Assembly (NCBI GenBank): GCA_026399075.1
Contig: JAPLRR010000078.1
Coordinates: 1 to 64,000 of the forward strand
Length of the DNA stretch: 64,000 nucleotides
Direction: 5' to 3'
Origin: Methylococcales bacterium
GTDB lineage: Bacteria; Pseudomonadota; Gammaproteobacteria; Methylococcales; Methylomonadaceae
Position numbers and translations under genes: made by a program. Each line of letters opens with the position of its first letter. Position 1 is the stretch's first letter. Below the pieces are notes generated by a model. It was not told where the DNA came from. It did not search any database and saw only the letters and a list, made by a program, of their open reading frames with translations. Below, piece by piece: positions 1 through 64,000 of this stretch.

Positions 1-229
1 CCTCGGAAAAACAGGGAACATTCCCTGATTTCCAAGGTAACCGTTTTTTTGAGTCAACCCAACAGAGTCATTAACCGAAATGCTGAGGGGAACTGCCACC
101 GCGTCAGCGGTTTAGTTCAACTATAATTAGACATCCTAATTTGACGCGAAACATTACGCCATTTGTTTGTCTAAAATGATTTTTAAAATGTAAATTGTCT
201 CGTTCCCAAACCCTTAAGGCGTATAAATT

Positions 230-318
230 TAGGGTGGATTCGCCGATAGGCAATCCAGCATTTTTGGGCTTGATGCTACATTCGGCATGGCGGTTTGCCT
301 ATCGACGAAACCGACCTA
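230..318. repeat. Long inverted repeat (REP/MITE-like) downstream of nrdJb
   Basis: Two arms of about 24 bases, 230-253 and 295-318, are imperfect inverted complements sharing the core GATAGGCAA / TTGCCTATC. They flank a loop of about 40 bases. The rest of 1-351 holds no convincing gene. A short match to repeat family A (TTCCCAAAC at about 202-210) also lies here. The structure resembles a REP or small non-autonomous element and could double as an RNA hairpin, but it lies downstream of nrdJb and has no clear U-tract. Confidence 0.6.
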
Positions 319-351
319 CGGCCTGCTGCTTTTGATATGAAGCCACGCCCA

Positions 352-1062
352 TCACCCACACTTACTCTCCCCACAATTCAAACACGTCATGCAGCCATCC
401 ATCAATACCATGGCTTTGGTTTGGCATTTGGCGCATAACAGGGCTTTGGCTGGGAAATTGCCGGATTCGTCCAGTATTGAGGTGTCGCTGTGGATGGCTT
501 CAAATTCTTTGCGTTTGGCTTCTAGGAATTGTTTTTGGTGGTTGTCGAGTTCCTGCGGTTTGAGCATGCCGATTTTTTTCAGATGTTGTTCGATAGTGCA
601 GCCAATTTCTGCCACTAATGACGGCATGAACACACCGCCTTTTTTAAAGTAACCGCCTTTGGGGTCGAACACCGATTTAAGCTCGTCCACCAAAAAACAC
701 GCGTCACCGCCTTTGCGGAACACGGCCGAGATAACGCGCGTCAAGGCCAACACCCATTGGAAATGTTCCATGTTTTTGGAGTTGATGAACACCTCGTAGG
801 GGCGGCGTTCTTCGTATTCGGTGTCCATGTTCAAAATCATGTCGTTGATGGTGATGTATAGCGCATGTTCTGATTGTGGGGTTTTGATTTTGTAGGTGGA
901 GCCAAACAGCACTTCGGGTCGGGTGACGTTTTCGTGCATACTTTCCAAGTCCATTTTTTCGGCTTGGGTTTGCGCTTCGGCTTGTGCTTGCTCGGCAGCG
1001 GCTTTTTCTTCGTGGTTGATGACTTTGTAGCTGATGATTTTTTTGTTGATGCTGTGTGCCAT
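352..1062 (-). CDS. nrdJb: Split class II ribonucleotide reductase, C-terminal subunit NrdJb
   Basis: This 236-residue protein matches the small partner of the split adenosylcobalamin-dependent ribonucleotide reductase known from Pseudomonas. It has the TSCPD-type middle region (FRKGGDACFLVDEL, GGVFMPSLVAEIG) and ends in a Cys-rich tail (CAKCQTKAMVLMDGCMTC, then CGESKCG). That tail can be a zinc ribbon and the redox-active cysteines that re-reduce the large subunit. The ATG at 1062 is preceded by AGGAAC at suitable spacing. In relatives nrdJb follows nrdJa directly; here about 530 bases of toxin-antitoxin debris and repeat separate them, so the two subunits may no longer be tightly co-translated. 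Family assignment is confident. Confidence 0.88.
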   Translation of the reverse strand: MAHSINKKIISYKVINHEEKAAAEQAQAEAQTQAEKMDLESMHENVTRPEVLFGSTYKIKTPQSEHALYITINDMILNMDTEYEERRPYEVFINSKNMEHFQWVLALTRVISAVFRKGGDACFLVDELKSVFDPKGGYFKKGGVFMPSLVAEIGCTIEQHLKKIGMLKPQELDNHQKQFLEAKRKEFEAIHSDTSILDESGNFPAKALLCAKCQTKAMVLMDGCMTCLNCGESKCG

Positions 1063-1136
1063 TGGGGGTGTTCCTAATAAGTGTACATAAAGGCGATTAA
1101 GTTGATGGCCTTGGTCATAGGTATTGGCGGCTGCCG

Positions 1137-1373
1137 TTATTGTGGATCTGGCAACTGCTGTTCGTAGTGTTCAATAAATACGCCTAATGCGGTTACTAAA
1201 CGGGCAAGCGGATGGTTTTCATCTGCCCCGCCCAAATCCAGCAAACGGTTGAGTACGTTGACGGCGGTTTCGTAATCGTGTTCATCCGCTATCGGATAAA
1301 GCGGAATGGTCGCACATAGCGCGGCATAATGGTTGATGGCTTGGGGTGTTGTGGTGGCTGTTAAGGTTTCCAT
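1137..1373 (-). CDS. HigA-like antitoxin N-terminal domain, lacking the HTH
   Basis: A 78-residue protein resembling the N-terminal part of HigA/YgjM-type antitoxins: an early HYAALCATIPLYPI, then DYETAVNVLNRLLDLGG, then an acidic/aromatic stretch ending FIEHYEQQ. Full-length members are roughly 130 residues with a C-terminal helix-turn-helix, which is absent here. The start overlaps the end of a HigB-like toxin remnant in the toxin-then-antitoxin order typical of higBA. Some genomes keep such short proteins as intact genes, so it may still be expressed, but with the toxin truncated it is most likely a relic. Confidence 0.55.
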   Translation of the reverse strand: METLTATTTPQAINHYAALCATIPLYPIADEHDYETAVNVLNRLLDLGGADENHPLARLVTALGVFIEHYEQQLPDPQ

Positions 1374-1449
1374 AAATCGTACTCTTGATGTGTCAATACG
1401 GCGCGGATGTATACAATCTGTGTATTAAAATGGATGGCAGTGATTTCTC
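1361..1449 (-). pseudogene. HigB-like toxin, C-terminal remnant
   Basis: Reading the minus strand from about 1449 gives REITAIHFNTQIVYIRAV followed by LTHQEYDLWKP and a TAA at 1361-1363. This matches the final beta strands of HigB/RelE-type toxins, which typically read ...VYI+xVGTHxEYD. No start codon or N-terminal part exists: the frame runs straight into the repeat beginning at about 1449. The stop lies inside the HigA-like gene, a normal higBA overlap. I infer that a repeat insertion or deletion removed the rest of the toxin. Confidence 0.7.
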
Positions 1450-1560
1450 GTTCCCAAGCTCTGCTTGGGAATGCCTACCTTCAAGCTCTGCTTGATGTAT
1501 CCGCTACGCCAAGCGGAGCTTGGTCATAGGTATTCCCAAACTGGAGCTTGGGAACGAGAT
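1447..1560. repeat. Repeat family A, copy 1 (paired inverted form)
   Basis: The segment is made of CGTTCCCAAGCTCTGCTTGG at the left and an inverted counterpart ending CTTGGGAACGAGA at the right, with further short palindromes built on AAGC..GCTT in between. The same words recur at 21755-21807 and 22055-22108, and a fragment at about 202-210. It sits immediately against the truncated HigB remnant and inside the nrdJa-nrdJb interval. It encodes no protein. Confidence 0.75.
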
Positions 1561-1593
1561 GACCCCCGCGCGGGCAGCAAGCCTAGGCTAGGC

Positions 1594-4500
1594 TTAAAAC
1601 TTGCCGTAATAGCCTTCTTTCAGGGCATCAAACAAATTCGCCGCGCTGTGCAGTTCGCCGTCATATTCGACTTCTTCATTGCCTTTAAGCTCTATCACTT
1701 CGCCGTCTTCTAGGGTGAATTGGTACGTGGTGTTTTCCAAATCCGATTCTTTGACCAACACGCCTTGGAACACTTCGGGGTTGAAGCGGAAGGTGGTGCA
1801 GCCTTTTAGCCCTTGGTCGTAGGCGTATTCATAAATCGACTTAAAGTCTTCGTATGGGAAATCCGTGGGCACGTTGGCGGTTTTGGAAATCGACGAGTCT
1901 ATCCATTTTTGCGCAGCGGCTTGGATGTCAACGTGTTGTTTGGGCGTGACATCATCAGCGGCGATAAAATAATCGGGCAGTTTTTGCCCTGGGTCGTCGC
2001 TGTAGGGCATGGCGTTGGGGTTGATCATTTCCCGGTACGCCAATAATTCAAACGAAAACACATCAACTTTTTCTTTGGACTTTTTGCCGGCACGGATCAC
2101 ATTACGTGAATAATGGTGCGCAAAGCTAGGCTCTATGCCGTTGCTGGCGTTATTTGCCAAAGACAGCGAAATAGTTCCGGTAGGCGCTATGGAACTGTGG
2201 TGGGTAAAGCGTGCGCCAGACTCAATCAAGCCCGCCACCAATTCGGGTTCTTCTTTTGCCAGTTTTTGCATATAGCGGCTGTATTTGGCATGTAATACTT
2301 TGCCGGGGATTTGGTCGCCGATTTTATAGCCATCGGTGATCATTTCCGGGCGTTTGTGCAGCATTTCACCGCTAACGGTAAAGAGTTGCTCCATGACAGG
2401 CGCTGCGCCTTTTTCTTTCGCCAATGACAAACCAGCCTTCCAACCTTCCACGGCCAAAATTTTGGTGACTTCTTCGGTAAAGTGCAAAGACGGCGTATCG
2501 CCATATTTCATGCCCAGCATGGTGACAGTTGAACCTAAGCCCAAATAACCCATGCCGTGGCGGCGCTTGCTGATAATTTCCTCGCGTTGTTGTGGCAAAG
2601 GCAGGCCGTTGATTTCGACGACGTTGTCCAGCATACGGGTAAAAATCCGTATGGTTTTGCGGTAGCTTTCCCAATCAAAATAGGCATCTTGGGTAAATGG
2701 TTTTTTTACAAAACGGGTAAGGTTGATGGAGCCTAGAAGGCACGAACCGTAAGGCGGGAGCGGTTGTTCGCCGCAATTATGTGCATGTAAGCCATTGGCA
2801 TCAAAGGTATTTATTCCTGGCACTTGAATATCGTACACCGCTTCGTTGCCGTCGGCTGTGATGGATTCAACAGTAGCGACAAAGCGTTCACGGTTTAATG
2901 AACGGTGATAGTTTTTTAAGGCAAAATCAAGTTGTGCGGCTTTATGGGAGTCCGCAAAGTTGATTGCTTTTTGGTAAATGGCCAAATTATCGCCACTGAT
3001 GACCAATTCGTGTTGGGGGGAAATTTGATAATCAGCAACGCCGCCTTTGCCATTAGGCAGTTTTGTTATGCCTGCGGGGCGGCGGTTACGGTAAATGGTT
3101 GAGTTGATGCCTAACCGGAGTAGCATACGTTGCACGGCTTCTAATCGTGGCAGGTCGGATTGGGCCAAGCGGATACTCACACCTTTGTTTTGGCTGCCTT
3201 GGACAGAAGCATCTGCATCAAAAAATCCCTGCAAAAAGCCCCGGTAAAAATCACTGGAAGCGGTTTCTAGTGCTGGGCTGATACATTTGTTTCCTGGGGT
3301 CATGCCCAATTCTTCGGCCAGTGTCTTGAGCTGGGCAAAGCTAAGCCGAAACTCATTTCTTCCGGCTATTTCAAACCAACCTTTGAAATCACTCCGCGTG
3401 TTAAATTCTCCAGTGGCCGCCATCACTTTATCCATGATCGCTTCAACACCAGCATTCAGCGTATCAGTGCTGCTATTGACGATTTTCGCATTTTTCCAAA
3501 CGGACAATACGGCTTTATCTTCTTTTAATGTGCCGTCACCGACCAACAAGCCGATTAAGTAGCCTTGGTTTTCACTGTGGTTTCCAGGCCAAAAAGCCTG
3601 TTGGCGGTGGTTGTTCAACAAAACTTGGTCGCCCGCATGAAGTTGGTCTGCCGCACACCATTCCGTTTCTAAGTTATAACGGTCTAGGCGGGTAATTTTA
3701 CGCACCTTATGGTCATGGGTTAGGCGTAGGCTGTAACCCTCTTTAGTCTTTAATTTGACGACCTCTTTAGTGGCTGTTTTAAAGAAACCTTCATGCCCGG
3801 ACAGATGCTTTTGCCCATCAACTAACACGTCTATTTGTTGACCCAAGATAGCGCTGACTTGTTTTGGCCCTTGTCCTGTTTGTACCCATGTATCACCCGT
3901 CACACATGGATTCGTCGCCCGAATCTTCTCGCAAAACCAGTTGTTGTTCATCTCGTTCACTTTGTCGATGAGGATGAAACCGGGTTCGGCATAATCATAA
4001 GTGGAGCTCATGATGATGTCCCACAAGCGCTTGGCGGGGATGGTTTTGCTGATTTTGCAGGCGATAAAGCCGTCGTTGTTGACGACATAGCCGTCTTTGA
4101 CGGGCAAGTCGCGCCAGATGATTTGCTTGCTATCGCTTAAGTCCAATTTATCCAGCTTGACTTCTTTTTCAGTGACCGGAAATGACAGCGGCCAAGGCTG
4201 GTCATTTTTGACCGCTTGCATAAATTCCGTGGTGATCAGCAGCGACAAGTTAAATTGGCGCAGCCTGCCATTTTCGCGTTTGGCGCGGATAAATTCGATG
4301 ACATCGGGATGGCCTATGTCAAATGTCGCCATTTGCGCGCCGCGCCGTCCACCTGCGGAAGAGACGGTAAAACACATTTTGTCGTAGATGTCCATGAACG
4401 ACAGCGGCCCGGACGTGTACGCACCAGCGCCGGAGACGTAAGCATCTTTTGGGCGTAGTGTTGAATATTCATAACCGATTCCGCAGCCAGCTTTTAATGT

Positions 4501-4923
4501 AAGCCCCGCCTCATGCACTTTGCCCAATATATCGTCCATGGAATCGGCTATGGTGCCGGACACGGTGCAGTTGATTGTGGAGGTTGACGGTTTGTGCGCC
4601 AAAGCGCCCGCATTGGAGATAATCCGTCCGGCTGGGATGGCCCCTTGGCGCAGCGCCCATAAAAATTCTTTGTAATACTGCTCTTGCTTATGGTTGCCTT
4701 TTTCGACTTCAGACAAGGCTTTGGCGACCCGTTGGTAGGTCTCATCAATTGAGCCGTCTAGTGCCACCCCATCTTTGGTTTTTAAGCGGTATTTGGTGTC
4801 CCAGATGTCCATGGAAGCATCTTGAAAAGGGATTTCGGTGACGTTGTTGGCAATGACATGAAGATGTGCTGACATGGGGGATTTCCCTGACGTTAATGGG
4901 GTTGGTGAGTAAAAAGAAACCAT
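1594..4923 (-). CDS. nrdJa: Split class II ribonucleotide reductase catalytic subunit NrdJa, with intein
   Basis: Large subunit of the adenosylcobalamin-dependent ribonucleotide reductase, reducing ribonucleotides to deoxyribonucleotides with or without oxygen. The 1109-residue precursor contains a 377-residue intein (residues 340-716); the ligated exteins would be 732 residues, close to NrdJa of Pseudomonas. Extein landmarks are STINCTVSGTIADSMDD, LKAGCGIGYEYSTLRPK and the split active-site loop NP/CGEQPLPPYGSC. Start: ATG 4923 has AAGGTG upstream; an internal Met at 4875 preceded by AGGGAA is an alternative. NrdR boxes lie 41-87 bases upstream of 4923. Its partner nrdJb lies about 530 bases downstream. 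Confidence 0.93.
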   Translation of the reverse strand: MVSFYSPTPLTSGKSPMSAHLHVIANNVTEIPFQDASMDIWDTKYRLKTKDGVALDGSIDETYQRVAKALSEVEKGNHKQEQYYKEFLWALRQGAIPAGRIISNAGALAHKPSTSTINCTVSGTIADSMDDILGKVHEAGLTLKAGCGIGYEYSTLRPKDAYVSGAGAYTSGPLSFMDIYDKMCFTVSSAGGRRGAQMATFDIGHPDVIEFIRAKRENGRLRQFNLSLLITTEFMQAVKNDQPWPLSFPVTEKEVKLDKLDLSDSKQIIWRDLPVKDGYVVNNDGFIACKISKTIPAKRLWDIIMSSTYDYAEPGFILIDKVNEMNNNWFCEKIRATNPCVTGDTWVQTGQGPKQVSAILGQQIDVLVDGQKHLSGHEGFFKTATKEVVKLKTKEGYSLRLTHDHKVRKITRLDRYNLETEWCAADQLHAGDQVLLNNHRQQAFWPGNHSENQGYLIGLLVGDGTLKEDKAVLSVWKNAKIVNSSTDTLNAGVEAIMDKVMAATGEFNTRSDFKGWFEIAGRNEFRLSFAQLKTLAEELGMTPGNKCISPALETASSDFYRGFLQGFFDADASVQGSQNKGVSIRLAQSDLPRLEAVQRMLLRLGINSTIYRNRRPAGITKLPNGKGGVADYQISPQHELVISGDNLAIYQKAINFADSHKAAQLDFALKNYHRSLNRERFVATVESITADGNEAVYDIQVPGINTFDANGLHAHNCGEQPLPPYGSCLLGSINLTRFVKKPFTQDAYFDWESYRKTIRIFTRMLDNVVEINGLPLPQQREEIISKRRHGMGYLGLGSTVTMLGMKYGDTPSLHFTEEVTKILAVEGWKAGLSLAKEKGAAPVMEQLFTVSGEMLHKRPEMITDGYKIGDQIPGKVLHAKYSRYMQKLAKEEPELVAGLIESGARFTHHSSIAPTGTISLSLANNASNGIEPSFAHHYSRNVIRAGKKSKEKVDVFSFELLAYREMINPNAMPYSDDPGQKLPDYFIAADDVTPKQHVDIQAAAQKWIDSSISKTANVPTDFPYEDFKSIYEYAYDQGLKGCTTFRFNPEVFQGVLVKESDLENTTYQFTLEDGEVIELKGNEEVEYDGELHSAANLFDALKEGYYGKF
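2776..3906 (-). mobile_element. LAGLIDADG homing-endonuclease intein in NrdJa
   Basis: In-frame intervening protein of 377 residues. It begins with Cys340 (CVTGDTWVQTGQG, a typical block A) and ends HAHN at residue 716, followed by extein Cys717. A terminal His-Asn and a +1 Cys are the expected splice chemistry. Two dodecapeptide motifs of a LAGLIDADG endonuclease are visible: GYLIGLLVGDG and FLQGFFDADAS. There are no stops or frameshifts, so splicing and endonuclease functions both look intact. The insertion point splits the NP/CGE loop, so the +1 Cys is the predicted catalytic thiyl-radical cysteine. Confidence 0.93.
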
Positions 4924-4963
4924 AAATCAGCACCTTAAAGGGTCTGGGTGATCTTGGTTTTAA

Positions 4964-5010
4964 TGTCTATATATAGGTGTTTTTAAATTTATGAACACAA
5001 TATATAGTGT
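4964..5010 (-). promoter_or_regulatory. Tandem NrdR boxes upstream of nrdJa
   Basis: Two 16-base sites match the NrdR consensus acaCwATATATwGtgt. The box at 4995-5010 reads, on the minus strand, ACACTATATATTGTGT, a full match. The box at 4964-4979 has core CTATATATAG with weaker flanks. Their starts are 31 bases apart, three helical turns, the paired geometry known for NrdR repressor sites. I infer repression of nrdJa by NrdR under ATP/dATP control; nrdR itself is not in the window. Confidence 0.85.
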
Positions 5011-5108
5011 TTTTTAAGAAAAACAACCGATTTTTCTGGCACTGTAAAACACCCTGGGCCAGGTGCTTGTTTTTTAAGGTATGGGATTTTTTTGGGTCGA
5101 TTTTGGCA

Positions 5109-5136
5109 TAAAAAAAAGCCCGGTTTGGGCTTTTTG
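5109..5136 (-). terminator. Rho-independent terminator of the hydrolase gene
   Basis: A GCCC/GGGC stem (5118-5121 with 5127-5130) extended by A-T pairs gives, on the minus strand, AAAAAGCCC, a short loop, then GGGC and a run of T. It lies 30-60 bases after the stop of the minus-strand gene ending at 5167 and insulates it from the nrdJa promoter. Confidence 0.8.
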
Positions 5137-5166
5137 CTTGCCGCTTAGGGTGGAAGGTGGTTCTGG

Positions 5167-6186
5167 TTAGTCGGAAAAATTGCTGGTCTTTGCCGCTTGC
5201 GCCGCTAGAATTTTCAAGGCCTGTTTATCGGCACCCGAGGGGAGTTTTGGGGGCTTGCTGTTAATCCAAACGGCTATATCATGCCAAGCTATAGAGGCTT
5301 GTAAGTCGCGTAATAGCATGTGGTAGCCCTGCGGATAAATGGCCACGGTTTTGGTTTGGGTATCGGTGGCGAGAAATTGTTGCAAAAAAGTATAGGTGGG
5401 TTGTTTGGGGATAATCTCGTCTTTTTCACCATACAACAGCAAGGTGTTTTCGTGTAGCAAGTTTGCGCTATTAAAGGCACTGTCCATCAAATCGGTCAGC
5501 CCATAGATGGTTTCCACCCGCGTCCCTTTGATCACTAAAGGGTCTTTGCCCAAGGCGCGGAGCATGGGGATATTGTCTGATGGCATAACATGCACCCCTT
5601 CACCCGTTAAGGTCAGGTTAGGCATCGTATGCGCCAATGTCCACAGCAAGCTGGTTTGGTACCACGGCATGGTTGAACGCGCCCACAAGGCGGGCGCTGC
5701 CAAAATAATGCCCGTTACCTCGGGTTTGTTGGTTTGGCTCATGGTGGCCATAATAATGGCCCCGCCCATGCTCTCACCCAGCAAATAAATCGGACGCTTG
5801 GGGTAGCGCTGTTTGAGCAGTCCCACTAGCGTGCGTACATCGTCTGTATAGGCACCTTCACCTGCCCATAGGCCACGCTTAGGGGCGGCACCAAAGCCCC
5901 GTTGGTCATAAGCAAAACAAGCGATGCCTTGCTGACTAAAATACTCGCCGGGTTTTTCAAAAAAATGGCTGTAATCATTAAAGCCGTGCAAGGCGATCAA
6001 CACGGCTGTTGGTTCAGTTTTTGGTAGCCAATGGCGTAGCGGCAATTTAACACCGTCTTCGGTCAACAGCAGTTTTTCTTGTAGTTGGGCGGCATTGGTT
6101 TTTGCACCCGGCGGATATGCCATCGGTGTACAGCCCGTTAGCGCGGTAAGCAATAAGGCAAAGAGTGGCAGGTATAGGGTTTTCAT
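5167..6186 (-). CDS. Alpha/beta-hydrolase lipoprotein (lysophospholipase / serine aminopeptidase S33-like)
   Basis: About 339 residues from the chosen Met at 6186 (MKTLYLPLFALLLTALTGC), which gives a lipoprotein signal peptide with lipobox LTGC; an upstream Met at 6216 would bury that signal. The mature part is an alpha/beta hydrolase: oxyanion region LHGFNDYSHFF, nucleophile elbow GESMGG, a catalytic Asp in LYGEKDEIIP and a catalytic His in GYHMLL. This matches the Hydrolase_4 (monoglyceride lipase/lysophospholipase) group. Predicted membrane-anchored and periplasm-facing; the substrate is not predictable. It appears monocistronic, with a terminator directly after it. Confidence 0.83.
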   Translation of the reverse strand: MKTLYLPLFALLLTALTGCTPMAYPPGAKTNAAQLQEKLLLTEDGVKLPLRHWLPKTEPTAVLIALHGFNDYSHFFEKPGEYFSQQGIACFAYDQRGFGAAPKRGLWAGEGAYTDDVRTLVGLLKQRYPKRPIYLLGESMGGAIIMATMSQTNKPEVTGIILAAPALWARSTMPWYQTSLLWTLAHTMPNLTLTGEGVHVMPSDNIPMLRALGKDPLVIKGTRVETIYGLTDLMDSAFNSANLLHENTLLLYGEKDEIIPKQPTYTFLQQFLATDTQTKTVAIYPQGYHMLLRDLQASIAWHDIAVWINSKPPKLPSGADKQALKILAAQAAKTSNFSD

Positions 6187-6255
6187 GGATTCGGTTTGAT
6201 AGAAGGTGGTGCGCAATCTTGGGCAATGATACTCCTACAGCAGGTTAATCCGTTT

Positions 6256-6356
6256 TATAGAGTACGAAGTTAGGCGACACAAAGTACCCTCTCCCTATGG
6301 GAGAGGGTTAGGGTGAGGGTATTTCAAATGTCGCTTTACCAGCTTCGGCTCCTATA
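6256..6356. repeat. Dispersed repeat C, copy 1 (overlaps the end of moaE)
   Basis: About 100 bases from TATAGAGTACGAAGTT to TTCGGCTCCTATA recur almost identically at 60504-60608, with small indels before the hairpin. The centre is an imperfect palindrome, CCCTCTCCC...GGGAGAGGG, followed by TTAGGGTGAGGG. This copy runs into the 3' end of moaE and encodes its last 16 or so residues. Similar CCCTCTCCC/GGGAGAGGG elements are common REP-type repeats in proteobacteria. Confidence 0.85.
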
Positions 6357-6793
6357 TAACCGGTGGTATTATGGGCAACCCAGCGTTCATTATCGGCCAA
6401 TAGCCGTTCTTTTTTCCAAAAGGGCGCTTTGGCTTTTAAGGCTTCCATCAGGTAACGGCTGGCATCAAAGGCATCACCCCGGTGAGATGACCACACCGCC
6501 ACCAGCACGATCGGCTCAGTCGGCAATATATCACCTACCCGATGGACTATTAAGCTATCCAGCAGTTGCCATTGTTGCTGCGCCTCGCTGACGATTTTCC
6601 CTAATTGCTTTTCCGTCATACCGGGATAATGTTCCAAGGTCATTCCTTTAACAGACTCCCCGTCATTAAAATCGCGCATCGTGCCGATAAAAATACTGGT
6701 GGCACCCACTGCACCGCCGTGGGCGATGGTCGCTTGATAGGCTTGGATTTCCTGGTACGGGTCAAACCCCGTTGGGCATATTTTGATGGCCAT
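6308..6793 (-). CDS. moaE: Molybdopterin synthase catalytic subunit MoaE
   Basis: Large subunit of molybdopterin synthase, which with thiocarboxylated MoaD converts cPMP to molybdopterin. The 161-residue protein shows GAVGATSIFIGTMRDFN near residue 30, LEHYPGMTEKQL, HRVGDILPTEPIVLVAV and the lysine-bearing active-site stretch LKAKAPFWKKE. It follows moaD with a 2-base gap, so translation is probably coupled. The C-terminal tail after ERWVAHNTTGY (GAEAGKATFEIPSP) is encoded by dispersed repeat C and is unlike usual MoaE tails; it is probably dispensable. Confidence 0.92.
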   Translation of the reverse strand: MAIKICPTGFDPYQEIQAYQATIAHGGAVGATSIFIGTMRDFNDGESVKGMTLEHYPGMTEKQLGKIVSEAQQQWQLLDSLIVHRVGDILPTEPIVLVAVWSSHRGDAFDASRYLMEALKAKAPFWKKERLLADNERWVAHNTTGYIGAEAGKATFEIPSP

Positions 6794-6795
6794 GG

Positions 6796-7029
6796 CTAGC
6801 CACCTGTGACAGGTGGGAAAAAAGCCACTTCGTCACCATCTTGTACCGCACTGTCGAAGCTCACATACTCCATATTGACCGCCGCCAAAATCGTCTCAGG
6901 CAAGGCCAAGCCTGGGTTGGCAGCCGTCCAGACCTCATGCACAGCCAGCGCGTGGGTAAACGGCAAATGGTCTTCCGGGCGGCCCACGGATTCTTTTAAG
7001 CTGGCAAAATAGCGCACTTTAATGGACAT
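6796..7029 (-). CDS. moaD: Molybdopterin synthase sulfur carrier subunit MoaD
   Basis: A 77-residue ubiquitin-like protein that donates sulfur as a C-terminal thiocarboxylate. It starts MSIKVRYFASLKESVG and ends FFPPVTGG; the terminal Gly-Gly is essential in the family and present. It lies just upstream of moaE on the same strand and diverges from moaC, with about 75 bases between them for both promoters. No moaA or moaB is visible in the window. Confidence 0.92.
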   Translation of the reverse strand: MSIKVRYFASLKESVGRPEDHLPFTHALAVHEVWTAANPGLALPETILAAVNMEYVSFDSAVQDGDEVAFFPPVTGG

Positions 7030-7103
7030 AATGGTTCACGGGCTAAGAAAAGAGAGATAATAAAACATCACAAACACGGTTCTACAACTTAATTCTACTG
7101 ATA

Positions 7104-7586
7104 ATGACTTACACACCGCATTTTAATCAAGCTGGCGAAGCGCACATGGTCGATGTGGGCGAAAAAGCCATCACCCATCGCACCGCCGTCACTGAAGGCT
7201 ATATCACCATGCACCCCGAAACCTTGCAAATGATTATTGCAGGTGAACACAAAAAAGGCGATGTGCTGGCGATTGCACGGATAGCCGGCATTATGGCCAG
7301 CAAAAAAACCGCCGATTTAATCCCGCTATGCCATCCCTTGCCCATCACCCATGTGGAAATCCAGCTTAGCACCGAGCCAGAAAACCAGCGTGTACGCTGC
7401 CAAACCACGGTAAAAACCAATGGCCAGACTGGCGTTGAAATAGAAGCCCTGTGCGCCACCCAATGCGCCTTGCTGACTATCTATGACATGTGCAAAGCCG
7501 TTGATCGCGGCATGGTCATCGCCTCGGTGCAACTGCTGGAAAAGGCTGGAGGCAAGTCAGGGCATTGGCAGCGTGATTCAAGCTAA
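7104..7586 (+). CDS. moaC: Cyclic pyranopterin monophosphate synthase MoaC
   Basis: Second step of molybdenum cofactor biosynthesis, converting 3',8-cyclo-GTP to cPMP. The 160-residue protein carries the family landmarks [18 protein letters not shown] at the N-terminus, [14 protein letters not shown] and [20 protein letters not shown] followed by CKAVDRGM. Length is usual. It diverges from moaDE, so the three genes probably share a regulatory gap at 7030-7103. Confidence 0.94.
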
Positions 7587-7630
7587 AACAGCCAGAAATT
7601 GTGGCCTTTGGCTGGGGCAGTTGCTTCACA

Positions 7631-8533
7631 TCACTTCAGCGATTTCCAAGCAGGCCGATACGCTATCGGCTTTTCGGCTGTGACCGGTACCTGTCCTAGG
7701 CATTTTAAAACACATTCATCAATCGATTGTTTAACAATACTGCTACGGAAAGAATCATCCACTTTTAACCAACGCTCCGCGACCGATTCACTAAAGCCCT
7801 CGTCCAAAATCGCTTGTTTTAACATAGCTTGCCGCAGATCGGACATTTCATCGGTGATAAACATGTGCATGTGGACAAACGCAGGTGTATCGCCACGGTA
7901 CATGTTTTCACCCCCGAAAGCCGCCACCATGAATTGGCTTTGTTTTTCGGCGAGGACATCTTCGTGTTTCCCCCAAAAAAACTTACCCAACCACGGATCC
8001 TTAAAAATAACCGCATAAAAGCGTTGGTGCACCCTCAAAATACCGTCTTTGCCACCGACTTCAGCCAATAAGCCGGAATCATAAGTGGTCTCGTCATAAT
8101 GGCCGCTACTGGCCTCATCAAGGGGGGTATTGGCCATAGCCACTTTCATGATCGCCGACACTTCCGCAAACACAGATTGCCAAGCGGCATCCAATGCGGG
8201 GCTAAAATTTTCGCCAAAATACTGGCGTAAAGCCAATAACAAGGCCTGTTCGACACTTGCAAAATGATCTGGGCTGACACCGTATCTTAAACTATGCCGC
8301 TCGCCCATTTTTTCCACCGAAGCGGTGATTTTTTCCAAATGCGCGGTGTTCTTGAAAGTTGCCAGCATATTGGCAAACTTCCGGTTTAAAAAGACAACAT
8401 TACCAGGAAAAACGTTTTTCAGGTTGATGTCAATATGGAACAGTTCACGGTAAAACAGCTGCGATAGCTTGTCGATATTGCTACCTAAACTTTCAATATT
8501 GGCTTTGACGAGTTGTCGGTGTGCGGTGGACAT
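7631..8533 (-). CDS. Two-domain globin: flavohaemoglobin-type globin fused to a truncated haemoglobin
   Basis: A 300-residue protein with two globin domains and no reductase. Residues 1-135 look like the globin part of flavohaemoglobins or bacterial haemoglobins, with proximal His likely H80 in MGERHSLRYGV. Residues about 155-275 look like a truncated (2/2) haemoglobin: a distal-side Tyr at 173 in VHQRFYAVIF, KDPWLGKFFWG, and proximal His likely H221 in FVHMHMFITDEM. Both domains keep haem-ligating residues. Soluble, no signal peptide. Likely O2/NO binding or NO detoxification, inferred from the family. It converges on moaC. The split into two globin types is read from motifs, not from an alignment. 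Confidence 0.75.
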   Translation of the reverse strand: MSTAHRQLVKANIESLGSNIDKLSQLFYRELFHIDINLKNVFPGNVVFLNRKFANMLATFKNTAHLEKITASVEKMGERHSLRYGVSPDHFASVEQALLLALRQYFGENFSPALDAAWQSVFAEVSAIMKVAMANTPLDEASSGHYDETTYDSGLLAEVGGKDGILRVHQRFYAVIFKDPWLGKFFWGKHEDVLAEKQSQFMVAAFGGENMYRGDTPAFVHMHMFITDEMSDLRQAMLKQAILDEGFSESVAERWLKVDDSFRSSIVKQSIDECVLKCLGQVPVTAEKPIAYRPAWKSLK

Positions 8534-8979
8534 AGGCTAGGGGGTGTAGGGTTGTTGGATAAGGGGCTGGAAGGTAAGGATAAATAAAACGGTGGGCCGG
8601 GTAAAGTTAAACTGGCAAGAATTTAAGTTTACTCTGAACCCCTGTTATTCGAATTTACTCTTGAAATGTCGGGCTCTGTCGCCGTAGGAGGCAAGTCGTG
8701 TCTTGGTTTGCGGGCGACCGCGGTGCTGACAGTTGCTACCAGCTCTAGGAGAGCATCCCTGCGCACTTACCTATAGCGAATTCTGGCAAGTTTACGGAAG
8801 TTTGCTGGGGGGGCTTCTACCCTAAACGCTCAAAAAATAAACTTTTTCCTTGTTGCCCCACCAGAAAACCAACCAACCAAGCTTGATGCGATGGCACTGA
8901 CAATGCCAGCCGTCCGGTATTATCATCAGCTGCACCTGCAGCAACAAGCGCTGGTAAGCCATTGAAAAAATTAAAGGCG
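8534..8979. other. Intergenic stretch, no gene recognised
   Basis: About 445 bases between the globin start and the end of the hydroxylase gene. Several short GTTTACTC-like words repeat, but I find no convincing gene, tRNA or terminator. A 66-codon minus-strand frame at 8817-9017 overlaps the hydroxylase end and has no recognisable family. Confidence 0.5.
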
Positions 8980-10002
8980 CTACACATAAGCATTGGTTTC
9001 CACACTATTAAAACCATCCATTCGGCTTAAGCCACTGGATTTTTTCGTTAACGCTTTATCGCCGTAAACTAAAGCGATGATTTCCCTTTTGGCTTCTAGC
9101 CAGTCCCGGATTTCATTGCCGGGATAAAAGCCACGTTTTTCGGCTTTGTAATAGGCCGCTTCAGCAATCATGGCCTCTAGGTTAATGGCTGGGGTAGGGG
9201 GTGCTACCGGTAGGCTAAAGCCGAATTTGATCAGGTTCACCAGATCGAGTGGGGATGGGTTCTTGATGCCGGCCCTGTCAGGATTACAGTGTTTTAGGGT
9301 GCCAAACAGCCAATCCCAGAGTGTTAACACTGCCCCGTAGTTGCTGTCATGTTCATGGCGTTGGATGGAATGGTGGGTGCGGTGCAGGGCAGGGACGATA
9401 ATGATCTTACCCAAATATTTTTCACCCTTGAAGGCTATATTGCTGTGGTGGAATAGGATGAATACAGTCATTAGCGCTTCACAGCCCATCAGCAGGTCTT
9501 GGCCGATGCCTAATACTATGATCAGCAGCGCTTTTAGGATAAGGGTGATGATTAGTTCTAAAAAATGTATCCGAAATGACGTTGAGACATTCAAACAAGG
9601 GTCGTTATGATGTACTTTGTGGAACATCCATAGCCATTCAAAGCGGTGGCTGGCCCGATGCCAGAGATACATCAACAGGTCGAGCATTAAAAATGACACA
9701 ATGGCTTTGAGGGCTGGGCTGGGTAATCTGTTAAGCAAGCCTTGGCTGGAGTAGCGTTCGGCCAACAGGAATAATGACGATGCCGACACCAAGGACAAGG
9801 CGATGCTGTTTACAAGAAACAGGCTGATATTGGTTTTGTAAGATAGGCGCAGGTGTTTGGCGGCTTGTTTTTTTTGGGGTGCGCAGCTTTCAAGGGTGGA
9901 TAGCAGGGCAAAAACGATAAGTAGCGTTAATGCCAACACTTCTCCTGACAGGCTGCTAGGCCATCTAAAATGAATTTCAGATATGTGGGTAAGGTTTAAC
10001 AT
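8980..10002 (-). CDS. Sterol desaturase / fatty acid hydroxylase family membrane protein
   Basis: A 340-residue integral membrane di-iron enzyme of the fatty acid hydroxylase superfamily. The histidine boxes are visible: HRASH with HKVHH around residues 115-130, HHSN, and HRTHH with HEHDSNYG near residues 205-220. Four or so hydrophobic segments precede and separate them. The group oxidises C-H bonds in lipids; substrate cannot be read from sequence. Neighbouring genes (a phosphorylase-like protein and a small membrane protein) do not settle the role. Confidence 0.85.
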   Translation of the reverse strand: MLNLTHISEIHFRWPSSLSGEVLALTLLIVFALLSTLESCAPQKKQAAKHLRLSYKTNISLFLVNSIALSLVSASSLFLLAERYSSQGLLNRLPSPALKAIVSFLMLDLLMYLWHRASHRFEWLWMFHKVHHNDPCLNVSTSFRIHFLELIITLILKALLIIVLGIGQDLLMGCEALMTVFILFHHSNIAFKGEKYLGKIIIVPALHRTHHSIQRHEHDSNYGAVLTLWDWLFGTLKHCNPDRAGIKNPSPLDLVNLIKFGFSLPVAPPTPAINLEAMIAEAAYYKAEKRGFYPGNEIRDWLEAKREIIALVYGDKALTKKSSGLSRMDGFNSVETNAYV

Positions 10003-10387
10003 GGTCTGCTCCTCGCTATTAGGTGCAATGATCTTGGGTACGGTAATAACAGGTAGAAATTAGTGCCGAAGTTTTTGCATTCGGGTAAACGCTGTTAGGC
10101 TTGCTTAAGTAGTAAGCAACACTTGTGCCGAAGATGGTTTTGCTGGGTCTGGAAGTGGGTAGGATGCTTGCAACGCTTGATAGTCAAGGGCAAAAGCCCG
10201 TGTACCAAATCGGTAAGGTGGGATTGGTGTTTGCGGGTAACGTGGTCTAGTTGCTTCAATTAGGTGCTATTGTGTTTGTAATTTGCACCAATATCGTGTT
10301 TAAGTTTATATTGTTTCTTAAATGTTTATATTGTCTGTTGCTTTGGTGTTTTCCGGCTGGCTTTTTTCGGTCAGCAGCACTAGCCGA
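10003..10387. other. Intergenic stretch upstream of the hydroxylase gene
   Basis: About 385 bases holding the hydroxylase upstream region. A small hairpin GGGCAAAAGCCC lies at about 10188-10199. Short plus-strand frames here overlap the opposing membrane-protein gene and look like shadows. Confidence 0.45.
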
Positions 10388-10969
10388 TTACAGGCAATCG
10401 CCGTGGTTCATGATCAACAGCCGACAGTCGAAGAAAGTTTCTGGGTAATAAGTGCTGATAATGAAGCGCAAAAAATAGTCGATGAACAAATAAACGGTAA
10501 TAGCCCGCGCTGCGCTACTCCAAATTTTATGGCGGGTGTGGCCAGAGCACCGCCAGACTGATGTTACCCACCATACGCTAGGCAAAAACAACATGCCATG
10601 CGCTGTTTTCCAACTGGTTATGGTATAAGTGACGTTAAGCACCCGGTAGTCTATATAATAAAGTATGGCATTTACCAGCAAGAAAAAAGGCCAAAATGCC
10701 TGCCATAAATGTAATTTCCCTAGCCATGAAGATTTTAAAAATTGGTACAAACTTAAATCGGGCATGACCACCCAATGCTTGCTGGCTTTAGGTGTGTAAC
10801 AATAAATCAGGACAAAGATGACCGTTAAAAACATGACCGCCTCAATTAATGAAAAGAGATGGGTATAAGTAAAAATAATTGGTAAGGTAGTGGTAAACAT
10901 GGTCATCATTATTTGAAAAGCGCCGATGAAGGCCAGCAACAGCGAGTATGGATTTATGCCCCCCGCCAC
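10388..10969 (-). CDS. Hypothetical polytopic membrane protein
   Basis: A 193-residue hydrophobic protein with about four predicted membrane segments, the first covering LLLAFIGAFQIM and the next TYTHLFSLIEAVMFLTVIFV; later segments follow FWPFFLLVNAILYYI and AITVYLFIDYFLRFII. I recognise no family. The frame opens with GTG at 10969; Met codons at residues 21-22 are an alternative that would avoid overlap with the divergent phosphorylase-like gene. Confidence 0.55.
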   Translation of the reverse strand: MAGGINPYSLLLAFIGAFQIMMTMFTTTLPIIFTYTHLFSLIEAVMFLTVIFVLIYCYTPKASKHWVVMPDLSLYQFLKSSWLGKLHLWQAFWPFFLLVNAILYYIDYRVLNVTYTITSWKTAHGMLFLPSVWWVTSVWRCSGHTRHKIWSSAARAITVYLFIDYFLRFIISTYYPETFFDCRLLIMNHGDCL

Positions 10970-11774
10970 CCAAATTTTTATTTATGTCGCTTTGCCCTGT
11001 GAGGCCAAGCCGTTAGTGGATCATTTCCGGTTAAAAAAAAATGTCAATGTGCAGGCGTTTGCCATTTATTCAAATCAAGACATTTGTTTAACGGTAACTG
11101 GGCTTGGAAAAAGCGCAATGGCTGCGGGATTGGCCTACACCCAGGCACTGTTCAGACCTCTAAACCAGCCAATATTGCTTAATATCGGTATTGCAGGCCA
11201 TAGGGATCATGGGCTTGGTAGCTTGTATTTGGCGGATAAAATTATCGATGGTGATAACCAAAAAAGCTATTACCCCTCCTTAGTCATTACGCCCCCTTGT
11301 CCTAGCTGTAGTCTGCAAACCTCATCAAAACCGCAACTTGATTACAACCATGCCCATCTTTGTGACATGGAAGGTTCTGCTTTTTATGAAACGGCGGTGC
11401 GGTTTTCTAGCAGTGAATTAATTTTTTGCCTGAAAGTTATTTCAGACAATCAATTGTCTTCTGTGGATGCCATCCACGCTGACAAGGTTGCCAATTCAAT
11501 TGCAACCCATCTTCCGGCTATTGCCACATTGTTGACCAAAGCGGCAGCCTTGGCTTTACAGATAAACTTGCCTGAGCCACCCTATTATGAAGAGCTGGTA
11601 GACGCTTACCGGTTTACCGCTAACGAAAAGATGCAATTAAAAAACCTGTTACAGCGTTGGCATACCGTCACAAACGACCAGCCACTTACGCTTGATGATG
11701 CCAGCCCGCTTAGCGGTAAACAGGTGCTACGCTGGCTGGAGCAAAAAATTAATGGCATTGATTTTTGTCTGTAG
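10956..11774 (+). CDS. PNP/UDP-phosphorylase-like (MTA/SAH nucleosidase or HpnG-like) protein
   Basis: About 272 residues from the Met at 10956 (ATG 10926 is also possible). Landmarks of the nucleoside phosphorylase-1 superfamily are VALPCEAKPLVDHF at the N-terminus, LTVTGLGKSAMAAGLAY, LLNIGIAGH and the nucleoside-binding CDMEGSAFYETA followed by KVISDN. The last 80 or so residues form an extra helical tail (MQLKNLLQRWHTV). Possible roles are nucleoside or S-adenosyl nucleoside cleavage, or an HpnG-like step in hopanoid synthesis; the context does not decide. Confidence 0.7.
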   Translation: MPPATQIFIYVALPCEAKPLVDHFRLKKNVNVQAFAIYSNQDICLTVTGLGKSAMAAGLAYTQALFRPLNQPILLNIGIAGHRDHGLGSLYLADKIIDGDNQKSYYPSLVITPPCPSCSLQTSSKPQLDYNHAHLCDMEGSAFYETAVRFSSSELIFCLKVISDNQLSSVDAIHADKVANSIATHLPAIATLLTKAAALALQINLPEPPYYEELVDAYRFTANEKMQLKNLLQRWHTVTNDQPLTLDDASPLSGKQVLRWLEQKINGIDFCL

Positions 11775-11789
11775 CGGCTTAGCCAACGT

Positions 11790-12152
11790 TTAAAAAAAGA
11801 AAAATGCGTTTTTGGTCACTGCAACCATACCGATATAAACAAAACAGGCCATTGCACCGGAAAATGCCAGCCAGCGGGTTGTTCCGCGATTACGCATAGC
11901 CACAACCCCTAAGCCAATATAACCAAATAGGGCCACCATTTTGGCGATCAGCCAGCCAAATTCTGTTGATAACCAGCCACCTTGAAAAACAAGGGCAAAG
12001 CCGCTGAGCAACAAGAAGGTATTAATGATATGCGGGCCAATGTTAAAGGCCTTTTGTTTAAGGATGGACGGATGGGTTTCTGACAAAACGACTTTACCTA
12101 CAAAGCTTAATACAGACAGCAAAATAAAGGTAAGGTGAAAATATTTAAGCAT
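11790..12152 (-). CDS. SirB2-family membrane protein
   Basis: A 120-residue protein with four hydrophobic segments and the SirB2 pattern: MLKYFHLTFILLSVLSF at the start, HIINTFLLLSGFALVF in the middle, WLIAKMVALFGYIGLG and a final WLAFSGAMACFVYIGMVA. SirB2 members are small inner-membrane proteins of unknown biochemical role. Convergent with the phosphorylase-like gene with only 15 bases between stops. Confidence 0.8.
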   Translation of the reverse strand: MLKYFHLTFILLSVLSFVGKVVLSETHPSILKQKAFNIGPHIINTFLLLSGFALVFQGGWLSTEFGWLIAKMVALFGYIGLGVVAMRNRGTTRWLAFSGAMACFVYIGMVAVTKNAFFFF

Positions 12153-12464
12153 AATGTTCTCAAGTGGTTGATTATAAAGCTTGGCATTATAACGCTACCG
12201 CCAATAAATGCAGCCCTTAAATTGCATAAAACCTAAAATACCTAGCAAAAGTGTCTGGATTGCACGGAAGACTTTGATGTAATGGTGTAGCATTGATTTT
12301 GGAAAGGTCAAGGGTTGGCAAAACAATCAGCAGCTTGGGCTAGCTCCCACTAAAATTATTGTTGCCACTAAAATTGCCAGCTGTCCTTTAATGCAATTGA
12401 CAAAATTAGACTATAATCTATAACTGCTTGTGTTAAATTTATTAACTTTGTCGGTTCAAAGAAG

Positions 12465-12502
12465 CTAACAACCCCGTTAGCCGCAACGACGTTGCTTGTT
12501 AG
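12465..12502. repeat. Compound inverted repeat, stem-loop upstream of ompA-like gene
   Basis: Outer arms CTAACAA (12465-12471) and TTGTTAG (12496-12502) enclose an inner perfect stem GCAAC-GAC-GTTGC (12483-12495), leaving CCCCGTTAGCC as a one-sided bulge. The ending GTTAGGT fits the integron attC R' core GTTRRRY, but the opposite end does not match the R'' core well. Most of 12153-12806 otherwise holds only the promoter listed below. Confidence 0.5.
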
Positions 12503-12647
12503 GTGTCTTTATTGCCCTTAAATTTTAAAGGGTTGGTTTGCCCAATAGGGTGCTTTACAAGTCTTTCTTGCCTTGTTAAACCAAGCTGGTTAATTGTTTG
12601 GGATTCCCTGAGTAGTGTCCCATTACTACATTAAGTGAATTAAGGTT

Positions 12648-12676
12648 ATGACACATTTAAAATACTGTGGCATAAT
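12648..12676 (+). promoter_or_regulatory. Sigma-70-type promoter for the OmpA-family gene
   Basis: ATGACA (12648-12653) and CATAAT (12671-12676) each match the -35/-10 consensus at five of six bases with an ideal 17-base spacer. The predicted start lies near 12683, giving a leader of about 125 bases before the ATG at 12807, with a Shine-Dalgarno AAGGAGA just upstream of the start codon. Confidence 0.6.
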
Positions 12677-12806
12677 AGGTAAAAATTGTAGCGAAAGTGC
12701 TACCTGTTGGCTTGGCTATAGTTAAGGTCACTTGTTGGTAGTTAATTTAATCTTTGTTTTTACGATTGACCGTTTTTATTTCTGAAATTAATTTAAGGAG
12801 AATGTT

Positions 12807-13868
12807 ATGTTAAAAAGACACTTACTTGCTCTTGCCGTAATGTCAAGCCTAGGCCTGGTACAGGCGGCCCAAGCTAGCGATGTTGTTGATGACCGTTGGT
12901 ATGTTGCCCCATTTGGTACATTTGTCCAACCAGGTGGTGACCGGAATTCTGATAATGGCTGGGGCGGTGGTATGGCCTTCGGTAAGATGATTGATGAACA
13001 TTTCAACGTCGAAGTGAAAGGCTTTTACCAAGGCTTGGATGGCGCTAACAACAATGGCAACTGGGATATGACCGGTGGCACAGCTGATGTGCAATATTTC
13101 ATCACACGCGGCATGATTTCACCTTATACCGTATTGGGCTTAGGTGCGATGAATTCTAGCCACAATGGCGGCAGCGGCGTAGGCTTTATTGGTGAAGCGG
13201 GCGCTGGTTTGACTTTTGAAGTGAGCGACAACTTCTTGATCCGCAGTGATGTGCGTTACCGCTACAATCAAAACTTCAATGCCAATTTGCAACCAGGCAC
13301 CAACGAATTCCATGACATGGTTATTAACCTTGGCTTTGTAATTCCTTTTGGCCCAAAACCAACTGCTGCAGTTGCTGAACCAACCCCAATGCCTGAACCA
13401 ACACCGGTTGCTGTTGCTGATTGTTCAACACTTGATGGTGATAACGACGGTGTCAACGATTGTAATGACCAATGCCCAACCACTTTGGCTGGTGCCCAAG
13501 TCAGTGTCGTAGGATGCTGGATTGTTGATGTTAAGTTTGATAATGACAAAGCGATTATCAAACCAGAATACTTCGGTAACCTTGACAACGTTGCAAAACG
13601 TATCCAAGAGCATCCTGAAATGGCCATCGAAATTCAAGGCCACACCAGCAAAACAGGTGGCTTTAAACACAATATGGCATTGTCAGAGCGCCGTGCATTG
13701 GCTGTTAAAAAATACTTGGTTGACGGCACCCATTCACCTAACCTAACTACCCGTGGTTACGGCTGGACTCAACCAATTGACACCAATGACACTGAAGCAG
13801 GTCGTGCAAACAACCGTCGCGTACAGTTGCAAGTTGATGGACAACCACAACAACCTTTAAACCAATAA
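12807..13868 (+). CDS. OmpA-family outer-membrane porin with thrombospondin type-3 repeat
   Basis: A 353-residue protein: signal peptide (MLKRHLLALAVMSSLGLVQA), an eight-stranded OmpA-type barrel to about residue 175, a Pro-rich linker (PTPMPEPTPVAVADC), a calcium-binding type-3 repeat (DGDNDGVNDCNDQCP), then a C-terminal OmpA/MotB peptidoglycan-binding domain with IQGHTSKTG, LSERRALAVKKYL and GRANNRRVQL. It anchors the outer membrane to peptidoglycan. A strong AAGGAGA ribosome site, own promoter and own terminator suggest a highly expressed single gene. Confidence 0.92.
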   Translation: MLKRHLLALAVMSSLGLVQAAQASDVVDDRWYVAPFGTFVQPGGDRNSDNGWGGGMAFGKMIDEHFNVEVKGFYQGLDGANNNGNWDMTGGTADVQYFITRGMISPYTVLGLGAMNSSHNGGSGVGFIGEAGAGLTFEVSDNFLIRSDVRYRYNQNFNANLQPGTNEFHDMVINLGFVIPFGPKPTAAVAEPTPMPEPTPVAVADCSTLDGDNDGVNDCNDQCPTTLAGAQVSVVGCWIVDVKFDNDKAIIKPEYFGNLDNVAKRIQEHPEMAIEIQGHTSKTGGFKHNMALSERRALAVKKYLVDGTHSPNLTTRGYGWTQPIDTNDTEAGRANNRRVQLQVDGQPQQPLNQ

Positions 13869-13925
13869 TAAGTCTTTAAACGCTTATGTTGGCTGTCGGC
13901 CCCTGAGATTATCAAGAGTCGGCAA

Positions 13926-13958
13926 ATAAAAAACCCGCAGTTAATGCGGGTTTTTTTT
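13926..13958 (+). terminator. Rho-independent terminator of the ompA-like gene
   Basis: AAAAAACCCGCA, loop GTTAA, then TGCGGGTTTTTTTT: a 12-base near-perfect stem with a long U-tract, about 60 bases after the stop. Symmetrical enough to work in both directions. Confidence 0.93.
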
Positions 13959-14122
13959 GCCCAAAAAATTGATTGCTTTGTTGGCAATTAAATTTCCCAA
14001 AACAGTGGGTATTTAGCCTTGCGGTATAAACGCGCCATTGATAGGTTGGGGAATTATCCCTGTCAGCGTTATAATGCAGGATTTGTAAAACCCAAGCCCC
14101 AGTTCGGCAGTCTCCTTAGTCT

Positions 14123-17100
14123 ATGAAAATACTTACTATCCATTTCAAAAATATCAACTCATTGGAAGGCGAGAGTCTGATTGATTTTGAACAATCTCCG
14201 TTTACCGATACGGGGGTGTTTGCGATTACAGGGCCAAATGGATCAGGCAAGTCCAGTATTTTAGATGTCATTACTTTGGGTTTATATGGTGAAACCTTCC
14301 GGTTTGACCGTCCTGCTGCCCATGTGATGACCCGTCACACCGCCAGCTGTTTTGCCATTATTGAATTTGCCTTGGGCGGGGAGAAATATAAATCCAGTTG
14401 GCAGGTTGCCCGTATGGACGACAATCCTGACAGCGGCTTAACCCCCCCTGTTATGCAGTTGATACGCCTAAGTGACGGCGCAGTGCTGGCCGATACGCCC
14501 CAACAGGTTTGCACCCGGATTACAGAAATCACCGGCATGAATTTTCGTAATTTCACCCGCTCAATTTTGTTGGCACAAGGTGATTTTGCGGCATTTTTGA
14601 ATGCGCTCGATAGCGAACGCATGGATATTTTGGAAAAAATAATCAGCACGGACATTTACGCCGAATACAAAAATGAAATTATTGAAAAAGTAACTGGCGC
14701 CCAACAAAAACTGGATCAGTTAAAACAAGAGCTGGCGGCCATCACCTTGATGCCAGCGGAAGCAAAAGAAGCCTGTGAGCATGATTTGATTGATTTCACC
14801 GAACACCTGGCAGAACTGGGCGAAGAGCAAAATTCGTTAAAACAACAGCAAGCGATGCAGGCAAACATAAGCGCCTTAAAAAAGCAGCTTGCAAGCGAAG
14901 AGAAAAACCTGGCAGAGGCAAAGGCGCAGCTAGAAAATACCCAGAATACCTTAGATCAGATTGCTGCCGCACAAGATGCCTTACTATTTAAAGAGGATTT
15001 TGATGCGCAACGGGAAAAAAACCATCAAATTCATCAAGGCAAATCAACGCTGGATGATTTATTGCAAGAGCTTAAACAGCTTAAATCCATACCGGGAAGT
15101 CAGCGGCCAGCCCCAGATAATCTGACGCAATTATCATTGGCGGAACAGCAGCAAGTTTTAAGCGAAATCCAAACGGCCGTTAGCCAACTTAGTCAGAACA
15201 AACACGCTGAAATGGCCCACGAGCTAGCTTTGGCGGCACAGATGTCAGAAAAACAGGTGGTGCTAGACTCGCTTAGTCAATGGTTGGAAGATCATGCGGC
15301 AGCAGCGGTATTGTTGACGGATTTCCCTGAAATTGGGCTGTTAAAAAAACTAAAGGCTGAACTTGTCGAGTTAACCGGTAAGCAGACAGGCTTTTCTAAA
15401 CAATCCAATAAAACACTCACGTCACTTAAAAATAACAGCGCCGATCTTGCCAAAGAAATAAAAAACCAGGCCGTTTTGAAACAACAGTTGGAGGCCGACA
15501 GCAAAGAATTGGCCGCGATGGTGCTGGCGCATTCGCCGGAGGAATTGGATGCTTTACGGGCAACCCAACAAGAGCGGGTCAATGATGCCAAGGCACTTTA
15601 TAACCTTGCCCAGAGGCATCAACAACTGACAGGCGGATCTGGTTTCTTCTCTTTGTTTAAACGTAAAGACCAGCCTGAACCGGACATCGATGCCCTGAAT
15701 TTTGAACTTGAGACGCTCAGGTTGGAAATAAAGCGCGAAGAGAACATTAAGAAGGTGTTGGATGAATCGATAATCCGCGAAGCCTTATTTAAAAAACTGG
15801 GGGCGGACAGGGTTCATTTACAAGACGGTAAGCCTTGCCCGTTTTGTGGCGCATTGCAACATCCTTACGCCAAGCATCCGCCAGCCTTAACGAACTCTAA
15901 ACAGGCGTTGATAGACCAAAAAGCGAAAGTAAGGCAATTGCTGGAAAAAGCGGCGAACTTCGAGCAAAAAATCAGCATCGGCAAACAACAGGTAGAGAGG
16001 GGGCAAGCCAAACAGGCGCTGTTGCAGAACCTACGTGGGCAATGGTTGGGTTTATGTAGCCGTTTGAATACGCATGATGGCAGCCTAGAGATCAATAAGC
16101 TGGGGTTGATGAAGGAATTGATCGATAAAGAAAGCCGCGAATTGGCTGAAATTGTCCATTTCACGGCAAAATACCGGTCTAAGCAAGCCAGTATAGAAAA
16201 AACTAAAGTTTTGTGTGCCAAGAGTGAGGCGGCAATTGAACAATTACAATTGGCTGCCCAGCAGTTAGGCAACAGCACCGAAGGCCTCAGCCAAGAACAA
16301 GAGGATCTTGAGGCGGCTTTGGAGCAGTGTCTTGAAGAAGAGAGGCAGCTCTCCCAAAAAGTGCTGGAACAGTTGATGTTGTTAGGCGAAAAAATGCCTG
16401 GTAAAGGCCAAGAGGAAGCCTTGATTAATCGGCTTAACAAGCGTAGGGAGGAATATCATGGCTATGCTTTCCGCCATAAAAACTTATCTGAAGAACTGGC
16501 CGTTTTAGAAGCTAAACTTAGCGTTTGCCAAGCAGAAGTTACGCGCTACAACAGCCAGCTAGAAAGCTTGTCGGATCAGTTGCAAACCCAAGAATCCACT
16601 AGCCTGCATTTGGCTTTGTTGGAAAAACAAAAACTCATAGCTGAAAAGGAACAATTGCTGGCCCAGCAGGAGCAAGATGCTGGCCTGTTGCATCAGGCTA
16701 TACTTGAAAAATTGCAGCTTAGCCGATTTGCCAGCCTGCCCGAGATTGGCGAGCTACTCGTTCAGATCGGCACCCAGCCCGAGCTGGAGCGTAAAAAGGC
16801 AGAGCTGGAACAGGAGATTGATGCTAAATCCATAAGCTTGGAAGCGATGGCTGAGCAGTTGGACGCAGAGGCTAAGGATATGGCCACGTCGTTAAATAGT
16901 ACGGAATTAGCCGAACAATTAAGGCGTGTTACCCGAAAAATAGAGATGGCCAGTATGGAAGCCCAGCAACGGGAACGGCTATTGCTGGAGCAAATCCAAC
17001 TACTACAGCGCCACGATGCCCTGACAGTCGAATTACAACAACAAGAAGCTCAAGCGCGACCCCATTTTGCCGAAGCCGCGTTATTGGCGGCAGAAAATGG

Positions 17101-17563
17101 CATGGCGTTCCGGCGGCGGGTACAAGGACGGCTTGCGGATAAATTATTAGTACAGACGAACGCCATCTTGGAAAAGATCAGTGGCCGTTATTATTTGCGG
17201 CAGGCAGCGAGTGAGCAGGGTTTGGCTTTAGAGGTGGAAGACACTTATCAGGCCAATGCCAGACGTTTGCCTAAGACCTTATCAGGCGGCGAGAGCTTTG
17301 TCGTGAGTTTGGCCTTGGCCTTGGGGCTTGCCGAGTTGGCTAATAATGGCCGTTCTGTGGATTCGTTATTTTTGGATGAGGGCTTTGGCAACCTCGATGC
17401 GGAGTCACTTTACACCGTGATCAGCACTTTGGAAAATTTACATACCCACGGCAAAACCGTCGGCGTCATTTCGCATGTGGAGGCCGTGCAAAAGCGCTTT
17501 AAGGCCCAATTGCAAGTGGTAAAAAAGCAAAATGGCATGGGTGAATTAAGGAAGGCTTCCTGA
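14123..17563 (+). CDS. sbcC: Nuclease SbcCD subunit C (SMC-like ATPase)
   Basis: A 1146-residue SMC/Rad50-like protein that with the SbcD nuclease opens hairpins and DNA ends. Visible parts are an N-terminal ATPase half with Walker A GPNGSGKSS near residue 40 and Q-loop ILLAQGDFAAFL; two long coiled-coil arms rich in Glu, Gln, Lys and Leu; a zinc hook CPFCG near residue 575; and the C-terminal signature LSGGESF with Walker B SLFLDEGFGNLD. Length is usual. The expected sbcD partner is not beside it: upstream is the ompA-like gene with its terminator, downstream a convergent gene. Confidence 0.93.
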   Translation: MKILTIHFKNINSLEGESLIDFEQSPFTDTGVFAITGPNGSGKSSILDVITLGLYGETFRFDRPAAHVMTRHTASCFAIIEFALGGEKYKSSWQVARMDDNPDSGLTPPVMQLIRLSDGAVLADTPQQVCTRITEITGMNFRNFTRSILLAQGDFAAFLNALDSERMDILEKIISTDIYAEYKNEIIEKVTGAQQKLDQLKQELAAITLMPAEAKEACEHDLIDFTEHLAELGEEQNSLKQQQAMQANISALKKQLASEEKNLAEAKAQLENTQNTLDQIAAAQDALLFKEDFDAQREKNHQIHQGKSTLDDLLQELKQLKSIPGSQRPAPDNLTQLSLAEQQQVLSEIQTAVSQLSQNKHAEMAHELALAAQMSEKQVVLDSLSQWLEDHAAAAVLLTDFPEIGLLKKLKAELVELTGKQTGFSKQSNKTLTSLKNNSADLAKEIKNQAVLKQQLEADSKELAAMVLAHSPEELDALRATQQERVNDAKALYNLAQRHQQLTGGSGFFSLFKRKDQPEPDIDALNFELETLRLEIKREENIKKVLDESIIREALFKKLGADRVHLQDGKPCPFCGALQHPYAKHPPALTNSKQALIDQKAKVRQLLEKAANFEQKISIGKQQVERGQAKQALLQNLRGQWLGLCSRLNTHDGSLEINKLGLMKELIDKESRELAEIVHFTAKYRSKQASIEKTKVLCAKSEAAIEQLQLAAQQLGNSTEGLSQEQEDLEAALEQCLEEERQLSQKVLEQLMLLGEKMPGKGQEEALINRLNKRREEYHGYAFRHKNLSEELAVLEAKLSVCQAEVTRYNSQLESLSDQLQTQESTSLHLALLEKQKLIAEKEQLLAQQEQDAGLLHQAILEKLQLSRFASLPEIGELLVQIGTQPELERKKAELEQEIDAKSISLEAMAEQLDAEAKDMATSLNSTELAEQLRRVTRKIEMASMEAQQRERLLLEQIQLLQRHDALTVELQQQEAQARPHFAEAALLAAENGMAFRRRVQGRLADKLLVQTNAILEKISGRYYLRQAASEQGLALEVEDTYQANARRLPKTLSGGESFVVSLALALGLAELANNGRSVDSLFLDEGFGNLDAESLYTVISTLENLHTHGKTVGVISHVEAVQKRFKAQLQVVKKQNGMGELRKAS

Positions 17564-17619
17564 TTCAGGCATTCCATAATCACGGCATAAGCCCCAATCT
17601 TCACTAGATAGTCTTATAG

Positions 17620-17651
17620 TTGGAGTGCAATGGTTTTACTTTGCACCCCAA
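17620..17651. terminator. Hairpin between convergent sbcC and the TIGR04073-like gene
   Basis: TTGGAGTGCAA (17620-17630) pairs with TTGCACCCCAA (17641-17651) with one mismatch, forming an 11-base stem over a short loop. There is no clear U-tract on either strand. Its place between two convergent stops suggests a shared termination or RNA-stabilising hairpin. Confidence 0.45.
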
Positions 17652-17689
17652 CCTTATCCGTCAGCTTGGGGGTTAAACACCCCGCTGGA

Positions 17690-18295
17690 TTATTTCTGCA
17701 TTTCTTCGCTGAATACCTTGTCCAGTTGTTTGTTGGTTTGCGGGTTGTATTGTTGGGAACGGTCAACGGGAGGTGCCCGATAAACAGGGGCGGCCACTGG
17801 CTGTTGGGCTGATTCAGACAGGATTTTCTTGGGGGCGGCAGGTGGCGGGGTTTTATTCACCTGCATGACATCCCCATAAGTTGTGTCTACATCAAAATCT
17901 TCCCAAGCATACAGCGGGTGGGCGATGGGCTTGGTGGGTAAGGGGAAGGTTAATAAATCGGCAACGGCAACCCCCATGCGACCGCCCGTATTGACAAAGC
18001 CTTTGAAGCCACCGCCCACAATGCCATAAAAAATGTTGCTGTTATTGGTGGTGTTAATGATATTTTTGGGGATTTCTAGCCATCCCATCGTCAAGTTGCC
18101 CAAGGCACATTTGGCTTTTTGGCTGATTTTTTCGTTATAAGTCAGGTTTTGTTGCCCATCATTAATTTGCGTAGTGGGGGTAAAGGTATTGTTGCTGTAA
18201 TTTAATTGCGGCGTATCCGCTAGGCTTATCGGCGCATAGGCCATAAACAAGGAGGTGCTAAATAGGGCGGCTATAAATCGCTTGTTGTTAGTCAT
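17690..18295 (-). CDS. Exosortase-system-associated protein, TIGR04073-like
   Basis: About 201 residues from the Met at 18295 (MTNNKRFIAALFSTSLFMAY), which begins a clear signal peptide; a longer frame to 18370 overlaps tex. The core KAKCALGNLTMGWLEIPKN, then GIVGGGFKGFVNTGGRMGVA and a Pro-rich tail, matches the TIGR04073 family, seen near exosortase/PEP-CTERM systems. Exact function unknown; predicted periplasmic or envelope-associated. It lies 49 bases after tex on the same strand and is probably co-transcribed. No exosortase gene is in the window. Confidence 0.7.
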   Translation of the reverse strand: MTNNKRFIAALFSTSLFMAYAPISLADTPQLNYSNNTFTPTTQINDGQQNLTYNEKISQKAKCALGNLTMGWLEIPKNIINTTNNSNIFYGIVGGGFKGFVNTGGRMGVAVADLLTFPLPTKPIAHPLYAWEDFDVDTTYGDVMQVNKTPPPAAPKKILSESAQQPVAAPVYRAPPVDRSQQYNPQTNKQLDKVFSEEMQK

Positions 18296-18344
18296 GTCAA
18301 ATCCTGCGGGTATGTTAGTAAGATTTAGTATAGCAGAGCTAAGG

Positions 18345-20624
18345 TTATTTGTTGGCCCTTGCCTTGGCAAAAGCGTTAGCCATTAAATTTTGGGCAGTTG
18401 CTTGGGGTTTTGGCTTGTTAGCGGATTTTGGGTTGTCACGCGGCATTTTCGGTTGGATGGCTTCCGCGTCGGATTTCATGGATAAAGAGATACGTTTACG
18501 GTCAACATCTACTTCCAATACCTTCACTTTTACCATATCCCCCGTTTTTACCGCCTCCCTAGGGTCTTTGATAAAAGTATCTGACAAATGCGAGATATGT
18601 ACCAAACCATCCTGATGGACACCGATGTCTACAAAAGCGCCAAAATTGGCGACATTAGTCACTACACCGTCAAGCCTCATGCCGGGTTGGAGGTCAGAAA
18701 TCTTTTCTATACCCGCTTTAAACACCACACTTTTAAATTCTGGCCTAGGGTCACGGCCTGGCTTTTCCAATTCTTGTAGAATATCAGTAACCGTAGGTAA
18801 TCCAAAGTGTTCGTTGGTATAGGCAACAGGATTTAGCGTCCGCAAAAAACCGCTTTGGCCGATAAGTTCGCGTATAGGTTTACCCGTGTCGGCAATGATC
18901 GCTTCAACCACTGGATAGGCTTCGGGATGCACTGCTGAAGCATCAAGCGGGTTGTCGCCATTCATAACGCGCAAAAACCCCGCAGCCTGTTCATAGGCCT
19001 TATCGCCTAGCCGTGGCACTTTTTTGAGTTGTTTGCGGTTCATAAAAGGGCCATTTTCGTTGCGGAAGGCGACGATATTATCACTGACACTGGCCGACAG
19101 CCCCGACACCTGTTTTAACAGGGCCGACGATGCCGTGTTGACATCCACGCCCACCGCGTTTACGCAATCTTCCACCACCACATCCAAGCCTTTGGCTAGT
19201 TGGGTTTGGTTGACATCATGCTGGTATTGGCCTACGCCTATGGCTTTCGGGTCAATTTTAACCAGTTCTGCCAATGGGTCTTGTAAGCGTCTGGCAATGG
19301 AAACCGCACCCCGCAGGGTGACATCCAAGTCAGGAAATTCTTTGGCCGCCAGTTCGGAAGCCGAATAGACGGACGCGCCCGCTTCAGAAACGGTTATTTT
19401 GGTGAATTTAAGGTCGGTATGTTGTTTCATGACATCCGCGACCAATTGGTCGGTTTCCCTGGAGCCAGTGCCGTTGCCTATGCTCACTAAATCAACGCCA
19501 TGCTTTTTGATTAGTTTTGCCAAGCTGGCTATAGATTCGTCCCACTGTTTACGCGGTGGGTGCGGGTAAATGGTGTCAGTGTCCAGCACTTTGCCAGTTG
19601 CATCGACCACTGCCACCTTAACACCAGTACGGATACCGGGATCAAGGCCGATTGTGGCTTTGGGGCCTGCGGGTGCTGCCAATAGCAAGTCTTTTAGATT
19701 GCTGGCAAAAACCCGTATAGCCTCTAGCTCAGCCGCTTCGCGTAGCCTAATTTTTAAATCGAGGTCGATGCGGGTGTAGAGTTTTATTTTCCAGGCAAAA
19801 CGGGCGGTTTCCGCAAGCCACGCATCGGCGGGTTTGGACAAGTCGGTGATGGCAAGGTGGTTAGACACAAACTGGGTGCATAACTGGTGTCCTGCCTGCT
19901 CATCAGGTTCGGGTTTTAATGTCAATGACAACAAGTCTTCGTTGCGTCCGCGAAACAAGGCTAGGGCGCGGTGTGAAGGGATTTTGTTGATGGCTTCCTG
20001 GTAATCAAAATAATCTTTAAATTTTTCCGCAGCCACTTCTTTACCGCTGGCGACGGTCGAATGCAATACCCCTTTTTGCCAGACCCTTTCCCGTAACTGG
20101 GCCAATAAGTCGGCGTTTTCAGAAATGCGTTCCATAATGATTTGCCGTGCGCCTTCTAGGGCTGAAGAACTGTCAGCGAGGCCTTTTTCGGCATCGATAA
20201 AGTTGGCGGCAAGAACGGTGGGAATGACATTGCGGTTAGCCATAATGGCATCTGCCAAGGGCTCAAGGCCTGCTTCACGGGCTATTTGGGCTTTGGTGCG
20301 GCGTTTGGGTTTGAACGGTAAATATAAATCTTCCAGCAGCGTTTTGGTGTCTGCGCCGATAATGGCCAGTTCCAATTCAGGTGTCAGTTTATCCTGTGAA
20401 CGGATGCTTTCTAAAATGACGTTGCGGCGATCGTTGAGTTCCCGTAGATAATGCAGGCGTTCTTCAAGCTGCCTTAATTGCGTATCGTCAAGGCCGCCAG
20501 TCACTTCTTTACGGTAGCGGGAAATAAATGGCACGGTTGCGCCTTCATCCAGCAAGGCGACGGCGGCGATGACTTGTTTGCTGGAAACAGCCAGTTCTTC
20601 GGCAATACGTTGGATGACATCCAT
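18345..20624 (-). CDS. tex: Tex-family RNA-binding transcription accessory protein
   Basis: A 759-residue protein with the whole Tex architecture: N-terminal helical region ([20 protein letters not shown]), a YqgF/RNase-H-like core ([19 protein letters not shown]), helix-hairpin-helix segments ([34 protein letters not shown]) and a C-terminal S1 RNA-binding domain at about 640-715 ([30 protein letters not shown]). Tex/Spt6-like proteins act with RNA polymerase and RNA. Length is normal. Confidence 0.93.
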
Positions 20625-20975
20625 TTATAAATTTCTTGGGCAGTTTAAAATGGTTTATTGTAGCATTTGGGCGAGGGTTTCTTAAGTATTGTTGTTACCC
20701 TGCAGTGGCTTTAGCTGGGCTAGGGGAATAGGTTTAGGGGGAACGCAAACGGGAAACAGAGGGCTTGATCCCTTGGGCTGGGCGAATCGGTGCCACTTAC
20801 GATCTTTGGCAGGCGGAACAGCAACCAGGGCAACCTATGGCACTGTTGAGCGTTGTTCCCAAAACCACCCTAATGCCCAAGTGGGGCTGTGCAAAAAGCT
20901 AGGGGAATCGTGGTTCATACATCCCCGCTTTCTAACTCTATGTGTCGGTTTTGATGCCAGTCCTGTAGCCCTGAC

Positions 20976-21031
20976 AGGCCGGAATAAGGCAGTTTAAACC
21001 TGAGTGAAAACTGCCGTTTCCGGTGCACTGC
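20976..21031. repeat. Repeat family B, left half
   Basis: An AGGCCGGAATAAGGCAGTTT segment followed by AAACTGCC forms the stem GGCAGTTT/AAACTGCC and continues CGTTTCCGGTGCACTGC. The same unit recurs at 22317-22373 in the same orientation. The preceding 20625-20975 contains no gene I can support; a 102-codon plus-strand frame there runs into the repeat and looks spurious. Confidence 0.75.
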
Positions 21032-21420
21032 TATAAAGCCTGTTTAAGAAGGGTGATGCTTATCCAAACAAAACCAATTGTGGTGATAATAAAGCTGATG
21101 GCTGAATAGACTTTCCATTTTGTTTTGTCCCAAAAATTAGGGTCAAAGGCGGCTATTACAAACACAGTTGGGTTGGCGAATCCACCAATTGCCACGCACC
21201 AACAAGCAATCACAGGTAAATCAATCCCTAGGCCATAAAAGCCCAAATTAAATAAGGCCATCAACGCATAATCAACATGCGCCCGTATCATGGTCTTGTA
21301 ATCAACCAAAAATTTGCCGTCTATCCCTTGGATAGGAAACCAGCGGGCAAAAGTCATTAGCCAGGCTGAGACGATTAATGCTGTCATACAAGCCACAGCG
21401 CCTATTAACAAAACGTTCAT
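21031..21420 (-). CDS. Hypothetical small integral membrane protein
   Basis: A 129-residue hydrophobic protein with about four membrane segments (LLIGAVACMTALIVSAWL, then YALMALFNLGFYGL, a central ACWCVAIGG region, and SAISFIITTIGFVWI). ATG 21420 is preceded by GGGGAA. I recognise no family. Its 3' end abuts a copy of repeat family B. Confidence 0.6.
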   Translation of the reverse strand: MNVLLIGAVACMTALIVSAWLMTFARWFPIQGIDGKFLVDYKTMIRAHVDYALMALFNLGFYGLGIDLPVIACWCVAIGGFANPTVFVIAAFDPNFWDKTKWKVYSAISFIITTIGFVWISITLLKQAL

Positions 21421-21601
21421 AAATTCCCCTTAATGCTTTATACCTGAACAGTGGATGGATAGTAAAAGTAGGCCGTAAAATACAGAACGGTAAAGTATAC
21501 GCGAAGGTTAAGGTTTAATAAATTGTGCTGACAAGGCTTCCGACTCATTACAAACCACCCTATTAAGCCTGAAAGGGCGTAGCAAACAACAAGCCCCCAC
21601 C

Positions 21602-21706
21602 AAAATATCCACCACCGTACGTTTTGACCGCGAGGTGCTTGACGCATTAAGTGCCACTAGGCATGGTCGGCAAACTTGCATGAACGATGCCTTAAAAAAT
21701 GGCTAG
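21602..21706 (+). pseudogene. BrnA-like antitoxin remnant 1
   Basis: The plus strand encodes KISTTVRFDREVLDALSATR followed by HGRQTCMNDALKNG and a stop. This is the ribbon-helix-helix part of BrnA-type antitoxins, whose usual ending is GKGWQTRMNDALKEWLK. Several conserved residues are altered (GW to GR, R to C) and a premature TAG truncates the tail. No start codon with a ribosome site and no brnT toxin are nearby. A decayed antitoxin is the simplest reading. Confidence 0.65.
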
Positions 21707-21754
21707 AGAACTTACCACTTAACATTACTTAAAGCCCTACGGCGAAGTCAACCC

Positions 21755-21807
21755 GACAAGCAGAGCTTGAAGGTAGGCATTCCCAAACAGAGTTTGGGAA
21801 AGAGAAA
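21755..21807. repeat. Repeat family A, copy 2
   Basis: The stretch starting GACAAGCAGAGCTTGAAGG and continuing through TTCCCAAACAGAGTTTGGGAA is nearly identical to 22055-22108, exactly 300 bases downstream. The TTCCCAAAC/GTTTGGGAA part is palindromic. Similarity extends upstream through the BrnA-like remnants, so the repeated unit is antitoxin tail plus repeat. Confidence 0.8.
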
Positions 21808-21972
21808 TCTCTGTTTAGCCAGCAACCATGAAGGCGAAGAGCCACACTATGGCTGATGGAAGCTAGAGGTCGATTGGTGTTCGTTCTGCTTATTAGGGTA
21901 AGCGGTCGGGGTTTTGATGTAAAATTAAGTTGCGGTTAGTTTGCACAGGGTCGAAACAGCCGCGCTATCTAG

Positions 21973-22032
21973 GGTTGGCAAACTCGCATGAGCGATGCAT
22001 TAAAAGAATGGTTAAAAGAACATATCGCTTAA
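21973..22032 (+). pseudogene. BrnA-like antitoxin remnant 2
   Basis: GWQTRMSDALKEWLKEHIA followed by TAA is an excellent match to the C-terminus of BrnA-type antitoxins. Directly upstream the frame is closed by TAG, while another frame reads ALSRVG, so a deletion/frameshift has destroyed the gene. Together with remnant 1 it shows two independent or duplicated BrnA losses within 400 bases. Confidence 0.7.
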
Positions 22033-22054
22033 CGCCCTACTGAAAAGTCAAACC

Positions 22055-22108
22055 GACAAGCAGAACTTGAAGGTAGGCGTTCCCAAACAAAGTTTGGGAA
22101 CGAGAAAC
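22055..22108. repeat. Repeat family A, copy 3
   Basis: Same unit as at 21755-21807, ending GTTTGGGAACGAGAAA. It lies 23 bases after the stop of BrnA remnant 2, matching the layout around remnant 1. The rest of 21421-22540 has no intact gene I can support. Confidence 0.8.
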
Positions 22109-22316
22109 ATGACGCTGTTGACCGAACTGGCGACAAAAAACAGCAGGTCTTTGCCTATATGATAAGGGAACACGGTAAAAATAACCACCCGCATTCCCGC
22201 CACCTAGGGATAAGGAATTACGGCAGGCTGGTAAGGGCTGTGGACAATTCCGGTTTTGCCCAAAGCCACTGCGGCATTGCTTCATGACTGTTGATTGGGC
22301 TAGACGGTAACTTTTG

Positions 22317-22434
22317 TAGGCCGTAATATGGCAGTTTGAACGTGATTGAAAACTGCCGTTTCCGGCGCACTGCGCACTCGATGCACTGGATGGTACTTCC
22401 GCTCAAAGCGGCTTATTCTGGCCTACAGGGCTTT
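22317..22434. repeat. Repeat family B, long form
   Basis: The left half repeats 20976-21031 (GGCAGTTT...AAACTGCCGTTTCCGG). The right half, GCGCACTCGATGCACTGGA then CGCTCAAAGCGGCTTATTCTG, recurs in diverged form at 24519-24583. The two right halves lie in direct orientation around the nuclease and vapBC genes. Confidence 0.7.
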
Positions 22435-22558
22435 TAATTGATGGCCGTATATGCCAAAAGCAGCAACAGCGCTAACTTCCAATTATCGGCGGATGATGGG
22501 GGTTGAATAGATTGGCATACCCAAAAAACTCAAAAATTTAATGGCTAAGGAAACTAAA

Positions 22559-23461
22559 ATGGCATTTGACCGTGAAATTTCAGATGAAATGATCAACGCA
22601 CTTAATAAGCAGTATGAAGATGAAAATAGTTGGTGGCGCAAATTGGCTGACCATGATGATACCTTAATAGCTATTCGAGAGAAGTATCTGAATGTTTATT
22701 TCAATGGTTGCAATGTCGCTAAGGTTGAATTAAAAAATAAAAAGCTCAAGGCAAGCATACATTATAAGTATCTTTTAAAAAATAAAATTAAATCCCCTTA
22801 CATTGAGCAAATTGATAAGGAGTTTAAAATTACCAAACATGCGGATCTTTTCATTACGTCGCTATTAGATTTTAAAGATATTCTGGGTGCAACAAAAGCT
22901 TATGGCGGTATAGAAAAAATAGGTGTACACAAGATAATCCGAGCTAACCAAAATATAATTGATACTGAAATTGCTTTTTCTGGTGCTAAATCTGATGAAG
23001 ATGATGATTCTGGAAAAAAGAACTCACGAATCGATTTTTGCGCCATTCAAAAAGAGGATGGAAAATTGTTGTTGCGGTTTTTTGAAGCCAAAATTTACTC
23101 AAATAAAGAGCTAAAGGCAGAACCTAGTAGGAAGATTAAAGTGATTTCACAATTAAACAGATACCACCATATTTTAGAAAATCAAAATGCCGATATTTTG
23201 TCAGCCTACAAAAAATTAATTCGCAATGCTGCTGATATAAAAGGAAAAAATATTCTTGGGAATATTTTAGAAAATTACCCTGACATCAACACGTTAAAAA
23301 TTGACCCTGTACCTAGGTTGGTGATATTTGGTTATGACGATGATCAGAAAAAAGGGGAAAACTTCAAAAAGCACATGGACGCATTAAGAGCAGAGCTAGG
23401 TAAATCAAGGTTGCTACTTAAAGGTGACCCAAAGGGCTTTAAAGCAGGAATTAGTTCTTGA
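22559..23461 (+). CDS. Probable PD-(D/E)XK nuclease, A+T-rich accessory gene
   Basis: About 300 residues from the Met at 22559, chosen because AAGGAA precedes it by six bases; ATG 22541 is the alternative (306 residues). No named family is recognised. The segment SRIDFCAIQKEDGKLLLRFF followed by EAK fits a PD-(D/E)XK nuclease core, with Asp165, Glu182 and Lys184 (numbered from 22541) as candidate metal-binding residues. The gene is clearly richer in A, T and Lys codons than its neighbours and stands alone with no methyltransferase. Repeats and TA genes surround it. A restriction-like or defence nuclease acquired by transfer is inferred. Confidence 0.6.
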   Translation: MAFDREISDEMINALNKQYEDENSWWRKLADHDDTLIAIREKYLNVYFNGCNVAKVELKNKKLKASIHYKYLLKNKIKSPYIEQIDKEFKITKHADLFITSLLDFKDILGATKAYGGIEKIGVHKIIRANQNIIDTEIAFSGAKSDEDDDSGKKNSRIDFCAIQKEDGKLLLRFFEAKIYSNKELKAEPSRKIKVISQLNRYHHILENQNADILSAYKKLIRNAADIKGKNILGNILENYPDINTLKIDPVPRLVIFGYDDDQKKGENFKKHMDALRAELGKSRLLLKGDPKGFKAGISS

Positions 23462-23547
23462 ATGGAACTCATGTTTGTAACCCGCATGTTCCCCCATGGG
23501 ACTGAATTTGTAATTACGTTTCAGCTCGAAAGAAGGGTTGAGGTGAA

Positions 23548-23662
23548 CCGAACCCCATCACAAACGTCGTATAGTCTCTGATAATTTTTGTTACATTTAA
23601 GTATTAGATGTTCTTCGTTTTTTTCATCACGAATGAGTGTGTCTGGTTTTGATGGGGTTCGG
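23548..23662. repeat. 115-bp segment bounded by 17-base inverted repeats
   Basis: CCGAACCCCATCACAAAC (23548-23565) and GTTTTGATGGGGTTCGG (23646-23662) are inverted copies with one difference. The enclosed 80 bases are A+T-rich. The arrangement resembles a tiny MITE or a decayed insertion-sequence end. No other gene is seen in 23462-23835. Confidence 0.5.
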
Positions 23663-23835
23663 CTATTGCCTCTAGCCATCCTACTTCATTACATTTTCGT
23701 TCAAGCAAATTCTTCACATAAAAATAAAGGATGTTACGCGGCTATCCGTAACAGCGTTTTACCGCGCATGATGGCGAATGCCGTCCTTAAATACCGCCCT
23801 GTGAAATTTTTTGTTAGCCTCACTTAACCCGTGAC

Positions 23836-24279
23836 TTAATCTTCACAAGCAAAAACCAACACACCTACTTTAACGGCTGCTTTTCTCAAATTAACATCTA
23901 AAGTTGCCAACGGCACGCCGAAACGTAAAGCTAATTCTAAATATGCCGCATCATAAGCGGATAAGTTGCATTCACGCGCTAAGGTAAATGTGGTGGTCAT
24001 CGCTTTTCGTGCTGTTTCATTATCCACTTGAATGGGTAACTGCATCACCAATGCTAAAAATAACTGCGTTTGCTCAGAACTTAACCATAGGCGCTTTTCG
24101 GCCCGCACCAATACATTCACTGCTTCTAAATGCCAAAGATTAGGAACTAGAAAAATAGTGTCCGATAAGCTGTCTAAAACTTTTTCAGCATAAGCCAAAT
24201 CGGTATCGCTGCCGTCTTTAAAACACCAGCGCATAGCCACTGAATTATCCAAAACTAAACTATTCACGACCTTCCTCAA
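23836..24279 (-). CDS. vapC: PIN-domain ribonuclease toxin, VapC family
   Basis: A 147-residue PIN-domain protein. Acidic catalytic residues are visible in LVLDNSVAMRWCF, in LWHLEAVNVLV, in YDAAYLELALR and in LATLDVNLRKAA, the usual four-acid arrangement for RNA cleavage. It overlaps the upstream antitoxin-like gene by 20 bases, the classic VapBC order. As a pair this is a type II toxin-antitoxin module; toxin target not predictable. Confidence 0.85.
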   Translation of the reverse strand: MRKVVNSLVLDNSVAMRWCFKDGSDTDLAYAEKVLDSLSDTIFLVPNLWHLEAVNVLVRAEKRLWLSSEQTQLFLALVMQLPIQVDNETARKAMTTTFTLARECNLSAYDAAYLELALRFGVPLATLDVNLRKAAVKVGVLVFACED

Positions 24280-24499
24280 TTAAATCCTTAATTTGTATTT
24301 GTGCTAGTGCTTGCTTAACACGAAAATTTTTTATCGCCTGAATAAGTTGTGTTGTTTGATTGGATTTTACAAATTGCGTTTGCTGCAAAATCAATATTTC
24401 AACCATATCTTTAATTTGTTGTTGTCCCATTGCGCTCATTGTTAAATAAGCTTGAGCGATTTCAGGATTTATATCATTTATAGCAATTTGAGCCATCAT
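24260..24499 (-). CDS. vapB: VapB-like antitoxin
   Basis: A 79-residue protein directly upstream of, and overlapping, vapC. It has an N-terminal AQIAINDINPEIAQAYLTM and a Gln-rich helical middle (QQQIKDMVEILILQQTQF). The family is weak by eye; the antitoxin call rests on size, order and translational overlap. ATG ATG at 24494-24499 gives two equivalent starts. Confidence 0.65.
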   Translation of the reverse strand: MMAQIAINDINPEIAQAYLTMSAMGQQQIKDMVEILILQQTQFVKSNQTTQLIQAIKNFRVKQALAQIQIKDLIEEGRE

Positions 24500-24518
24500 T
24501 CACCTCATTATTATTACT

Positions 24519-24583
24519 GCGCACCCGATGCGCCGGAAACGCCGCATTTCGCATTCGCTCAAAGCCGTTTATTCTGGCTTATA
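24519..24583. repeat. Repeat family B, right half, diverged copy
   Basis: CGCACCCGATGCGCCGGAA...CGCTCAAAGCCGTTTATTCTG matches the right half at 22372-22434. It closes the interval that holds the nuclease and vapBC. The remainder to 24821 has no supported gene. Confidence 0.6.
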
Positions 24584-24821
24584 AGGCGGTAAGTCGGCTT
24601 CCTAAATTGGAAAACCGTCATAAACGGAGCGGGTTTAGCCGAATTTTACATGGGATATTCAAATCTACATAACTTGTAGATTGGGTGGGATAGTGGAAGC
24701 CCAGCAACGGTGCTAGGCTACTCACACTGACGTGGCGTATACGGCAACGTCTAAAGCCGTTGCAGTCCGGCTGGGATGGGGCGCACGGCTTAATGGCTTA
24801 AGCCGTGCGGGGATGGCGGGT

Positions 24822-26102
24822 TTATTTGATAGTGTCGTTAATGACGATGGCTTTAATGCCGCTACGGTTCATGCCCTTAATTTCAATGGCGCCAAACGCT
24901 TCGCCGGGTTGGGCGGTGGCGGTGCCTGTGGCACTGATGCGGGCGGTGATTTTGATGTTTTCCATTGAGGACACGTTCATGCCGGGGATCATGGCCATGC
25001 TGTCATCTAACACCACCGAAATCGGTAGGTCTTTGACTTGGTGTTTAACCACGGCTAGCGGGGCTTTGGGACCAGCTAAGGCTTGGGCGTAGATGAACAC
25101 AAAGTCTTCGGGGTTGGCTTTGCCTTTAAACACTTCGCCTAATTCCACTTTGACGTTGACGCTGCCGGAAAGGTCGGAGACGGCTTTTTCGGTGGCGGGT
25201 TCTGGTGCTGCGGCCCGCGCGGCGGGGGCTTTGCCGAGATTGGCGTTGGCTTGGTCGAGTAGTTTTTGGACTTCTTGGTAAGCGCGTTCGTCGGGTTTAT
25301 AGTGTTTTTGCAGCTTGGTCCAGTAGGTGACAGCAGCGTTGAAGTCGCCCGCTTCGGCTTTCGCCATGCCGTATAGCCATAAGCCCATTTCGTTGTCGGG
25401 TTGTAAGGCGATGGCTTTTTCGATGAGTTGGGTGGCTTCGCCTTTTAAAGTGCCGTCGTTTGCCATTGCAAGGCCGTCCGCCAATTGCAGCAGGACTTCG
25501 GGTTGGTCGCCCACTAAGGCGTAGGCTTTGCGCAAGGCATTGACGGAATCTTGGTAGCGTTGCAGGACTTTGTAAGAATGCCCCAACATCAACCAACCTT
25601 TGGAGTCGTTAGGCTCTTTGACCAAACGCGCCGCCAATTTTTCCACCATCGCGTTGATTTGCGCGGATTGCTCGGCTTTGCTCGCGGGTGCTGCGCCATT
25701 TTCTGCCATTGTTGCGGGTTCTTGGGCTTTAGCAATGTCTGGGTCAAAGGCATCGGTGTTACCGATGATGCTGTAGACCGCCAAGGCAATCAGCGGTACA
25801 AAGAACAGCAGCGGAATTGCCAGCCAGCGGCCTTTGTCGGGGTCGGCATTGAGCGCGACATCGGCTTGCAGGTCGTGGTAAAGGTTGACTTCCAGTTCCT
25901 CTTTGGCGACGTCGTATTGTTCTAGGGTGAGGTTGCCGTCCGCCAAGTCGTCATCCAATTCGCGCAATTTTTTTTGCGCCAATTGCACGTTGAGTTGGTC
26001 TTCTGCGCTTTGAGGCAATTCGCGTGCGGTCAGCAGCGGTATTAACACAAAACACAATGCAATCAGCAGCAACAAGGCTGCAAAAATACCGAACTGGAAC
26101 AT
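24822..26102 (-). CDS. ccmI: c-type cytochrome biogenesis protein CcmI
   Basis: A 426-residue apocytochrome chaperone that presents apocytochrome c to the CcmFH haem ligation machinery. N-terminal two-TM domain (MFQFGIFAALLLLIALCFVL; a second segment AIPLLFFVPLIALAVYSI) with a cytoplasmic loop QKKLRELDDDLADGNL, then TPR repeats between about 130 and 290 (NDSKGWLMLGHSYKVLQRY, then NEMGLWLYGMAKAEAGDF) and a C-terminal beta domain. Last gene of the ccm operon, overlapping ccmH by one base. Confidence 0.93.
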   Translation of the reverse strand: MFQFGIFAALLLLIALCFVLIPLLTARELPQSAEDQLNVQLAQKKLRELDDDLADGNLTLEQYDVAKEELEVNLYHDLQADVALNADPDKGRWLAIPLLFFVPLIALAVYSIIGNTDAFDPDIAKAQEPATMAENGAAPASKAEQSAQINAMVEKLAARLVKEPNDSKGWLMLGHSYKVLQRYQDSVNALRKAYALVGDQPEVLLQLADGLAMANDGTLKGEATQLIEKAIALQPDNEMGLWLYGMAKAEAGDFNAAVTYWTKLQKHYKPDERAYQEVQKLLDQANANLGKAPAARAAAPEPATEKAVSDLSGSVNVKVELGEVFKGKANPEDFVFIYAQALAGPKAPLAVVKHQVKDLPISVVLDDSMAMIPGMNVSSMENIKITARISATGTATAQPGEAFGAIEIKGMNRSGIKAIVINDTIK

Positions 26103-26551
26103 TATTCGCCCGTCCTATCTAAAAGGTCTTTGATGCGCTGTTTGTCAACGCTGCTTAGGTGTTCTTGGGGTTGGCTACGTTTGCGCAAGACCGCCCAAAA
26201 GCCGAGGCCGCCCAGCAATACGGTCAACAGCGGGGCTAGCCATAAAATCAGGGTTTTGCTTTTTAGCGGTGGCTTGTATAAGACAAAATCACCGTAGCGG
26301 TTAATCATATACTCGATGATTTGTTGGTCAGATTCGCCGCGCATGAGCATTTCATAGACTTTGGTGCGCAGGTCTTGCGCCAACTCGGCATGGGAGTCGG
26401 CGATGTTTTGGTTTTGGCACACCAGACAGCGCAGTTCTTCGGTCAAGCCTTGGTAGCGTTGTTCCAAGACGGGGTCTTTAAAGTCGTAGACTTTGGTTTC
26501 TGCATAGCTGTTTAAACTTAACAGCAGCATTAATAATGCGATGGTTTTCAT
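26102..26551 (-). CDS. ccmH: Cytochrome c maturation protein CcmH
   Basis: A 149-residue periplasmic, membrane-anchored thiol protein that keeps apocytochrome cysteines reduced at the ligation step. It has a signal peptide, the diagnostic redox motif RCLVCQNQN, the following NIADSHAELAQDLRTKV, and a C-terminal membrane segment LILWLAPLLTVLLGGLGF. Overlaps ccmG and ccmI by a base at each end. Confidence 0.95.
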   Translation of the reverse strand: MKTIALLMLLLSLNSYAETKVYDFKDPVLEQRYQGLTEELRCLVCQNQNIADSHAELAQDLRTKVYEMLMRGESDQQIIEYMINRYGDFVLYKPPLKSKTLILWLAPLLTVLLGGLGFWAVLRKRSQPQEHLSSVDKQRIKDLLDRTGE

Positions 26552-27081
26552 TAGCCAGCCTCGCCGTTTAAGGTTTGCACTAAGGGCAGGATGATGGTTT
26601 GGATAATTTCAGGATCCACCGGCCCAGTTTGTTTGTGGCGGATAATGCCTTTTTTGTCGATGACGAAGGTTTCAGGTACGCCGTATACGCCCCAATCCAA
26701 TCCGGCACTGCCTTCTTTGTCGATAACGCTAAGCACATAAGGGTTGCCCAATTGGCTCAGCCATTGCCGTCCGTCTTCGGGTTCGTCTTTGTAATTAAGG
26801 CCTATCACTTCGGCGACGCCCATGCGGGCGAATTCGCTTAAGTACACATGTTCTTGGCGGCACGATACGCACCATGATGCCCACACGCTAAGCAACCAGA
26901 CTTTGCCTTTCATTTGCTCCGGCGTAAAGAGCTTGTCGGGCTCGTGCAATTGCGGCAAGCTAAACGTGGGCGCAGGTTTGCCAATTAACGGTGACGGCAC
27001 TTCTTTAGGGTCTAGCTTGAGGCCGATGCCTAAAAAAATCACCAGCACAATGAACGCCCCTAAGGGTAATAAATAACGCAT
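26551..27081 (-). CDS. ccmG: Thiol:disulfide oxidoreductase CcmG (DsbE)
   Basis: A 176-residue membrane-tethered thioredoxin-fold protein acting in reduction of apocytochrome CXXCH motifs. N-terminal anchor (LLPLGAFIVLVIFLGIGL), active site WASWCVSCRQEH, the acidic groove region INYKDEPEDGRQW-like and the cis-Pro loop YGVPETFVID. The active-site dipeptide is Val-Ser rather than the common Pro-Thr. In the ccm operon between ccmF and ccmH. Confidence 0.93.
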   Translation of the reverse strand: MRYLLPLGAFIVLVIFLGIGLKLDPKEVPSPLIGKPAPTFSLPQLHEPDKLFTPEQMKGKVWLLSVWASWCVSCRQEHVYLSEFARMGVAEVIGLNYKDEPEDGRQWLSQLGNPYVLSVIDKEGSAGLDWGVYGVPETFVIDKKGIIRHKQTGPVDPEIIQTIILPLVQTLNGEAG

Positions 27082-29090
27082 TAGGCCCTCCGTGCTTTAG
27101 TGGCTTTAACTACAGGTTTGGCAGTCGCTTTAACGGGAGTAGCAGCCACTTGCGGTTTTTTGCCTTTGCGGTAGCGTTTGTCAGCAACTGCCAATAATCC
27201 GCCCGCCGCCATAAACAAGCCGCCCATCCAAATCCAGCGGACAAACGGTTTGAAATAAACGCGTAAGGCCCAATCGCCGCTTTTGTCCAAGGGTTCGCCC
27301 AAGGCCACAAACAAGTCGCGGGTAATGGATTTGTCGATGCCCGCTTCGGTCATCGGCATCCCTGAGGCTCGGTAGATACGTTTTTGCGGATGCAAATCAG
27401 CAATCTCTGCGCCATTTTTGGAGACGCTGACACGGCCTTCGCTGGCATCGTAGTTAGGCCCTGCCACTTCGGTTACGCCGTGGAACTTAAAGTCGTAACC
27501 CGCCAGTTGCATGGTTTGGCCTGGGGACATACGGATGTCTTTTTCCAGTGTGTAAGTGGCGGTTAGGGTAATGCCGACGATAAAAATGGCGATACCAAAA
27601 TGCGCGACCGACATCGCCCAGATGCTCAGCGGCACGTCGCGTAAGGCCGCGAGTTTGTCGGCTTTGTCTTGAATTCGGGCATAGATCACCGCCCACGCAG
27701 TTAAACCTGTCCACACGGCTAAGGTCAAGCCAATCAAGGCCGCCCAAGTAAAATGGTCTTGCATAAAGGCCAATACCGTACCGGCTATCAAGCTAATGAC
27801 TAAAGGCAGCCATAAGATGCTGGCGAAGCGGGTGACTTTGTCTTGCCGCCAGCGTGCCAACATGCCGATGGACACAAAGGCCGCCAAAGGCGCAGTTAAC
27901 GGAATGAACACGCTATTGAAATATGGGGGGCCTACGGAGATTTTACCCAAGCCCAAGGCATCAATGACCAGCGGATACAGTGTGCCCAGCAAAATAGTGG
28001 CGGCGGTTGCAACCAATAGGATGTTATTGACCAAAATTAAGGCTTCGCGGGAGACCAAATCAAACTTGCCTTCGGTTTGTATCTTTGAGCCGCGCCAAGC
28101 GAATAAGGTTAACGAACCACCAACGACCACTCCTAAAAACACTAGAATAAAAATACCGCGTGTTGGGTCGCTGGCAAAGGCGTGGACAGAAGTCAAAACG
28201 CCGGAACGCACCAGGAATGTACCCAGCAAGCTTAAAGAAAAGGCAAACACCGACAACAAAATCGTCCAGTTTTTGAACATGCCGCGTTTTTCGGTGACAG
28301 CTAAAGAATGGATTAAGGCCGTGCCGACTAACCACGGCATAAACGAGGCATTTTCAACCGGATCCCAAAACCACCAGCCGCCCCAGCCCAGCTCATAATA
28401 AGCCCACCAACTGCCCAGCACGATGCCTGTGGTTAAAAATGTCCACGCCATGGCTGTCCAAGGCCGTGTCCAACGCACCCAAGCGGCATCGAGTTTGCCG
28501 TTTAACAGCGCGGCAATAGAAAAGGCAAAGGCCACGGAAAAACCCACATAACCCATATACAACATCGGCGGATGGATGGCCATGCCCGGATCTTGCAATA
28601 AGGGGTTTAAGTCTTTGCCTTCTAAAGGAATAGGGAATAGGCGTAAGAACGGGTTGGAGGTGAAAATGATAAACAGCTGGAAGCCAATCGCGACTGTACC
28701 CATGACCGCCAACACGCGGGCGCTGAGTTCTATCGGCAAGGCTTTGCTGAACAAGGCCACGGCGACTGTCCATAAGGACAAAATCAATGCCCATAATAAC
28801 AACGAGCCTTCATGTGAACCCCACACCGCCGCGATGCGGTAAATGAACGGCAGATTGGTATTGGAGTTTAAGGCCACATACTCCACCGAAAAATCGTGGT
28901 TGATAAATGAGTAGGTCAGGCACAAATACGACAACAGCATGAACAAAAACTGCCCTATCGCCACCGGTTTGGCAACCGCTATCCATTTGGCAACGCCTTT
29001 ATGAACGCCCAGTTGCGGTACGACCGCCAACACCAAAGACAGGGTCATCGCGGTGATTAAGGAAAAAAGTCCAATTTCGGGTACTATCAT
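27081..29090 (-). CDS. ccmF: Haem lyase subunit CcmF
   Basis: A 669-residue polytopic membrane protein, the core of the haem-to-apocytochrome ligase. It contains the tryptophan-rich WWD haem-handling segment GWGGWWFWDPVENASFMPWL, many transmembrane helices and, near residue 60, the region around AAVWGSHEGSLLLW. The last 35 residues are Lys/Ala-rich (KPVVKATKARRA) and probably cytoplasmic. Overlaps ccmE by four bases. Confidence 0.95.
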   Translation of the reverse strand: MIVPEIGLFSLITAMTLSLVLAVVPQLGVHKGVAKWIAVAKPVAIGQFLFMLLSYLCLTYSFINHDFSVEYVALNSNTNLPFIYRIAAVWGSHEGSLLLWALILSLWTVAVALFSKALPIELSARVLAVMGTVAIGFQLFIIFTSNPFLRLFPIPLEGKDLNPLLQDPGMAIHPPMLYMGYVGFSVAFAFSIAALLNGKLDAAWVRWTRPWTAMAWTFLTTGIVLGSWWAYYELGWGGWWFWDPVENASFMPWLVGTALIHSLAVTEKRGMFKNWTILLSVFAFSLSLLGTFLVRSGVLTSVHAFASDPTRGIFILVFLGVVVGGSLTLFAWRGSKIQTEGKFDLVSREALILVNNILLVATAATILLGTLYPLVIDALGLGKISVGPPYFNSVFIPLTAPLAAFVSIGMLARWRQDKVTRFASILWLPLVISLIAGTVLAFMQDHFTWAALIGLTLAVWTGLTAWAVIYARIQDKADKLAALRDVPLSIWAMSVAHFGIAIFIVGITLTATYTLEKDIRMSPGQTMQLAGYDFKFHGVTEVAGPNYDASEGRVSVSKNGAEIADLHPQKRIYRASGMPMTEAGIDKSITRDLFVALGEPLDKSGDWALRVYFKPFVRWIWMGGLFMAAGGLLAVADKRYRKGKKPQVAATPVKATAKPVVKATKARRA

Positions 29091-29548
29091 TTGCCGCTCT
29101 CCGGTTTGGGTGGCGTTTTCATGCTGCCCGCCACTTCGGGCGGCATGTAATTTTCATCATGTTTCGCCAACACTTCTTGCGCGACAAACACGCCTTGCGG
29201 GCTGAGTTTGCCGTTGGCGATGATGCCTTGGCCTTCACGGAACAAGTCCGGCAAAATGCCTGTATATTCAACCTGCACTTCTTTCGCCATATCGGTCAGC
29301 ATAAATTTAACCGTCAAGCCTTCGCCGGGGCGCTTGACGCTGCCCTTAACAACCATGCCGCCCAAGCGGAACAAATGGTCTTTAGGGGCTTTGCCCGCAA
29401 CCACGTCGGAGGTTGAAAAGAAAAACATCAGGTTCTCGTTAAACGAGCGCAAGCCAAAAAACGCGGCAATAGACACACCTGCCACCATCAGTAAAATCAA
29501 GGCCAAGCGGTTTCTGCGTATGGCTTTCATCTTAAAAAACTTAATCAT
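29087..29548 (-). CDS. ccmE: Haem chaperone CcmE
   Basis: A 153-residue periplasmic haem chaperone. N-terminal membrane anchor (RLALILLMVAGVSIAAFFGL), an OB-fold core (RLGGMVVKGSVKR, YTGILPDLFREGQGIIANGK) and the covalent haem-binding motif HDENY, in which the His bonds the haem vinyl group. Overlaps ccmD and ccmF. Confidence 0.95.
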   Translation of the reverse strand: MIKFFKMKAIRRNRLALILLMVAGVSIAAFFGLRSFNENLMFFFSTSDVVAGKAPKDHLFRLGGMVVKGSVKRPGEGLTVKFMLTDMAKEVQVEYTGILPDLFREGQGIIANGKLSPQGVFVAQEVLAKHDENYMPPEVAGSMKTPPKPESGK

Positions 29549-29703
29549 TTTAAACCCCGTTTACGTTTAAGCTGGAGTTGGCGTAATTGCTGTTTATGTT
29601 GCATTAAGGGTTTGATGATTCCGAATAGCATGATGGCAAAGGCAATGCCATAAGATGTCCAAACATAAAAGGCGTAGCCGCCCATGTGCAAAAATTCGCT
29701 CAT
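29545..29703 (-). CDS. ccmD: Haem exporter accessory protein CcmD
   Basis: A 52-residue protein read directly from the minus strand, too short for most gene finders. It begins MSEFLHMGGYAFYVWTSYG, has one membrane segment (IAFAIMLFGII) and a basic tail (KQQLRQLQLKRKRGLK), the exact CcmD pattern. Start and stop overlap ccmC and ccmE by ATGA-type overlaps, placing it in its standard operon position. It helps release haem-loaded CcmE from CcmABC. Confidence 0.95.
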   Translation of the reverse strand: MSEFLHMGGYAFYVWTSYGIAFAIMLFGIIKPLMQHKQQLRQLQLKRKRGLK

Positions 29704-30437
29704 TTTTCCTCCAAAATATCATCCAACCAACGCCCACCTTGCTCACGTTGCACTAGCTCATTGCGGCTGCGTAATAACAGCGCGATGACATAGTAAACTT
29801 TAAACGCCACCGCCATGACCAGCAAAGGGATCAGCATGTCGATATGGATGGACGGTTTGGCAAATTTGGTGACGGTAGGGCCTTGGTGCAAACTGCTCCA
29901 CCATTCCACTGAATAATGGATAATTGGGATATTGACCACGCCCACCAAAGCCAAAATGGCAACTGAGCGTGAGGCGGTGCGCTTGTCTTCTATCGCGTTA
30001 TACAAGCCGATCACCCCCAAGTATAAGAACAACAGGATCAGTTCTGAGGTGAGCCGTGCATCCCATACCCACCACGTCCCCCACATGGGTTTGCCCCACA
30101 GCGAACCGGTGATTAAGGCCAATAAGGTAAAGCTTGCGCCTATCGGTGCGCTGCATATCGACACGATTTCGGCAAGTTTAATGTGCCAAATCAAGCCTAT
30201 CGCACCGCTGACCGCCATCATCATATAAATGAACATGGACATCCACGCGGCAGGCACATGCACATAAATAATGCGGAAACTGTCGCCTTGTTGATAATCG
30301 GCAGGGGCCAGCACCAAGCCGCCATAAAGCCCATAAGCTAGCAAGGCCAGCATCAGCGCAGTCAACCAAGGCAACATGCGCCCACTGATGGCGTAAAAAT
30401 AAGGTGGGGAAGAAAATTTATGTAAAAATCGCATCAT
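29700..30437 (-). CDS. ccmC: Haem exporter/transfer protein CcmC
   Basis: About 245 residues with six membrane segments and the WWD-type motif WGTWWVWDARLTSELIL that handles haem for loading onto CcmE. An unusually long frame upstream to 30518 would overlap ccmB; Met at 30437 (MMRFLHKFSS), five bases after ccmB, fits the family length. Confidence 0.93.
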   Translation of the reverse strand: MMRFLHKFSSPPYFYAISGRMLPWLTALMLALLAYGLYGGLVLAPADYQQGDSFRIIYVHVPAAWMSMFIYMMMAVSGAIGLIWHIKLAEIVSICSAPIGASFTLLALITGSLWGKPMWGTWWVWDARLTSELILLFLYLGVIGLYNAIEDKRTASRSVAILALVGVVNIPIIHYSVEWWSSLHQGPTVTKFAKPSIHIDMLIPLLVMAVAFKVYYVIALLLRSRNELVQREQGGRWLDDILEEK

Positions 30438-30442
30438 AAGGA

Positions 30443-31126
30443 TTAACTTAAACTCATTCTTAAGGCAGCCGCAGTCGGCCAAGGGGTTAAAGTAATCGCC
30501 AAAAACAACATGGCGCACATCATATAAAGCTGTCCTGAAACAGGCAGCCCCGCCGTCGCAGAATCAACTGCGCCACTGGCGAAAATCAATACGGGGACAT
30601 ACAGGGGTAACACTAAAATGGCGAGCAAGACACCGCCTTTTCTCAAGCCCACCGTTAAGGCCACGGCAATTGCGCCAATCAGGCTTAGCACGGGGGTGCC
30701 CAATACCAAGGTGGTCAACAGCACACCAATGACATCGGCTTGCAGGTCAAACATGGCGGCCAATAGGGGCGTGATAAGCAATAAGGGCATACCGGACAAC
30801 AACCAATGCGCGGTGACCTTCGCCAATACCAGGATTGACAGCGGGTGCGGGGTCATCACCATCAACTCTAAGCTGCCGTCTTCAAAGTCAGAACGGAACA
30901 AGGCATCCATGGACAATAAGGATGCCAATAGCGCAGCAACCCAAATCACCCCGGGCGCAATACGCCGCAGCAATTCAACATCAGCGCCCACCGCCAGTGG
31001 AAATAAAGTGACCACCATGACAAAAAATGCCAAAGGGTTAATCAATTCGGCACGATGCCGATAGGCTAAAATTAAATCCCTGCGTACTACGGATAAAAAA
31101 GCATTAAAAAGGGACGGTGTAGTCAT
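30443..31126 (-). CDS. ccmB: Haem exporter permease CcmB
   Basis: A 227-residue permease with about six membrane segments. The N-terminal AFLSVVRRDLILAYRHRAEL, then SLELMVMTPHPLSILVLAKV and LGTPVLSLIGAIAVALTVGL match CcmB. Works with CcmA as the ABC transporter that drives release of holo-CcmE. Start overlaps the end of ccmA by four bases. Confidence 0.94.
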   Translation of the reverse strand: MTTPSLFNAFLSVVRRDLILAYRHRAELINPLAFFVMVVTLFPLAVGADVELLRRIAPGVIWVAALLASLLSMDALFRSDFEDGSLELMVMTPHPLSILVLAKVTAHWLLSGMPLLLITPLLAAMFDLQADVIGVLLTTLVLGTPVLSLIGAIAVALTVGLRKGGVLLAILVLPLYVPVLIFASGAVDSATAGLPVSGQLYMMCAMLFLAITLTPWPTAAALRMSLS

Positions 31127-31746
31127 GAGCGTAATTCAATTTTTTGCACGATGTGGTCAGGTAATCCCGTGTCATGGTGGGAGGTCATGATGGCGATGCC
31201 ACCAGTGGCGACATGGTCTTCAATGTAGGATTCAAATAGCATGATGCTGGCTTTGTCCAGTGACGTGAACGGTTCGTCTAAAATCCACAAGCGTTTTTTT
31301 GTGCATAACAAGCGCGCCAATGCCAAACGACGGCGTTGGCCTGCTGACAAATAGCGGATAGGCGTATCTTGATAGCCATCCAGCCCGACTTTATGTAAAC
31401 CCTCGTCTATGCTTAAGGTGGCAGTGGCCAAAGACTGGGTAAATTTGAGGTTTTCTGAGGCACTCAAATCGTCTTTCATGCCATTCATGTGACCAACATA
31501 GGCGACATCTTGGTAAAACAGGGCCGCCAATTCCAATACCGCCGTTCCACACCAATAAAGCTCGCCTTCGTCCGGGTTACGTAAACCCGTCAGTATGCGC
31601 AATAGTGAGGTTTTGCCGCTGCCATTAGGGCCTTCAATCAGTAACACTTGGCCGCCATGGACTTGAATATCGAGGCCGCTGAACAATACGCGGTCATCCC
31701 GGATACAAGCCAGCTGGCGCGCCTCAAAAAATGGACGTGTAGTCAT
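31123..31746 (-). CDS. ccmA: Haem exporter ATP-binding protein CcmA
   Basis: About 207 residues from Met 31746 (MTTRPFFEARQLACI); a longer frame to 31788 adds an unlikely tail. ABC ATPase motifs are Walker A GPNGSGKTS, signature LSAGQRRRLALARLL and Walker B LWILDEPFTSLD, with the Q-loop region YVGHMNGMKDDLSA typical of CcmA. First gene of ccmABCDEFGHI. Confidence 0.94.
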   Translation of the reverse strand: MTTRPFFEARQLACIRDDRVLFSGLDIQVHGGQVLLIEGPNGSGKTSLLRILTGLRNPDEGELYWCGTAVLELAALFYQDVAYVGHMNGMKDDLSASENLKFTQSLATATLSIDEGLHKVGLDGYQDTPIRYLSAGQRRRLALARLLCTKKRLWILDEPFTSLDKASIMLFESYIEDHVATGGIAIMTSHHDTGLPDHIVQKIELRS

Positions 31747-31775
31747 GCGATGCTTCAAAAACCAGTGATAAAAGT

Positions 31776-31801
31776 GGGGGACGGGCATTACCCCATCCCC
31801 C
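31776..31801 (-). terminator. Strong hairpin between the parvulin gene and ccmA
   Basis: GGGGGACGGG (31776-31785) faces CCCCATCCCCC (31791-31801), a G+C-rich stem with one mismatch. On the minus strand it is followed by ACTTTTATC, a weak U-tract. It may terminate or attenuate transcription coming from the cytochrome cluster before ccmA, or fold in the ccm leader. Confidence 0.5.
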
Positions 31802-31914
31802 TAAATAACCTGCCATTTTACCATATCCCTTATTGCTTGCCGTTAAACATCCGGTAAACGTAGGGCAAGGTGTAAGGGCTAGTGCTAAATAAGCTGCCTG
31901 CTTGGAAAAACGTG

Positions 31915-32763
31915 TTATTTGGGCGTATTGACTTTGGTGATTTTGGCGTTGGCTTTTAAGACTTTGAGATACTCCTGAAATTTTTCTGTGCGCACATTGG
32001 CCAACACTTTGTCTTTGACCGCTTCAAACGCAGGCGCCTCTTGCACTTTAGTGTCTTCCAGAAAAATGATATGCCAGCCAAATTGGGTTTGTATGGCTAC
32101 ACTGGCAAACTCACCGTTTTTCATAGTGGCTAAGGCTTTTTCAAAAGCGGGGCCCATGGCGCGTGGGTCTACCCAGCCCAATTCACCGCCTTGGTTTTTG
32201 GTGTTGTCATCTTTTGAGACTTTTTTTGCCAGTTTGTCAAAATCTTCCCCTTTGGCAAGTTTGGCTATAGTTGCCTTGGCGGTGGCCTCATCTTCCAGCA
32301 AAATATGTTTAAGCTTGTATTGCTTGGACACTAAAGCCTGCTTTTTTTGTGCATAAATCTTGCGCAATTCATCATCACTAATCTGCAATGATTTCATGTA
32401 ATGTTCGGCGGCAATTTGGGAATAAGCAATCCGCAGCATATTGTGCACTTGCTCTTGGGTGGCCGGATCATTGCCCAAGTTTTTATTGGTGAAGTCTTGC
32501 CAAATCAATTCCCTGGCAATAACTTCATCCAGTGCTTGGTCTTGTGAGCCGGGTTTGCTTTTATCCGTGCGGGGTAGGGCAGATTGGCCTATCGGATGGC
32601 CGTTGACTTCGGCGATAACGTGCGCAGGTTTTACGTCAGGCAATGCGGATGCCGGATTGCTGGCCGCCGTTGGACTGGCAGTTCCACCATTGCTGGCGCA
32701 GCCGCCTAGTAACAGTGCCGCAATGAGGGTCAAAGGTGTCGCCAAGTTAGGTAGTGTTTTCAT
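31915..32763 (-). CDS. Parvulin-type peptidyl-prolyl isomerase lipoprotein
   Basis: A 282-residue lipoprotein (signal ending LIAALLLGGC) with a SurA/PrsA-like N-terminal helical chaperone part and a parvulin domain at about 145-245: KLKHILLEDEATAKATIAKL, FDKLAKKVSKDD, GGELGWVDPRAM, GPAFEKAL and a final TQFGWHIIFLED. These enzymes assist folding of secreted proteins. Its position at the end of the cytochrome cluster, on the same strand, suggests a role in folding the multiheme proteins or the barrel. Confidence 0.87.
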   Translation of the reverse strand: MKTLPNLATPLTLIAALLLGGCASNGGTASPTAASNPASALPDVKPAHVIAEVNGHPIGQSALPRTDKSKPGSQDQALDEVIARELIWQDFTNKNLGNDPATQEQVHNMLRIAYSQIAAEHYMKSLQISDDELRKIYAQKKQALVSKQYKLKHILLEDEATAKATIAKLAKGEDFDKLAKKVSKDDNTKNQGGELGWVDPRAMGPAFEKALATMKNGEFASVAIQTQFGWHIIFLEDTKVQEAPAFEAVKDKVLANVRTEKFQEYLKVLKANAKITKVNTPK

Positions 32764-32892
32764 TAAGTATTTGTCTTAAGTTGGAGGATTGGGGTTTGCT
32801 GGGTTTGGTTTATAAAACCCGTCGCAGGGTTTATTGTATACATAGTCGAGCTGTTTATAAGGTTTTTAATCGTCACCAAGGCGACGATAGTT

Positions 32893-33423
32893 TCATTGGG
32901 GCAGCTTGGTTTTCATTTCTTGCCAGATGGCAGGGTTTAGCGCACCAATATGCCTAGCGCGGATAACACCTTGGGCATCGACCAGATACGTTTGTGGCAG
33001 GCTGAAAATATCCAATGGCAAACCTGCCGCCGCCGCCCCGTCAAACATAACCCATACAAACGGGTTGCCATTTTGTTTAAGCCAAGTGCGGGCTATTTCC
33101 GCATCATCTTGATAGTCTATGGCATAGATGTTGATATTTTCCTCTGCCGCGATGCGCTTTAGTTCGGCGTGTTCTTCCCGGCAGGCCCCGCACCAAGATG
33201 CCCAGACATTAATCAAGGCCGGGCCTTTGATGCTGGTGCTGTCCAACAGCGTTTCAGTGTTAAACAAGGACGGGAGCTTAAGGACAGGCGTAGCTTTGCC
33301 GATTAGCCGCGACGCGTATTTATTGGGATCATACGTTAGCCCATAAAAATACAGCAGCCCTAAAATGGCAAACATCAGCAGCGGTAAAGCCAGCAATAAC
33401 TTAGGGGCAGGTTTTCCGGGCAT
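32893..33423 (-). CDS. TlpA/DsbE-family periplasmic thioredoxin, second CcmG-like paralogue
   Basis: About 176 residues from Met 33423, whose ATG shares a base with the stop of the upstream 970-residue cytochrome (TGATG), so they are translationally coupled; a longer frame to 33510 lies inside that gene. N-terminal anchor (LLLALPLLMFAILGLLYFYG), active site WASWCGACREEH and the cis-Pro loop FSLPQTYLVD match CcmG/DsbE. It probably reduces CXXCH cysteines of this cluster's apocytochromes, in addition to the ccm-operon CcmG. Confidence 0.87.
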   Translation of the reverse strand: MPGKPAPKLLLALPLLMFAILGLLYFYGLTYDPNKYASRLIGKATPVLKLPSLFNTETLLDSTSIKGPALINVWASWCGACREEHAELKRIAAEENINIYAIDYQDDAEIARTWLKQNGNPFVWVMFDGAAAAGLPLDIFSLPQTYLVDAQGVIRARHIGALNPAIWQEMKTKLPQ

Positions 33424-36335
33424 CACTTTAAGTAATCCACGCCAATGTTCCTCACCAATTTGGGGTCGTGGTAATACTTGTATTTGGTTTGTGCCTCCAA
33501 GGCATGGCAATCAACACAGAACGTGCCCTTAATACCTTTGGTGCGCAAAAAGCTAGTTAAGGGTGTGCCTTCCACATTGTCTTTATTACCGACTGCAACC
33601 ACGGATTTGGGTTGCTTTTTGGCTTGCTGGAGTTTATCGGCATTCCAAAAATGCGGGTCATGGCAAGTGATACAGGCGATTTCACCAAATTCGTTGGCTT
33701 TTTCTTTGTCATCCAGTAACGGCATCACGGTTTTGTCCGAACGTAGCACCACATTTTTATGTGGATGCGTAAAGGCTTTGACCACTTTCTTTTCGGCCAC
33801 ACCTTTTTTCTGATGGCAATTAATGCACAACTGGTCTTCTTTAAGCTTGCTGTGTTGCAGTTCTTTATCCACTACCGAGGTGTCTTCAGCGACGGCTATC
33901 GCGGAATACAAATGCGCGACTTTGTTTTCGCCCCTATGTAAAGTATGGCATGCGCTGCAAACGCCCGCTTTGGGTTTTTCCTTAAAGCGGCTTTCCTTAT
34001 CTTTGGCAGTGATGCGCAAATCATGGTCACTGCCTACTATCGCCTGTTTGCCCGCATGGCAATGGCTGCACAACTGGCCGTCCTGATGGTCTTCAACCAG
34101 GGCAGGGGTATTGGGTTTGCCAGTATGTACAGCATGGCAGGTCAAACATAATACTTTGCGGGTTTTCTTGCCGTCAATTTCCACTTCATCATCCATTTTC
34201 ATATTGACCGGATGTACGCCTTTTTTAAAGGCATCGTCTTTATCTTTGGCATCCTGACGGTCATGGCAAGTGTGGCATAAGGCTTCAGCATCCTTCATGC
34301 CTTTTTCCAATAAAGCCGTGTCGGGTTTGCCAGTGTGGACATTATGGCAGGTCGTGCAAGTGACAAATTTAACCTCATGACCATCTTTTTTCATCGGTTT
34401 GTCGGGTTTGACATTGACCGGATGCACCCCTTTACAGCGCGCGTCCTCTTTGTCTTTGGACGCTTGGCGTTCATGGCAGGCGATGCACAATTCGCTTTTG
34501 TCCGTTTTTAACACAGTAAGTTCAGAAATACCTTCACCACCATGCACTTCGTGGCATGAACGGCATAACAGGGTTTTGTCTTCACCTTGCACCGCCCCGG
34601 CATCCTGTAAGGTTTTCGGTAAGCCTTTATGCAAGTTTTCATCTTTGGCATAGCCTTTGGTATCTGGTGTCGGCGGTGGCAAAAATTTGACCATAATGGG
34701 ATGCACGCCTTTTTTATGCGCGTCTTCTTGGTCTTTGGATGCTTGGCGTTCGTGGCACGTCACACACAGCTCATCTTTGCCGCTAGGCAAAGCCGTCATG
34801 TCCCGATCCCCATGACCACCATGGACTTGATGGCAACTTTGGCAAATTATAGTGTCTTGATGGCCTAATACCCCACCCGCTTCAGCTAAGGCTTTGGGCA
34901 AACCTTCATGCAGATTTTTGTCCTTGGCATAACCCTTGGCTTCCGGTGTGGGTGGCGCGGTCAACTTAATGGCTAAAGGATGGGTATAGCCACGCTTTTT
35001 CACATCAGGTTCACGCGCTTGTTTAATTTTTGATTCATGGCAGCGTTCGCACAAGTCGCCGCCTTTATTGGTCACGCGCAACCACGCATTTTTATGGCCT
35101 TCGTAGAGGGTTTCATTGCCTACCCCTTTGGTGTGGGGTGTGTGGCAACTGGTGCAAGGCAAATCTTTGCTTTCGGTGCGCGGAAAAATGTCGGGCAATT
35201 TGTCTTTGCGTTTTTGTTCGTGGCGTTGCTTTTTAAGCTCGTCGGTATCGTAAACGCTAGCATGTTGGCCGTTTTTACCGATTTGGAACCTGGAATCCCA
35301 TATCGCGCCATTATGGCAGCTGTAACACATGATAAACGAGGCTTCGGGCAGCATGTTTTGTTTATCAGGTTCGTTGCCGACTTTCGCCCACGACAAATGG
35401 CACATTTGGCAATTCTTTTGCGAGGGGTCTGCGCTGCTTTCAGTCGCCAGTACCACCGGGATTTTGTCCAGGCCATCGATTTTTAAGGCGATGATTTCAC
35501 TGGACAGGGTATCGGCCACAAATAACACGCCATTATGCCAAGCAAGGCTAGTGGGGGATTTAAGTTTAACCGCAGTACCCTTGGCATCCGTCAATTCACC
35601 TAAGGCTTCGCCCGCCCTAAATAGCTTGATGGTGCCAAAATAACTGTCACTGACAAACAGCAGGTCATGTTGACTATCGATGGCAATGCCATTAGGCCGG
35701 AACAAATCCCCTTTTCCTGAGCCAAAATGGCCAATTTGGAGAACAAACCGCCCTTTTTTATCAAACACCTGGATGCGGGCGTTGGCTATATCGACGACGT
35801 TTAAATAGCCATCCCGGTCAAAAGCCATTTGATAAGGGTATTGGAATTCGCCATCGGTTTCGCCACGTTGCCCAAAGCAATCCAAGGCGGTTTGTTTAGG
35901 CAAATCATAGCGGCAGATCCGATGGTTGGCCCTATCCGCCCAGTAAATGACATCTTGGTATACACTGATGGCGACTGGTTCAGGCGGTTTTTTACTGTTT
36001 GCGGTGCCACGGACATCAATGGTTTGCACCAGCCCGCCAGTTTTGTTTAGGCGTAATAAATGCCCGCTTACCGGATCAGCAGCAAACCACTGGTCATGGT
36101 AAAAAAATACACTGAGTGCAGAAGCAGGGATGGCAGGGTTTGTTGACAGGACTTGCCCGGCATTAGTGACCAATGTCAGGCCGTTGCCGTCCAGTAGGGC
36201 CATAACTCCATCAGGGTTAACCGCAACACCAACCGCTTGTTGAAGGTTGGAAAGCACCGTTTTTTGCACGGCGACGTTGAGTGACCATGCCGCGCTAGAC
36301 CACAGCCAAAAAAATAGGATAAATAATCGTAACAT
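33423..36335 (-). CDS. 16-haem c-type cytochrome with N-terminal NHL beta-propeller
   Basis: A 970-residue exported protein. Signal peptide MLRLFILFFWLWSSAAWS; residues about 20-300 form NHL repeats (FQYPYQMAFDRDGYLNVVDI, LFRPNGIAIDSQHDLLFVSD); from about residue 308 to 945 there are 16 CXXCH motifs, from CQMCH and CYSCH to CITCH and CVDCH. The middle is tandem: di-haem modules of the form CxxCHxVHxG...CxxCHxRQ...KGVHPxxxK repeat about five times. No membrane anchor, so periplasmic or secreted. NHL domains often mediate protein contact. No characterised cytochrome with this exact layout is known to me. Co-directional with the cytochromes upstream and coupled to a thioredoxin downstream. Confidence 0.88.
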   Translation of the reverse strand: MLRLFILFFWLWSSAAWSLNVAVQKTVLSNLQQAVGVAVNPDGVMALLDGNGLTLVTNAGQVLSTNPAIPASALSVFFYHDQWFAADPVSGHLLRLNKTGGLVQTIDVRGTANSKKPPEPVAISVYQDVIYWADRANHRICRYDLPKQTALDCFGQRGETDGEFQYPYQMAFDRDGYLNVVDIANARIQVFDKKGRFVLQIGHFGSGKGDLFRPNGIAIDSQHDLLFVSDSYFGTIKLFRAGEALGELTDAKGTAVKLKSPTSLAWHNGVLFVADTLSSEIIALKIDGLDKIPVVLATESSADPSQKNCQMCHLSWAKVGNEPDKQNMLPEASFIMCYSCHNGAIWDSRFQIGKNGQHASVYDTDELKKQRHEQKRKDKLPDIFPRTESKDLPCTSCHTPHTKGVGNETLYEGHKNAWLRVTNKGGDLCERCHESKIKQAREPDVKKRGYTHPLAIKLTAPPTPEAKGYAKDKNLHEGLPKALAEAGGVLGHQDTIICQSCHQVHGGHGDRDMTALPSGKDELCVTCHERQASKDQEDAHKKGVHPIMVKFLPPPTPDTKGYAKDENLHKGLPKTLQDAGAVQGEDKTLLCRSCHEVHGGEGISELTVLKTDKSELCIACHERQASKDKEDARCKGVHPVNVKPDKPMKKDGHEVKFVTCTTCHNVHTGKPDTALLEKGMKDAEALCHTCHDRQDAKDKDDAFKKGVHPVNMKMDDEVEIDGKKTRKVLCLTCHAVHTGKPNTPALVEDHQDGQLCSHCHAGKQAIVGSDHDLRITAKDKESRFKEKPKAGVCSACHTLHRGENKVAHLYSAIAVAEDTSVVDKELQHSKLKEDQLCINCHQKKGVAEKKVVKAFTHPHKNVVLRSDKTVMPLLDDKEKANEFGEIACITCHDPHFWNADKLQQAKKQPKSVVAVGNKDNVEGTPLTSFLRTKGIKGTFCVDCHALEAQTKYKYYHDPKLVRNIGVDYLK

Positions 36336-36341
36336 AAGACG

Positions 36342-37151
36342 TTATTGTAACATCTCGCGTATGGTTATATGCTCATCATCCTTTTTATAGCGGCGGATAA
36401 ATTGCGGGATGATGTGCTTGGCCATCGCCAAACTTTGCTCTTTGGTGGCGCCTAATGCCGTTAGATTTAACAGACTTTTGTGTTCATCATGGCAGGTTTG
36501 GCAATCGGGGCCTTTTTTCTCTAAAGGCCAATGCACTTTGGCACGGATTAGGGTTTTCGCGTGCAAATCCGTCTTTTTCCATTCTTCGGCAACCGCATTG
36601 GAAAATGGCTGGTTTTTAAAGGCCAATGCTGGCCGCCCTTGGTAGTAAGGGACAATTTTCGGGTTGGCTGGCCGTTGTTTGGCATTGTCCAGTTCTTGCC
36701 CGATCCGGAACAAGCCTTTACCATCCACCGTCTGGTTCTTTTCAAAGTCATACCACTGGTAGTCCAAGGTTATATCCTTGGGTCTGAAGTGGCAGGTTTC
36801 ACAGGCAATAAAACGGACGTGCATATTATTGAACGTGCGGGTACGCAGCTGTTTGCTATGCGGCAAGGGGCTATGGCAATTGCGGCAAAAACTGTTGGGC
36901 GCGGTTTCGAGATCCCCGGACTGCTTATGGAAATTGGGTACGACAAATTTTTCCACTATTTTAGTATCCTGGTGTTCACGCACCTTTTTTTCTGAATGGC
37001 TTAAGGCTTCCTTGTCCGGGTTCGCCTGTTCCACCCTAGTTTGATAAAGCGATATTGCTTGGGCATTTGCAGCTATGGGCTGGGATTCTGCCCATGCGCT
37101 GCTACAAAATAACAGGCTAATGCCGGTGATGAACACTAGTTGCTTAGTCAT
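36342..37151 (-). CDS. Tri-haem periplasmic c-type cytochrome
   Basis: A 269-residue exported protein (signal LVFITGISLLFCSSAWA) with three CXXCH motifs: CRNCH and CETCH near residues 85-115 and CQTCH near 225. Long haem-free stretches, including YYQGRPALAFKNQPFSN, separate them. Its start overlaps the end of the octahaem gene by four bases and it stops six bases before the NHL cytochrome, so the three are one operon. Possibly a periplasmic shuttle or a subunit of its neighbours. Confidence 0.82.
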   Translation of the reverse strand: MTKQLVFITGISLLFCSSAWAESQPIAANAQAISLYQTRVEQANPDKEALSHSEKKVREHQDTKIVEKFVVPNFHKQSGDLETAPNSFCRNCHSPLPHSKQLRTRTFNNMHVRFIACETCHFRPKDITLDYQWYDFEKNQTVDGKGLFRIGQELDNAKQRPANPKIVPYYQGRPALAFKNQPFSNAVAEEWKKTDLHAKTLIRAKVHWPLEKKGPDCQTCHDEHKSLLNLTALGATKEQSLAMAKHIIPQFIRRYKKDDEHITIREMLQ

Positions 37152-38503
37152 GACTCATCCTTGGGGGTGTGGGCATCAGCCGTTTTTTCTGTGGGCGCTT
37201 GTTTATCTTCATTGGCTGCTGATGGTTTAGATTTGCGGCCAAACTGCGCCAACCAGCCGCTTACTTGGCGTTTTGTGACCTCCCAACGGCCTTCTTTGAC
37301 CCTGGCTTTGTTGGCTTTGGTGCCGATGATAATGCGTTGGAACTGGTCTGCCCCTAACAGGGAGTTATTGTTATTTTTGCTGAGTTTTTTACGGTCGCCG
37401 AACAGCCACCAGAAAACGCTGCCGCCAAAGAATATCACCGCTAAAATACCGAATACTATTGCGCCGTAATACCAGTTGGACTTGGTTTGCTGAAGCTCAT
37501 TCAACTTGGCTTCCAAGCCTAAGGCCACTGTCGCTGCCCCATGCATCGGCGTTTTCAAAAATCCCCGGTTGGCGGCATTTTTGGCATAACCTTGGTGGCA
37601 ATTGGATTGCCCGCAGGTGGTGGCCAACTGGTATTCATGGACAGACGCTTTAGGGTCGTCGTCGCGCCTAATATCGTGGTGCAAGCCCGTAGGCGCATGG
37701 CATTCAATGCAAGAGGCCCCCATCATATTACCATCGCTGATCAAACGGCCATGCAAAGTTTTGTCATAAGTTTCCGTGGAGTAAATGAATTCTGGCCCCA
37801 CTGTTTCTTTTTCCTTGGTGATGGGGTCTTCTTGTTCAACCTTGGCCATTCTTTCCGTATTGCCATGGCAATCAATGCAAAGGGCATTGGAAACCGGTTT
37901 GTTGAGACGGTTGCCGATATAGCGCCGCAATATATGGCCGCTGAATTGGTCACGCCAGACATCACCTGCATGGCAAGTGCCACATTCCGCATCATTATGT
38001 TCAAAGGCTTCTTTGAACGCGGCCATTTGGCTAGGGGCAATATAAGGGTCATTGGCATGGCAACGCCGACAGGAGGGCAGGGCGGAGTCCTTGTCTTCCT
38101 TAATGCGGTTGCCTGCGGCGAAGTCTTTAATCAAGCCCTTTCCGTGTGCGGATGCCTGGAATTCTTTGGCGATGTCCTTATGCGTGAACGCTTTGCCATT
38201 AGATGGCTCTTTTACATGGCAGGTTTCCGAGCAATCCACCAAGCCATCCTTTTCTTCATGGGGATAGTCGGTGATTTTACGGTGGCAGTCCTTGCAGGGA
38301 ACCGAGCCATGCAAGGAGCCATAATAATCTGCCTTAAGGATGGTGGCGGAACGCAACTGACCTTGTTTGTCCACATATTTCAAATCTGGCAAACCATGGC
38401 AAGAAAAGCAACCATCGGGGTCAGGGTGACGTTTTTCAGCATGGGCAGTGCTAAAAAACGCAGCCAACAGCATAAGCAGTAAAAGAGTAATCGACCGCAT
38501 CAA
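37148..38503 (-). CDS. Membrane-anchored octahaem-like cytochrome with expanded haem motifs
   Basis: A 451-residue protein: signal peptide (ITLLLLMLLAAFFSTAHA), six CXXCH motifs (CFSCH, CKDCH, CRRCH, CGTCH, CIDCH, CIECH), plus a CX3CH (CSETCH, 91-96) and a CX4CH (CGQSNCH, 297-303). A single C-terminal membrane helix follows (YYGAIVFGILAVIFFGGSVF, about 345-368) with a basic cytoplasmic tail of about 80 residues. Tethered to the inner membrane and lying directly downstream of a NapH-like protein, it could take electrons from it and pass them to the periplasm. Eight haems if the odd motifs are filled. Confidence 0.85.
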   Translation of the reverse strand: MMRSITLLLLMLLAAFFSTAHAEKRHPDPDGCFSCHGLPDLKYVDKQGQLRSATILKADYYGSLHGSVPCKDCHRKITDYPHEEKDGLVDCSETCHVKEPSNGKAFTHKDIAKEFQASAHGKGLIKDFAAGNRIKEDKDSALPSCRRCHANDPYIAPSQMAAFKEAFEHNDAECGTCHAGDVWRDQFSGHILRRYIGNRLNKPVSNALCIDCHGNTERMAKVEQEDPITKEKETVGPEFIYSTETYDKTLHGRLISDGNMMGASCIECHAPTGLHHDIRRDDDPKASVHEYQLATTCGQSNCHQGYAKNAANRGFLKTPMHGAATVALGLEAKLNELQQTKSNWYYGAIVFGILAVIFFGGSVFWWLFGDRKKLSKNNNNSLLGADQFQRIIIGTKANKARVKEGRWEVTKRQVSGWLAQFGRKSKPSAANEDKQAPTEKTADAHTPKDES

Positions 38504-38552
38504 AACAAGTATTCCTTGGTCATAGTTTTGGTTAATGGTGGCATGGTTGGGT

Positions 38553-39599
38553 TTAGCGAATGATCAGGGTAGCGGCAACTGCCACGGTAAAGCCTAACAA
38601 AAGTGTCGCATTGACTACCCGTCCCCAGCGGATAGCGCGGGCTTGGATAGTGGGCTCTAGCCTAGGGGTGAAGGTCATCACCTGCCAATCGGGTTCGGGG
38701 AAAATGTCCACGCCTTTTTTGATGCGCTTAGGGGTTTTATTGCGGGAAGCCGTTGTCCATTCAATGGCATTCCAGTCACATACGTCAACGCATTCGTGAC
38801 AATCCATACAAGAAGATTGCTGCACAGTGGCAATTTTATCGACCATTTTAATTGCCCCGCACATACAGTTACGCGCACAAATATTGCAACCTGTGCAACG
38901 CTCTTTGGCCACGCGGATGCGGTGGGTGTTGCGGAAGCGTGAACCTAAGCTGTTGACAATCCCGTCTATCGCGCCGATTGGGCACATAAATTGGCAATAA
39001 GCCCGGCCTTTGCTGGCAAAAAAACCCAACAACAACAGTAAGGAAAGGTTCACCAAGCCCACCGCCGAAAAAATAAAGGCCAAGCCACCCGCGCCGCCGG
39101 ACATGGACTCAACCAAGCGCGGCACGGTGATAAAATTGCACAAGGTGCAAGCGCTTACCCCGATGGCTGGCAGCACGATCATATAAGTGGCCAAATAGCC
39201 GTAGCGGATTTGGAATTGCGGCAGCCAGCGGTACTCAATTTTCCAGCGGTCATTGAGCAAACGGCTGACCAACTCACTAAAGCCACCCACTGGGCACAGG
39301 TAGCCACACCAAATTCGGCCAAAAAACAAAGTGGTCAACAAGATTAAGCCAAAGGCAATCACACCTATCATCGCGGCAGAGGCATGGGTCACAAAATCTT
39401 CCACGGTCATGCCGGGGAAGTATAAGTAAAACCGACGCATACACAGCCGACCACATAAATCACTGTTACCGGCCAGTTTGGGTAAAATCGTCAATGGCCC
39501 CAAAAACAAAACACAGGAGGCAAAAATCGTCATATACCGAAAGCGTTGCACTTTTGGTTGCGCTAGCCATTCTTGATACCAACCTTTGATTATTTTCAT
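38553..39599 (-). CDS. NapH/NosR/CcoG-like membrane polyferredoxin
   Basis: About 348 residues from Met 39599 (MKIIKGWYQEWL). Around five membrane helices, two CX3CP motifs (CGYLCPVG, CQFMCPIG) and two [4Fe-4S] ferredoxin clusters (CTGCNICARNC, CMDCHECVDVC) match the NapH/NosR C-terminal group, which moves electrons from quinol or other donors to periplasmic carriers. CMDCH here is an iron-sulfur ligand set, not a haem site. It is the only likely electron entry point in the cluster. Confidence 0.85.
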   Translation of the reverse strand: MKIIKGWYQEWLAQPKVQRFRYMTIFASCVLFLGPLTILPKLAGNSDLCGRLCMRRFYLYFPGMTVEDFVTHASAAMIGVIAFGLILLTTLFFGRIWCGYLCPVGGFSELVSRLLNDRWKIEYRWLPQFQIRYGYLATYMIVLPAIGVSACTLCNFITVPRLVESMSGGAGGLAFIFSAVGLVNLSLLLLLGFFASKGRAYCQFMCPIGAIDGIVNSLGSRFRNTHRIRVAKERCTGCNICARNCMCGAIKMVDKIATVQQSSCMDCHECVDVCDWNAIEWTTASRNKTPKRIKKGVDIFPEPDWQVMTFTPRLEPTIQARAIRWGRVVNATLLLGFTVAVAATLIIR

Positions 39600-39650
39600 T
39601 ACATTACCCTCATGGTTACCCAAATTTCATTCATAACTAACGCCTGCCCT

Positions 39651-40565
39651 TCAACGGTCAAATTCATGGCAACTTAAACAAAGTTCGCCATTTTTTGCAG
39701 GTAAGCGCAGCAATACCTCGCTTTTGATGCGTTGATAAGGCAAGTTAAGCCATTCTTTATTGATTTGGCCGAGTATTTCCAACCGTTCTTGTTTGTCAGC
39801 CTGATAAATCAAGTTCCAAGAATGCGGGGTATACTCAATGCCTTTTTTGACATCGCCTTTAATTTGTTTGCCTGCCGGGTTTTTAGTGCCATCAATCACC
39901 CCGTCTGAGTGCGGGCTATGGCAGCTGACACAGACAACTTTGCCATTTTGGGCCAGAGGCAAAATGATGCCGTGCTTTTTTTCCATGGCTTGCATGTGTT
40001 TTTTCATTTCATCCTTGGGTTTTGCTTCCTGATGTTCCAGCGCGTTCAAATGCGGGGTTTTCAGGTGGCAGCCCAAACAGACGTCTTCAATCGGCAGGCG
40101 CAGTTTCAAATTTGATGGCGAGCGGGCCTTATCACGCTGTTCGTTGACTTCTTCATGGCAATACAGGCAGTTTTGCTTTTTGATGTCGCCATTGTCCGCC
40201 ATCAGCAAATGGATGTTTGGGCGTTCGTTGTCTTTTTTTGCATGGCATTGGTAGCAAAACGCCTCAAAATCCCGATAAGGGCCGCCGCGTAAAAAATTGG
40301 CATCCAGCTTATCCACTTTGTCGTAAGCGATTTCATCCATTTTCTCTAAACCATGGCAAGTTTTGCACTGCAATAAGCGCCCGGTTTTAAGTTCAAAAGT
40401 GGCTGGCGGATTCATGCTGTCCAGCAGTTTAATGTCCACTGCGTGGTGCAAATCAGGCAGTCGTTTGGATTGCTTATAGCTTTGCGATAACCAATCATCT
40501 TCGCCACCAAAACACGCCAGACTGGGCAGCAATAATGCCCATAACAACAATAAACGCATTCTCAT
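39651..40565 (-). CDS. Hexahaem c-type cytochrome, possible lipoprotein
   Basis: About 304 residues from Met 40565, whose ATG overlaps the previous stop by ATGA; a frame to 40610 has no signal. N-terminus MRMRLLLLWALLLPSLAC has a lipobox-like SLAC, so it may be lipid-anchored. Six CXXCH motifs: CKTCH, CYQCH, CLYCH, CLGCH, CVSCH, CLSCH, the last almost at the C-terminus. Likely a periplasmic or outer-membrane relay. Confidence 0.83.
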   Translation of the reverse strand: MRMRLLLLWALLLPSLACFGGEDDWLSQSYKQSKRLPDLHHAVDIKLLDSMNPPATFELKTGRLLQCKTCHGLEKMDEIAYDKVDKLDANFLRGGPYRDFEAFCYQCHAKKDNERPNIHLLMADNGDIKKQNCLYCHEEVNEQRDKARSPSNLKLRLPIEDVCLGCHLKTPHLNALEHQEAKPKDEMKKHMQAMEKKHGIILPLAQNGKVVCVSCHSPHSDGVIDGTKNPAGKQIKGDVKKGIEYTPHSWNLIYQADKQERLEILGQINKEWLNLPYQRIKSEVLLRLPAKNGELCLSCHEFDR

Positions 40566-41620
40566 AGGCCTTTCTGCGTCCGTTCGCCGTGGCGATGGCA
40601 AGACACACAATCGCCGCCGTCGTTAAAATGGACGCCACTCAAGCCGTTGCCTGTGTCTTGGTCGGCGCCAAACAGGGGTCTTTCTTGAGCGCTTACTTGC
40701 ATGTCATGGCACAACACACAGAGTTGGCTGTAATCGCTTTTGGGGACTACTTGATGGTCAAGGTTTACACCACCCAGAATCTTCACGGGGTAACCCCGTT
40801 TGCGTAGACCCGCATCAAGTTTAAATACCCCTTTAAGCGAGTTGTCTATGATCAAGCCAGGGTTAGTTGTGCCGTGCATGGTGTGGCAATCAACACAATT
40901 GACGATGCTTTTATAGACATAAGGTTTACGCAAACCGGGATACAAGGCTTTTTCAACCGCAGCCCCTTCTGGTAAACCGTGCTTGTCTATATAAAGGTAA
41001 TCCTCTTCAGCGGCTATGGATTGATCCCTTTTGCCAGGGTTTCTGATTGGCCATCTTCTTTGCTGATGGTTACGGTTATGGCAACGCAGGCAAAAATCAT
41101 TGAGGTCGGTATAGGCGCGGGTGCCGACAATGGCATCATCAAAAACGGTCAAATCTTGTTGGATTTCAAAACTGCCGTCCATATCTGAAGCCTTATGGCA
41201 AACAATGCACTGTGAACTACTGGTCGGTAAATCCTTTTTCAGGTTGAAATCATGCCGATGCATACCAGTCCGCCTAGGATTGACAGGCATGTCATTAACA
41301 TTATGGCAAACCAAACACAGCTGCTGAGCATTCGTGCCATTACTGCCATGACAACCGGTACAAGTCGCAAAACCCTTTTTTTCAACAATCGTTTTAATTT
41401 TAGGGACGCTATTATGTAAACGTTTCATCATGTGACAATTGATACAGCGGGATTTACCCCATGCTTCACCTTTTCCATGATTCGGGGTCAGCAACAAATT
41501 ACCCGTCGCTTGCGAGACATCCCTAGCGAGTGCATTAGAGGCCATCAACAGCGGGCTGAGTAAAAACACCGCTATCAGCCAAGCCATCAAGTGGGTTCTA
41601 ACAAAACTATTGGGTCGCAT
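40562..41620 (-). CDS. Octahaem c-type cytochrome
   Basis: About 352 residues from Met 41620 (MRPNSFVRTHLMAWLIAVFL), which overlaps the upstream gene by 14 bases and gives a signal peptide ending SNALA. Eight CXXCH motifs are spread evenly: CINCH, CTGCH, CLVCH, CIVCH, CLRCH, CVDCH, CVLCH, CVSCH. No anchor is visible after the signal. Translationally coupled to both neighbours. Confidence 0.85.
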   Translation of the reverse strand: MRPNSFVRTHLMAWLIAVFLLSPLLMASNALARDVSQATGNLLLTPNHGKGEAWGKSRCINCHMMKRLHNSVPKIKTIVEKKGFATCTGCHGSNGTNAQQLCLVCHNVNDMPVNPRRTGMHRHDFNLKKDLPTSSSQCIVCHKASDMDGSFEIQQDLTVFDDAIVGTRAYTDLNDFCLRCHNRNHQQRRWPIRNPGKRDQSIAAEEDYLYIDKHGLPEGAAVEKALYPGLRKPYVYKSIVNCVDCHTMHGTTNPGLIIDNSLKGVFKLDAGLRKRGYPVKILGGVNLDHQVVPKSDYSQLCVLCHDMQVSAQERPLFGADQDTGNGLSGVHFNDGGDCVSCHRHGERTQKGL

Positions 41621-42251
41621 GGCAATCACTACAATAAATTTCATTATGGCAACGGCCACAACGGGATGGATCCATACGGGACTCTAAGCCGTGCAGGGTT
41701 CTATAACCTAAAGGATGATAACCTTGGCCTGAAGTGTCCCTACGCATGTGGCAATCGGTACAAAAATTCATATCCAAATGGCAGGTTTCACAGTATTTTT
41801 CATTTTGCCTGGCTATTTCGCCATGATGGTTTTTATAATCCAGCCGATGGTCAGGTGGCCATATTTTTTCTTTATTGTCGTGGCAAAGGTCACAACGCCA
41901 AGGCGCGCGCTTTTCTTCCACATGACAGCTATGGCAAATCGGCTTTAAGGCCTCATTGGCGATGACGGTCATTTGGGTCAGTTTTTTGGGGTCGGTGATG
42001 TCGGTTTTTGTGTAGCTATGGCAAAGCATACAGCTGTCGCCTTCTTGTTCCATGACATCCAAATGGGCATTGTGCGGATAAAAAATGTCCGAACGCTTAT
42101 CCCGCAGTTTCCACCATTTCTTATCATCTTCTGGAATTGCTTGGGCTGCTTTTTGTTGTGCGGAGGCCTGCGGCGCAGCCACAAGTGCTGTCCCAGCAAA
42201 GCTGGGCACAAACAGTGCCCAGAGCAAAATAAAAATAACGGTCCGTATCAT
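41607..42251 (-). CDS. Heptahaem c-type cytochrome
   Basis: A 214-residue exported protein (MIRTVIFILLWALFVPSFAG) with seven CXXCH motifs packed into 150 residues: CMLCH, CHSCH, CDLCH, CETCH, CTDCH, CGRCH, CSDCH. The spacing is short enough for a stacked haem wire. It directly follows the beta-barrel gene with a four-base overlap, the arrangement of porin-cytochrome conduits in which a periplasmic cytochrome plugs the barrel. Confidence 0.86.
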   Translation of the reverse strand: MIRTVIFILLWALFVPSFAGTALVAAPQASAQQKAAQAIPEDDKKWWKLRDKRSDIFYPHNAHLDVMEQEGDSCMLCHSYTKTDITDPKKLTQMTVIANEALKPICHSCHVEEKRAPWRCDLCHDNKEKIWPPDHRLDYKNHHGEIARQNEKYCETCHLDMNFCTDCHMRRDTSGQGYHPLGYRTLHGLESRMDPSRCGRCHNEIYCSDCHATQ

Positions 42252-43654
42252 GGTTTGCTGGCTTGGAAGCGGTCAAAAAAGTAAGTGACTTGGAAGGCAC
42301 CCAAATATTCATTATATAATTGGGTGTTGTCTATATAACTGGCCTTAAAGGCAAGAACCCAGTCATTTTGGAGCATATATTGCCATTCAGTTTCTATACC
42401 TTTGGCAAAATTATGGCCATAAAGTGTTTTGTCTTCTTCACGCAAGGCTAGGTTAAGCGAATAGCGGGTTTTTGAGTTTAAGGCATGGGAACCGGAAAGA
42501 TAAAGGCTTTTGGCGTTTTCATGGCTGCTAAGCTCCAAATAATCAACCGCACCACTCAAATTAACGCCGGGCAACAAGGCATAACTTAGCCCGCCGTTAA
42601 AGCCATAACCATCATAGCCTTCATCCCGGCTGGCATATTGGGCGCCCAAGGAATAGCGCAGCTTATCGGTTACCCGATGTTCGGCGGAACCACGCCACAC
42701 TTCTTGTTGGCCTAAAGCATAGGCCGAATAAAAGCGGTCACGGAAAGTCACAAATTGTTGCTTGGGGCGATACGCTTCATAATAATTGCGCAAGCGCACA
42801 TTTTTCATGACATCCCACCAGCTATCGACAAATGCATTTTCGATTTGGTTTTTTTCCGCTGCATAAGAGCCTTTAATAAAAGTTTCCATCGGTTTGTCTT
42901 GGCCCAATAAATGGCCTGCAAACCGCACAGCGGCATTGAGCCGATAAGTGGTGGTAGCGTTAGTTTGGCTGGTGCTGGTGGTTTGCTGTTGCTCAATAAC
43001 GTCACCATTGATATCAACACCTTGTGATACCAAGACATCCTCAGTCACTTGGGTTAAGTCTTGCTGCATCGCTTGAAAACCTGTCTTTACATCAAAGGCA
43101 TTAATATGCGCCCAAGTGCTGTTGCCTAAAGACCAATTTGGCGTCAGTTTGAACATCGCTTCTGTACCCGCAACAAATTTACCGTGTACCGATTGCACAT
43201 GATCCACCCGCAAAGGCTGTCCCGCATAAGCCTCAATGGTTAGCGGCAGGCTAGTCAAACCATAGCTGGCTTGGCCGCCGTCCAGCAAGTACAGCCCCAG
43301 ATTGTCACTTTTTTCAAAGCGGCCACCGCGTACTGTCAGCGGTAAAGCACGAAATTCTTTTTCCAGATACGCTTGGTAAGTTTGCAGCTTTTCGCGGTAA
43401 ATGTCAGTGCTGGCCCGTCCGACAAAACTGACCCTGGCTTTAAATTGTGCATCGGGATTGTCGTAATAGAGTTGTTGCCAAGATTCGCCCGTGTAATCGC
43501 CGTTTTTATTATAACGGTTGTCGGCTTGCGCTTTGACCCTTACCGACCCTTTCCAAGTGTCGGCAGCAACCACCGTTGGCAGTCCAGCCAAAAAGGCCAG
43601 TGCCAGCAGTGGTTTGATGGCATGTTTATGCGCTACCTGTTCCATTCTTAGCAT
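42248..43654 (-). CDS. Outer-membrane beta-barrel, candidate porin of the cytochrome conduit
   Basis: About 468 residues from Met 43654 (Met 43645 also possible), with signal peptide KPLLALAFLAGLPTVVAA. The mature part is built of alternating amphipathic strands rich in Tyr/Ser/Leu (YSLGAQYASRDEGYDGYGFN, KTRYSLNLALREEDKTLYGH) and ends in an aromatic strand VTYFFDRF, typical of barrels. Length would allow 16 or more strands. It is shorter than MtrB/PioB and no CXXC motif is visible at its start, so it is not an obvious MtrB, but its place among cytochrome genes suggests the same job. Confidence 0.75.
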   Translation of the reverse strand: MLRMEQVAHKHAIKPLLALAFLAGLPTVVAADTWKGSVRVKAQADNRYNKNGDYTGESWQQLYYDNPDAQFKARVSFVGRASTDIYREKLQTYQAYLEKEFRALPLTVRGGRFEKSDNLGLYLLDGGQASYGLTSLPLTIEAYAGQPLRVDHVQSVHGKFVAGTEAMFKLTPNWSLGNSTWAHINAFDVKTGFQAMQQDLTQVTEDVLVSQGVDINGDVIEQQQTTSTSQTNATTTYRLNAAVRFAGHLLGQDKPMETFIKGSYAAEKNQIENAFVDSWWDVMKNVRLRNYYEAYRPKQQFVTFRDRFYSAYALGQQEVWRGSAEHRVTDKLRYSLGAQYASRDEGYDGYGFNGGLSYALLPGVNLSGAVDYLELSSHENAKSLYLSGSHALNSKTRYSLNLALREEDKTLYGHNFAKGIETEWQYMLQNDWVLAFKASYIDNTQLYNEYLGAFQVTYFFDRFQASKP

Positions 43655-43664
43655 ACGGCAGTGC

Positions 43665-43949
43665 TTAGTGCTTAAAATTGGCCGTTCGGGTTTCAAATGG
43701 CTCTAGCCCTTGTTCCCGCTGTGTTTTACGGGCTTTTTGGTTGCCCAGCGCCCAGCCAGTTAAGGTGACTACCGCAACGATACAGCTACCGCAGCCGACA
43801 CATTTGCCAATTTTTGGCACAGAACACCCTGTCGCCAAAAACGCTTGGCCTGATGCGATGCCGGAACCCGTCAACCAAGGCCCTGCTTTTTCAATAAGCT
43901 GGGCTTTCAGTGATTTGCCGTTGGGCTTGTCAATATCAAAAAATGCCAT
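43665..43949 (-). CDS. Small Cys-rich protein of unknown family
   Basis: A 94-residue protein lodged between the barrel and the first cytochrome. It has a four-Cys cluster (ATGCSVPKIGKCVGCGSC) followed by a short hydrophobic stretch (IVAVVTLTGWALG) and a basic tail. No signal peptide. Start ATG 43949 with GGAG upstream. The Cys spacing could hold an iron-sulfur or zinc site; no family recognised. Confidence 0.6.
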   Translation of the reverse strand: MAFFDIDKPNGKSLKAQLIEKAGPWLTGSGIASGQAFLATGCSVPKIGKCVGCGSCIVAVVTLTGWALGNQKARKTQREQGLEPFETRTANFKH

Positions 43950-43969
43950 GATCCGTATTCTCCGTTGTA

Positions 43970-46615
43970 CTATTTCTTTTTGGCGACTTTAAGGTCAGCC
44001 ACAAGCAGGCGCTCAGGCAAGCTGTCAATGATTGCAATCACGTAGCCCGGGTTTATGTTGGTGCCGGGTTTTACGGCGATAAATTCCGCTTTCACTAACG
44101 TTGGCGAGGCTAGTTGGATGCCTTTTAGCAAACGGGTTTGGAAAATATCGACTTTTCTGGTACTGGTTGCACGGCCTGAATAGGGCAGCTTGATCAAAAA
44201 CTTGCTGGCCCCTAAGGTAGTAACCGCTTGCTGTTGCTGGTTTTTTAATGAAAAGGCAAATACTTGGCTAGTGACTGAGCCTTTTGCAATGGCATAGGTT
44301 TTCTTTTTGGGCGGCGTAGTTGGCGACGTTAAGGAGTAACTGCTCCAATCACTTAACGCCACTTCCAGACGGTAGTTGGGCACGATGGTTCTGCTGGCAG
44401 CGGTGGCATCTAGCATGATTGCCACTTTGTTGACCTTATCGCCAGAAATGATGTTATTGAACAAAAACACTTTAGCCGCCAGTTTTTCGCTAGTGGTACT
44501 AAACGCCGGGGTGTCAACCAGCCCTGCGGCTTTTAAGGCATCACCTTTTACAACTTCCCTAAATTCACCCGCAGTCACTTGTCGGTCATTAAGCATTAAG
44601 GCCGATGTGAACGGATTCATTTTGGTCTCGTAAAGAATATTGTCTACGTTTTCAACAATTGCACCGTCTGTGGAAATTTCAAAATATGGTATTTCCAGTT
44701 TAAGCACGCCTTCTTTAAGCAAACGTGCGTAAGCCGTGGCATCGGCAATTTTAGAGACCACGCGGCTATTTTTCTTGCCTAAGATACGGTCTGGCTCTAC
44801 TAATGAGCTGACTGAGCCGTTGGCCTTGCGGGCATGGCATTCGTCACAGATCATGGCCTTAGTTGCTACGCGGCTGTTATGGCTAATCAAATACTCATTC
44901 GATTCTGTCCAGATCAGTTGCACGTCTGCTGTTGCATAGCCTTTACTGCGCAGCAAGGCATCAAGGGCATTCTTTTGGGCAATAATATCCGAATAAGTTT
45001 GGGGCACTTCATCAGAACCTTTGCTGGCTGCTAAGTGTTCTTGGCGGCTAACAACGCGTTTGCTGGCCTTATCCATCCAGTAGTAACGGCTAGATGGTTT
45101 ATAAGGCATCATTTTCAGCTTGCCGTCTTCAGCCTTGCGGTAGCGGTAGCGGACTACCAGATCCTTGTCAGCATATTTTAGCCTGACAATATGGCAGGTT
45201 TGACAAGCAACCACATCCAAGTGCACTTGGGTGGTTTTATCCAATGAGCTGGCCACATATCCCACCATATCCCCACGGGCTTTCCACAACTCACGGTGCG
45301 CGTCCAGGATATTGGTATGACCTGAAGGTAGGGCAGGGTCTTTGGCGCCGCCAAACTTGACACCGTTATGGCAGTATTCACAAGACAAAGCGCCGGGTTG
45401 GAAATTCAGGTCTTTGCGCACGTCTTCATCAGAGTTGCCTACCAAAAAATTATGGTCGGCATCCAAGTCCACATTGCGGAAAGTGTCCTTGTAATATTGT
45501 TTGCTATGGCAAGAATTGCAATTTTCAATATAGCGTGATGCGCCTTTGGTGGGCCATGATTTACCTTTGTGGACATCATCGGAATAATCTTCCATTAAGA
45601 GGCCATCTTGGTCGTATTCCGGTTTGGAGACATCGCCAAAACCATAAAAGCCACGGCGCTCATGGCTGGTTTTATGGCATTGCATACAATTGGTGTCGCC
45701 AGGGAAGCGCAACATCGGCATTTGTACTTTACCATTGCTGTCAAATGCGTCAGCGTTCCAGTGTAATAAGGGTTGGCCGTCGCTGCCATTACCACCGGGC
45801 ACGGTCAATAGGGTTTTGCCTGTGTCTGAATCCGGTGCTACATTCAAAAATGCAAAAATAGCGGAATTGGCATAGCGGAAAAATCCGTTGCCGATAAATT
45901 GTTGGCTACGCAAGGCAGTCCATTCGCTAGCCGGTTTAGTGAATTTGGAAAAATCGGTGTGGCAGATCATGCAGTCAGGCTCAATCACGCCGCTTTTTTT
46001 CCAGCTCCATTTGCTTAACTGGTTGCCGCTGGTGTTGCTGCCATCCCCTTTAAGCCATTCAAAGTAATCACCGTCCAAGGGCTTAATGTCAGCATCAGCC
46101 ACTTGGTCATAGCGTAAACCAGTGCGGTCTTTTTCGGCAAAGCCACCGCCATTGTGGCATTCGGCGCAGTTCTTAACCAGGCCAGCAGCACCATAATCCA
46201 AAAAGGCTGATTCGCTGGCATTAAACTTTTTGGATAGCCATTGTGGGTTATTAAGTTGTCCTGGGTTATAGCCACAGTTAAAGCCGCCAAAATAGCCAGG
46301 TGAAACTAAAGCAGGCTGCCCCCGTTGTTGTCCATAAGTATCGCTGGTTTCTTCCCGCCCCATTTCAAAATGGTAAGCCTTGCTGATTTTATCAATGTCA
46401 TGGCAGCCACCACCTTCGCCGTTGCCGCAGCTCATGCGCGAACTATAGGGTTTGTTGCTGTTCAACACGTGCTGGCCTTCTTCATCCAGCAAGGGGATGG
46501 CTGGATGCAAGACGGGCAAATCAAACACATTTTCTCCGGCGACCGCCTTATTGGCGGTAAAGAGCAAAAACGCTCCCATCATCAAAAGATAATTAATAGT
46601 TGATTTTTTCATCAC
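43970..46615 (-). CDS. Large multihaem c-type cytochrome, first gene of the minus-strand cluster
   Basis: An 881-residue exported protein (signal ...LLFTANKAVA). Seven canonical CXXCH motifs (CAECH, CMICH, CMQCH, CNSCH, CEYCH, CQTCH, CDECH) lie between about residues 150 and 600, preceded by an expanded CX7CH (C63...C71-H72, CGNGEGGGCH). The last 250 residues are haem-free and beta-rich (VAIMLDATAASRTIVPNYRL). A sigma-54-type element ends 47 bases upstream of the start. Size and the adhesive-like C-terminus suggest an outer-surface or periplasmic terminal cytochrome; no named family recognised. Confidence 0.84.
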   Translation of the reverse strand: MMKKSTINYLLMMGAFLLFTANKAVAGENVFDLPVLHPAIPLLDEEGQHVLNSNKPYSSRMSCGNGEGGGCHDIDKISKAYHFEMGREETSDTYGQQRGQPALVSPGYFGGFNCGYNPGQLNNPQWLSKKFNASESAFLDYGAAGLVKNCAECHNGGGFAEKDRTGLRYDQVADADIKPLDGDYFEWLKGDGSNTSGNQLSKWSWKKSGVIEPDCMICHTDFSKFTKPASEWTALRSQQFIGNGFFRYANSAIFAFLNVAPDSDTGKTLLTVPGGNGSDGQPLLHWNADAFDSNGKVQMPMLRFPGDTNCMQCHKTSHERRGFYGFGDVSKPEYDQDGLLMEDYSDDVHKGKSWPTKGASRYIENCNSCHSKQYYKDTFRNVDLDADHNFLVGNSDEDVRKDLNFQPGALSCEYCHNGVKFGGAKDPALPSGHTNILDAHRELWKARGDMVGYVASSLDKTTQVHLDVVACQTCHIVRLKYADKDLVVRYRYRKAEDGKLKMMPYKPSSRYYWMDKASKRVVSRQEHLAASKGSDEVPQTYSDIIAQKNALDALLRSKGYATADVQLIWTESNEYLISHNSRVATKAMICDECHARKANGSVSSLVEPDRILGKKNSRVVSKIADATAYARLLKEGVLKLEIPYFEISTDGAIVENVDNILYETKMNPFTSALMLNDRQVTAGEFREVVKGDALKAAGLVDTPAFSTTSEKLAAKVFLFNNIISGDKVNKVAIMLDATAASRTIVPNYRLEVALSDWSSYSLTSPTTPPKKKTYAIAKGSVTSQVFAFSLKNQQQQAVTTLGASKFLIKLPYSGRATSTRKVDIFQTRLLKGIQLASPTLVKAEFIAVKPGTNINPGYVIAIIDSLPERLLVADLKVAKKK

Positions 46616-46661
46616 TGAGTCTTTGTGTTAGTGTCAACGGGAAAAAGATGTAAAAGAAATA

Positions 46662-46678
46662 AGCAAGAATAGAGCCAA
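46662..46678 (-). promoter_or_regulatory. Sigma-54-type promoter for the minus-strand cytochrome cluster
   Basis: On the minus strand TTGGC (46674-46678), seven bases, then TTGCT (46662-46666): the -24/-12 geometry of the RpoN consensus TTGGCACGN4TTGCW, matching all ten fixed positions except the variable ACG. A start near 46650 would leave a leader of about 35 bases before ATG 46615. Confidence 0.65.
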
Positions 46679-46986
46679 GTTGAGTTGGCCTAACTCCGTA
46701 AGTGCTTAATTCCTTAGTAAAACAATTGGGTATTGTGTTTAATGAATTTAAATCAGCTAGTAACTGCGCGCCTGCGGTGGCAAGTTGCCATAAATTAGGG
46801 GATATGCCTTAGTTTTAAGCAAAAAATAAGGCATATCACACACTGTGGTTATTCTTTTAAGGTAAAACATGGGTTTATGTTGCTTTTGTCAAAAGTAAAA
46901 TTTTTTGTGCGCTCTGGTGTTTACATAAACTTGAAATAAAACCACTGACGGTTTATCGGTAAAAAAGCTGCTTAAAGCGCCTAAAA

Positions 46987-47014
46987 TTGCAGTCTGCGCA
47001 AAAATTGACTGCAA
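46987..47014. promoter_or_regulatory. Perfect inverted repeat between the two sigma-54 promoters
   Basis: TTGCAGTC (46987-46994) and GACTGCAA (47007-47014) are exact inverted copies with a 12-base spacer, centres 20 bases apart (two helical turns). Lying about 310 and 570 bases from the two promoters, it is placed like an enhancer-binding-protein site. The rest of 46616-47665 shows no gene. Confidence 0.4.
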
Positions 47015-47583
47015 ATAAGGTATGAACAGCCGATTTGCCCAACGATTAAAAGTTGCTATAACGTAGGCCGCTTTTAACCTTTTATCGAGGTGCTGCCATT
47101 TAGATTTTGGATATACAGCAAGTCCTATGCCTATTTTGAGCTGTAGGGCACTTTTGGTGATTGCGGGTAAATCCCTTCGGAGGAACTGTTTTTGAGTTTC
47201 GGCAAGGATGCTGTTTGGTCGACTGATGGTTGGTGTCGGTGTTAAGCGTAGGTGTTTTTGGCGGGGTAGTAAGTTTGCTCTTATTGTCTTGCGGCAAATG
47301 ACCTGATTTTTAATAAAACTGGGGCAAATCCCCTAGCATCAAACAATAGGTGCAAATTAGCTTACAAAAAACAATTGATTATAAGCTGCCAGTGGAGGAG
47401 GGGGCTTTCTAATTTTTCAATAAATTAACCACTCATTCGGTTAAATAGCCTCTTTTTTATTGGGCAATTTATCTTTAGCCGTTAAATTACACCCCCCACC
47501 TAATTCTTCGTATTTTTAATAAATATCATTAAATCAATCAGCTATGTATCTATCTTTCCGTCATTTGGGGAGGATTTATTAGC

Positions 47584-47600
47584 TTGGCGCTAATTTTGCT
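47584..47600 (+). promoter_or_regulatory. Sigma-54-type promoter for the 1233-residue cytochrome
   Basis: TTGGC (47584-47588), seven bases, TTGCT (47596-47600): the same -24/-12 words and spacing as the element facing the other way at 46662-46678. It lies about 70-85 bases upstream of the start codon. Confidence 0.65.
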
Positions 47601-47671
47601 TTAGGTTGCCATAAGCCCGAAATGTCCGGGTTAATTAGCCAGAATCTTATAATAAACAGAGAGATATGATC

Positions 47672-50600
47672 ATGAAAGACAATCCCACAAGTAAGCCGGG
47701 TAAGCAGGGGAGCGGTTTTTTGCTCTCTGCGGCGGTTGCAATGCTGCTTGTTATGCCCTTACAGGGAGTCACAGCTGCAACGCTAGTTCCCAGCATAAAA
47801 GCAACGGCAGGTATCGATAAAAAACTAAATAGATTAGTGGTATCTGGTAAAACCGTTGGTATGGCGGTAGGTTCAGCGGTGTCAATTTATGATGCCGCTG
47901 ACCACCGCTTGTTGTTCGCCGGACAAACCGATGCCAAATCGGCTTTTAAGTTTATTGTCCAGCAAGATGCCGTGCCTTGTATTGTCCAGCTTGAAACCAC
48001 AAGTGCCGAATTGGCAGTGGCTGTAGCGGGTACACCAAAAACCTGTAAAGTCAAACCAGCCTGTAGCATTAAAGGTGGTAACCGCTTTATTAGCGAAGCC
48101 ACGCCGCAGACCTTTGATATGGTCACCAAAAATAAAGGGTTGATGTTTGATTGGGATATGGGCGATGGCACTAAAGAAACCAATAAACTGAGTGTGCCCC
48201 ATACTTATAAATTTGCTGGGCTTTATCAGGTTAATGCGGCGGGCAAGGATGCCAGCGGCAACCAGTGTTCAGATTCTGTGACTGTGTCGGTTGCACCGCC
48301 CGCCAATACCAATTCCAATGGGCCAGTGGCGGAGTCCGGTTCGCGGCCTAAAACCGCAGCGGGTATGCCGGGTGCAAATGGTGCCAATGATGTCGATGCC
48401 TTGGTGGTGTTCCCGTTTGAAGATATGGGTATGGAAGGCGGTAGCCAAATCAACATTCCCTACAATGCGCTATTTCCATATAACGCTTTGAATGCACAAG
48501 TTATCCGCAAAGTGGCTAAGAAGCCGATCATTGTTGATTCTAACACGGCTAGTGTTTACTATTCTGCCGCTGCCAATCCGGTAGACCCAATGGGTGCAGG
48601 TTCCATCAACTCAACTAGCCAAAATTATTTTTCTGATGGTGCAAAAGGGGCAAACTTTGACCCGGATGCAACCAAGGCAAAAGCGACCACTACTGGTGAA
48701 ACGGTTTATAAAGATGACCATACGTTTAATATAGCCAACATAGCCAAAACAGAGTTTTGGGATAAGGCACACCAACCGAATGCGTCTAAGTTGACAACAC
48801 CAGTGCCAGAAAAAGGCCTGTCCCAAGCAGATACCCAAAACACTTTCGTGCCAGCCAAACCATTGGCTTTGCCCGATCAAGGTTTGCGTGGCAATGTTGA
48901 TAAGGGCGTGGCTGTGAGGGCGATGCCGGGTATTTCTGACCCTTATAAAGCCAACGTGCCGCAAAAATTTGATTATAGTGCTGCCCAGCAATCGTTTGTG
49001 GCACAAAACATACCTGCCACTTCTATTGACGACCAAGGCCGAACTAACCCATATCCTTTGATGCGGGTTGAAGCCAAAGACAGTTCTGGTGCCGTAAAAT
49101 CAGCCATTGATGCGGTGTACACCACGGCATCAGAAACAGGTTGTGTACAGTGTCATTATAAAGGCGAAAAGGGGGCGGATGATAAAGTCTGGCGTACGCC
49201 CGTCACTATTAAAGAATTGCTTAATCCCGACGGCACACCCGGACCGGCAACAGGCAAAGGCGAATTCCCGCCCCTTAACCCACCGACACCCGTGCTGACA
49301 GGTGATGCCATTGCCGATTTTAAAAAATACGGTTATGGCCCTGCAACCCGCAACTTGTTTGACGGCAAGTTTGCGTTGAATCCAGCGCAAGCGATTATTG
49401 CCCCAGGCATTACTTTGGAATATGACGCCAATGGTATACGTACAGACCGTGTTGCTGAATCCCGCTGGTTGAAACCCGACGGTACCACTAGCTCCACTAA
49501 TCCTACGAAAGATGCGACTTGGAAATTGCAAATCCGCCTGAAATTTAAAGATGCCAGTGCGTATGGGGATGATAATTGGCAAAACCGAGAAAAAGCAGCG
49601 CGTTGGAACAATATGCTGCTGCATGATTACATGACCCCGATTAACTACAATAACGCGCGTGATGACGTTTTTGCGGAAATTGTCGATGACAAATACTTAA
49701 CCCGCAACTCTGTCACTATGTGTGCATCGCATCATACCAGTACGCTTAAGTTTGATACCGGTGCAGGGGCTTACAGCCAAGTCAAGACGCTTTCTGACTA
49801 CACCCGAACTGAACATGCGTTTCATGGCAAGATGCAAGTGTATAAGCGTGATGTAACAGCCGCTGAATCTGCCGATAAGATGGCGCATACCAAAGGCGAG
49901 TTGATCCGTAATGAGCGCGGACATCCAATTATGTGGGGTGGCCGTGGTTGGGATACTATCGATAACGATGCCAACCGTTTGCCGATGACACTGGATGCCA
50001 GTGGTAAATACACCGTGCTTGCAACCGTGTTTCCTACCGCAGACCGTAATAACTGGAAACCTGACTTGTTCCCGCAGCATCCTTTAGGCGAAGAAATGTT
50101 GCCTGTGGGCGAAAACATCCCAATGGAAAAAAACTGTTTAACCTGCCATACCGGTAAAACCGAGAAAAGCTACCGCGACATCCACCATGCAGCGGGCATG
50201 AAGTGTGACAGTTGCCACGGAGGTATGTTGGCGGTGGGCTTGACTTATCCGCATGAAATGTATGACGGCAACTTAACAGCCGCAGGTGCATTAGGTGTTG
50301 ATAAAGCAGACACTTTAACTGCGCCAGACTTCCGTCGGGCTTGGTTGGATGAACCGAACTGCGGTTCTTGCCATGTCGGCGATGCCAATTTGGCGAAAGA
50401 AGGTGATGCGGGGCTGAAGCATTATTTCAGTGCGGGTGCCACCAAACAAGGTTGGATGGATGGCGACAAGGCTAATGCTACGATACATCCGGTCAATGCA
50501 CGTTTTGCTGTTATGCCTAGCAAACAATATTTGCCAGAAAAATTGACGGCAACAGCAGCAGATGTCACCGCAGGAAAAGCGGCTAAAGTCGGTGACACCT

Positions 50601-51367
50601 ATTACTCAAACCGTGAGGTATCGCAAGCCTTATACCGCAAGAGTGGTGATGTGCATGGCAGTGGCGCTAACGGCGTACTCAATTGCTCCACTTGCCATGG
50701 TGGTTCACACGGCATTTGGCCCAATAAAGACCCCAATGCCAATGACAACGTGACTTCCAAGCAATTGCAAGGTTATGACGGCAATATCGCTGAATGTTCT
50801 ACCTGCCATATTAAAGAAGACTTTAAGACGGGCTTGGTGGCAACAGATGGCGGTAGCGTCAACTTGGGTGTAGGCCAAGGTGTCAGGGCGGGTACGGTGG
50901 TATCCCCTACCAGTGCTAAAGCCTATTTGGCTGGCCCCCATGGTATGCATCCAGTCGGTGACGTTTATTGGTATAAACATGCCGATGGTGCCGCATCCAG
51001 TGCTAAACCTGTCAAAGTCAAAGGCCAAGAAATGAATGGCGGTTGGCATAATGATATGGCCAGCAAACCAGGGCCAGACGGGGAAGACCAATGTGCTGCC
51101 TGCCATGGCGCTGACCACAAAGGTACGCGTTTATCTCGGACTTTGGCTGACCGCACTTTAGTCAACAGCAAAGGCGTTGCGATCAAGGTTGCCAAAGATA
51201 AAATCATCGGCTGCGATTTGTGCCATGCCTTGAAGAAGAGCTTTGCAACAGCACCTGACCCTAAATCACCCACAGGCGGCTGGCCTAAAGCCAAGCTGCA
51301 TATGCCACCGATGCCAGAACCGGTGGCTATACCCGGATCAACGGGTGGAGGTGGCGGGCACGGCTAG
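47672..51367 (+). CDS. Large PKD-domain multihaem c-type cytochrome
   Basis: About 1231 residues. Met 47672 has AGAGAG at good spacing; ATG 47666 is possible but too close. Signal peptide (FLLSAAVAMLLVMPLQGVTA), a beta region, a PKD-like domain at about 135-210 (LMFDWDMGDGTKETNKL...VPHTYKFAGLYQV), a haem-free middle, then eight CXXCH motifs between about 490 and 1205: CVQCH, CLTCH, CDSCH, CGSCH, CSTCH twice, CAACH, CDLCH. A CXXHH (CASHH, about 686-690) looks like a ninth, altered site. PKD modules are typical of surface proteins, so an extracellular location is inferred. Ends Gly-rich (GSTGGGGGHG). Followed by two terminators. Confidence 0.86.
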   Translation: MKDNPTSKPGKQGSGFLLSAAVAMLLVMPLQGVTAATLVPSIKATAGIDKKLNRLVVSGKTVGMAVGSAVSIYDAADHRLLFAGQTDAKSAFKFIVQQDAVPCIVQLETTSAELAVAVAGTPKTCKVKPACSIKGGNRFISEATPQTFDMVTKNKGLMFDWDMGDGTKETNKLSVPHTYKFAGLYQVNAAGKDASGNQCSDSVTVSVAPPANTNSNGPVAESGSRPKTAAGMPGANGANDVDALVVFPFEDMGMEGGSQINIPYNALFPYNALNAQVIRKVAKKPIIVDSNTASVYYSAAANPVDPMGAGSINSTSQNYFSDGAKGANFDPDATKAKATTTGETVYKDDHTFNIANIAKTEFWDKAHQPNASKLTTPVPEKGLSQADTQNTFVPAKPLALPDQGLRGNVDKGVAVRAMPGISDPYKANVPQKFDYSAAQQSFVAQNIPATSIDDQGRTNPYPLMRVEAKDSSGAVKSAIDAVYTTASETGCVQCHYKGEKGADDKVWRTPVTIKELLNPDGTPGPATGKGEFPPLNPPTPVLTGDAIADFKKYGYGPATRNLFDGKFALNPAQAIIAPGITLEYDANGIRTDRVAESRWLKPDGTTSSTNPTKDATWKLQIRLKFKDASAYGDDNWQNREKAARWNNMLLHDYMTPINYNNARDDVFAEIVDDKYLTRNSVTMCASHHTSTLKFDTGAGAYSQVKTLSDYTRTEHAFHGKMQVYKRDVTAAESADKMAHTKGELIRNERGHPIMWGGRGWDTIDNDANRLPMTLDASGKYTVLATVFPTADRNNWKPDLFPQHPLGEEMLPVGENIPMEKNCLTCHTGKTEKSYRDIHHAAGMKCDSCHGGMLAVGLTYPHEMYDGNLTAAGALGVDKADTLTAPDFRRAWLDEPNCGSCHVGDANLAKEGDAGLKHYFSAGATKQGWMDGDKANATIHPVNARFAVMPSKQYLPEKLTATAADVTAGKAAKVGDTYYSNREVSQALYRKSGDVHGSGANGVLNCSTCHGGSHGIWPNKDPNANDNVTSKQLQGYDGNIAECSTCHIKEDFKTGLVATDGGSVNLGVGQGVRAGTVVSPTSAKAYLAGPHGMHPVGDVYWYKHADGAASSAKPVKVKGQEMNGGWHNDMASKPGPDGEDQCAACHGADHKGTRLSRTLADRTLVNSKGVAIKVAKDKIIGCDLCHALKKSFATAPDPKSPTGGWPKAKLHMPPMPEPVAIPGSTGGGGGHG

Positions 51368-51379
51368 TTTTGGAGGGTT

Positions 51380-51416
51380 GGGGTGGGCTGTTAAAGCCCG
51401 CCCCTTTTTTCCTTTT
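51380..51416 (+). terminator. Rho-independent terminator after the PKD cytochrome
   Basis: GGGGTGGGCT, loop, AGCCCGCCCC then TTTTTTCCTTTT: a strong G+C stem with U-tract, 13 bases after the stop. Confidence 0.93.
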
Positions 51417-51552
51417 AGTTTAGTGCGATACATTAATTAACGGGATGGGCTCAGCCTGTCCATGTGGTATGCAGTGTAGTATTGCCTAAGGCATTGTTTT
51501 TTTGATGCCAAATCTGTAGCTGCTTTAGCTGATGGCCGCAGGTTTTTAGGCA

Positions 51553-51581
51553 GGGGGTGCAGGGATGCACCCCTTTTTTTT
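51553..51581 (+). terminator. Second terminator after the PKD cytochrome
   Basis: GGGGTGCA and TGCACCCC form an eight-base stem followed by eight T residues on the plus strand. A backup to the stronger terminator 170 bases earlier; it does not work for recG, which reads from the other strand. Confidence 0.85.
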
Positions 51582-51634
51582 GCGCTATCCGTAGCGCCAA
51601 TGCTCCCCACTACCTCAAGGGATTCAACAGCCCA

Positions 51635-53713
51635 CTATACCTCGGCATAATCTGTCGATGTCCCCAACCAACGGTCACACAAAGCTTGTATTGCTTCGGG
51701 TGATTCGTGTAAGAGTTGGTCGCCAGTTTGTTGGATGGTTGCCAATAAGTCGGCATCACGCGCCAAATCGGCCACCTTAAAATTAATCGCGCCCGTTTGC
51801 CTAGTGCCCATGACTTCGCCGGGGCCGCGCAATTCTAAATCTTTTTCGGCAATCACAAACCCGTCATTACTGTCCCTGAGGATGCCCAAACGCTGCCGGG
51901 CAGTGTCAGACAAAGGCGCTTGGTACATCAATAAACAATAGCTGTCGCCATCGCCGCGCCCGACCCGCCCACGTAATTGGTGCAGTTGCGAAAGTCCTAA
52001 ACGTTCGGGATTTTCGATGACCATCAAACCGGCATTGGGGACATCGACACCGACTTCTATTACGGTGGTGGCCACCAACAAATCCAGCTGATGGTTTTTA
52101 AACGCCTGCATGACGGCATCTTTGTCGGCATTTTTCATGCGTCCGTGGATCAATGCCACACGGACGTTCGGCAAGGCCAAGGTCAGCTGTTCGGCGGTTT
52201 TTTCGGCGGCTTCACATTGCAACTGGTCAGATTCTTCTATCAGGGTGCACACCCAGTAAACTTGGCGTTTTTTGGCCACCCAGCTGTTGATGCGGTCTAT
52301 CACTTCGGCGCGCCGTTCTGCGGGGATTACGCTGGTGACTATGGGTTTTCTGCCGGGCGGCAATTCATCAATAATGGAAATGTCCAGATCCGAATACTGC
52401 AACATGGCCAAGGTGCGTGGTATGGGGGTGGCGGTCATCACCAATTGGTGGGGCCTGAGGTCGCCTTGCTGGCCTTTTACACGTAAGGCCATGCGTTGAT
52501 GGACACCAAAGCGGTGTTGTTCATCAATGATAATCAAGCCTAAGCGGTGGAATTGCACCGCTTCTTGAAATAAGGCATGGGTGCCGATAATAATGCCTGC
52601 TGAGCCGTCTGCTAAGCTTTGTAAGGCTTCTTTGCGGGCATTGCCTTTTAATTGGCCAGTCAAATACACGACTTGGGTTTCAAAACCAGCAAACCACGCG
52701 CTGAAATTGCGTTTATGTTGTTCTGCCAATAATTCGGTGGGCGCCATGACCGCGGCCTGAAAACCTGTGCTTAAGGCCAATAATGCCGCGTAAGCCGAGA
52801 CAATGGTTTTGCCTGAACCAACATCGCCTTGCACCAAGCGCATCATTGGGTGCGGCATAAGACAATCGGCCTCAATCTCGGCAATGACGCGATTTTGGGC
52901 ACCCGTCAGTGAAAATGGCAAGGCGTTTAGAAACTGTTGGATGGCGGTTTTATCGGCGGTAAATTGCGGGGCCAGCCATATTTTGGCGTTACTTTTGGTT
53001 TTGCGTAAGCTCAGGTGGTGGGCCAGTAATTCTTCATAAGCCAAGCGTTTAAGCGCGGGCACACTGCCGTTTTGCAAGGCTTCAACGGTGACGGTTTCAT
53101 CGGGGGCGTGTAAGGTTAGTATGGCCTCTGCCAAGGACGGGTAGGCGAACTTTTTTAATAGGGATGCGGGTATCCAATCCGTTAATAAGGCAGGGTCGGA
53201 TAGGCATAGGTGTAAGGCTTGTTTGACGGCTTTTCTGACTGTTGCTTGGCTTAGCCCTTCGGTGAGCGGATAAACCGGCGTTAAGCGCTGTTCTGTGGTG
53301 AAGTCTTCGGGGTTGGTGATGATCTGGTAGTTGGGGTGTACCATTTCCAGTCCGGCAAAGCCGTGCCGGACTTCGGCAAAACAGCTGATTAGCGTGCCGG
53401 GTTTCAGTGTATTGTGCTGGTTGGCGGAAAAATGAAAAAATTTTAAAGAAATAAAGCCGGTATCGTCGCTGATCCGGCAGATTAGGCCCTTTCGCCCCCT
53501 AGGCAAGATATCGATAAATTCCACCCGGCCACAAACCAACACCGTCATACCCGGCAACGCCGACGCGATAGGGCAGACGCGGGTGCGGTCTTCATAACGC
53601 AAGGGTAAATGAAACAACAAGTCTTGGATGACGTGGATGCCCAATTTGTTGAGGCGGCTGGCGGTTTGTGCCCCTATGCCAGACAAGCTGGCCACGGATT
53701 GCTTAAGCTTCAT
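51635..53713 (-). CDS. recG: ATP-dependent DNA helicase RecG
   Basis: A 692-residue branch-migration helicase for stalled forks and Holliday junctions. Wedge/OB domain near residues 50-150 (VLVCGRVEFIDILPRGRKG), Walker A GDVGSGKT, DEQH box (IIDEQHRFG), motif III TATPIPRTL, motif V/VI VDVPNAGLMVIENPERLG and QLRGRVGRG. Length equals that of Escherichia coli RecG. Downstream of ridA on the same strand, a common gammaproteobacterial arrangement. Confidence 0.96.
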   Translation of the reverse strand: MKLKQSVASLSGIGAQTASRLNKLGIHVIQDLLFHLPLRYEDRTRVCPIASALPGMTVLVCGRVEFIDILPRGRKGLICRISDDTGFISLKFFHFSANQHNTLKPGTLISCFAEVRHGFAGLEMVHPNYQIITNPEDFTTEQRLTPVYPLTEGLSQATVRKAVKQALHLCLSDPALLTDWIPASLLKKFAYPSLAEAILTLHAPDETVTVEALQNGSVPALKRLAYEELLAHHLSLRKTKSNAKIWLAPQFTADKTAIQQFLNALPFSLTGAQNRVIAEIEADCLMPHPMMRLVQGDVGSGKTIVSAYAALLALSTGFQAAVMAPTELLAEQHKRNFSAWFAGFETQVVYLTGQLKGNARKEALQSLADGSAGIIIGTHALFQEAVQFHRLGLIIIDEQHRFGVHQRMALRVKGQQGDLRPHQLVMTATPIPRTLAMLQYSDLDISIIDELPPGRKPIVTSVIPAERRAEVIDRINSWVAKKRQVYWVCTLIEESDQLQCEAAEKTAEQLTLALPNVRVALIHGRMKNADKDAVMQAFKNHQLDLLVATTVIEVGVDVPNAGLMVIENPERLGLSQLHQLRGRVGRGDGDSYCLLMYQAPLSDTARQRLGILRDSNDGFVIAEKDLELRGPGEVMGTRQTGAINFKVADLARDADLLATIQQTGDQLLHESPEAIQALCDRWLGTSTDYAEV

Positions 53714-53885
53714 ATCGGCCTGCTATCTTGGGGTACGTCATTAAGGATAAGTAGGCGTTCATTATGTTGCTTAGCAGGGTCGTTTTGTAGGGGACGCTTT
53801 AGCCGCGACTATATTTAAATGGTCAATTGGGCAAATAGTGGCTATTTCAGTCTGGTGCAGCCTAAGCCACTACTACAAAAATCAG

Positions 53886-54290
53886 CTAAGACGCAGGATA
53901 TTCCTGGGGCTTTAGGCACATCACCCCATCCATTTCTACACCCGCCCCTTTAGGCAAAGCCGCAACTCCAATTGCGGCTCGTGCCGGATAAGGTTCTTGG
54001 AAATAATTCCCCATAATTTCATTGACGATAGGGAAATGCGCCAAGTCGGTCAAATACACGTTTAATTTGACAAAATCAGAAAAATCCCCGCCCGCAGCCT
54101 TGGCAACCGCTTGCAGATTGTCAAACACTTGGGTGATTTGGGCGCTGATGTCGCCGTCGATAATCGTCATTGTCGCCGGGACTAAAGGAATTTGCCCCGA
54201 CAAATACACGGTATTATCAACTTTGACGGCTTGGGAATAAGTCCCTATGGCTTTGGGGGCCAGGTCAGTATGGATGATTTCTTTGCTCAT
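53886..54290 (-). CDS. ridA: RidA-family reactive enamine/imine deaminase
   Basis: A 134-residue YjgF/RidA protein that hydrolyses reactive enamines from PLP enzymes. Signature features are [42 protein letters not shown] and [20 protein letters not shown], with the catalytic-site Arg in ARAAIGV. Normal length. A 170-base gap separates it from recG. Confidence 0.95.
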
Positions 54291-54301
54291 GGTTGTCCCT
54301 G

Positions 54302-55594
54302 CTATAAATTTTTGATCATCACGTCAGCAAATTCACTGCATTTGACTTCTATGGCATTATCCATCAAACGTGCGAAATCGTAGGTGACTTGTTTGCTGGC
54401 GATGGCGGCATCCATGGCGCGGATAATCGCATCAGCGGCCTCCGTCCAGCCCATATAACGTAGCATCATTTCACCTGACAGGATTAATGAGCCAGGGTTT
54501 ACCTTGTCCAGGTCGGCGTATTTTGGGGCTGTGCCATGGGTGGCTTCAAACACTGCGGTGCCGGTCAGATAATTGATGTTGCCGCCGGGGGCAATGCCGA
54601 TGCCGCCGACTTGTGCGGCCAAGGCATCGGACAAATAATCGCCGTTTAAATTTAAGGTGGCGATGACATCAAAATCTTCCGGACGGGTTAGCACTTGTTG
54701 CAAGGCAATGTCGGCGATGGCGTCTTTAATTAGTATCCGCCCTGCCGCCAAGGCTTCGGCCTGTTCTTGGTTGGCAGCCGCTTCACCGGAAGCGGCGCGG
54801 GTTTTTTCCCATTGCGCCCAGGTGTAGGTTTGTTCGGGGTATTCGCGTTCGGCAAGGGTGTAAGCCCAATGACGGAATGCCCCTTCGGTGAATTTCATAA
54901 TATTGCCTTTGTGGACAATCGTGACGCTCTTGCGTTTATTGGTAAGGCTGTAGTCTATCGCCGCGCGGACTAAGCGTTCCGTGCCGTCTTGGGAGACGGG
55001 TTTAATGCCGATGCCTGAGGTTTCAGGAAAGCGGATTTTGCTAAATTGCTTGGGGAAATTTTCTTGTAAAAGGCGCATGAACAGTTTGTTTTCGTCACTG
55101 CCTTGTTCAAATTCCACTCCGGCGTAGATGTCCTCGGTGTTTTCCCTAAAGATTACCATATCGACTGCACCCGGGTTTTTTACCGGGGAGGGGACACCTT
55201 GGAACCAGCGGACGGGTCGCAGGCACACATACATATCCAACAATTGCCGCAAAGCCACATTTAAAGAACGGATGCCGCCGCCTATCGGCGTGGTCAAAGG
55301 GCCTTTGATGGAGACTAGATAGTCCCGGCAGGCATCAACCGTTTCATCAGGTAGCCAAGTGTTTAACAAGGTATTAGCCTTGCCGCCAGCGTAAACTTCC
55401 AACCAATGTATTTTTCGTTGCCCGCCATAAGCGCTGGCAACTGCCGCATCCAAAACCCGCACTGTGGCACGCCAAATATCAGGCCCCGTCCCGTCACCTT
55501 CAATATAGGGGATGATGGGGTTGTCCGGCACCAGCAGTTTGCCGTTTTGCATGGTGATAGCGCTGCCGTTGGGTGGTGGGGTAAGGTGGGCCAT
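54302..55594 (-). CDS. icd: NADP-dependent isocitrate dehydrogenase
   Basis: About 430 residues from Met 55594 ([15 protein letters not shown]), preceded by AGGAG; the frame continues to 55657 but without support. TCA-cycle enzyme making 2-oxoglutarate. Visible landmarks are [11 protein letters not shown], the substrate loop [13 protein letters not shown] with the regulatory-type Ser, [27 protein letters not shown] and [16 protein letters not shown], where Lys-Tyr indicates NADP specificity. Followed after 11 bases by ridA, so probably co-transcribed. Confidence 0.95.
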
Positions 55595-55818
55595 AAGATA
55601 ACTCCTGGTTTGTTGGTGGTGTCTATGCACTTGCCGTGTTTTGCTGCTTGGTATCATACCAAACGCCCATCCGCTTGTCTTAGGCTTGTGGGATAAAAAT
55701 CGCTGTAAATCCCTTCAACAGTAAACATCAACACATGCCGCCGGCTAATGGGTTAAAATTAATGAAAGGGGCTTCTTATGGATGGCCCAAGTCGCCACTG
55801 CCAACACTCTGAACTATC

Positions 55819-56496
55819 ATGCGTATTCTTATCGTTGAAGATGAAACCACTCTATGTGAACAAATCCATCAGTTTTTTGCTGCCAGGGGTTTTGCTGTGG
55901 ATAGCGCCCATACGGCAAGTGAGGGTTATTACATGGGTAAGGAATTTCCGGTCGACGTGGCCATTATTGATATTGGTCTGCCCGATTTTTCGGGCATCGA
56001 ACTGATCAAGCGCTTGCGCAAAGATAAAATCAGTGTGCCGATTTTAATTTTGACGGCCCGTAGCCGTTGGCAAGAAAAAGTGGAAGGCTTGGAAGCCGGG
56101 GCGGATGATTATTTGGTCAAGCCGTTTCAATATGAAGAATTGCTGGCGCGTATTAATGCCTTGATCCGGCGTTCAGCAGGCCTTTCCCACCCTGTGCTTA
56201 GCCATGGCAATATTGAGCTGGACACCGTTACCCAAGAAGTGTCGGTGTCCGGCGTCAAATTGGAATTGACCGCTTATGAATATAAAGTATTGGAGTATTT
56301 GCTGTTCCATAAAGGTGAGCTGATTTCAAAAGCGGTATTGACGGCCCATATTTATGATGAAGATTTTGACCGCGACAGCAATGTGATTGAGGTGTTCATA
56401 GGCCGTTTAAGAAAAAAACTGGATCCAGACGGTAGCCGTAAGCCCATTGAAACATTACGCGGCCGGGGTTATCGGATTCCTAATGGGGAATCCTGA
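55819..56496 (+). CDS. OmpR/PhoP-family response regulator
   Basis: A 225-residue regulator: receiver domain with acidic pocket (LIVEDE), phospho-acceptor Asp in VAIIDIGLPDFSG, Thr/Lys switch residues in LTARSRW and LVKPFQYEE, then a winged-helix DNA-binding domain (LTAYEYKVLEYLLFHKGELI, RLRKKLDPDG, RGRGYRIP). Closest in pattern to PhoP. Forms a pair with the kinase gene 34 bases downstream. Confidence 0.92.
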   Translation: MRILIVEDETTLCEQIHQFFAARGFAVDSAHTASEGYYMGKEFPVDVAIIDIGLPDFSGIELIKRLRKDKISVPILILTARSRWQEKVEGLEAGADDYLVKPFQYEELLARINALIRRSAGLSHPVLSHGNIELDTVTQEVSVSGVKLELTAYEYKVLEYLLFHKGELISKAVLTAHIYDEDFDRDSNVIEVFIGRLRKKLDPDGSRKPIETLRGRGYRIPNGES

Positions 56497-56530
56497 GCCG
56501 TTGCAATTATATTGATAAGTCAGGCCAACG

Positions 56531-57877
56531 ATGCGATCTAAATCCTTAAGTTTCCGATTACTTATTGCCGAAGGCTTAGTGTTGGCCGCTTTTTTTACCT
56601 TGGTGGCTGTTATTCTTGAGCAAGGGTTTCGTGAGAGTGTCGAACAGGCTTTAAAAGACCGGTTGCAAGTGCAGGTCTATGCGCTGTTATCTGCGGCCAA
56701 GCTCAACGATGCCGGGGAATTGACTATGCCGGCCAGGCTTTATGAGCCGCGTTTTGCCAATCCTGGCTCAGGGCTTTATGGCTTTATCCAATTGGCAAGG
56801 AGTAGGCCAGTGTGGCGTTCTGCTTCCGCAATTGGCTTGGAAGAAGTGGTGGCACCTGCTGACTTGGCGCTGGGTGAGTCAAAGTTTGTGACCATTAAGC
56901 ATGACCGTTACGCCTTGCATTCAGATATTATTTTGAAGAATGCGGCGGGGGTAAGTCGCGAGTTTGTTTTTACCGTGACTGAAGATGGCCAATTCGTCAG
57001 CAGTAAAGTGGCGCATCTTGAAGAAGTTCTGCGGGTGTGTTTGTTGGTGATTGGCCTGGTTTTGGTGCTGATACAGTTTGCCTTGTTACGGTGGAGTTTA
57101 AAGCCCTTACGCAGTATCGTCAAAGATCTTGATGCCATTGAGCAGGGCAACAAAACCCTTTTGGACGGCCAGTACGCCTCCGAACTGGAAGGTTTGGCAG
57201 GCAATTTGAATGCCTTTATCAGCCACGAACGGGCGCATCTGGAGCGTTACCGCAACAATCTGGCGGATTTGGCGCATAGCCTAAAAACCCCCTTGGCCAT
57301 ACTGCACGGTTGTGTCGGGTCGTTTGCCGGAAACCAGGTTACAGTCCAAGAACAGATTTCACGGATGAACCAAATTGTTGAATATCAATTGCATAAGGCG
57401 GCCGCCAAAGGTGGGCATAACGCGATCAAGACCGTGGATATTGCCGTGGTTATCCTTAAAATTAAGGCCTCGCTAGACAAAGTTTATAAGGATAAAGGCA
57501 TCGCTATTGGGCTGGCAATCCCTGAATCATGCCCAATTTATTGCGAAGAGGGGGATGTCTACGAAATTGTTGGCAACTTAATGGATAACGCCTGCAAATG
57601 GTGCCAGCATAGTGTCAAGGTCAGCATCGCCCTTAACCATCGTGCCCACAGGCGAAATTATTCGGTGCTGTTGCAAATTGAAGATGATGGCCCGGGAATT
57701 CCCGTCGGGAAATTTAATGATATTTTAAAAAGGGGGATACGGGCCGATGAAAATATTCATGGCCATGGTATTGGCGTGTCCGTTGTGAATGAACTGGTCG
57801 GATTACTGGGCGGTAAATTGGAGGGCGGCAAAAGTGTCGAATTGGGCGGCATGCGCTGGAGTGTCTATCTGCCGTGA
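56531..57877 (+). CDS. PhoQ-like sensor histidine kinase
   Basis: A 448-residue two-TM sensor. First membrane segment near 10-30 (LLIAEGLVLAAFFTLVAVIL), a periplasmic domain of about 140 residues, a second segment near 170-190, HAMP-like linker, H-box LADLAHSLKTPLAILHG with the phospho-His, N-box VGNLMDNACKW and G-box DDGPGIP plus GHGIGVSVV. The H-box wording and short catalytic core follow PhoQ. The signal sensed is not predictable; acidic periplasmic patches typical of PhoQ are not obvious. Confidence 0.9.
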   Translation: MRSKSLSFRLLIAEGLVLAAFFTLVAVILEQGFRESVEQALKDRLQVQVYALLSAAKLNDAGELTMPARLYEPRFANPGSGLYGFIQLARSRPVWRSASAIGLEEVVAPADLALGESKFVTIKHDRYALHSDIILKNAAGVSREFVFTVTEDGQFVSSKVAHLEEVLRVCLLVIGLVLVLIQFALLRWSLKPLRSIVKDLDAIEQGNKTLLDGQYASELEGLAGNLNAFISHERAHLERYRNNLADLAHSLKTPLAILHGCVGSFAGNQVTVQEQISRMNQIVEYQLHKAAAKGGHNAIKTVDIAVVILKIKASLDKVYKDKGIAIGLAIPESCPIYCEEGDVYEIVGNLMDNACKWCQHSVKVSIALNHRAHRRNYSVLLQIEDDGPGIPVGKFNDILKRGIRADENIHGHGIGVSVVNELVGLLGGKLEGGKSVELGGMRWSVYLP

Positions 57878-58104
57878 GTTTGGTGGTGCTAAGCAATAGC
57901 AATTAAGCGGTTTTGCCAGTCATTCCCTAAAAGCTCCTTGGATGGGCGGGATAGGCGCGGATTAATGCGTTTAGCCCAGCCTATGCCCTTGTTTTTTTAG
58001 CCTTATTGCTACCTTTAAACGCCAGTGCTTAGAGGATAGGCCTCCTAAAAAAACATAGAAAAACAGTTAGATAAAAAATAATTCCAGTTGAAATAAAATG
58101 TTTT

Positions 58105-58134
58105 TTGCCCTAGCTGTATTTTTAGTGCTACTAT
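58105..58134 (+). promoter_or_regulatory. Possible sigma-70 promoter of the cold-shock gene
   Basis: TTGCCC (58105-58110) and TACTAT (58129-58134) with an 18-base spacer. It would give a 5' leader of about 85-90 bases, in line with the long leaders of cold-shock genes. The rest of 57878-58227 holds no gene. Confidence 0.4.
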
Positions 58135-58227
58135 TTGACCGCTGTTAAAGTTTGAGTCGGCTTCTTCACGGAGCGGGCATTTGTAAAGCCAAGTAAAATT
58201 GGCGTTTTTTTAAGTTAAGAGTGTGAT

Positions 58228-58437
58228 ATGGCAGATCAAGTTGAAGGTACCGTTAAGTGGTTCAATGATGAAAAAGGTTTTGGATTTATTGAACAAGTCG
58301 GTGGAAAAGATGTTTTTGTTCACCACAGTGCAATTAACGGCGCCGGCCGCAAAACCTTGCGCGAAGGCCAAAAGGTTACTATGGAAGTAACCCAAGGTCA
58401 AAAAGGCCCGCAAGCTGAAAATGTAACCCCAGCGTAA
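58228..58437 (+). CDS. CspA-family cold-shock protein
   Basis: A 69-residue single-stranded nucleic-acid-binding protein. RNP1 KGFGFI and RNP2 VFVHHS motifs, start [17 protein letters not shown] and a final [10 protein letters not shown] are standard. RNA chaperone or translation regulator; cold inducibility cannot be read here. A 10-base perfect hairpin follows. Confidence 0.95.
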
Positions 58438-58454
58438 CAAACTCATAAACCGTA

Positions 58455-58478
58455 CCCAAAAGCCATTTGGCTTTTGGG
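58455..58478 (+). terminator. Hairpin after the cold-shock gene
   Basis: CCCAAAAGCC, loop ATTT, GGCTTTTGGG: a perfect 10-base stem 18 bases after the stop. It lacks a U-tract, so it may be an RNA-stabilising hairpin or a weak terminator. Confidence 0.6.
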
Positions 58479-58619
58479 GCGGCTTTATAGATCCCCAGAT
58501 TAGGTGTTAAGGTAAGTTTTTACCTTTGATATCCAACGTAACTCAGTGTTTTTCTGGTTCGTGACTAGGCAATTTCCATAAAATGCCAATAAACCGTTCT
58601 ACCCGTTGTTACCAGCGCC

Positions 58620-59792
58620 TTACCCCAAAGATTTTGCCTTTAGGATAACGAATTTGGCATTGGCTGCAACTAGCGTCTGATTCCCAAATAATTGCTTAAG
58701 CCGGATGTGATAATTCAGGTGACGGTTGCCGATTACCCATAATTCCCCACCTTTTTTCAAAGTTTTCTTGGCCTGCTTAAAAAAGCTGATGGCGATTTGG
58801 TCGCCGACAGTATTTTGCTGATGAAAAGGCGGGTTGCAAAGGATAAGGTCGGCGCTGTCCGGTTCAAAATCCACTAGTCCATCACCCACCCGATAAGTTG
58901 CAATTCTCTGCTCCCCAAATGCGCGAATAAAGTTTTCTTGGGCAGAAGCGACGGCCATAAATGACTCGTCAACAAAATGCAGTGTCGCCAACGGATTTTG
59001 CGCGGCGGCCATTAATCCTAATACCCCATTACCGCAACCCAAATCAATAATGTCACAAGGCTTAGGCTTTTTGGGCAAATGTTGCAAGAAAAAGCGCGTA
59101 CCTATGTCCAGGTTATCCCTTGAAAATACATTGGCGTGGTTGCTGATGTGGTAGCCTGTGCCTTCAAGCGGATAGAAAGCCGGGTAAGGGTTGGCAGGTG
59201 TCGGCAAGTTTAAGTCGGGGCTCGCAAAGATTAGCCGCGCCTTTTTCTGGGCCAGTGCGGTTGTGGTGGGGCCTAGCAAACGTTCCAGCAGCTTCCAAAC
59301 CGAAGGCGGTAGCATTTTTATCATGCCCGCCACAATAATTTGGCTGGTGGGTAGCAAACAGGGCTTGATGCGAATTAGTTGGTCTTCCAATAACGCTAAA
59401 GTTTTTGGCGCTTTGATCAAAACCAAGTCAAACGGGCCAACTAAGGTTTCTAGGCTGGCCGTTAATTTAACGCTGCCTTCAGGTCGGCCATTTAGTGCCA
59501 GATTAAGCCGGGTTGCTTGTTGTGACAGATAAGAATCCGAAAGTGCTTGCAGATGGTAGTCGGCTAACGCAACCGCCAAAGCCCCAAAGTTATCATTAAC
59601 GATCAACAGGCGGGTATCCGTGGCTGGCTTGCCCTCATCTGCCAGATGGTTGAGCAAATACTCATCAGCCGCATCCCAGGCTTGCAATAGCTCCACAGGA
59701 CGCTTGGGCAGGCGTTGCAGCTCAAAAGTGCCTAGCTTTGTCGTTAGTCGGTTTTGTGTTTCACTCGCCATTACGGTCAACGGGTTTGGCAT
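58620..59792 (-). CDS. rlmG: 23S rRNA (guanine1835-N2)-methyltransferase RlmG
   Basis: A 390-residue two-domain methyltransferase. N-terminal landmarks LLQAWDAADEYLL, LIVNDNFGALAVALADY and LIKAPKTLALLEDQL, then NHANVFSRDNLDIGTRFFLQ and the SAM-binding DLGCGNGVLGL with catalytic NPPFHQQ, closely follow RlmG. Length is normal. ATG 59792 shares its A with the efpL stop (TAATG), so translation is coupled; Met 59771 is a minor alternative. Confidence 0.93.
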   Translation of the reverse strand: MPNPLTVMASETQNRLTTKLGTFELQRLPKRPVELLQAWDAADEYLLNHLADEGKPATDTRLLIVNDNFGALAVALADYHLQALSDSYLSQQATRLNLALNGRPEGSVKLTASLETLVGPFDLVLIKAPKTLALLEDQLIRIKPCLLPTSQIIVAGMIKMLPPSVWKLLERLLGPTTTALAQKKARLIFASPDLNLPTPANPYPAFYPLEGTGYHISNHANVFSRDNLDIGTRFFLQHLPKKPKPCDIIDLGCGNGVLGLMAAAQNPLATLHFVDESFMAVASAQENFIRAFGEQRIATYRVGDGLVDFEPDSADLILCNPPFHQQNTVGDQIAISFFKQAKKTLKKGGELWVIGNRHLNYHIRLKQLFGNQTLVAANAKFVILKAKSLG

Positions 59793-60358
59793 TAAACACG
59801 GGCCATAAATTTACCAGACTCGGTGTTGACCTTAACCAGTTCGTCAGTTTCCAAATACTCAGGCACTTGGATTTCGATGCCAGTAGTCAAACGGGCTGTT
59901 TTTGTGCGCCCTGAGGCAGTTGCCCCCTTAATGGCAGGCGCTGTTTCCACGATGGGCAACACCACTGAACTGGGTAGCTCGATACCTAGCACCGCATCGT
60001 CAATTAATAAGGCTACTATCCCTTCCAGGCCTTCGGTCAAATAACCGATTTGGCCTTCCAGTTCCTCAGGCCCCAAGCTGTATTGGCTATAATCTTCCAT
60101 ATTCATAAAAATGAAGTTTTCGCCGTCCATATAAGAAAACTGCACCTTGGCGCGTACCAAGTCAGCATCTTTAAAGAAGTCATCCCCTTTTAGGGATTCA
60201 TCCAATTTTTGCCCAGTTTTAAGGTTGGTGAAACGGATTTTATACAGGGTTGATGCGCCCCTGGATGAAGGGCTTTTGGCATCGACATGCTTGACTATAT
60301 GTGGCACACCATTAATTTCGACGACCATCCCTCGTTTTAAATCACTCGCTTTTGCCAC
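59792..60358 (-). CDS. efpL: Elongation factor P-like protein EfpL (YeiP)
   Basis: A 188-residue EF-P paralogue with a KOW-like N-terminal domain and two OB domains. The loop tip SPSSRGASTLYKIRF and the C-terminal KGATASGRTKTARLTTGIEI mark the YeiP/EfpL subfamily rather than EF-P, whose tip Lys is modified. EfpL helps ribosomes through difficult Pro-containing and other motifs. The start is GTG, with a strong AGGAGGG site five bases upstream. Coupled to rlmG. Confidence 0.92.
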   Translation of the reverse strand: MAKASDLKRGMVVEINGVPHIVKHVDAKSPSSRGASTLYKIRFTNLKTGQKLDESLKGDDFFKDADLVRAKVQFSYMDGENFIFMNMEDYSQYSLGPEELEGQIGYLTEGLEGIVALLIDDAVLGIELPSSVVLPIVETAPAIKGATASGRTKTARLTTGIEIQVPEYLETDELVKVNTESGKFMARV

Positions 60359-60503
60359 ACGACCCTCCTAAAAATTACACAGGTTAAAAAATGGCTGGGT
60401 TAGTCTGCCATTCATAGTTAAGTTATTACGCCTAGCCGCCCTTGTCGGTAGGGATGGCCATTATAAGATATTGGCAACAATATTGCTTTCTTGGTCGGCT
60501 ATT

Positions 60504-60608
60504 TATAGAGTACGAAGTTGGTAAGGCGACACAAGATTCCCTCTCCCTTTGGGAGAGGGTTAGGGTGAGGGTATTTCAAATGTCGCTTTACCAGCTTCGG
60601 CTCCTATA
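60504..60608. repeat. Dispersed repeat C, copy 2
   Basis: Nearly identical to 6256-6356, from TATAGAGTACGAAGTT to TTCGGCTCCTATA, including the CCCTCTCCC/GGGAGAGGG palindrome. Here no gene uses it; it lies between efpL and the end of dctA. Confidence 0.85.
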
Positions 60609-60624
60609 CTTGGCCTTGTATCCG

Positions 60625-61890
60625 CTAACTGTCTGTCCTGGTGTTTTTGGTATTCAACTTGGTGTGCAGCATTTTTTCATCCAGTTCGTTTTCCCATTTG
60701 GCGGCAACGACGGTGGCAACACCATTGCCGATCAAGTTGGTCAAGGCGCGGGCTTCGGACATAAAGCGGTCTATGCCTAGGATTAAGGCTAGCCCAGCGA
60801 TGGGTATGGTTGGGATGACTGACAGTGTCGCCGCCAAGGTGATAAAGCCACTGCCTGTGACACCCGCCGCGCCTTTTGAAGTAAGCAGCAGTACGCCGAA
60901 TAGGGTCAGTTCTTGGGTAATGGTCAACGGCGTGTTGGTGGCTTGAGCCACAAACAGAGCCGCCATGGCCAGATAGATGGAGGTGCCATCCAAGTTAAAC
61001 GAATAACCGGTCGGGATGACTAAACCCACCACGGACTTTGAACAGCCCAAGTTTTCCAGTTTGGCCATCAGGCGTGGCAACACGGATTCGGATGATGACG
61101 TGCCTAACACCACCAATAATTCATCTTTGATGTAAGCAATAAACTTGAAGAGGCTAAAGCCAGCATAACGGGCAATCAGCCCCAACACAATCACAATGAA
61201 CAGCGCACAAGCCAGATAAAAACTGGCCATCAATTTCGCCAAGGGTGCGAGTGAAGCAATGCCGTATTTGCCAATCGTAAATGCCATGGCACCAAATGCC
61301 CCGAGCGGGGCGAGCTTCATAATAGTCTCGACTATCCCAAACAATACCAGGGACACTTTGTGGATGGCATTGGCCACTTGCCCCCCGGTTTCTTTCATGG
61401 CCGCAAGTGAAAAGCCGAATAATAAGGACACCAGCAATACCTGCAACATCTCGCCTTTGGCAAAGGCATCCACTACGCTGGTGGGAATGATATTGAGAAA
61501 AAACTCGACGATACCATGCTGTTTGGCCGCATCGGTATAGGCCGCCAAGCCGCTAATGTCCAAGGAGCTGGCATCAATATCCATGCCTGCACCAGGTTGT
61601 AAAATATGCACGACCAACAAGCCGATAAGCAAGGCCAATGTGCTGACCACCTCAAAATACAACAAGGCTTTAATGCCTACCCTGCCGACTTTATCCAGGG
61701 CTTGCATCCCCGCAATCCCCGTCACCACAGTGCAGAAAATAATCGGTGCGATAATCATTTTAATGAGTTTGATAAACCCATCGCCCAGAGGTTTCATGTT
61801 AATGGCAGTTTCGGGGTAAAAATGGCCTAGCAGTATCCCTAGCGTGATGGCTGTTAGGACTTGGTAGTAAAGGTGTTGGTGGATTTTCAT
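60625..61890 (-). CDS. Dicarboxylate/amino acid:cation symporter (DAACS family)
   Basis: About 421 residues from Met 61890 ([20 protein letters not shown]), which restores the normal DctA/GltP start; the frame to 61971 overlaps the upstream gene. Family motifs are [19 protein letters not shown], the re-entrant loop [29 protein letters not shown] and the sodium/substrate region [18 protein letters not shown]. DctA-like: probably imports C4-dicarboxylates with cations. Second of a tandem pair. Confidence 0.92.
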
Positions 61891-61946
61891 CTGCTTGGTG
61901 TTCCGATCCGGTGTTTGATTAAAAAATGTAACTGGAGACAGCCAGC

Positions 61947-63209
61947 TTAGTGCCGTAATAAGCGTTCCCACTTGCTTACCACGGCCGACGCTATGCTGTT
62001 GCCTAGCACATTGGTGGCACTGCGCCCCATATCCAATAGTTGGTCTATGCCCAATAACAGCAACAAACCCGCTTCGGGGATATGGAACATCGACAAGATA
62101 CCGGCAATCACGATCAAGGAAGCCCTGGGTACGCCAGCCACGCCTTTGCTGGTGAACAGCAGCACCAGCAACATCAGCAATTGGTCGGCAAGTGGCATGT
62201 CAATGCCATAGGCTTGGGCGATGAACAGCACGGCGAAGGTCATGTACATCATGCTGCCATCCAAATTAAATGAATAGCCCAAGGGCAGCACCAAGCCGCA
62301 GACTTTTTCATCACAACCAAAGCGTTCCAGTTGTTGCAATAACTTGGGGTAAGCGCTTTCACTGCTGGCCGTGCCAAAGGCCAGTAACATCGGCTCGCGG
62401 ATATGGCGCAGCAAAGACCCTATCCGTGCCCCCAAAAACAGCATCCCCACACCGCTCAGTAAGAGGCAAAGCAATAACAGGCCCAGGTAGAATTCGCCAA
62501 TCAGCAGGCCATAAGTCAGTAACACACTGATGCCTTTTTGGGCAATGACTGAGGCCATTGCGGCAAATACCGCCACGGGTGCGTAGTGCATCACATAGCT
62601 GGTGATTTTTAGCATGATATGCGCCAAAGAATCGAGTAGCTTGACCGTAGGCTTGGCCAAATCACCCAAGGAGGCACAAGCCAGGCCAAAGAAAATGGAA
62701 AACACCACAATTTGCAAAATTTCGTTAGTCGCCATTGCCTCTGTAATGCTCTTTGGGAAAATATGCGCGACAAACGTACTAAGCGACGGCTTGACATCCG
62801 GAAGCCCAGTCGCAGTGCCTATCTCAGGTAAGGTAATATGCAAGGCGCTGCCGGGTTCAAAGACATTCACCAGCAACATGCCTAACAGCAAGCTTGCGAT
62901 AGAGGCCGAGAAAAACCATAGCATCGCCTTAAGGCCAATCCGCCCAACGGTCTGCATATCGCCCATTTTTGCCATGCCAACCACTAAAGTAGCAAACACC
63001 AATGGCGCGATAATCATTTTGACGAGGCGTAGAAAAATCTCCGTCAAAACGCCAAAAACCCCAACAATTTGGCTAAGCACCGAGTCTGGGGTAGCGAGGC
63101 CACCCAAGGACAAGTTGAGCAATTCGCCAACAATAATGCCGAGTAGTAAGGCAATGGCGACATGGATGGTTTGGCGGTTGCTTGGTTGGGCTTGGGTAGG
63201 GTGTGTCAT
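61947..63209 (-). CDS. Dicarboxylate/amino acid:cation symporter, tandem paralogue
   Basis: A 420-residue symporter with the same motifs in variant form: [49 protein letters not shown] and [18 protein letters not shown]. The SSE hairpin and NLDG are conserved, so transport should be intact. It lies 56 bases upstream of the other symporter, same strand. Differences in the substrate loops suggest a different substrate range; glutamate/aspartate cannot be excluded. Confidence 0.91.
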
Positions 63210-63540
63210 AAGAAAATCTCCTTAGTGGATGGGGGCCTTAGGCGCATCATGCTATAAAAGGCTGTATTATCCTAGAAGGTAAGGTAAATGGCCGGTAATT
63301 TGGGGTAAAGCTAACTCAGAAGGAGGTAAATGGCGATTTTGCTAAATACCGCTTTGCATTGAAGATTTACGCAGTTATTAGTGCTTGACACACTTTGGCT
63401 ATGACTTGCCGCGCTGCCCCGTTTGTTTATTGGTGTTCTTGAAGCCACCAACTGGGAATTCAGGATGTAAATCATTCTGCCCAGTAGTATTGGTCCGCCT
63501 AGTTGCTGCAAATGGTGCGATAATTCCGCTTTTAAACGTC
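63210..63540. other. Intergenic stretch before the FGE-like gene
   Basis: About 330 bases separating divergent genes. A GGAGG at 63322-63326 stands only three bases before a 10-codon frame (63330-63362, MAILLNTALH), too close for a good start, so I do not call a gene. Overlapping minus-strand frames look spurious. Confidence 0.4.
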
Positions 63541-64000
63541 ATGTATTTATCACTAATGCCTAATGCGAAAGTCACTTGCCTATCATTAAGCCTCTTTTGG
63601 GGGGTGCTCAGCGGTGTTGTGGTGGCGGCCCCCAATTCGATTAATGGGGGGGCGGTTCCGGGAGGAAGGTTAGTGCAGCCGTCAAGGATCATACAAGGAC
63701 AAAATGGCAGTTTCATCATTCCAGAGATGGCCGTTATTCCAGCGGGGTGCTTTCAAATGGGTAGTCCGGAGTCAGAAGAAGGGCGGGGTGCTGATGAAGG
63801 TTTACATAGGGTGTGTGTGCAAGGCTTTAAATTGGCAAAACATGAGCTGACTACGGAAGAGTTTGGTAAATTTGTCAGCGCAACCCATTTTATCAGTGAT
63901 GCGGAACGAAACGTTGGGGAAGTGGGTTGCTGGAGTTATCAACAGGCCGCCACAAAACATTGGAATTGGTGGTCGTGGGCGAACTGGCAGTCGCCAGTAC
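63541..64000 (+). CDS. Formylglycine-generating-enzyme/sulfatase-modifying-like protein, 5' part
   Basis: The open frame continues past the window. From Met 63541 (or 63556) there is a signal-like stretch (LSLSLFWGVLSGVVVAAP), then the FGE-sulfatase domain start: MAVIPAGCFQMGSPESEEG, DEGLHRVCVQGFKLAKHELT and TEEFGKFV. These are typical of the superfamily that includes true formylglycine-generating enzymes and many binding or serine/threonine-kinase-linked relatives. Predicted exported. Catalytic Cys residues would lie beyond the window. Confidence 0.75.
   Translation, partial: MYLSLMPNAKVTCLSLSLFWGVLSGVVVAAPNSINGGAVPGGRLVQPSRIIQGQNGSFIIPEMAVIPAGCFQMGSPESEEGRGADEGLHRVCVQGFKLAKHELTTEEFGKFVSATHFISDAERNVGEVGCWSYQQAATKHWNWWSWANWQSPV

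Follow-up and report, generated by a model that had tools for sequence, protein, structure and literature searches.

Porin-cytochrome conduits of the MtrCAB, PioAB and MtoAB type share a plan in which a barrel lies beside periplasmic and surface multihaem cytochromes. PioAB and MtoAB have been suggested to work in Fe(II) oxidation, and the OmbB-OmaB-OmcB system of Geobacter consists of a barrel, a small octahaem periplasmic protein and a large outer-membrane cytochrome (PMC6344600). A conduit has also been proposed within the Methylococcales, where a four-gene Methylobacter cluster from a methane bioanode encodes two monohaem proteins besides an MtrA/DmsE-family decahaem protein and a barrel of the MtrB/PioB family (PMC13322032). 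Most relevant here is the MCA0424-MCA0433 operon of Methylococcus capsulatus, described as eleven genes that encode eight cytochromes with 58 CXXCH motifs and are repressed by copper; electron export is already proposed for it in the same account (PMC4831470).

Layout of the multihaem cytochrome locus

The window, the whole stretch of 64,000 nt that was analysed, belongs to contig JAPLRR010000078.1 of assembly GCA_026399075.1, the 93% complete genome of a Methylococcales methanotroph in the Methylomonadaceae. Its cytochrome locus contains the following features.

31915-32763, minus strand: parvulin-type PPIase (Pfam match) with a lipoprotein-like N-terminus by eye
32893-33510, minus strand: DsbE/CcmG-type thioredoxin (TIGR00385, 132.4 bits; cut-off, 123.15)
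33423-36335, minus strand: NHL-propeller and 16-haem cytochrome (16 CXXCH), counterpart of MCA0433
36342-37151, minus strand: trihaem cytochrome (3 CXXCH), counterpart of MCA0432
37148-38503, minus strand: anchored cytochrome with 6 CXXCH, one CX3CH, one CX4CH and a C-terminal membrane segment, counterpart of MCA0431
38553-39623, minus strand: NapH-like membrane polyferredoxin (five hydrophobic segments, 4Fe-4S dicluster domain), joined by gene fusion to the anchored cytochrome in some relatives
39651-40610, minus strand: hexahaem cytochrome (6 CXXCH), counterpart of MCA0429
40562-41659, minus strand: octahaem cytochrome (8 CXXCH), counterpart of MCA0428b
41607-42251, minus strand: heptahaem cytochrome (7 CXXCH), candidate barrel plug, counterpart of MCA0428
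42248-43696, minus strand: predicted outer-membrane beta-barrel with 22 predicted strands and a signal peptide by eye (mature from about residue 46), counterpart of MCA0427
43665-43949, minus strand: small four-Cys protein, CxxPxxGxCxxCGxC beside one hydrophobic segment, no Pfam family
43970-46615, minus strand: Surf7, large exported heptahaem cytochrome (7 CXXCH and one CX7CH), first operon gene, counterpart of MCA0424/MCA0426
46616-47665, no strand: upstream region between the divergent genes; counted from the longest-ORF starts, sigma54-like boxes stand 62 bases ahead of 43970-46615 and 81 bases ahead of 47666-51367
47666-51367, plus strand: large divergent octahaem cytochrome (8 CXXCH) with a PKD domain, kin of the cytochrome upstream of the M. 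capsulatus operon (c553o group by position)

A recount of motifs returned the figures of a preliminary description of this DNA: eight exported cytochromes carry 61 CXXCH (16, 3, 6, 6, 8, 7, 7 and 8), against a mean of 0.23 and a maximum of 3 in 1000 residue shuffles of the same proteins. The three expanded motifs that it mentioned were located as the CX3CH and CX4CH of 37148-38503 and the CX7CH of 43970-46615. Gene overlaps of 1 to 14 bases had also been claimed; the genes from 32893 to 46615 are indeed packed, and when the longest ORFs are taken, neighbors are at most 49 bases apart and overlap by up to 88, but exact overlap lengths hinge on start codons that the sequence leaves unsettled. 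The genes 43970-46615 and 47666-51367 are transcribed divergently from 1050 bases of intervening DNA. A putative sigma54-like promoter, assigned by consensus match rather than by proven use, precedes the first operon gene: its box agrees at 10 of 12 consensus positions, a level reached by 8 of 500 shuffles, and scores of at least 9 occur upstream of 17 of 34 Surf7-type ORFs versus 1.8 expected from shuffles.

The dedicated thioredoxin and parvulin lipoprotein of the preliminary description were recovered as the DsbE-type and parvulin-type matches listed above. The thioredoxin, whose gene trails the operon in several relatives, probably serves haem attachment. The parvulin-type gene adjoins the operon in a single relative (L038; L110 is the same contig), and many loci stop earlier.

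All ten genes of 33423-46615 are matched, in the same order, in MCA0424-MCA0433. In M. capsulatus strain Texas (L050), eleven genes lie in the window's order and carry 7+7+7+8+6+6+3+14 = 58 CXXCH, equal to the number published for strain Bath (PMC4831470). Each of the eleven has a window counterpart; the window holds ten, lacking the second large heptahaem copy. M. capsulatus differs further in its anchored octahaem, which is fused to a CysJ-type reductase where that of the window is unfused, and in its NHL cytochrome, which has 14 CXXCH rather than 16. Around the start of the first L050 gene, two of the three promoter strings that have been published are present. The published Fur box string has no exact copy in L050, and a 19-base Fur-type scan (window, 13/19; L050, 15; other loci, 10 to 13) was dropped. 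The preliminary suggestion that this may be a new conduit type is not supported: the set is orthologous to an operon for which the same electron-export hypothesis is in print (PMC4831470).

Joint inheritance and comparison with Mtr-type conduits

Among 311 Methylococcales genomes, the barrel was found in 54, the four-Cys protein in 53, all within the barrel set, and the heptahaem protein in 49; in the five barrel genomes without the heptahaem the barrel matches are partial. The three proteins are inherited jointly in about one-sixth of these genomes, and in 48 of 50 loci the barrel and heptahaem genes are neighbors. Carriers include cultured Methylococcus and mussel symbionts. Across 51 loci, the haem number is seven in 51 of 51 complete heptahaem ORFs and three in 27 of 27 complete trihaem ORFs. 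A CX3-12CH motif lies within the first 220 residues of 37 of 38 Surf7-type ORFs, a count of presence and not of the same site; an earlier count limited to CX5-9CH near the start (12 of 37) used too narrow a range.

The locus had been likened to the porin-cytochrome systems, and its anatomy supports that parallel: an inner-membrane redox module, exported multihaem proteins, a barrel and large cytochromes. In M. capsulatus, the counterparts of these large cytochromes, MCA0424 and MCA0426, belong to the surface fraction (PMC4831470). It was also right that no subunit is an obvious MtrA, MtrB or MtrC, as none reaches the curated MtrB/PioB, DmsE/MtrA or OmcA/MtrC cut-offs. PF11854 (MtrB_PioB) matched neither 42248-43696 nor any other protein of the window's genome. 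The best scores against TIGR03508 (DmsE/MtrA; cut-off, 192.2) were 76.5 bits for 33423-36335, 44.6 for 40562-41659 and 29 for 39651-40610, and TIGR03507 (OmcA/MtrC; cut-off, 209.3) gave 16.4 bits for 43970-46615 and 32.1 for 33423-36335. Several subunits slightly exceeded the cut-off of 30 for the Pfam MtrC/MtrF domain PF22113 (32 to 38 bits). The window has a heptahaem protein beside its 22-stranded predicted barrel, in contrast to the decahaem protein of MtrCAB, PioAB and MtoAB. OmbB-OmaB-OmcB resembles the window set in plan, as compared by description alone. The Methylobacter bioanode cluster, also a proposed Methylococcales conduit, consists of a different gene set; as described in PMC13322032 it is of the MtrA/PioB type, so that report was ruled out as a description of the window locus.

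The preliminary description had named a barrel-less fold as grounds for refutation. The AlphaFold model of 42248-43696 is a beta-barrel (pLDDT 84.4; pTM 0.73) in which we counted 22 strands. Its sequence had no Pfam or NCBIfam match at E 0.01, and its profile drew four matches among PDB sequences, all at E 0.29 or worse and none meaningful. By structural alignment the best matches are TonB-type receptor barrels (Z 19.8 over 374 residues; rmsd, 6.6). Further barrels, e.g., MOMP (Z 18.6), follow closely. The Foldseek list is headed by pilus ushers and MOMP at TM of about 0.4 to 0.5, so the fold match assigns the barrel no function. A model of the heptahaem protein from a 41-row alignment (pLDDT 48.5; pTM 0.26) was unusable and gave no barrel-plug contact. 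Its profile matched 13 PDB sequences up to E 1; no conduit chain was among them, and a c7 ranked highest of the cytochromes (E 0.07).

Against PDB sequences, neither 43970-46615 nor 37148-38503 had a match at E 0.1, and 40562-41659 had one (E 0.087). Matches to 47666-51367 were confined to collagenase PKD-type domains, and those to 33423-36335 were chiefly NHL propellers, with weak matches to two multihaem chains besides. The Cys-rich small protein noticed earlier corresponds to the four-Cys protein 43665-43949. We considered a two-helix membrane hairpin for it and dropped the idea: hydropathy gave one segment in 47 of 48 relatives and two in the remaining one.

The predicted inner-membrane module and CysJ fusions in relatives

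The polyferredoxin 38553-39623 is NapH-like, as described earlier, at scores below the NapH cut-offs (TIGR02163, 76.4 bits versus 213.05; NF007013, 71.1 versus 234). Its neighbor, the anchored cytochrome, has six CXXCH in 29 of 29 complete ORFs from the 51 loci. CX3CH and CX4CH are kept in all 34 complete relatives (29 unfused and 5 fused to NapH); we predict from this conservation that 37148-38503 probably binds eight haems and is an octahaem rather than a hexahaem protein. NapH-octahaem fusions occur in some gammaproteobacteria (L065, L074, L082, L084, L086, L104 and L108).

Octahaem-CysJ fusions were verified in nine genomes of Methylococcus and Methylothermaceae. Five belong to the M. capsulatus genus, four of them single-contig assemblies. 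The fused relatives share with CysJ, the NADPH sulfite reductase flavoprotein, a flavodoxin domain, an FAD domain and an NAD(P)H domain, and these are placed behind the membrane anchor of the multihaem protein. The fused copy of L050 (13643-16585) scores 690.7 bits against TIGR01931, over the cut-off of 668.15, and others fall slightly under it (G065, 659.2; G110, 653; G071, 650.1). L063 is unfused yet lies within the CysJ-fused clade. In five relatives with an unfused octahaem, a long CysJ match lies at another genomic site, which does not imply a link to the conduit.

The fused CysJ could serve sulfite reduction. CysI (TIGR02041) was over its cut-off in none of 17 genomes tested; a weaker CysI relative is present in all 17 (best, 75.1 bits), CysJ-less genomes included. 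The absence of CysI weakens the sulfite reduction reading, and the fusions in nine genomes suggest that in Methylococcus and Methylothermaceae the conduit can draw on cytoplasmic NADPH. The preliminary scheme began from quinol, an entry that was an assumption only; in the fused lineages the evidence points to NADPH instead. In the window's own genome, 93% complete as it is, the CysJ match is partial (30.5 bits) and none is full-length.

Direction and role of the predicted conduit

Taking these data together, we think that the operon probably encodes an outward electron conduit across the envelope, its direction and role being what we infer. Electrons would enter at an inner-membrane module of NapH-like polyferredoxin and anchored octahaem. 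Cytoplasmic NADPH would supply them through FAD and FMN where a CysJ-type domain is fused, and in other cases the source would be quinol, ferredoxin or a separate reductase. In the periplasm, the hexa-, octa- and trihaem proteins would relay them to the heptahaem, placed inside the barrel or beneath it, and the large cytochromes would deliver them to an acceptor outside the cell, e.g., Fe(III), Cu(II), humics or an electrode. A strict companion of the conduit is the four-Cys protein. In favor of this reading, the eight M. capsulatus operon cytochromes rise 2.3- to 8.6-fold without added copper and two of them belong to the surface fraction (PMC4831470), and M. capsulatus reduces ferrihydrite and yields a formate-dependent current, higher under copper starvation and lower after deletion of MCA0421 (PMC6281684). 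Against it, MCA0421 lies outside the eleven-gene operon, so this deletion hit no operon gene, and part of the current persisted in the mutant (PMC6281684).

Yeast Fre reductases reduce metal for uptake using NADPH. The same conduit could serve metal acquisition in a similar way, with extracellular Cu(II) or Fe(III) reduced for uptake under copper shortage, a possibility that we would not favor but take seriously. A CysJ fusion would provide an NADPH-fed reductase, and the M. capsulatus operon, which copper shortage induces, is part of copper-responding cluster 1, which contains TonB-family genes, and has a Fur box proposed upstream (PMC4831470). However, a Pfam scan of 29 window ORFs gave no TonB receptor, and 61 to 64 haems would be a heavy iron cost for scavenging. 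Moreover, the ferrihydrite reduction and formate-dependent current of M. capsulatus (PMC6281684) fit respiration or electron overflow equally well.

An inward conduit, fed by Fe(II), by minerals or by another cell, is improbable: the role suggested for PioAB and MtoAB offers a precedent (PMC6344600), but a CysJ-type NADPH reductase fused to an inner-membrane haem protein points outward, as does the anodic, donor-dependent current of M. capsulatus (PMC6281684). Slightly less improbable, and still unlikely, is that there is no barrel conduit, the barrel acting as an ordinary porin while the cytochromes form a periplasmic and surface electron store or an enzyme, e.g., one like octahaem tetrathionate reductase. 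The weak likeness of 43970-46615 to TIGR04315 (36.5 bits; cut-off, 375) would fit, as would the barrel model's likeness to MtrB (6r2q_B; Foldseek rank 24; TM 0.40), which many other barrels equal or exceed. The presence of the four-Cys protein in 53 of 54 barrel genomes and the adjacency of barrel and heptahaem genes in 48 of 50 loci argue against it, and CXXCK, the active-site motif of some octahaem tetrathionate reductase-like enzymes, is absent from all eight cytochromes.

For the fused lineages at least, the outward conduit can tentatively be drawn in a more specific form, which may well prove wrong: an NADPH-fed trans-envelope reductase in which a cytoplasmic diflavin reductase leads to a NapH-like Fe-S protein and a one-anchor octahaem that span the inner membrane, and on to a heptahaem in a 22-stranded barrel that spans the outer one, with the four-Cys protein required. 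As a bacterial counterpart to the yeast NADPH surface metal reductases, it would reduce outside metals when the cell is copper-starved.

Aerobic methanotrophs often live in oxygen-poor water and sediment, where the fate of their electrons is debated (PMC11218250, PMC13322032). Relative to the account in PMC4831470, the joint inheritance, the sub-cut-off Mtr scores, the octahaem motifs and the NapH and CysJ fusions are new. A conduit in about one-sixth of Methylococcales genomes attaches named genes to the electron-fate question. The fusions make a vague quinol-to-outside scheme testable, with NADPH as donor, and would link the methanotroph copper switch to cell-surface reduction.

Gene content and orthology to the Methylococcus capsulatus operon

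The genes and haem motifs of the preliminary description were borne out: eight exported proteins carry 61 CXXCH motifs plus three expanded motifs, whereas 1,000 residue shuffles of the same proteins gave 0.23 CXXCH on average and never more than 3. The cluster and its flanks are arranged as follows.

46615 down to 33423, - strand: ten-gene operon
47666-51367, + strand: octahaem PKD cytochrome, divergent from the operon across a gap of 1,050 bases
24822-31788: cytochrome c maturation (ccm) genes, set directly after the cluster

Downstream of the operon lie a DsbE-type thioredoxin and then a parvulin-type protein. Within 24822-31788, CcmA, B, C, E, CcmF/NrfE, DsbE, and CcmI scored above family cut-offs, and a CcmH/NrfF-type protein scored under that of the single NrfF model listed. 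Among the loci collected from related genomes (L numbers), L071, L076, L085, and L102 also have ccm genes near the operon. A response regulator and sensor kinase pair (55819-57877) lies a few genes past the cluster, and an intein with a LAGLIDADG domain is inserted in a ribonucleotide reductase large subunit (1594-4923). The host genome has a single strong match to PF02461, the AMO/pMMO subunit A family (432.3 bits), and two adjoining PF02332 matches that may represent soluble MMO or a related diiron enzyme.

Of 79 candidate stretches from one scan of named genomes, 51 were confirmed as loci of this system; their hosts include M. capsulatus Texas (L050), Methyloprofundus, Methylothermaceae, and Bathymodiolus symbionts. 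The closest named kin of the operon are Methylococcaceae MAGs; the anchored octahaem is 81% identical to that of L038. In L050, 11 genes encode, in order, a large heptahaem, the four-Cys protein, a second large heptahaem, the barrel, heptahaem, octahaem, hexahaem, NapH, anchored cytochrome, trihaem, and NHL cytochrome, with eight cytochromes and 58 CXXCH in total. MCA numbers were given to individual genes on order alone; in the excerpts consulted, one paper places MCA0424 among the c553o cytochromes and a later paper's table does not. Two of the three promoter strings in the consulted part of PMC4831470 occur in L050 close to the start of the first gene, and an exact copy of its Fur string is absent from L050. 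The cluster had been put forward as possibly a new type of conduit, a reading that was not supported: the L050 operon is orthologous, and a conduit role for the M. capsulatus operon has already been proposed in print (PMC4831470). The window's cluster is a new member of this described family of putative conduits.

Conserved haem numbers, the barrel, and the four-Cys protein

Among the 51 loci, haem numbers in complete ORFs are conserved: 7 CXXCH in all 51 heptahaems, 3 in all 27 trihaems, 6 in 42/43 hexahaems, 7 in 35/38 large heptahaems, and 8 in 45/48 octahaems. The remaining octahaems have 16 (L051, 1993-3789; L067, 4759-6753) or 24 (L061, 4582-7530), multiples of eight that probably reflect tandem repetition. 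NHL cytochromes have 12, 14, or 16 in 24 of 25 cases, the 25th (L045) being split across three frames; a cut copy in L067 has 17, and the highest number among those compared is 20, in a 1,095-residue protein (L103, 1483-4767). Both CX3CH and CX4CH are retained in 34/34 complete copies of the anchored cytochrome, which is therefore probably an octahaem.

In 48 of 50 loci, no more than 600 bases separate the barrel from the heptahaem. Other neighbors are less often close (e.g., heptahaem-octahaem, 34/51; large heptahaem-barrel, 29/39), partly because each ORF was extended to its earliest possible start and some loci run off their contigs, and partly because order varies. The large surface heptahaem is inverted and kilobases from the barrel in L101 (687-3395) and L077 (from 2229), so operon order is not absolute.

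The barrel (42248-43696) matched no Pfam or NCBIfam family, and its profile found no meaningful match among PDB sequences. Its AlphaFold model, built from a 43-row alignment, is nevertheless a barrel (pLDDT 84.4, pTM 0.73), as had been claimed, with 22 strands of at least 5 residues each (counted from the DSSP line); TonB-type receptor barrels also have 22. Foldseek placed pilus ushers and MOMP in the lead and MtrB (6r2q_B) 24th (TM 0.40), leaving kinship with MtrB unsupported, and VIA-align put TonB-type receptors first (Z 19.8 over 374 aligned residues; rmsd 6.6), ahead of MOMP (Z 18.6). The model thus gives good support to a beta-barrel.

The four-Cys protein (43665-43949) has 73 to 121 residues across 48 loci, and one hydrophobic segment passed the scan in 47 of these. 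Invariant over 26 rows are P24, W25, G28, the four Cys, G48, G54, and A67. No Pfam family matched, and QrcC was the sole NCBIfam match (E 0.08); an Fe-S or other metal site would be a guess.

Inner-membrane module and reductase fusions

The NapH-like protein has five hydrophobic segments, and the anchored octahaem has a signal-like segment at its N-terminus and one segment at its C-terminus. The two form a single polypeptide in L065, L074, L082, L084, L086, L104, and L108 (the last cut by a contig end). In nine of the genomes scanned (G numbers), the octahaem is instead fused, after its membrane segment, to a CysJ-type diflavin reductase: five of the M. capsulatus genus (G063, G075, G078, G093, and G099), G110 (L071), and the Methylothermaceae-type G065, G071 (L054), and G079. 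G088, outside these nine, has a candidate CysJ match within a 1,083-residue frame. In a 46-row octahaem tree, the nine CysJ-fused rows and unfused L063 form a clade of ten (support 99/89), and the six NapH-fused rows lie with five unfused rows in another, of eleven.

The five Methylococcus genomes have no strong CysJ match except the fused copy. Separate CysJ matches occur besides in G071, G076, and G088; G204, G042, G139, G231, and G225 pair an unfused octahaem with a long CysJ match elsewhere, and G000 and several other genomes scanned have none. A sulfite role for the fused domain appears unlikely because CysI exceeded its family cut-off in 0 of 17 genomes. Its position behind the membrane segment suggests that the reductase domain is cytoplasmic, and the fusions would combine NADPH oxidation with the haems in one polypeptide. 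We found no description of such a fusion among the titles and abstract openings listed for this topic, and the main text of PMC4831470 contains no word starting with "flavo" or "NADPH."

Distribution, regulation, and predicted function

Among 311 Methylococcales genomes, profiles matched the barrel in 54, the four-Cys protein in 53, and the heptahaem in 49. All four-Cys genomes fall within the barrel set, G294 being the sole barrel genome without it. Barrel matches are partial in all five genomes with a barrel and no heptahaem (G062, G094, G134, G282, and G307), as expected where contigs end. Heptahaem matches occur in 15 of 50 genera; in the window's genus they are confined to G000 and G001, with at least 20 congeneric genomes lacking one. 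A class-wide sample gave matches in 9 of 369 genomes (two Methylococcales, five other strong, and two weak). The system is patchy in occurrence yet inherited as a block. A contig filed as Desulfuromonas (L056, VEPG01000103.1) carries the operon's first part along with a PKD cytochrome that shares 45% identity with that of the window, and is either mis-binned or transferred. One of the two weakly matching genomes outside the order encodes a 13-CXXCH protein (L107, 5634-6722), possibly a distant relative of the heptahaem.

Putative sigma54-like boxes, with 10 of 12 positions each, precede both divergent genes, 43970-46615 (equalled in 8/500 shuffles) and 47666-51367 (0/500); among 34 such regions in relatives, 17 score at least 9, versus 1.8 expected. 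The operon may share sigma54 control with soluble MMO. Copper represses the M. capsulatus operon, according to the consulted part of PMC4831470.

M. capsulatus produces formate-dependent current and reduces ferrihydrite, more so under copper starvation, and deletion of MCA0421 reduced current without abolishing it (PMC6281684, in part). MCA0421 lies beside the operon and is grouped with MCA0423 as c553o in the excerpts consulted. The window's PKD octahaem corresponds to this group by position and by identity (52% to the gene that precedes the operon in L050). From the M. capsulatus current and ferrihydrite data we infer a working MCA0424-type conduit. The window's cluster is real and conserved and is probably a functional conduit carrying electrons outward, within which the points of note are the NADPH-reductase fusions and the four-Cys protein as a strict companion.
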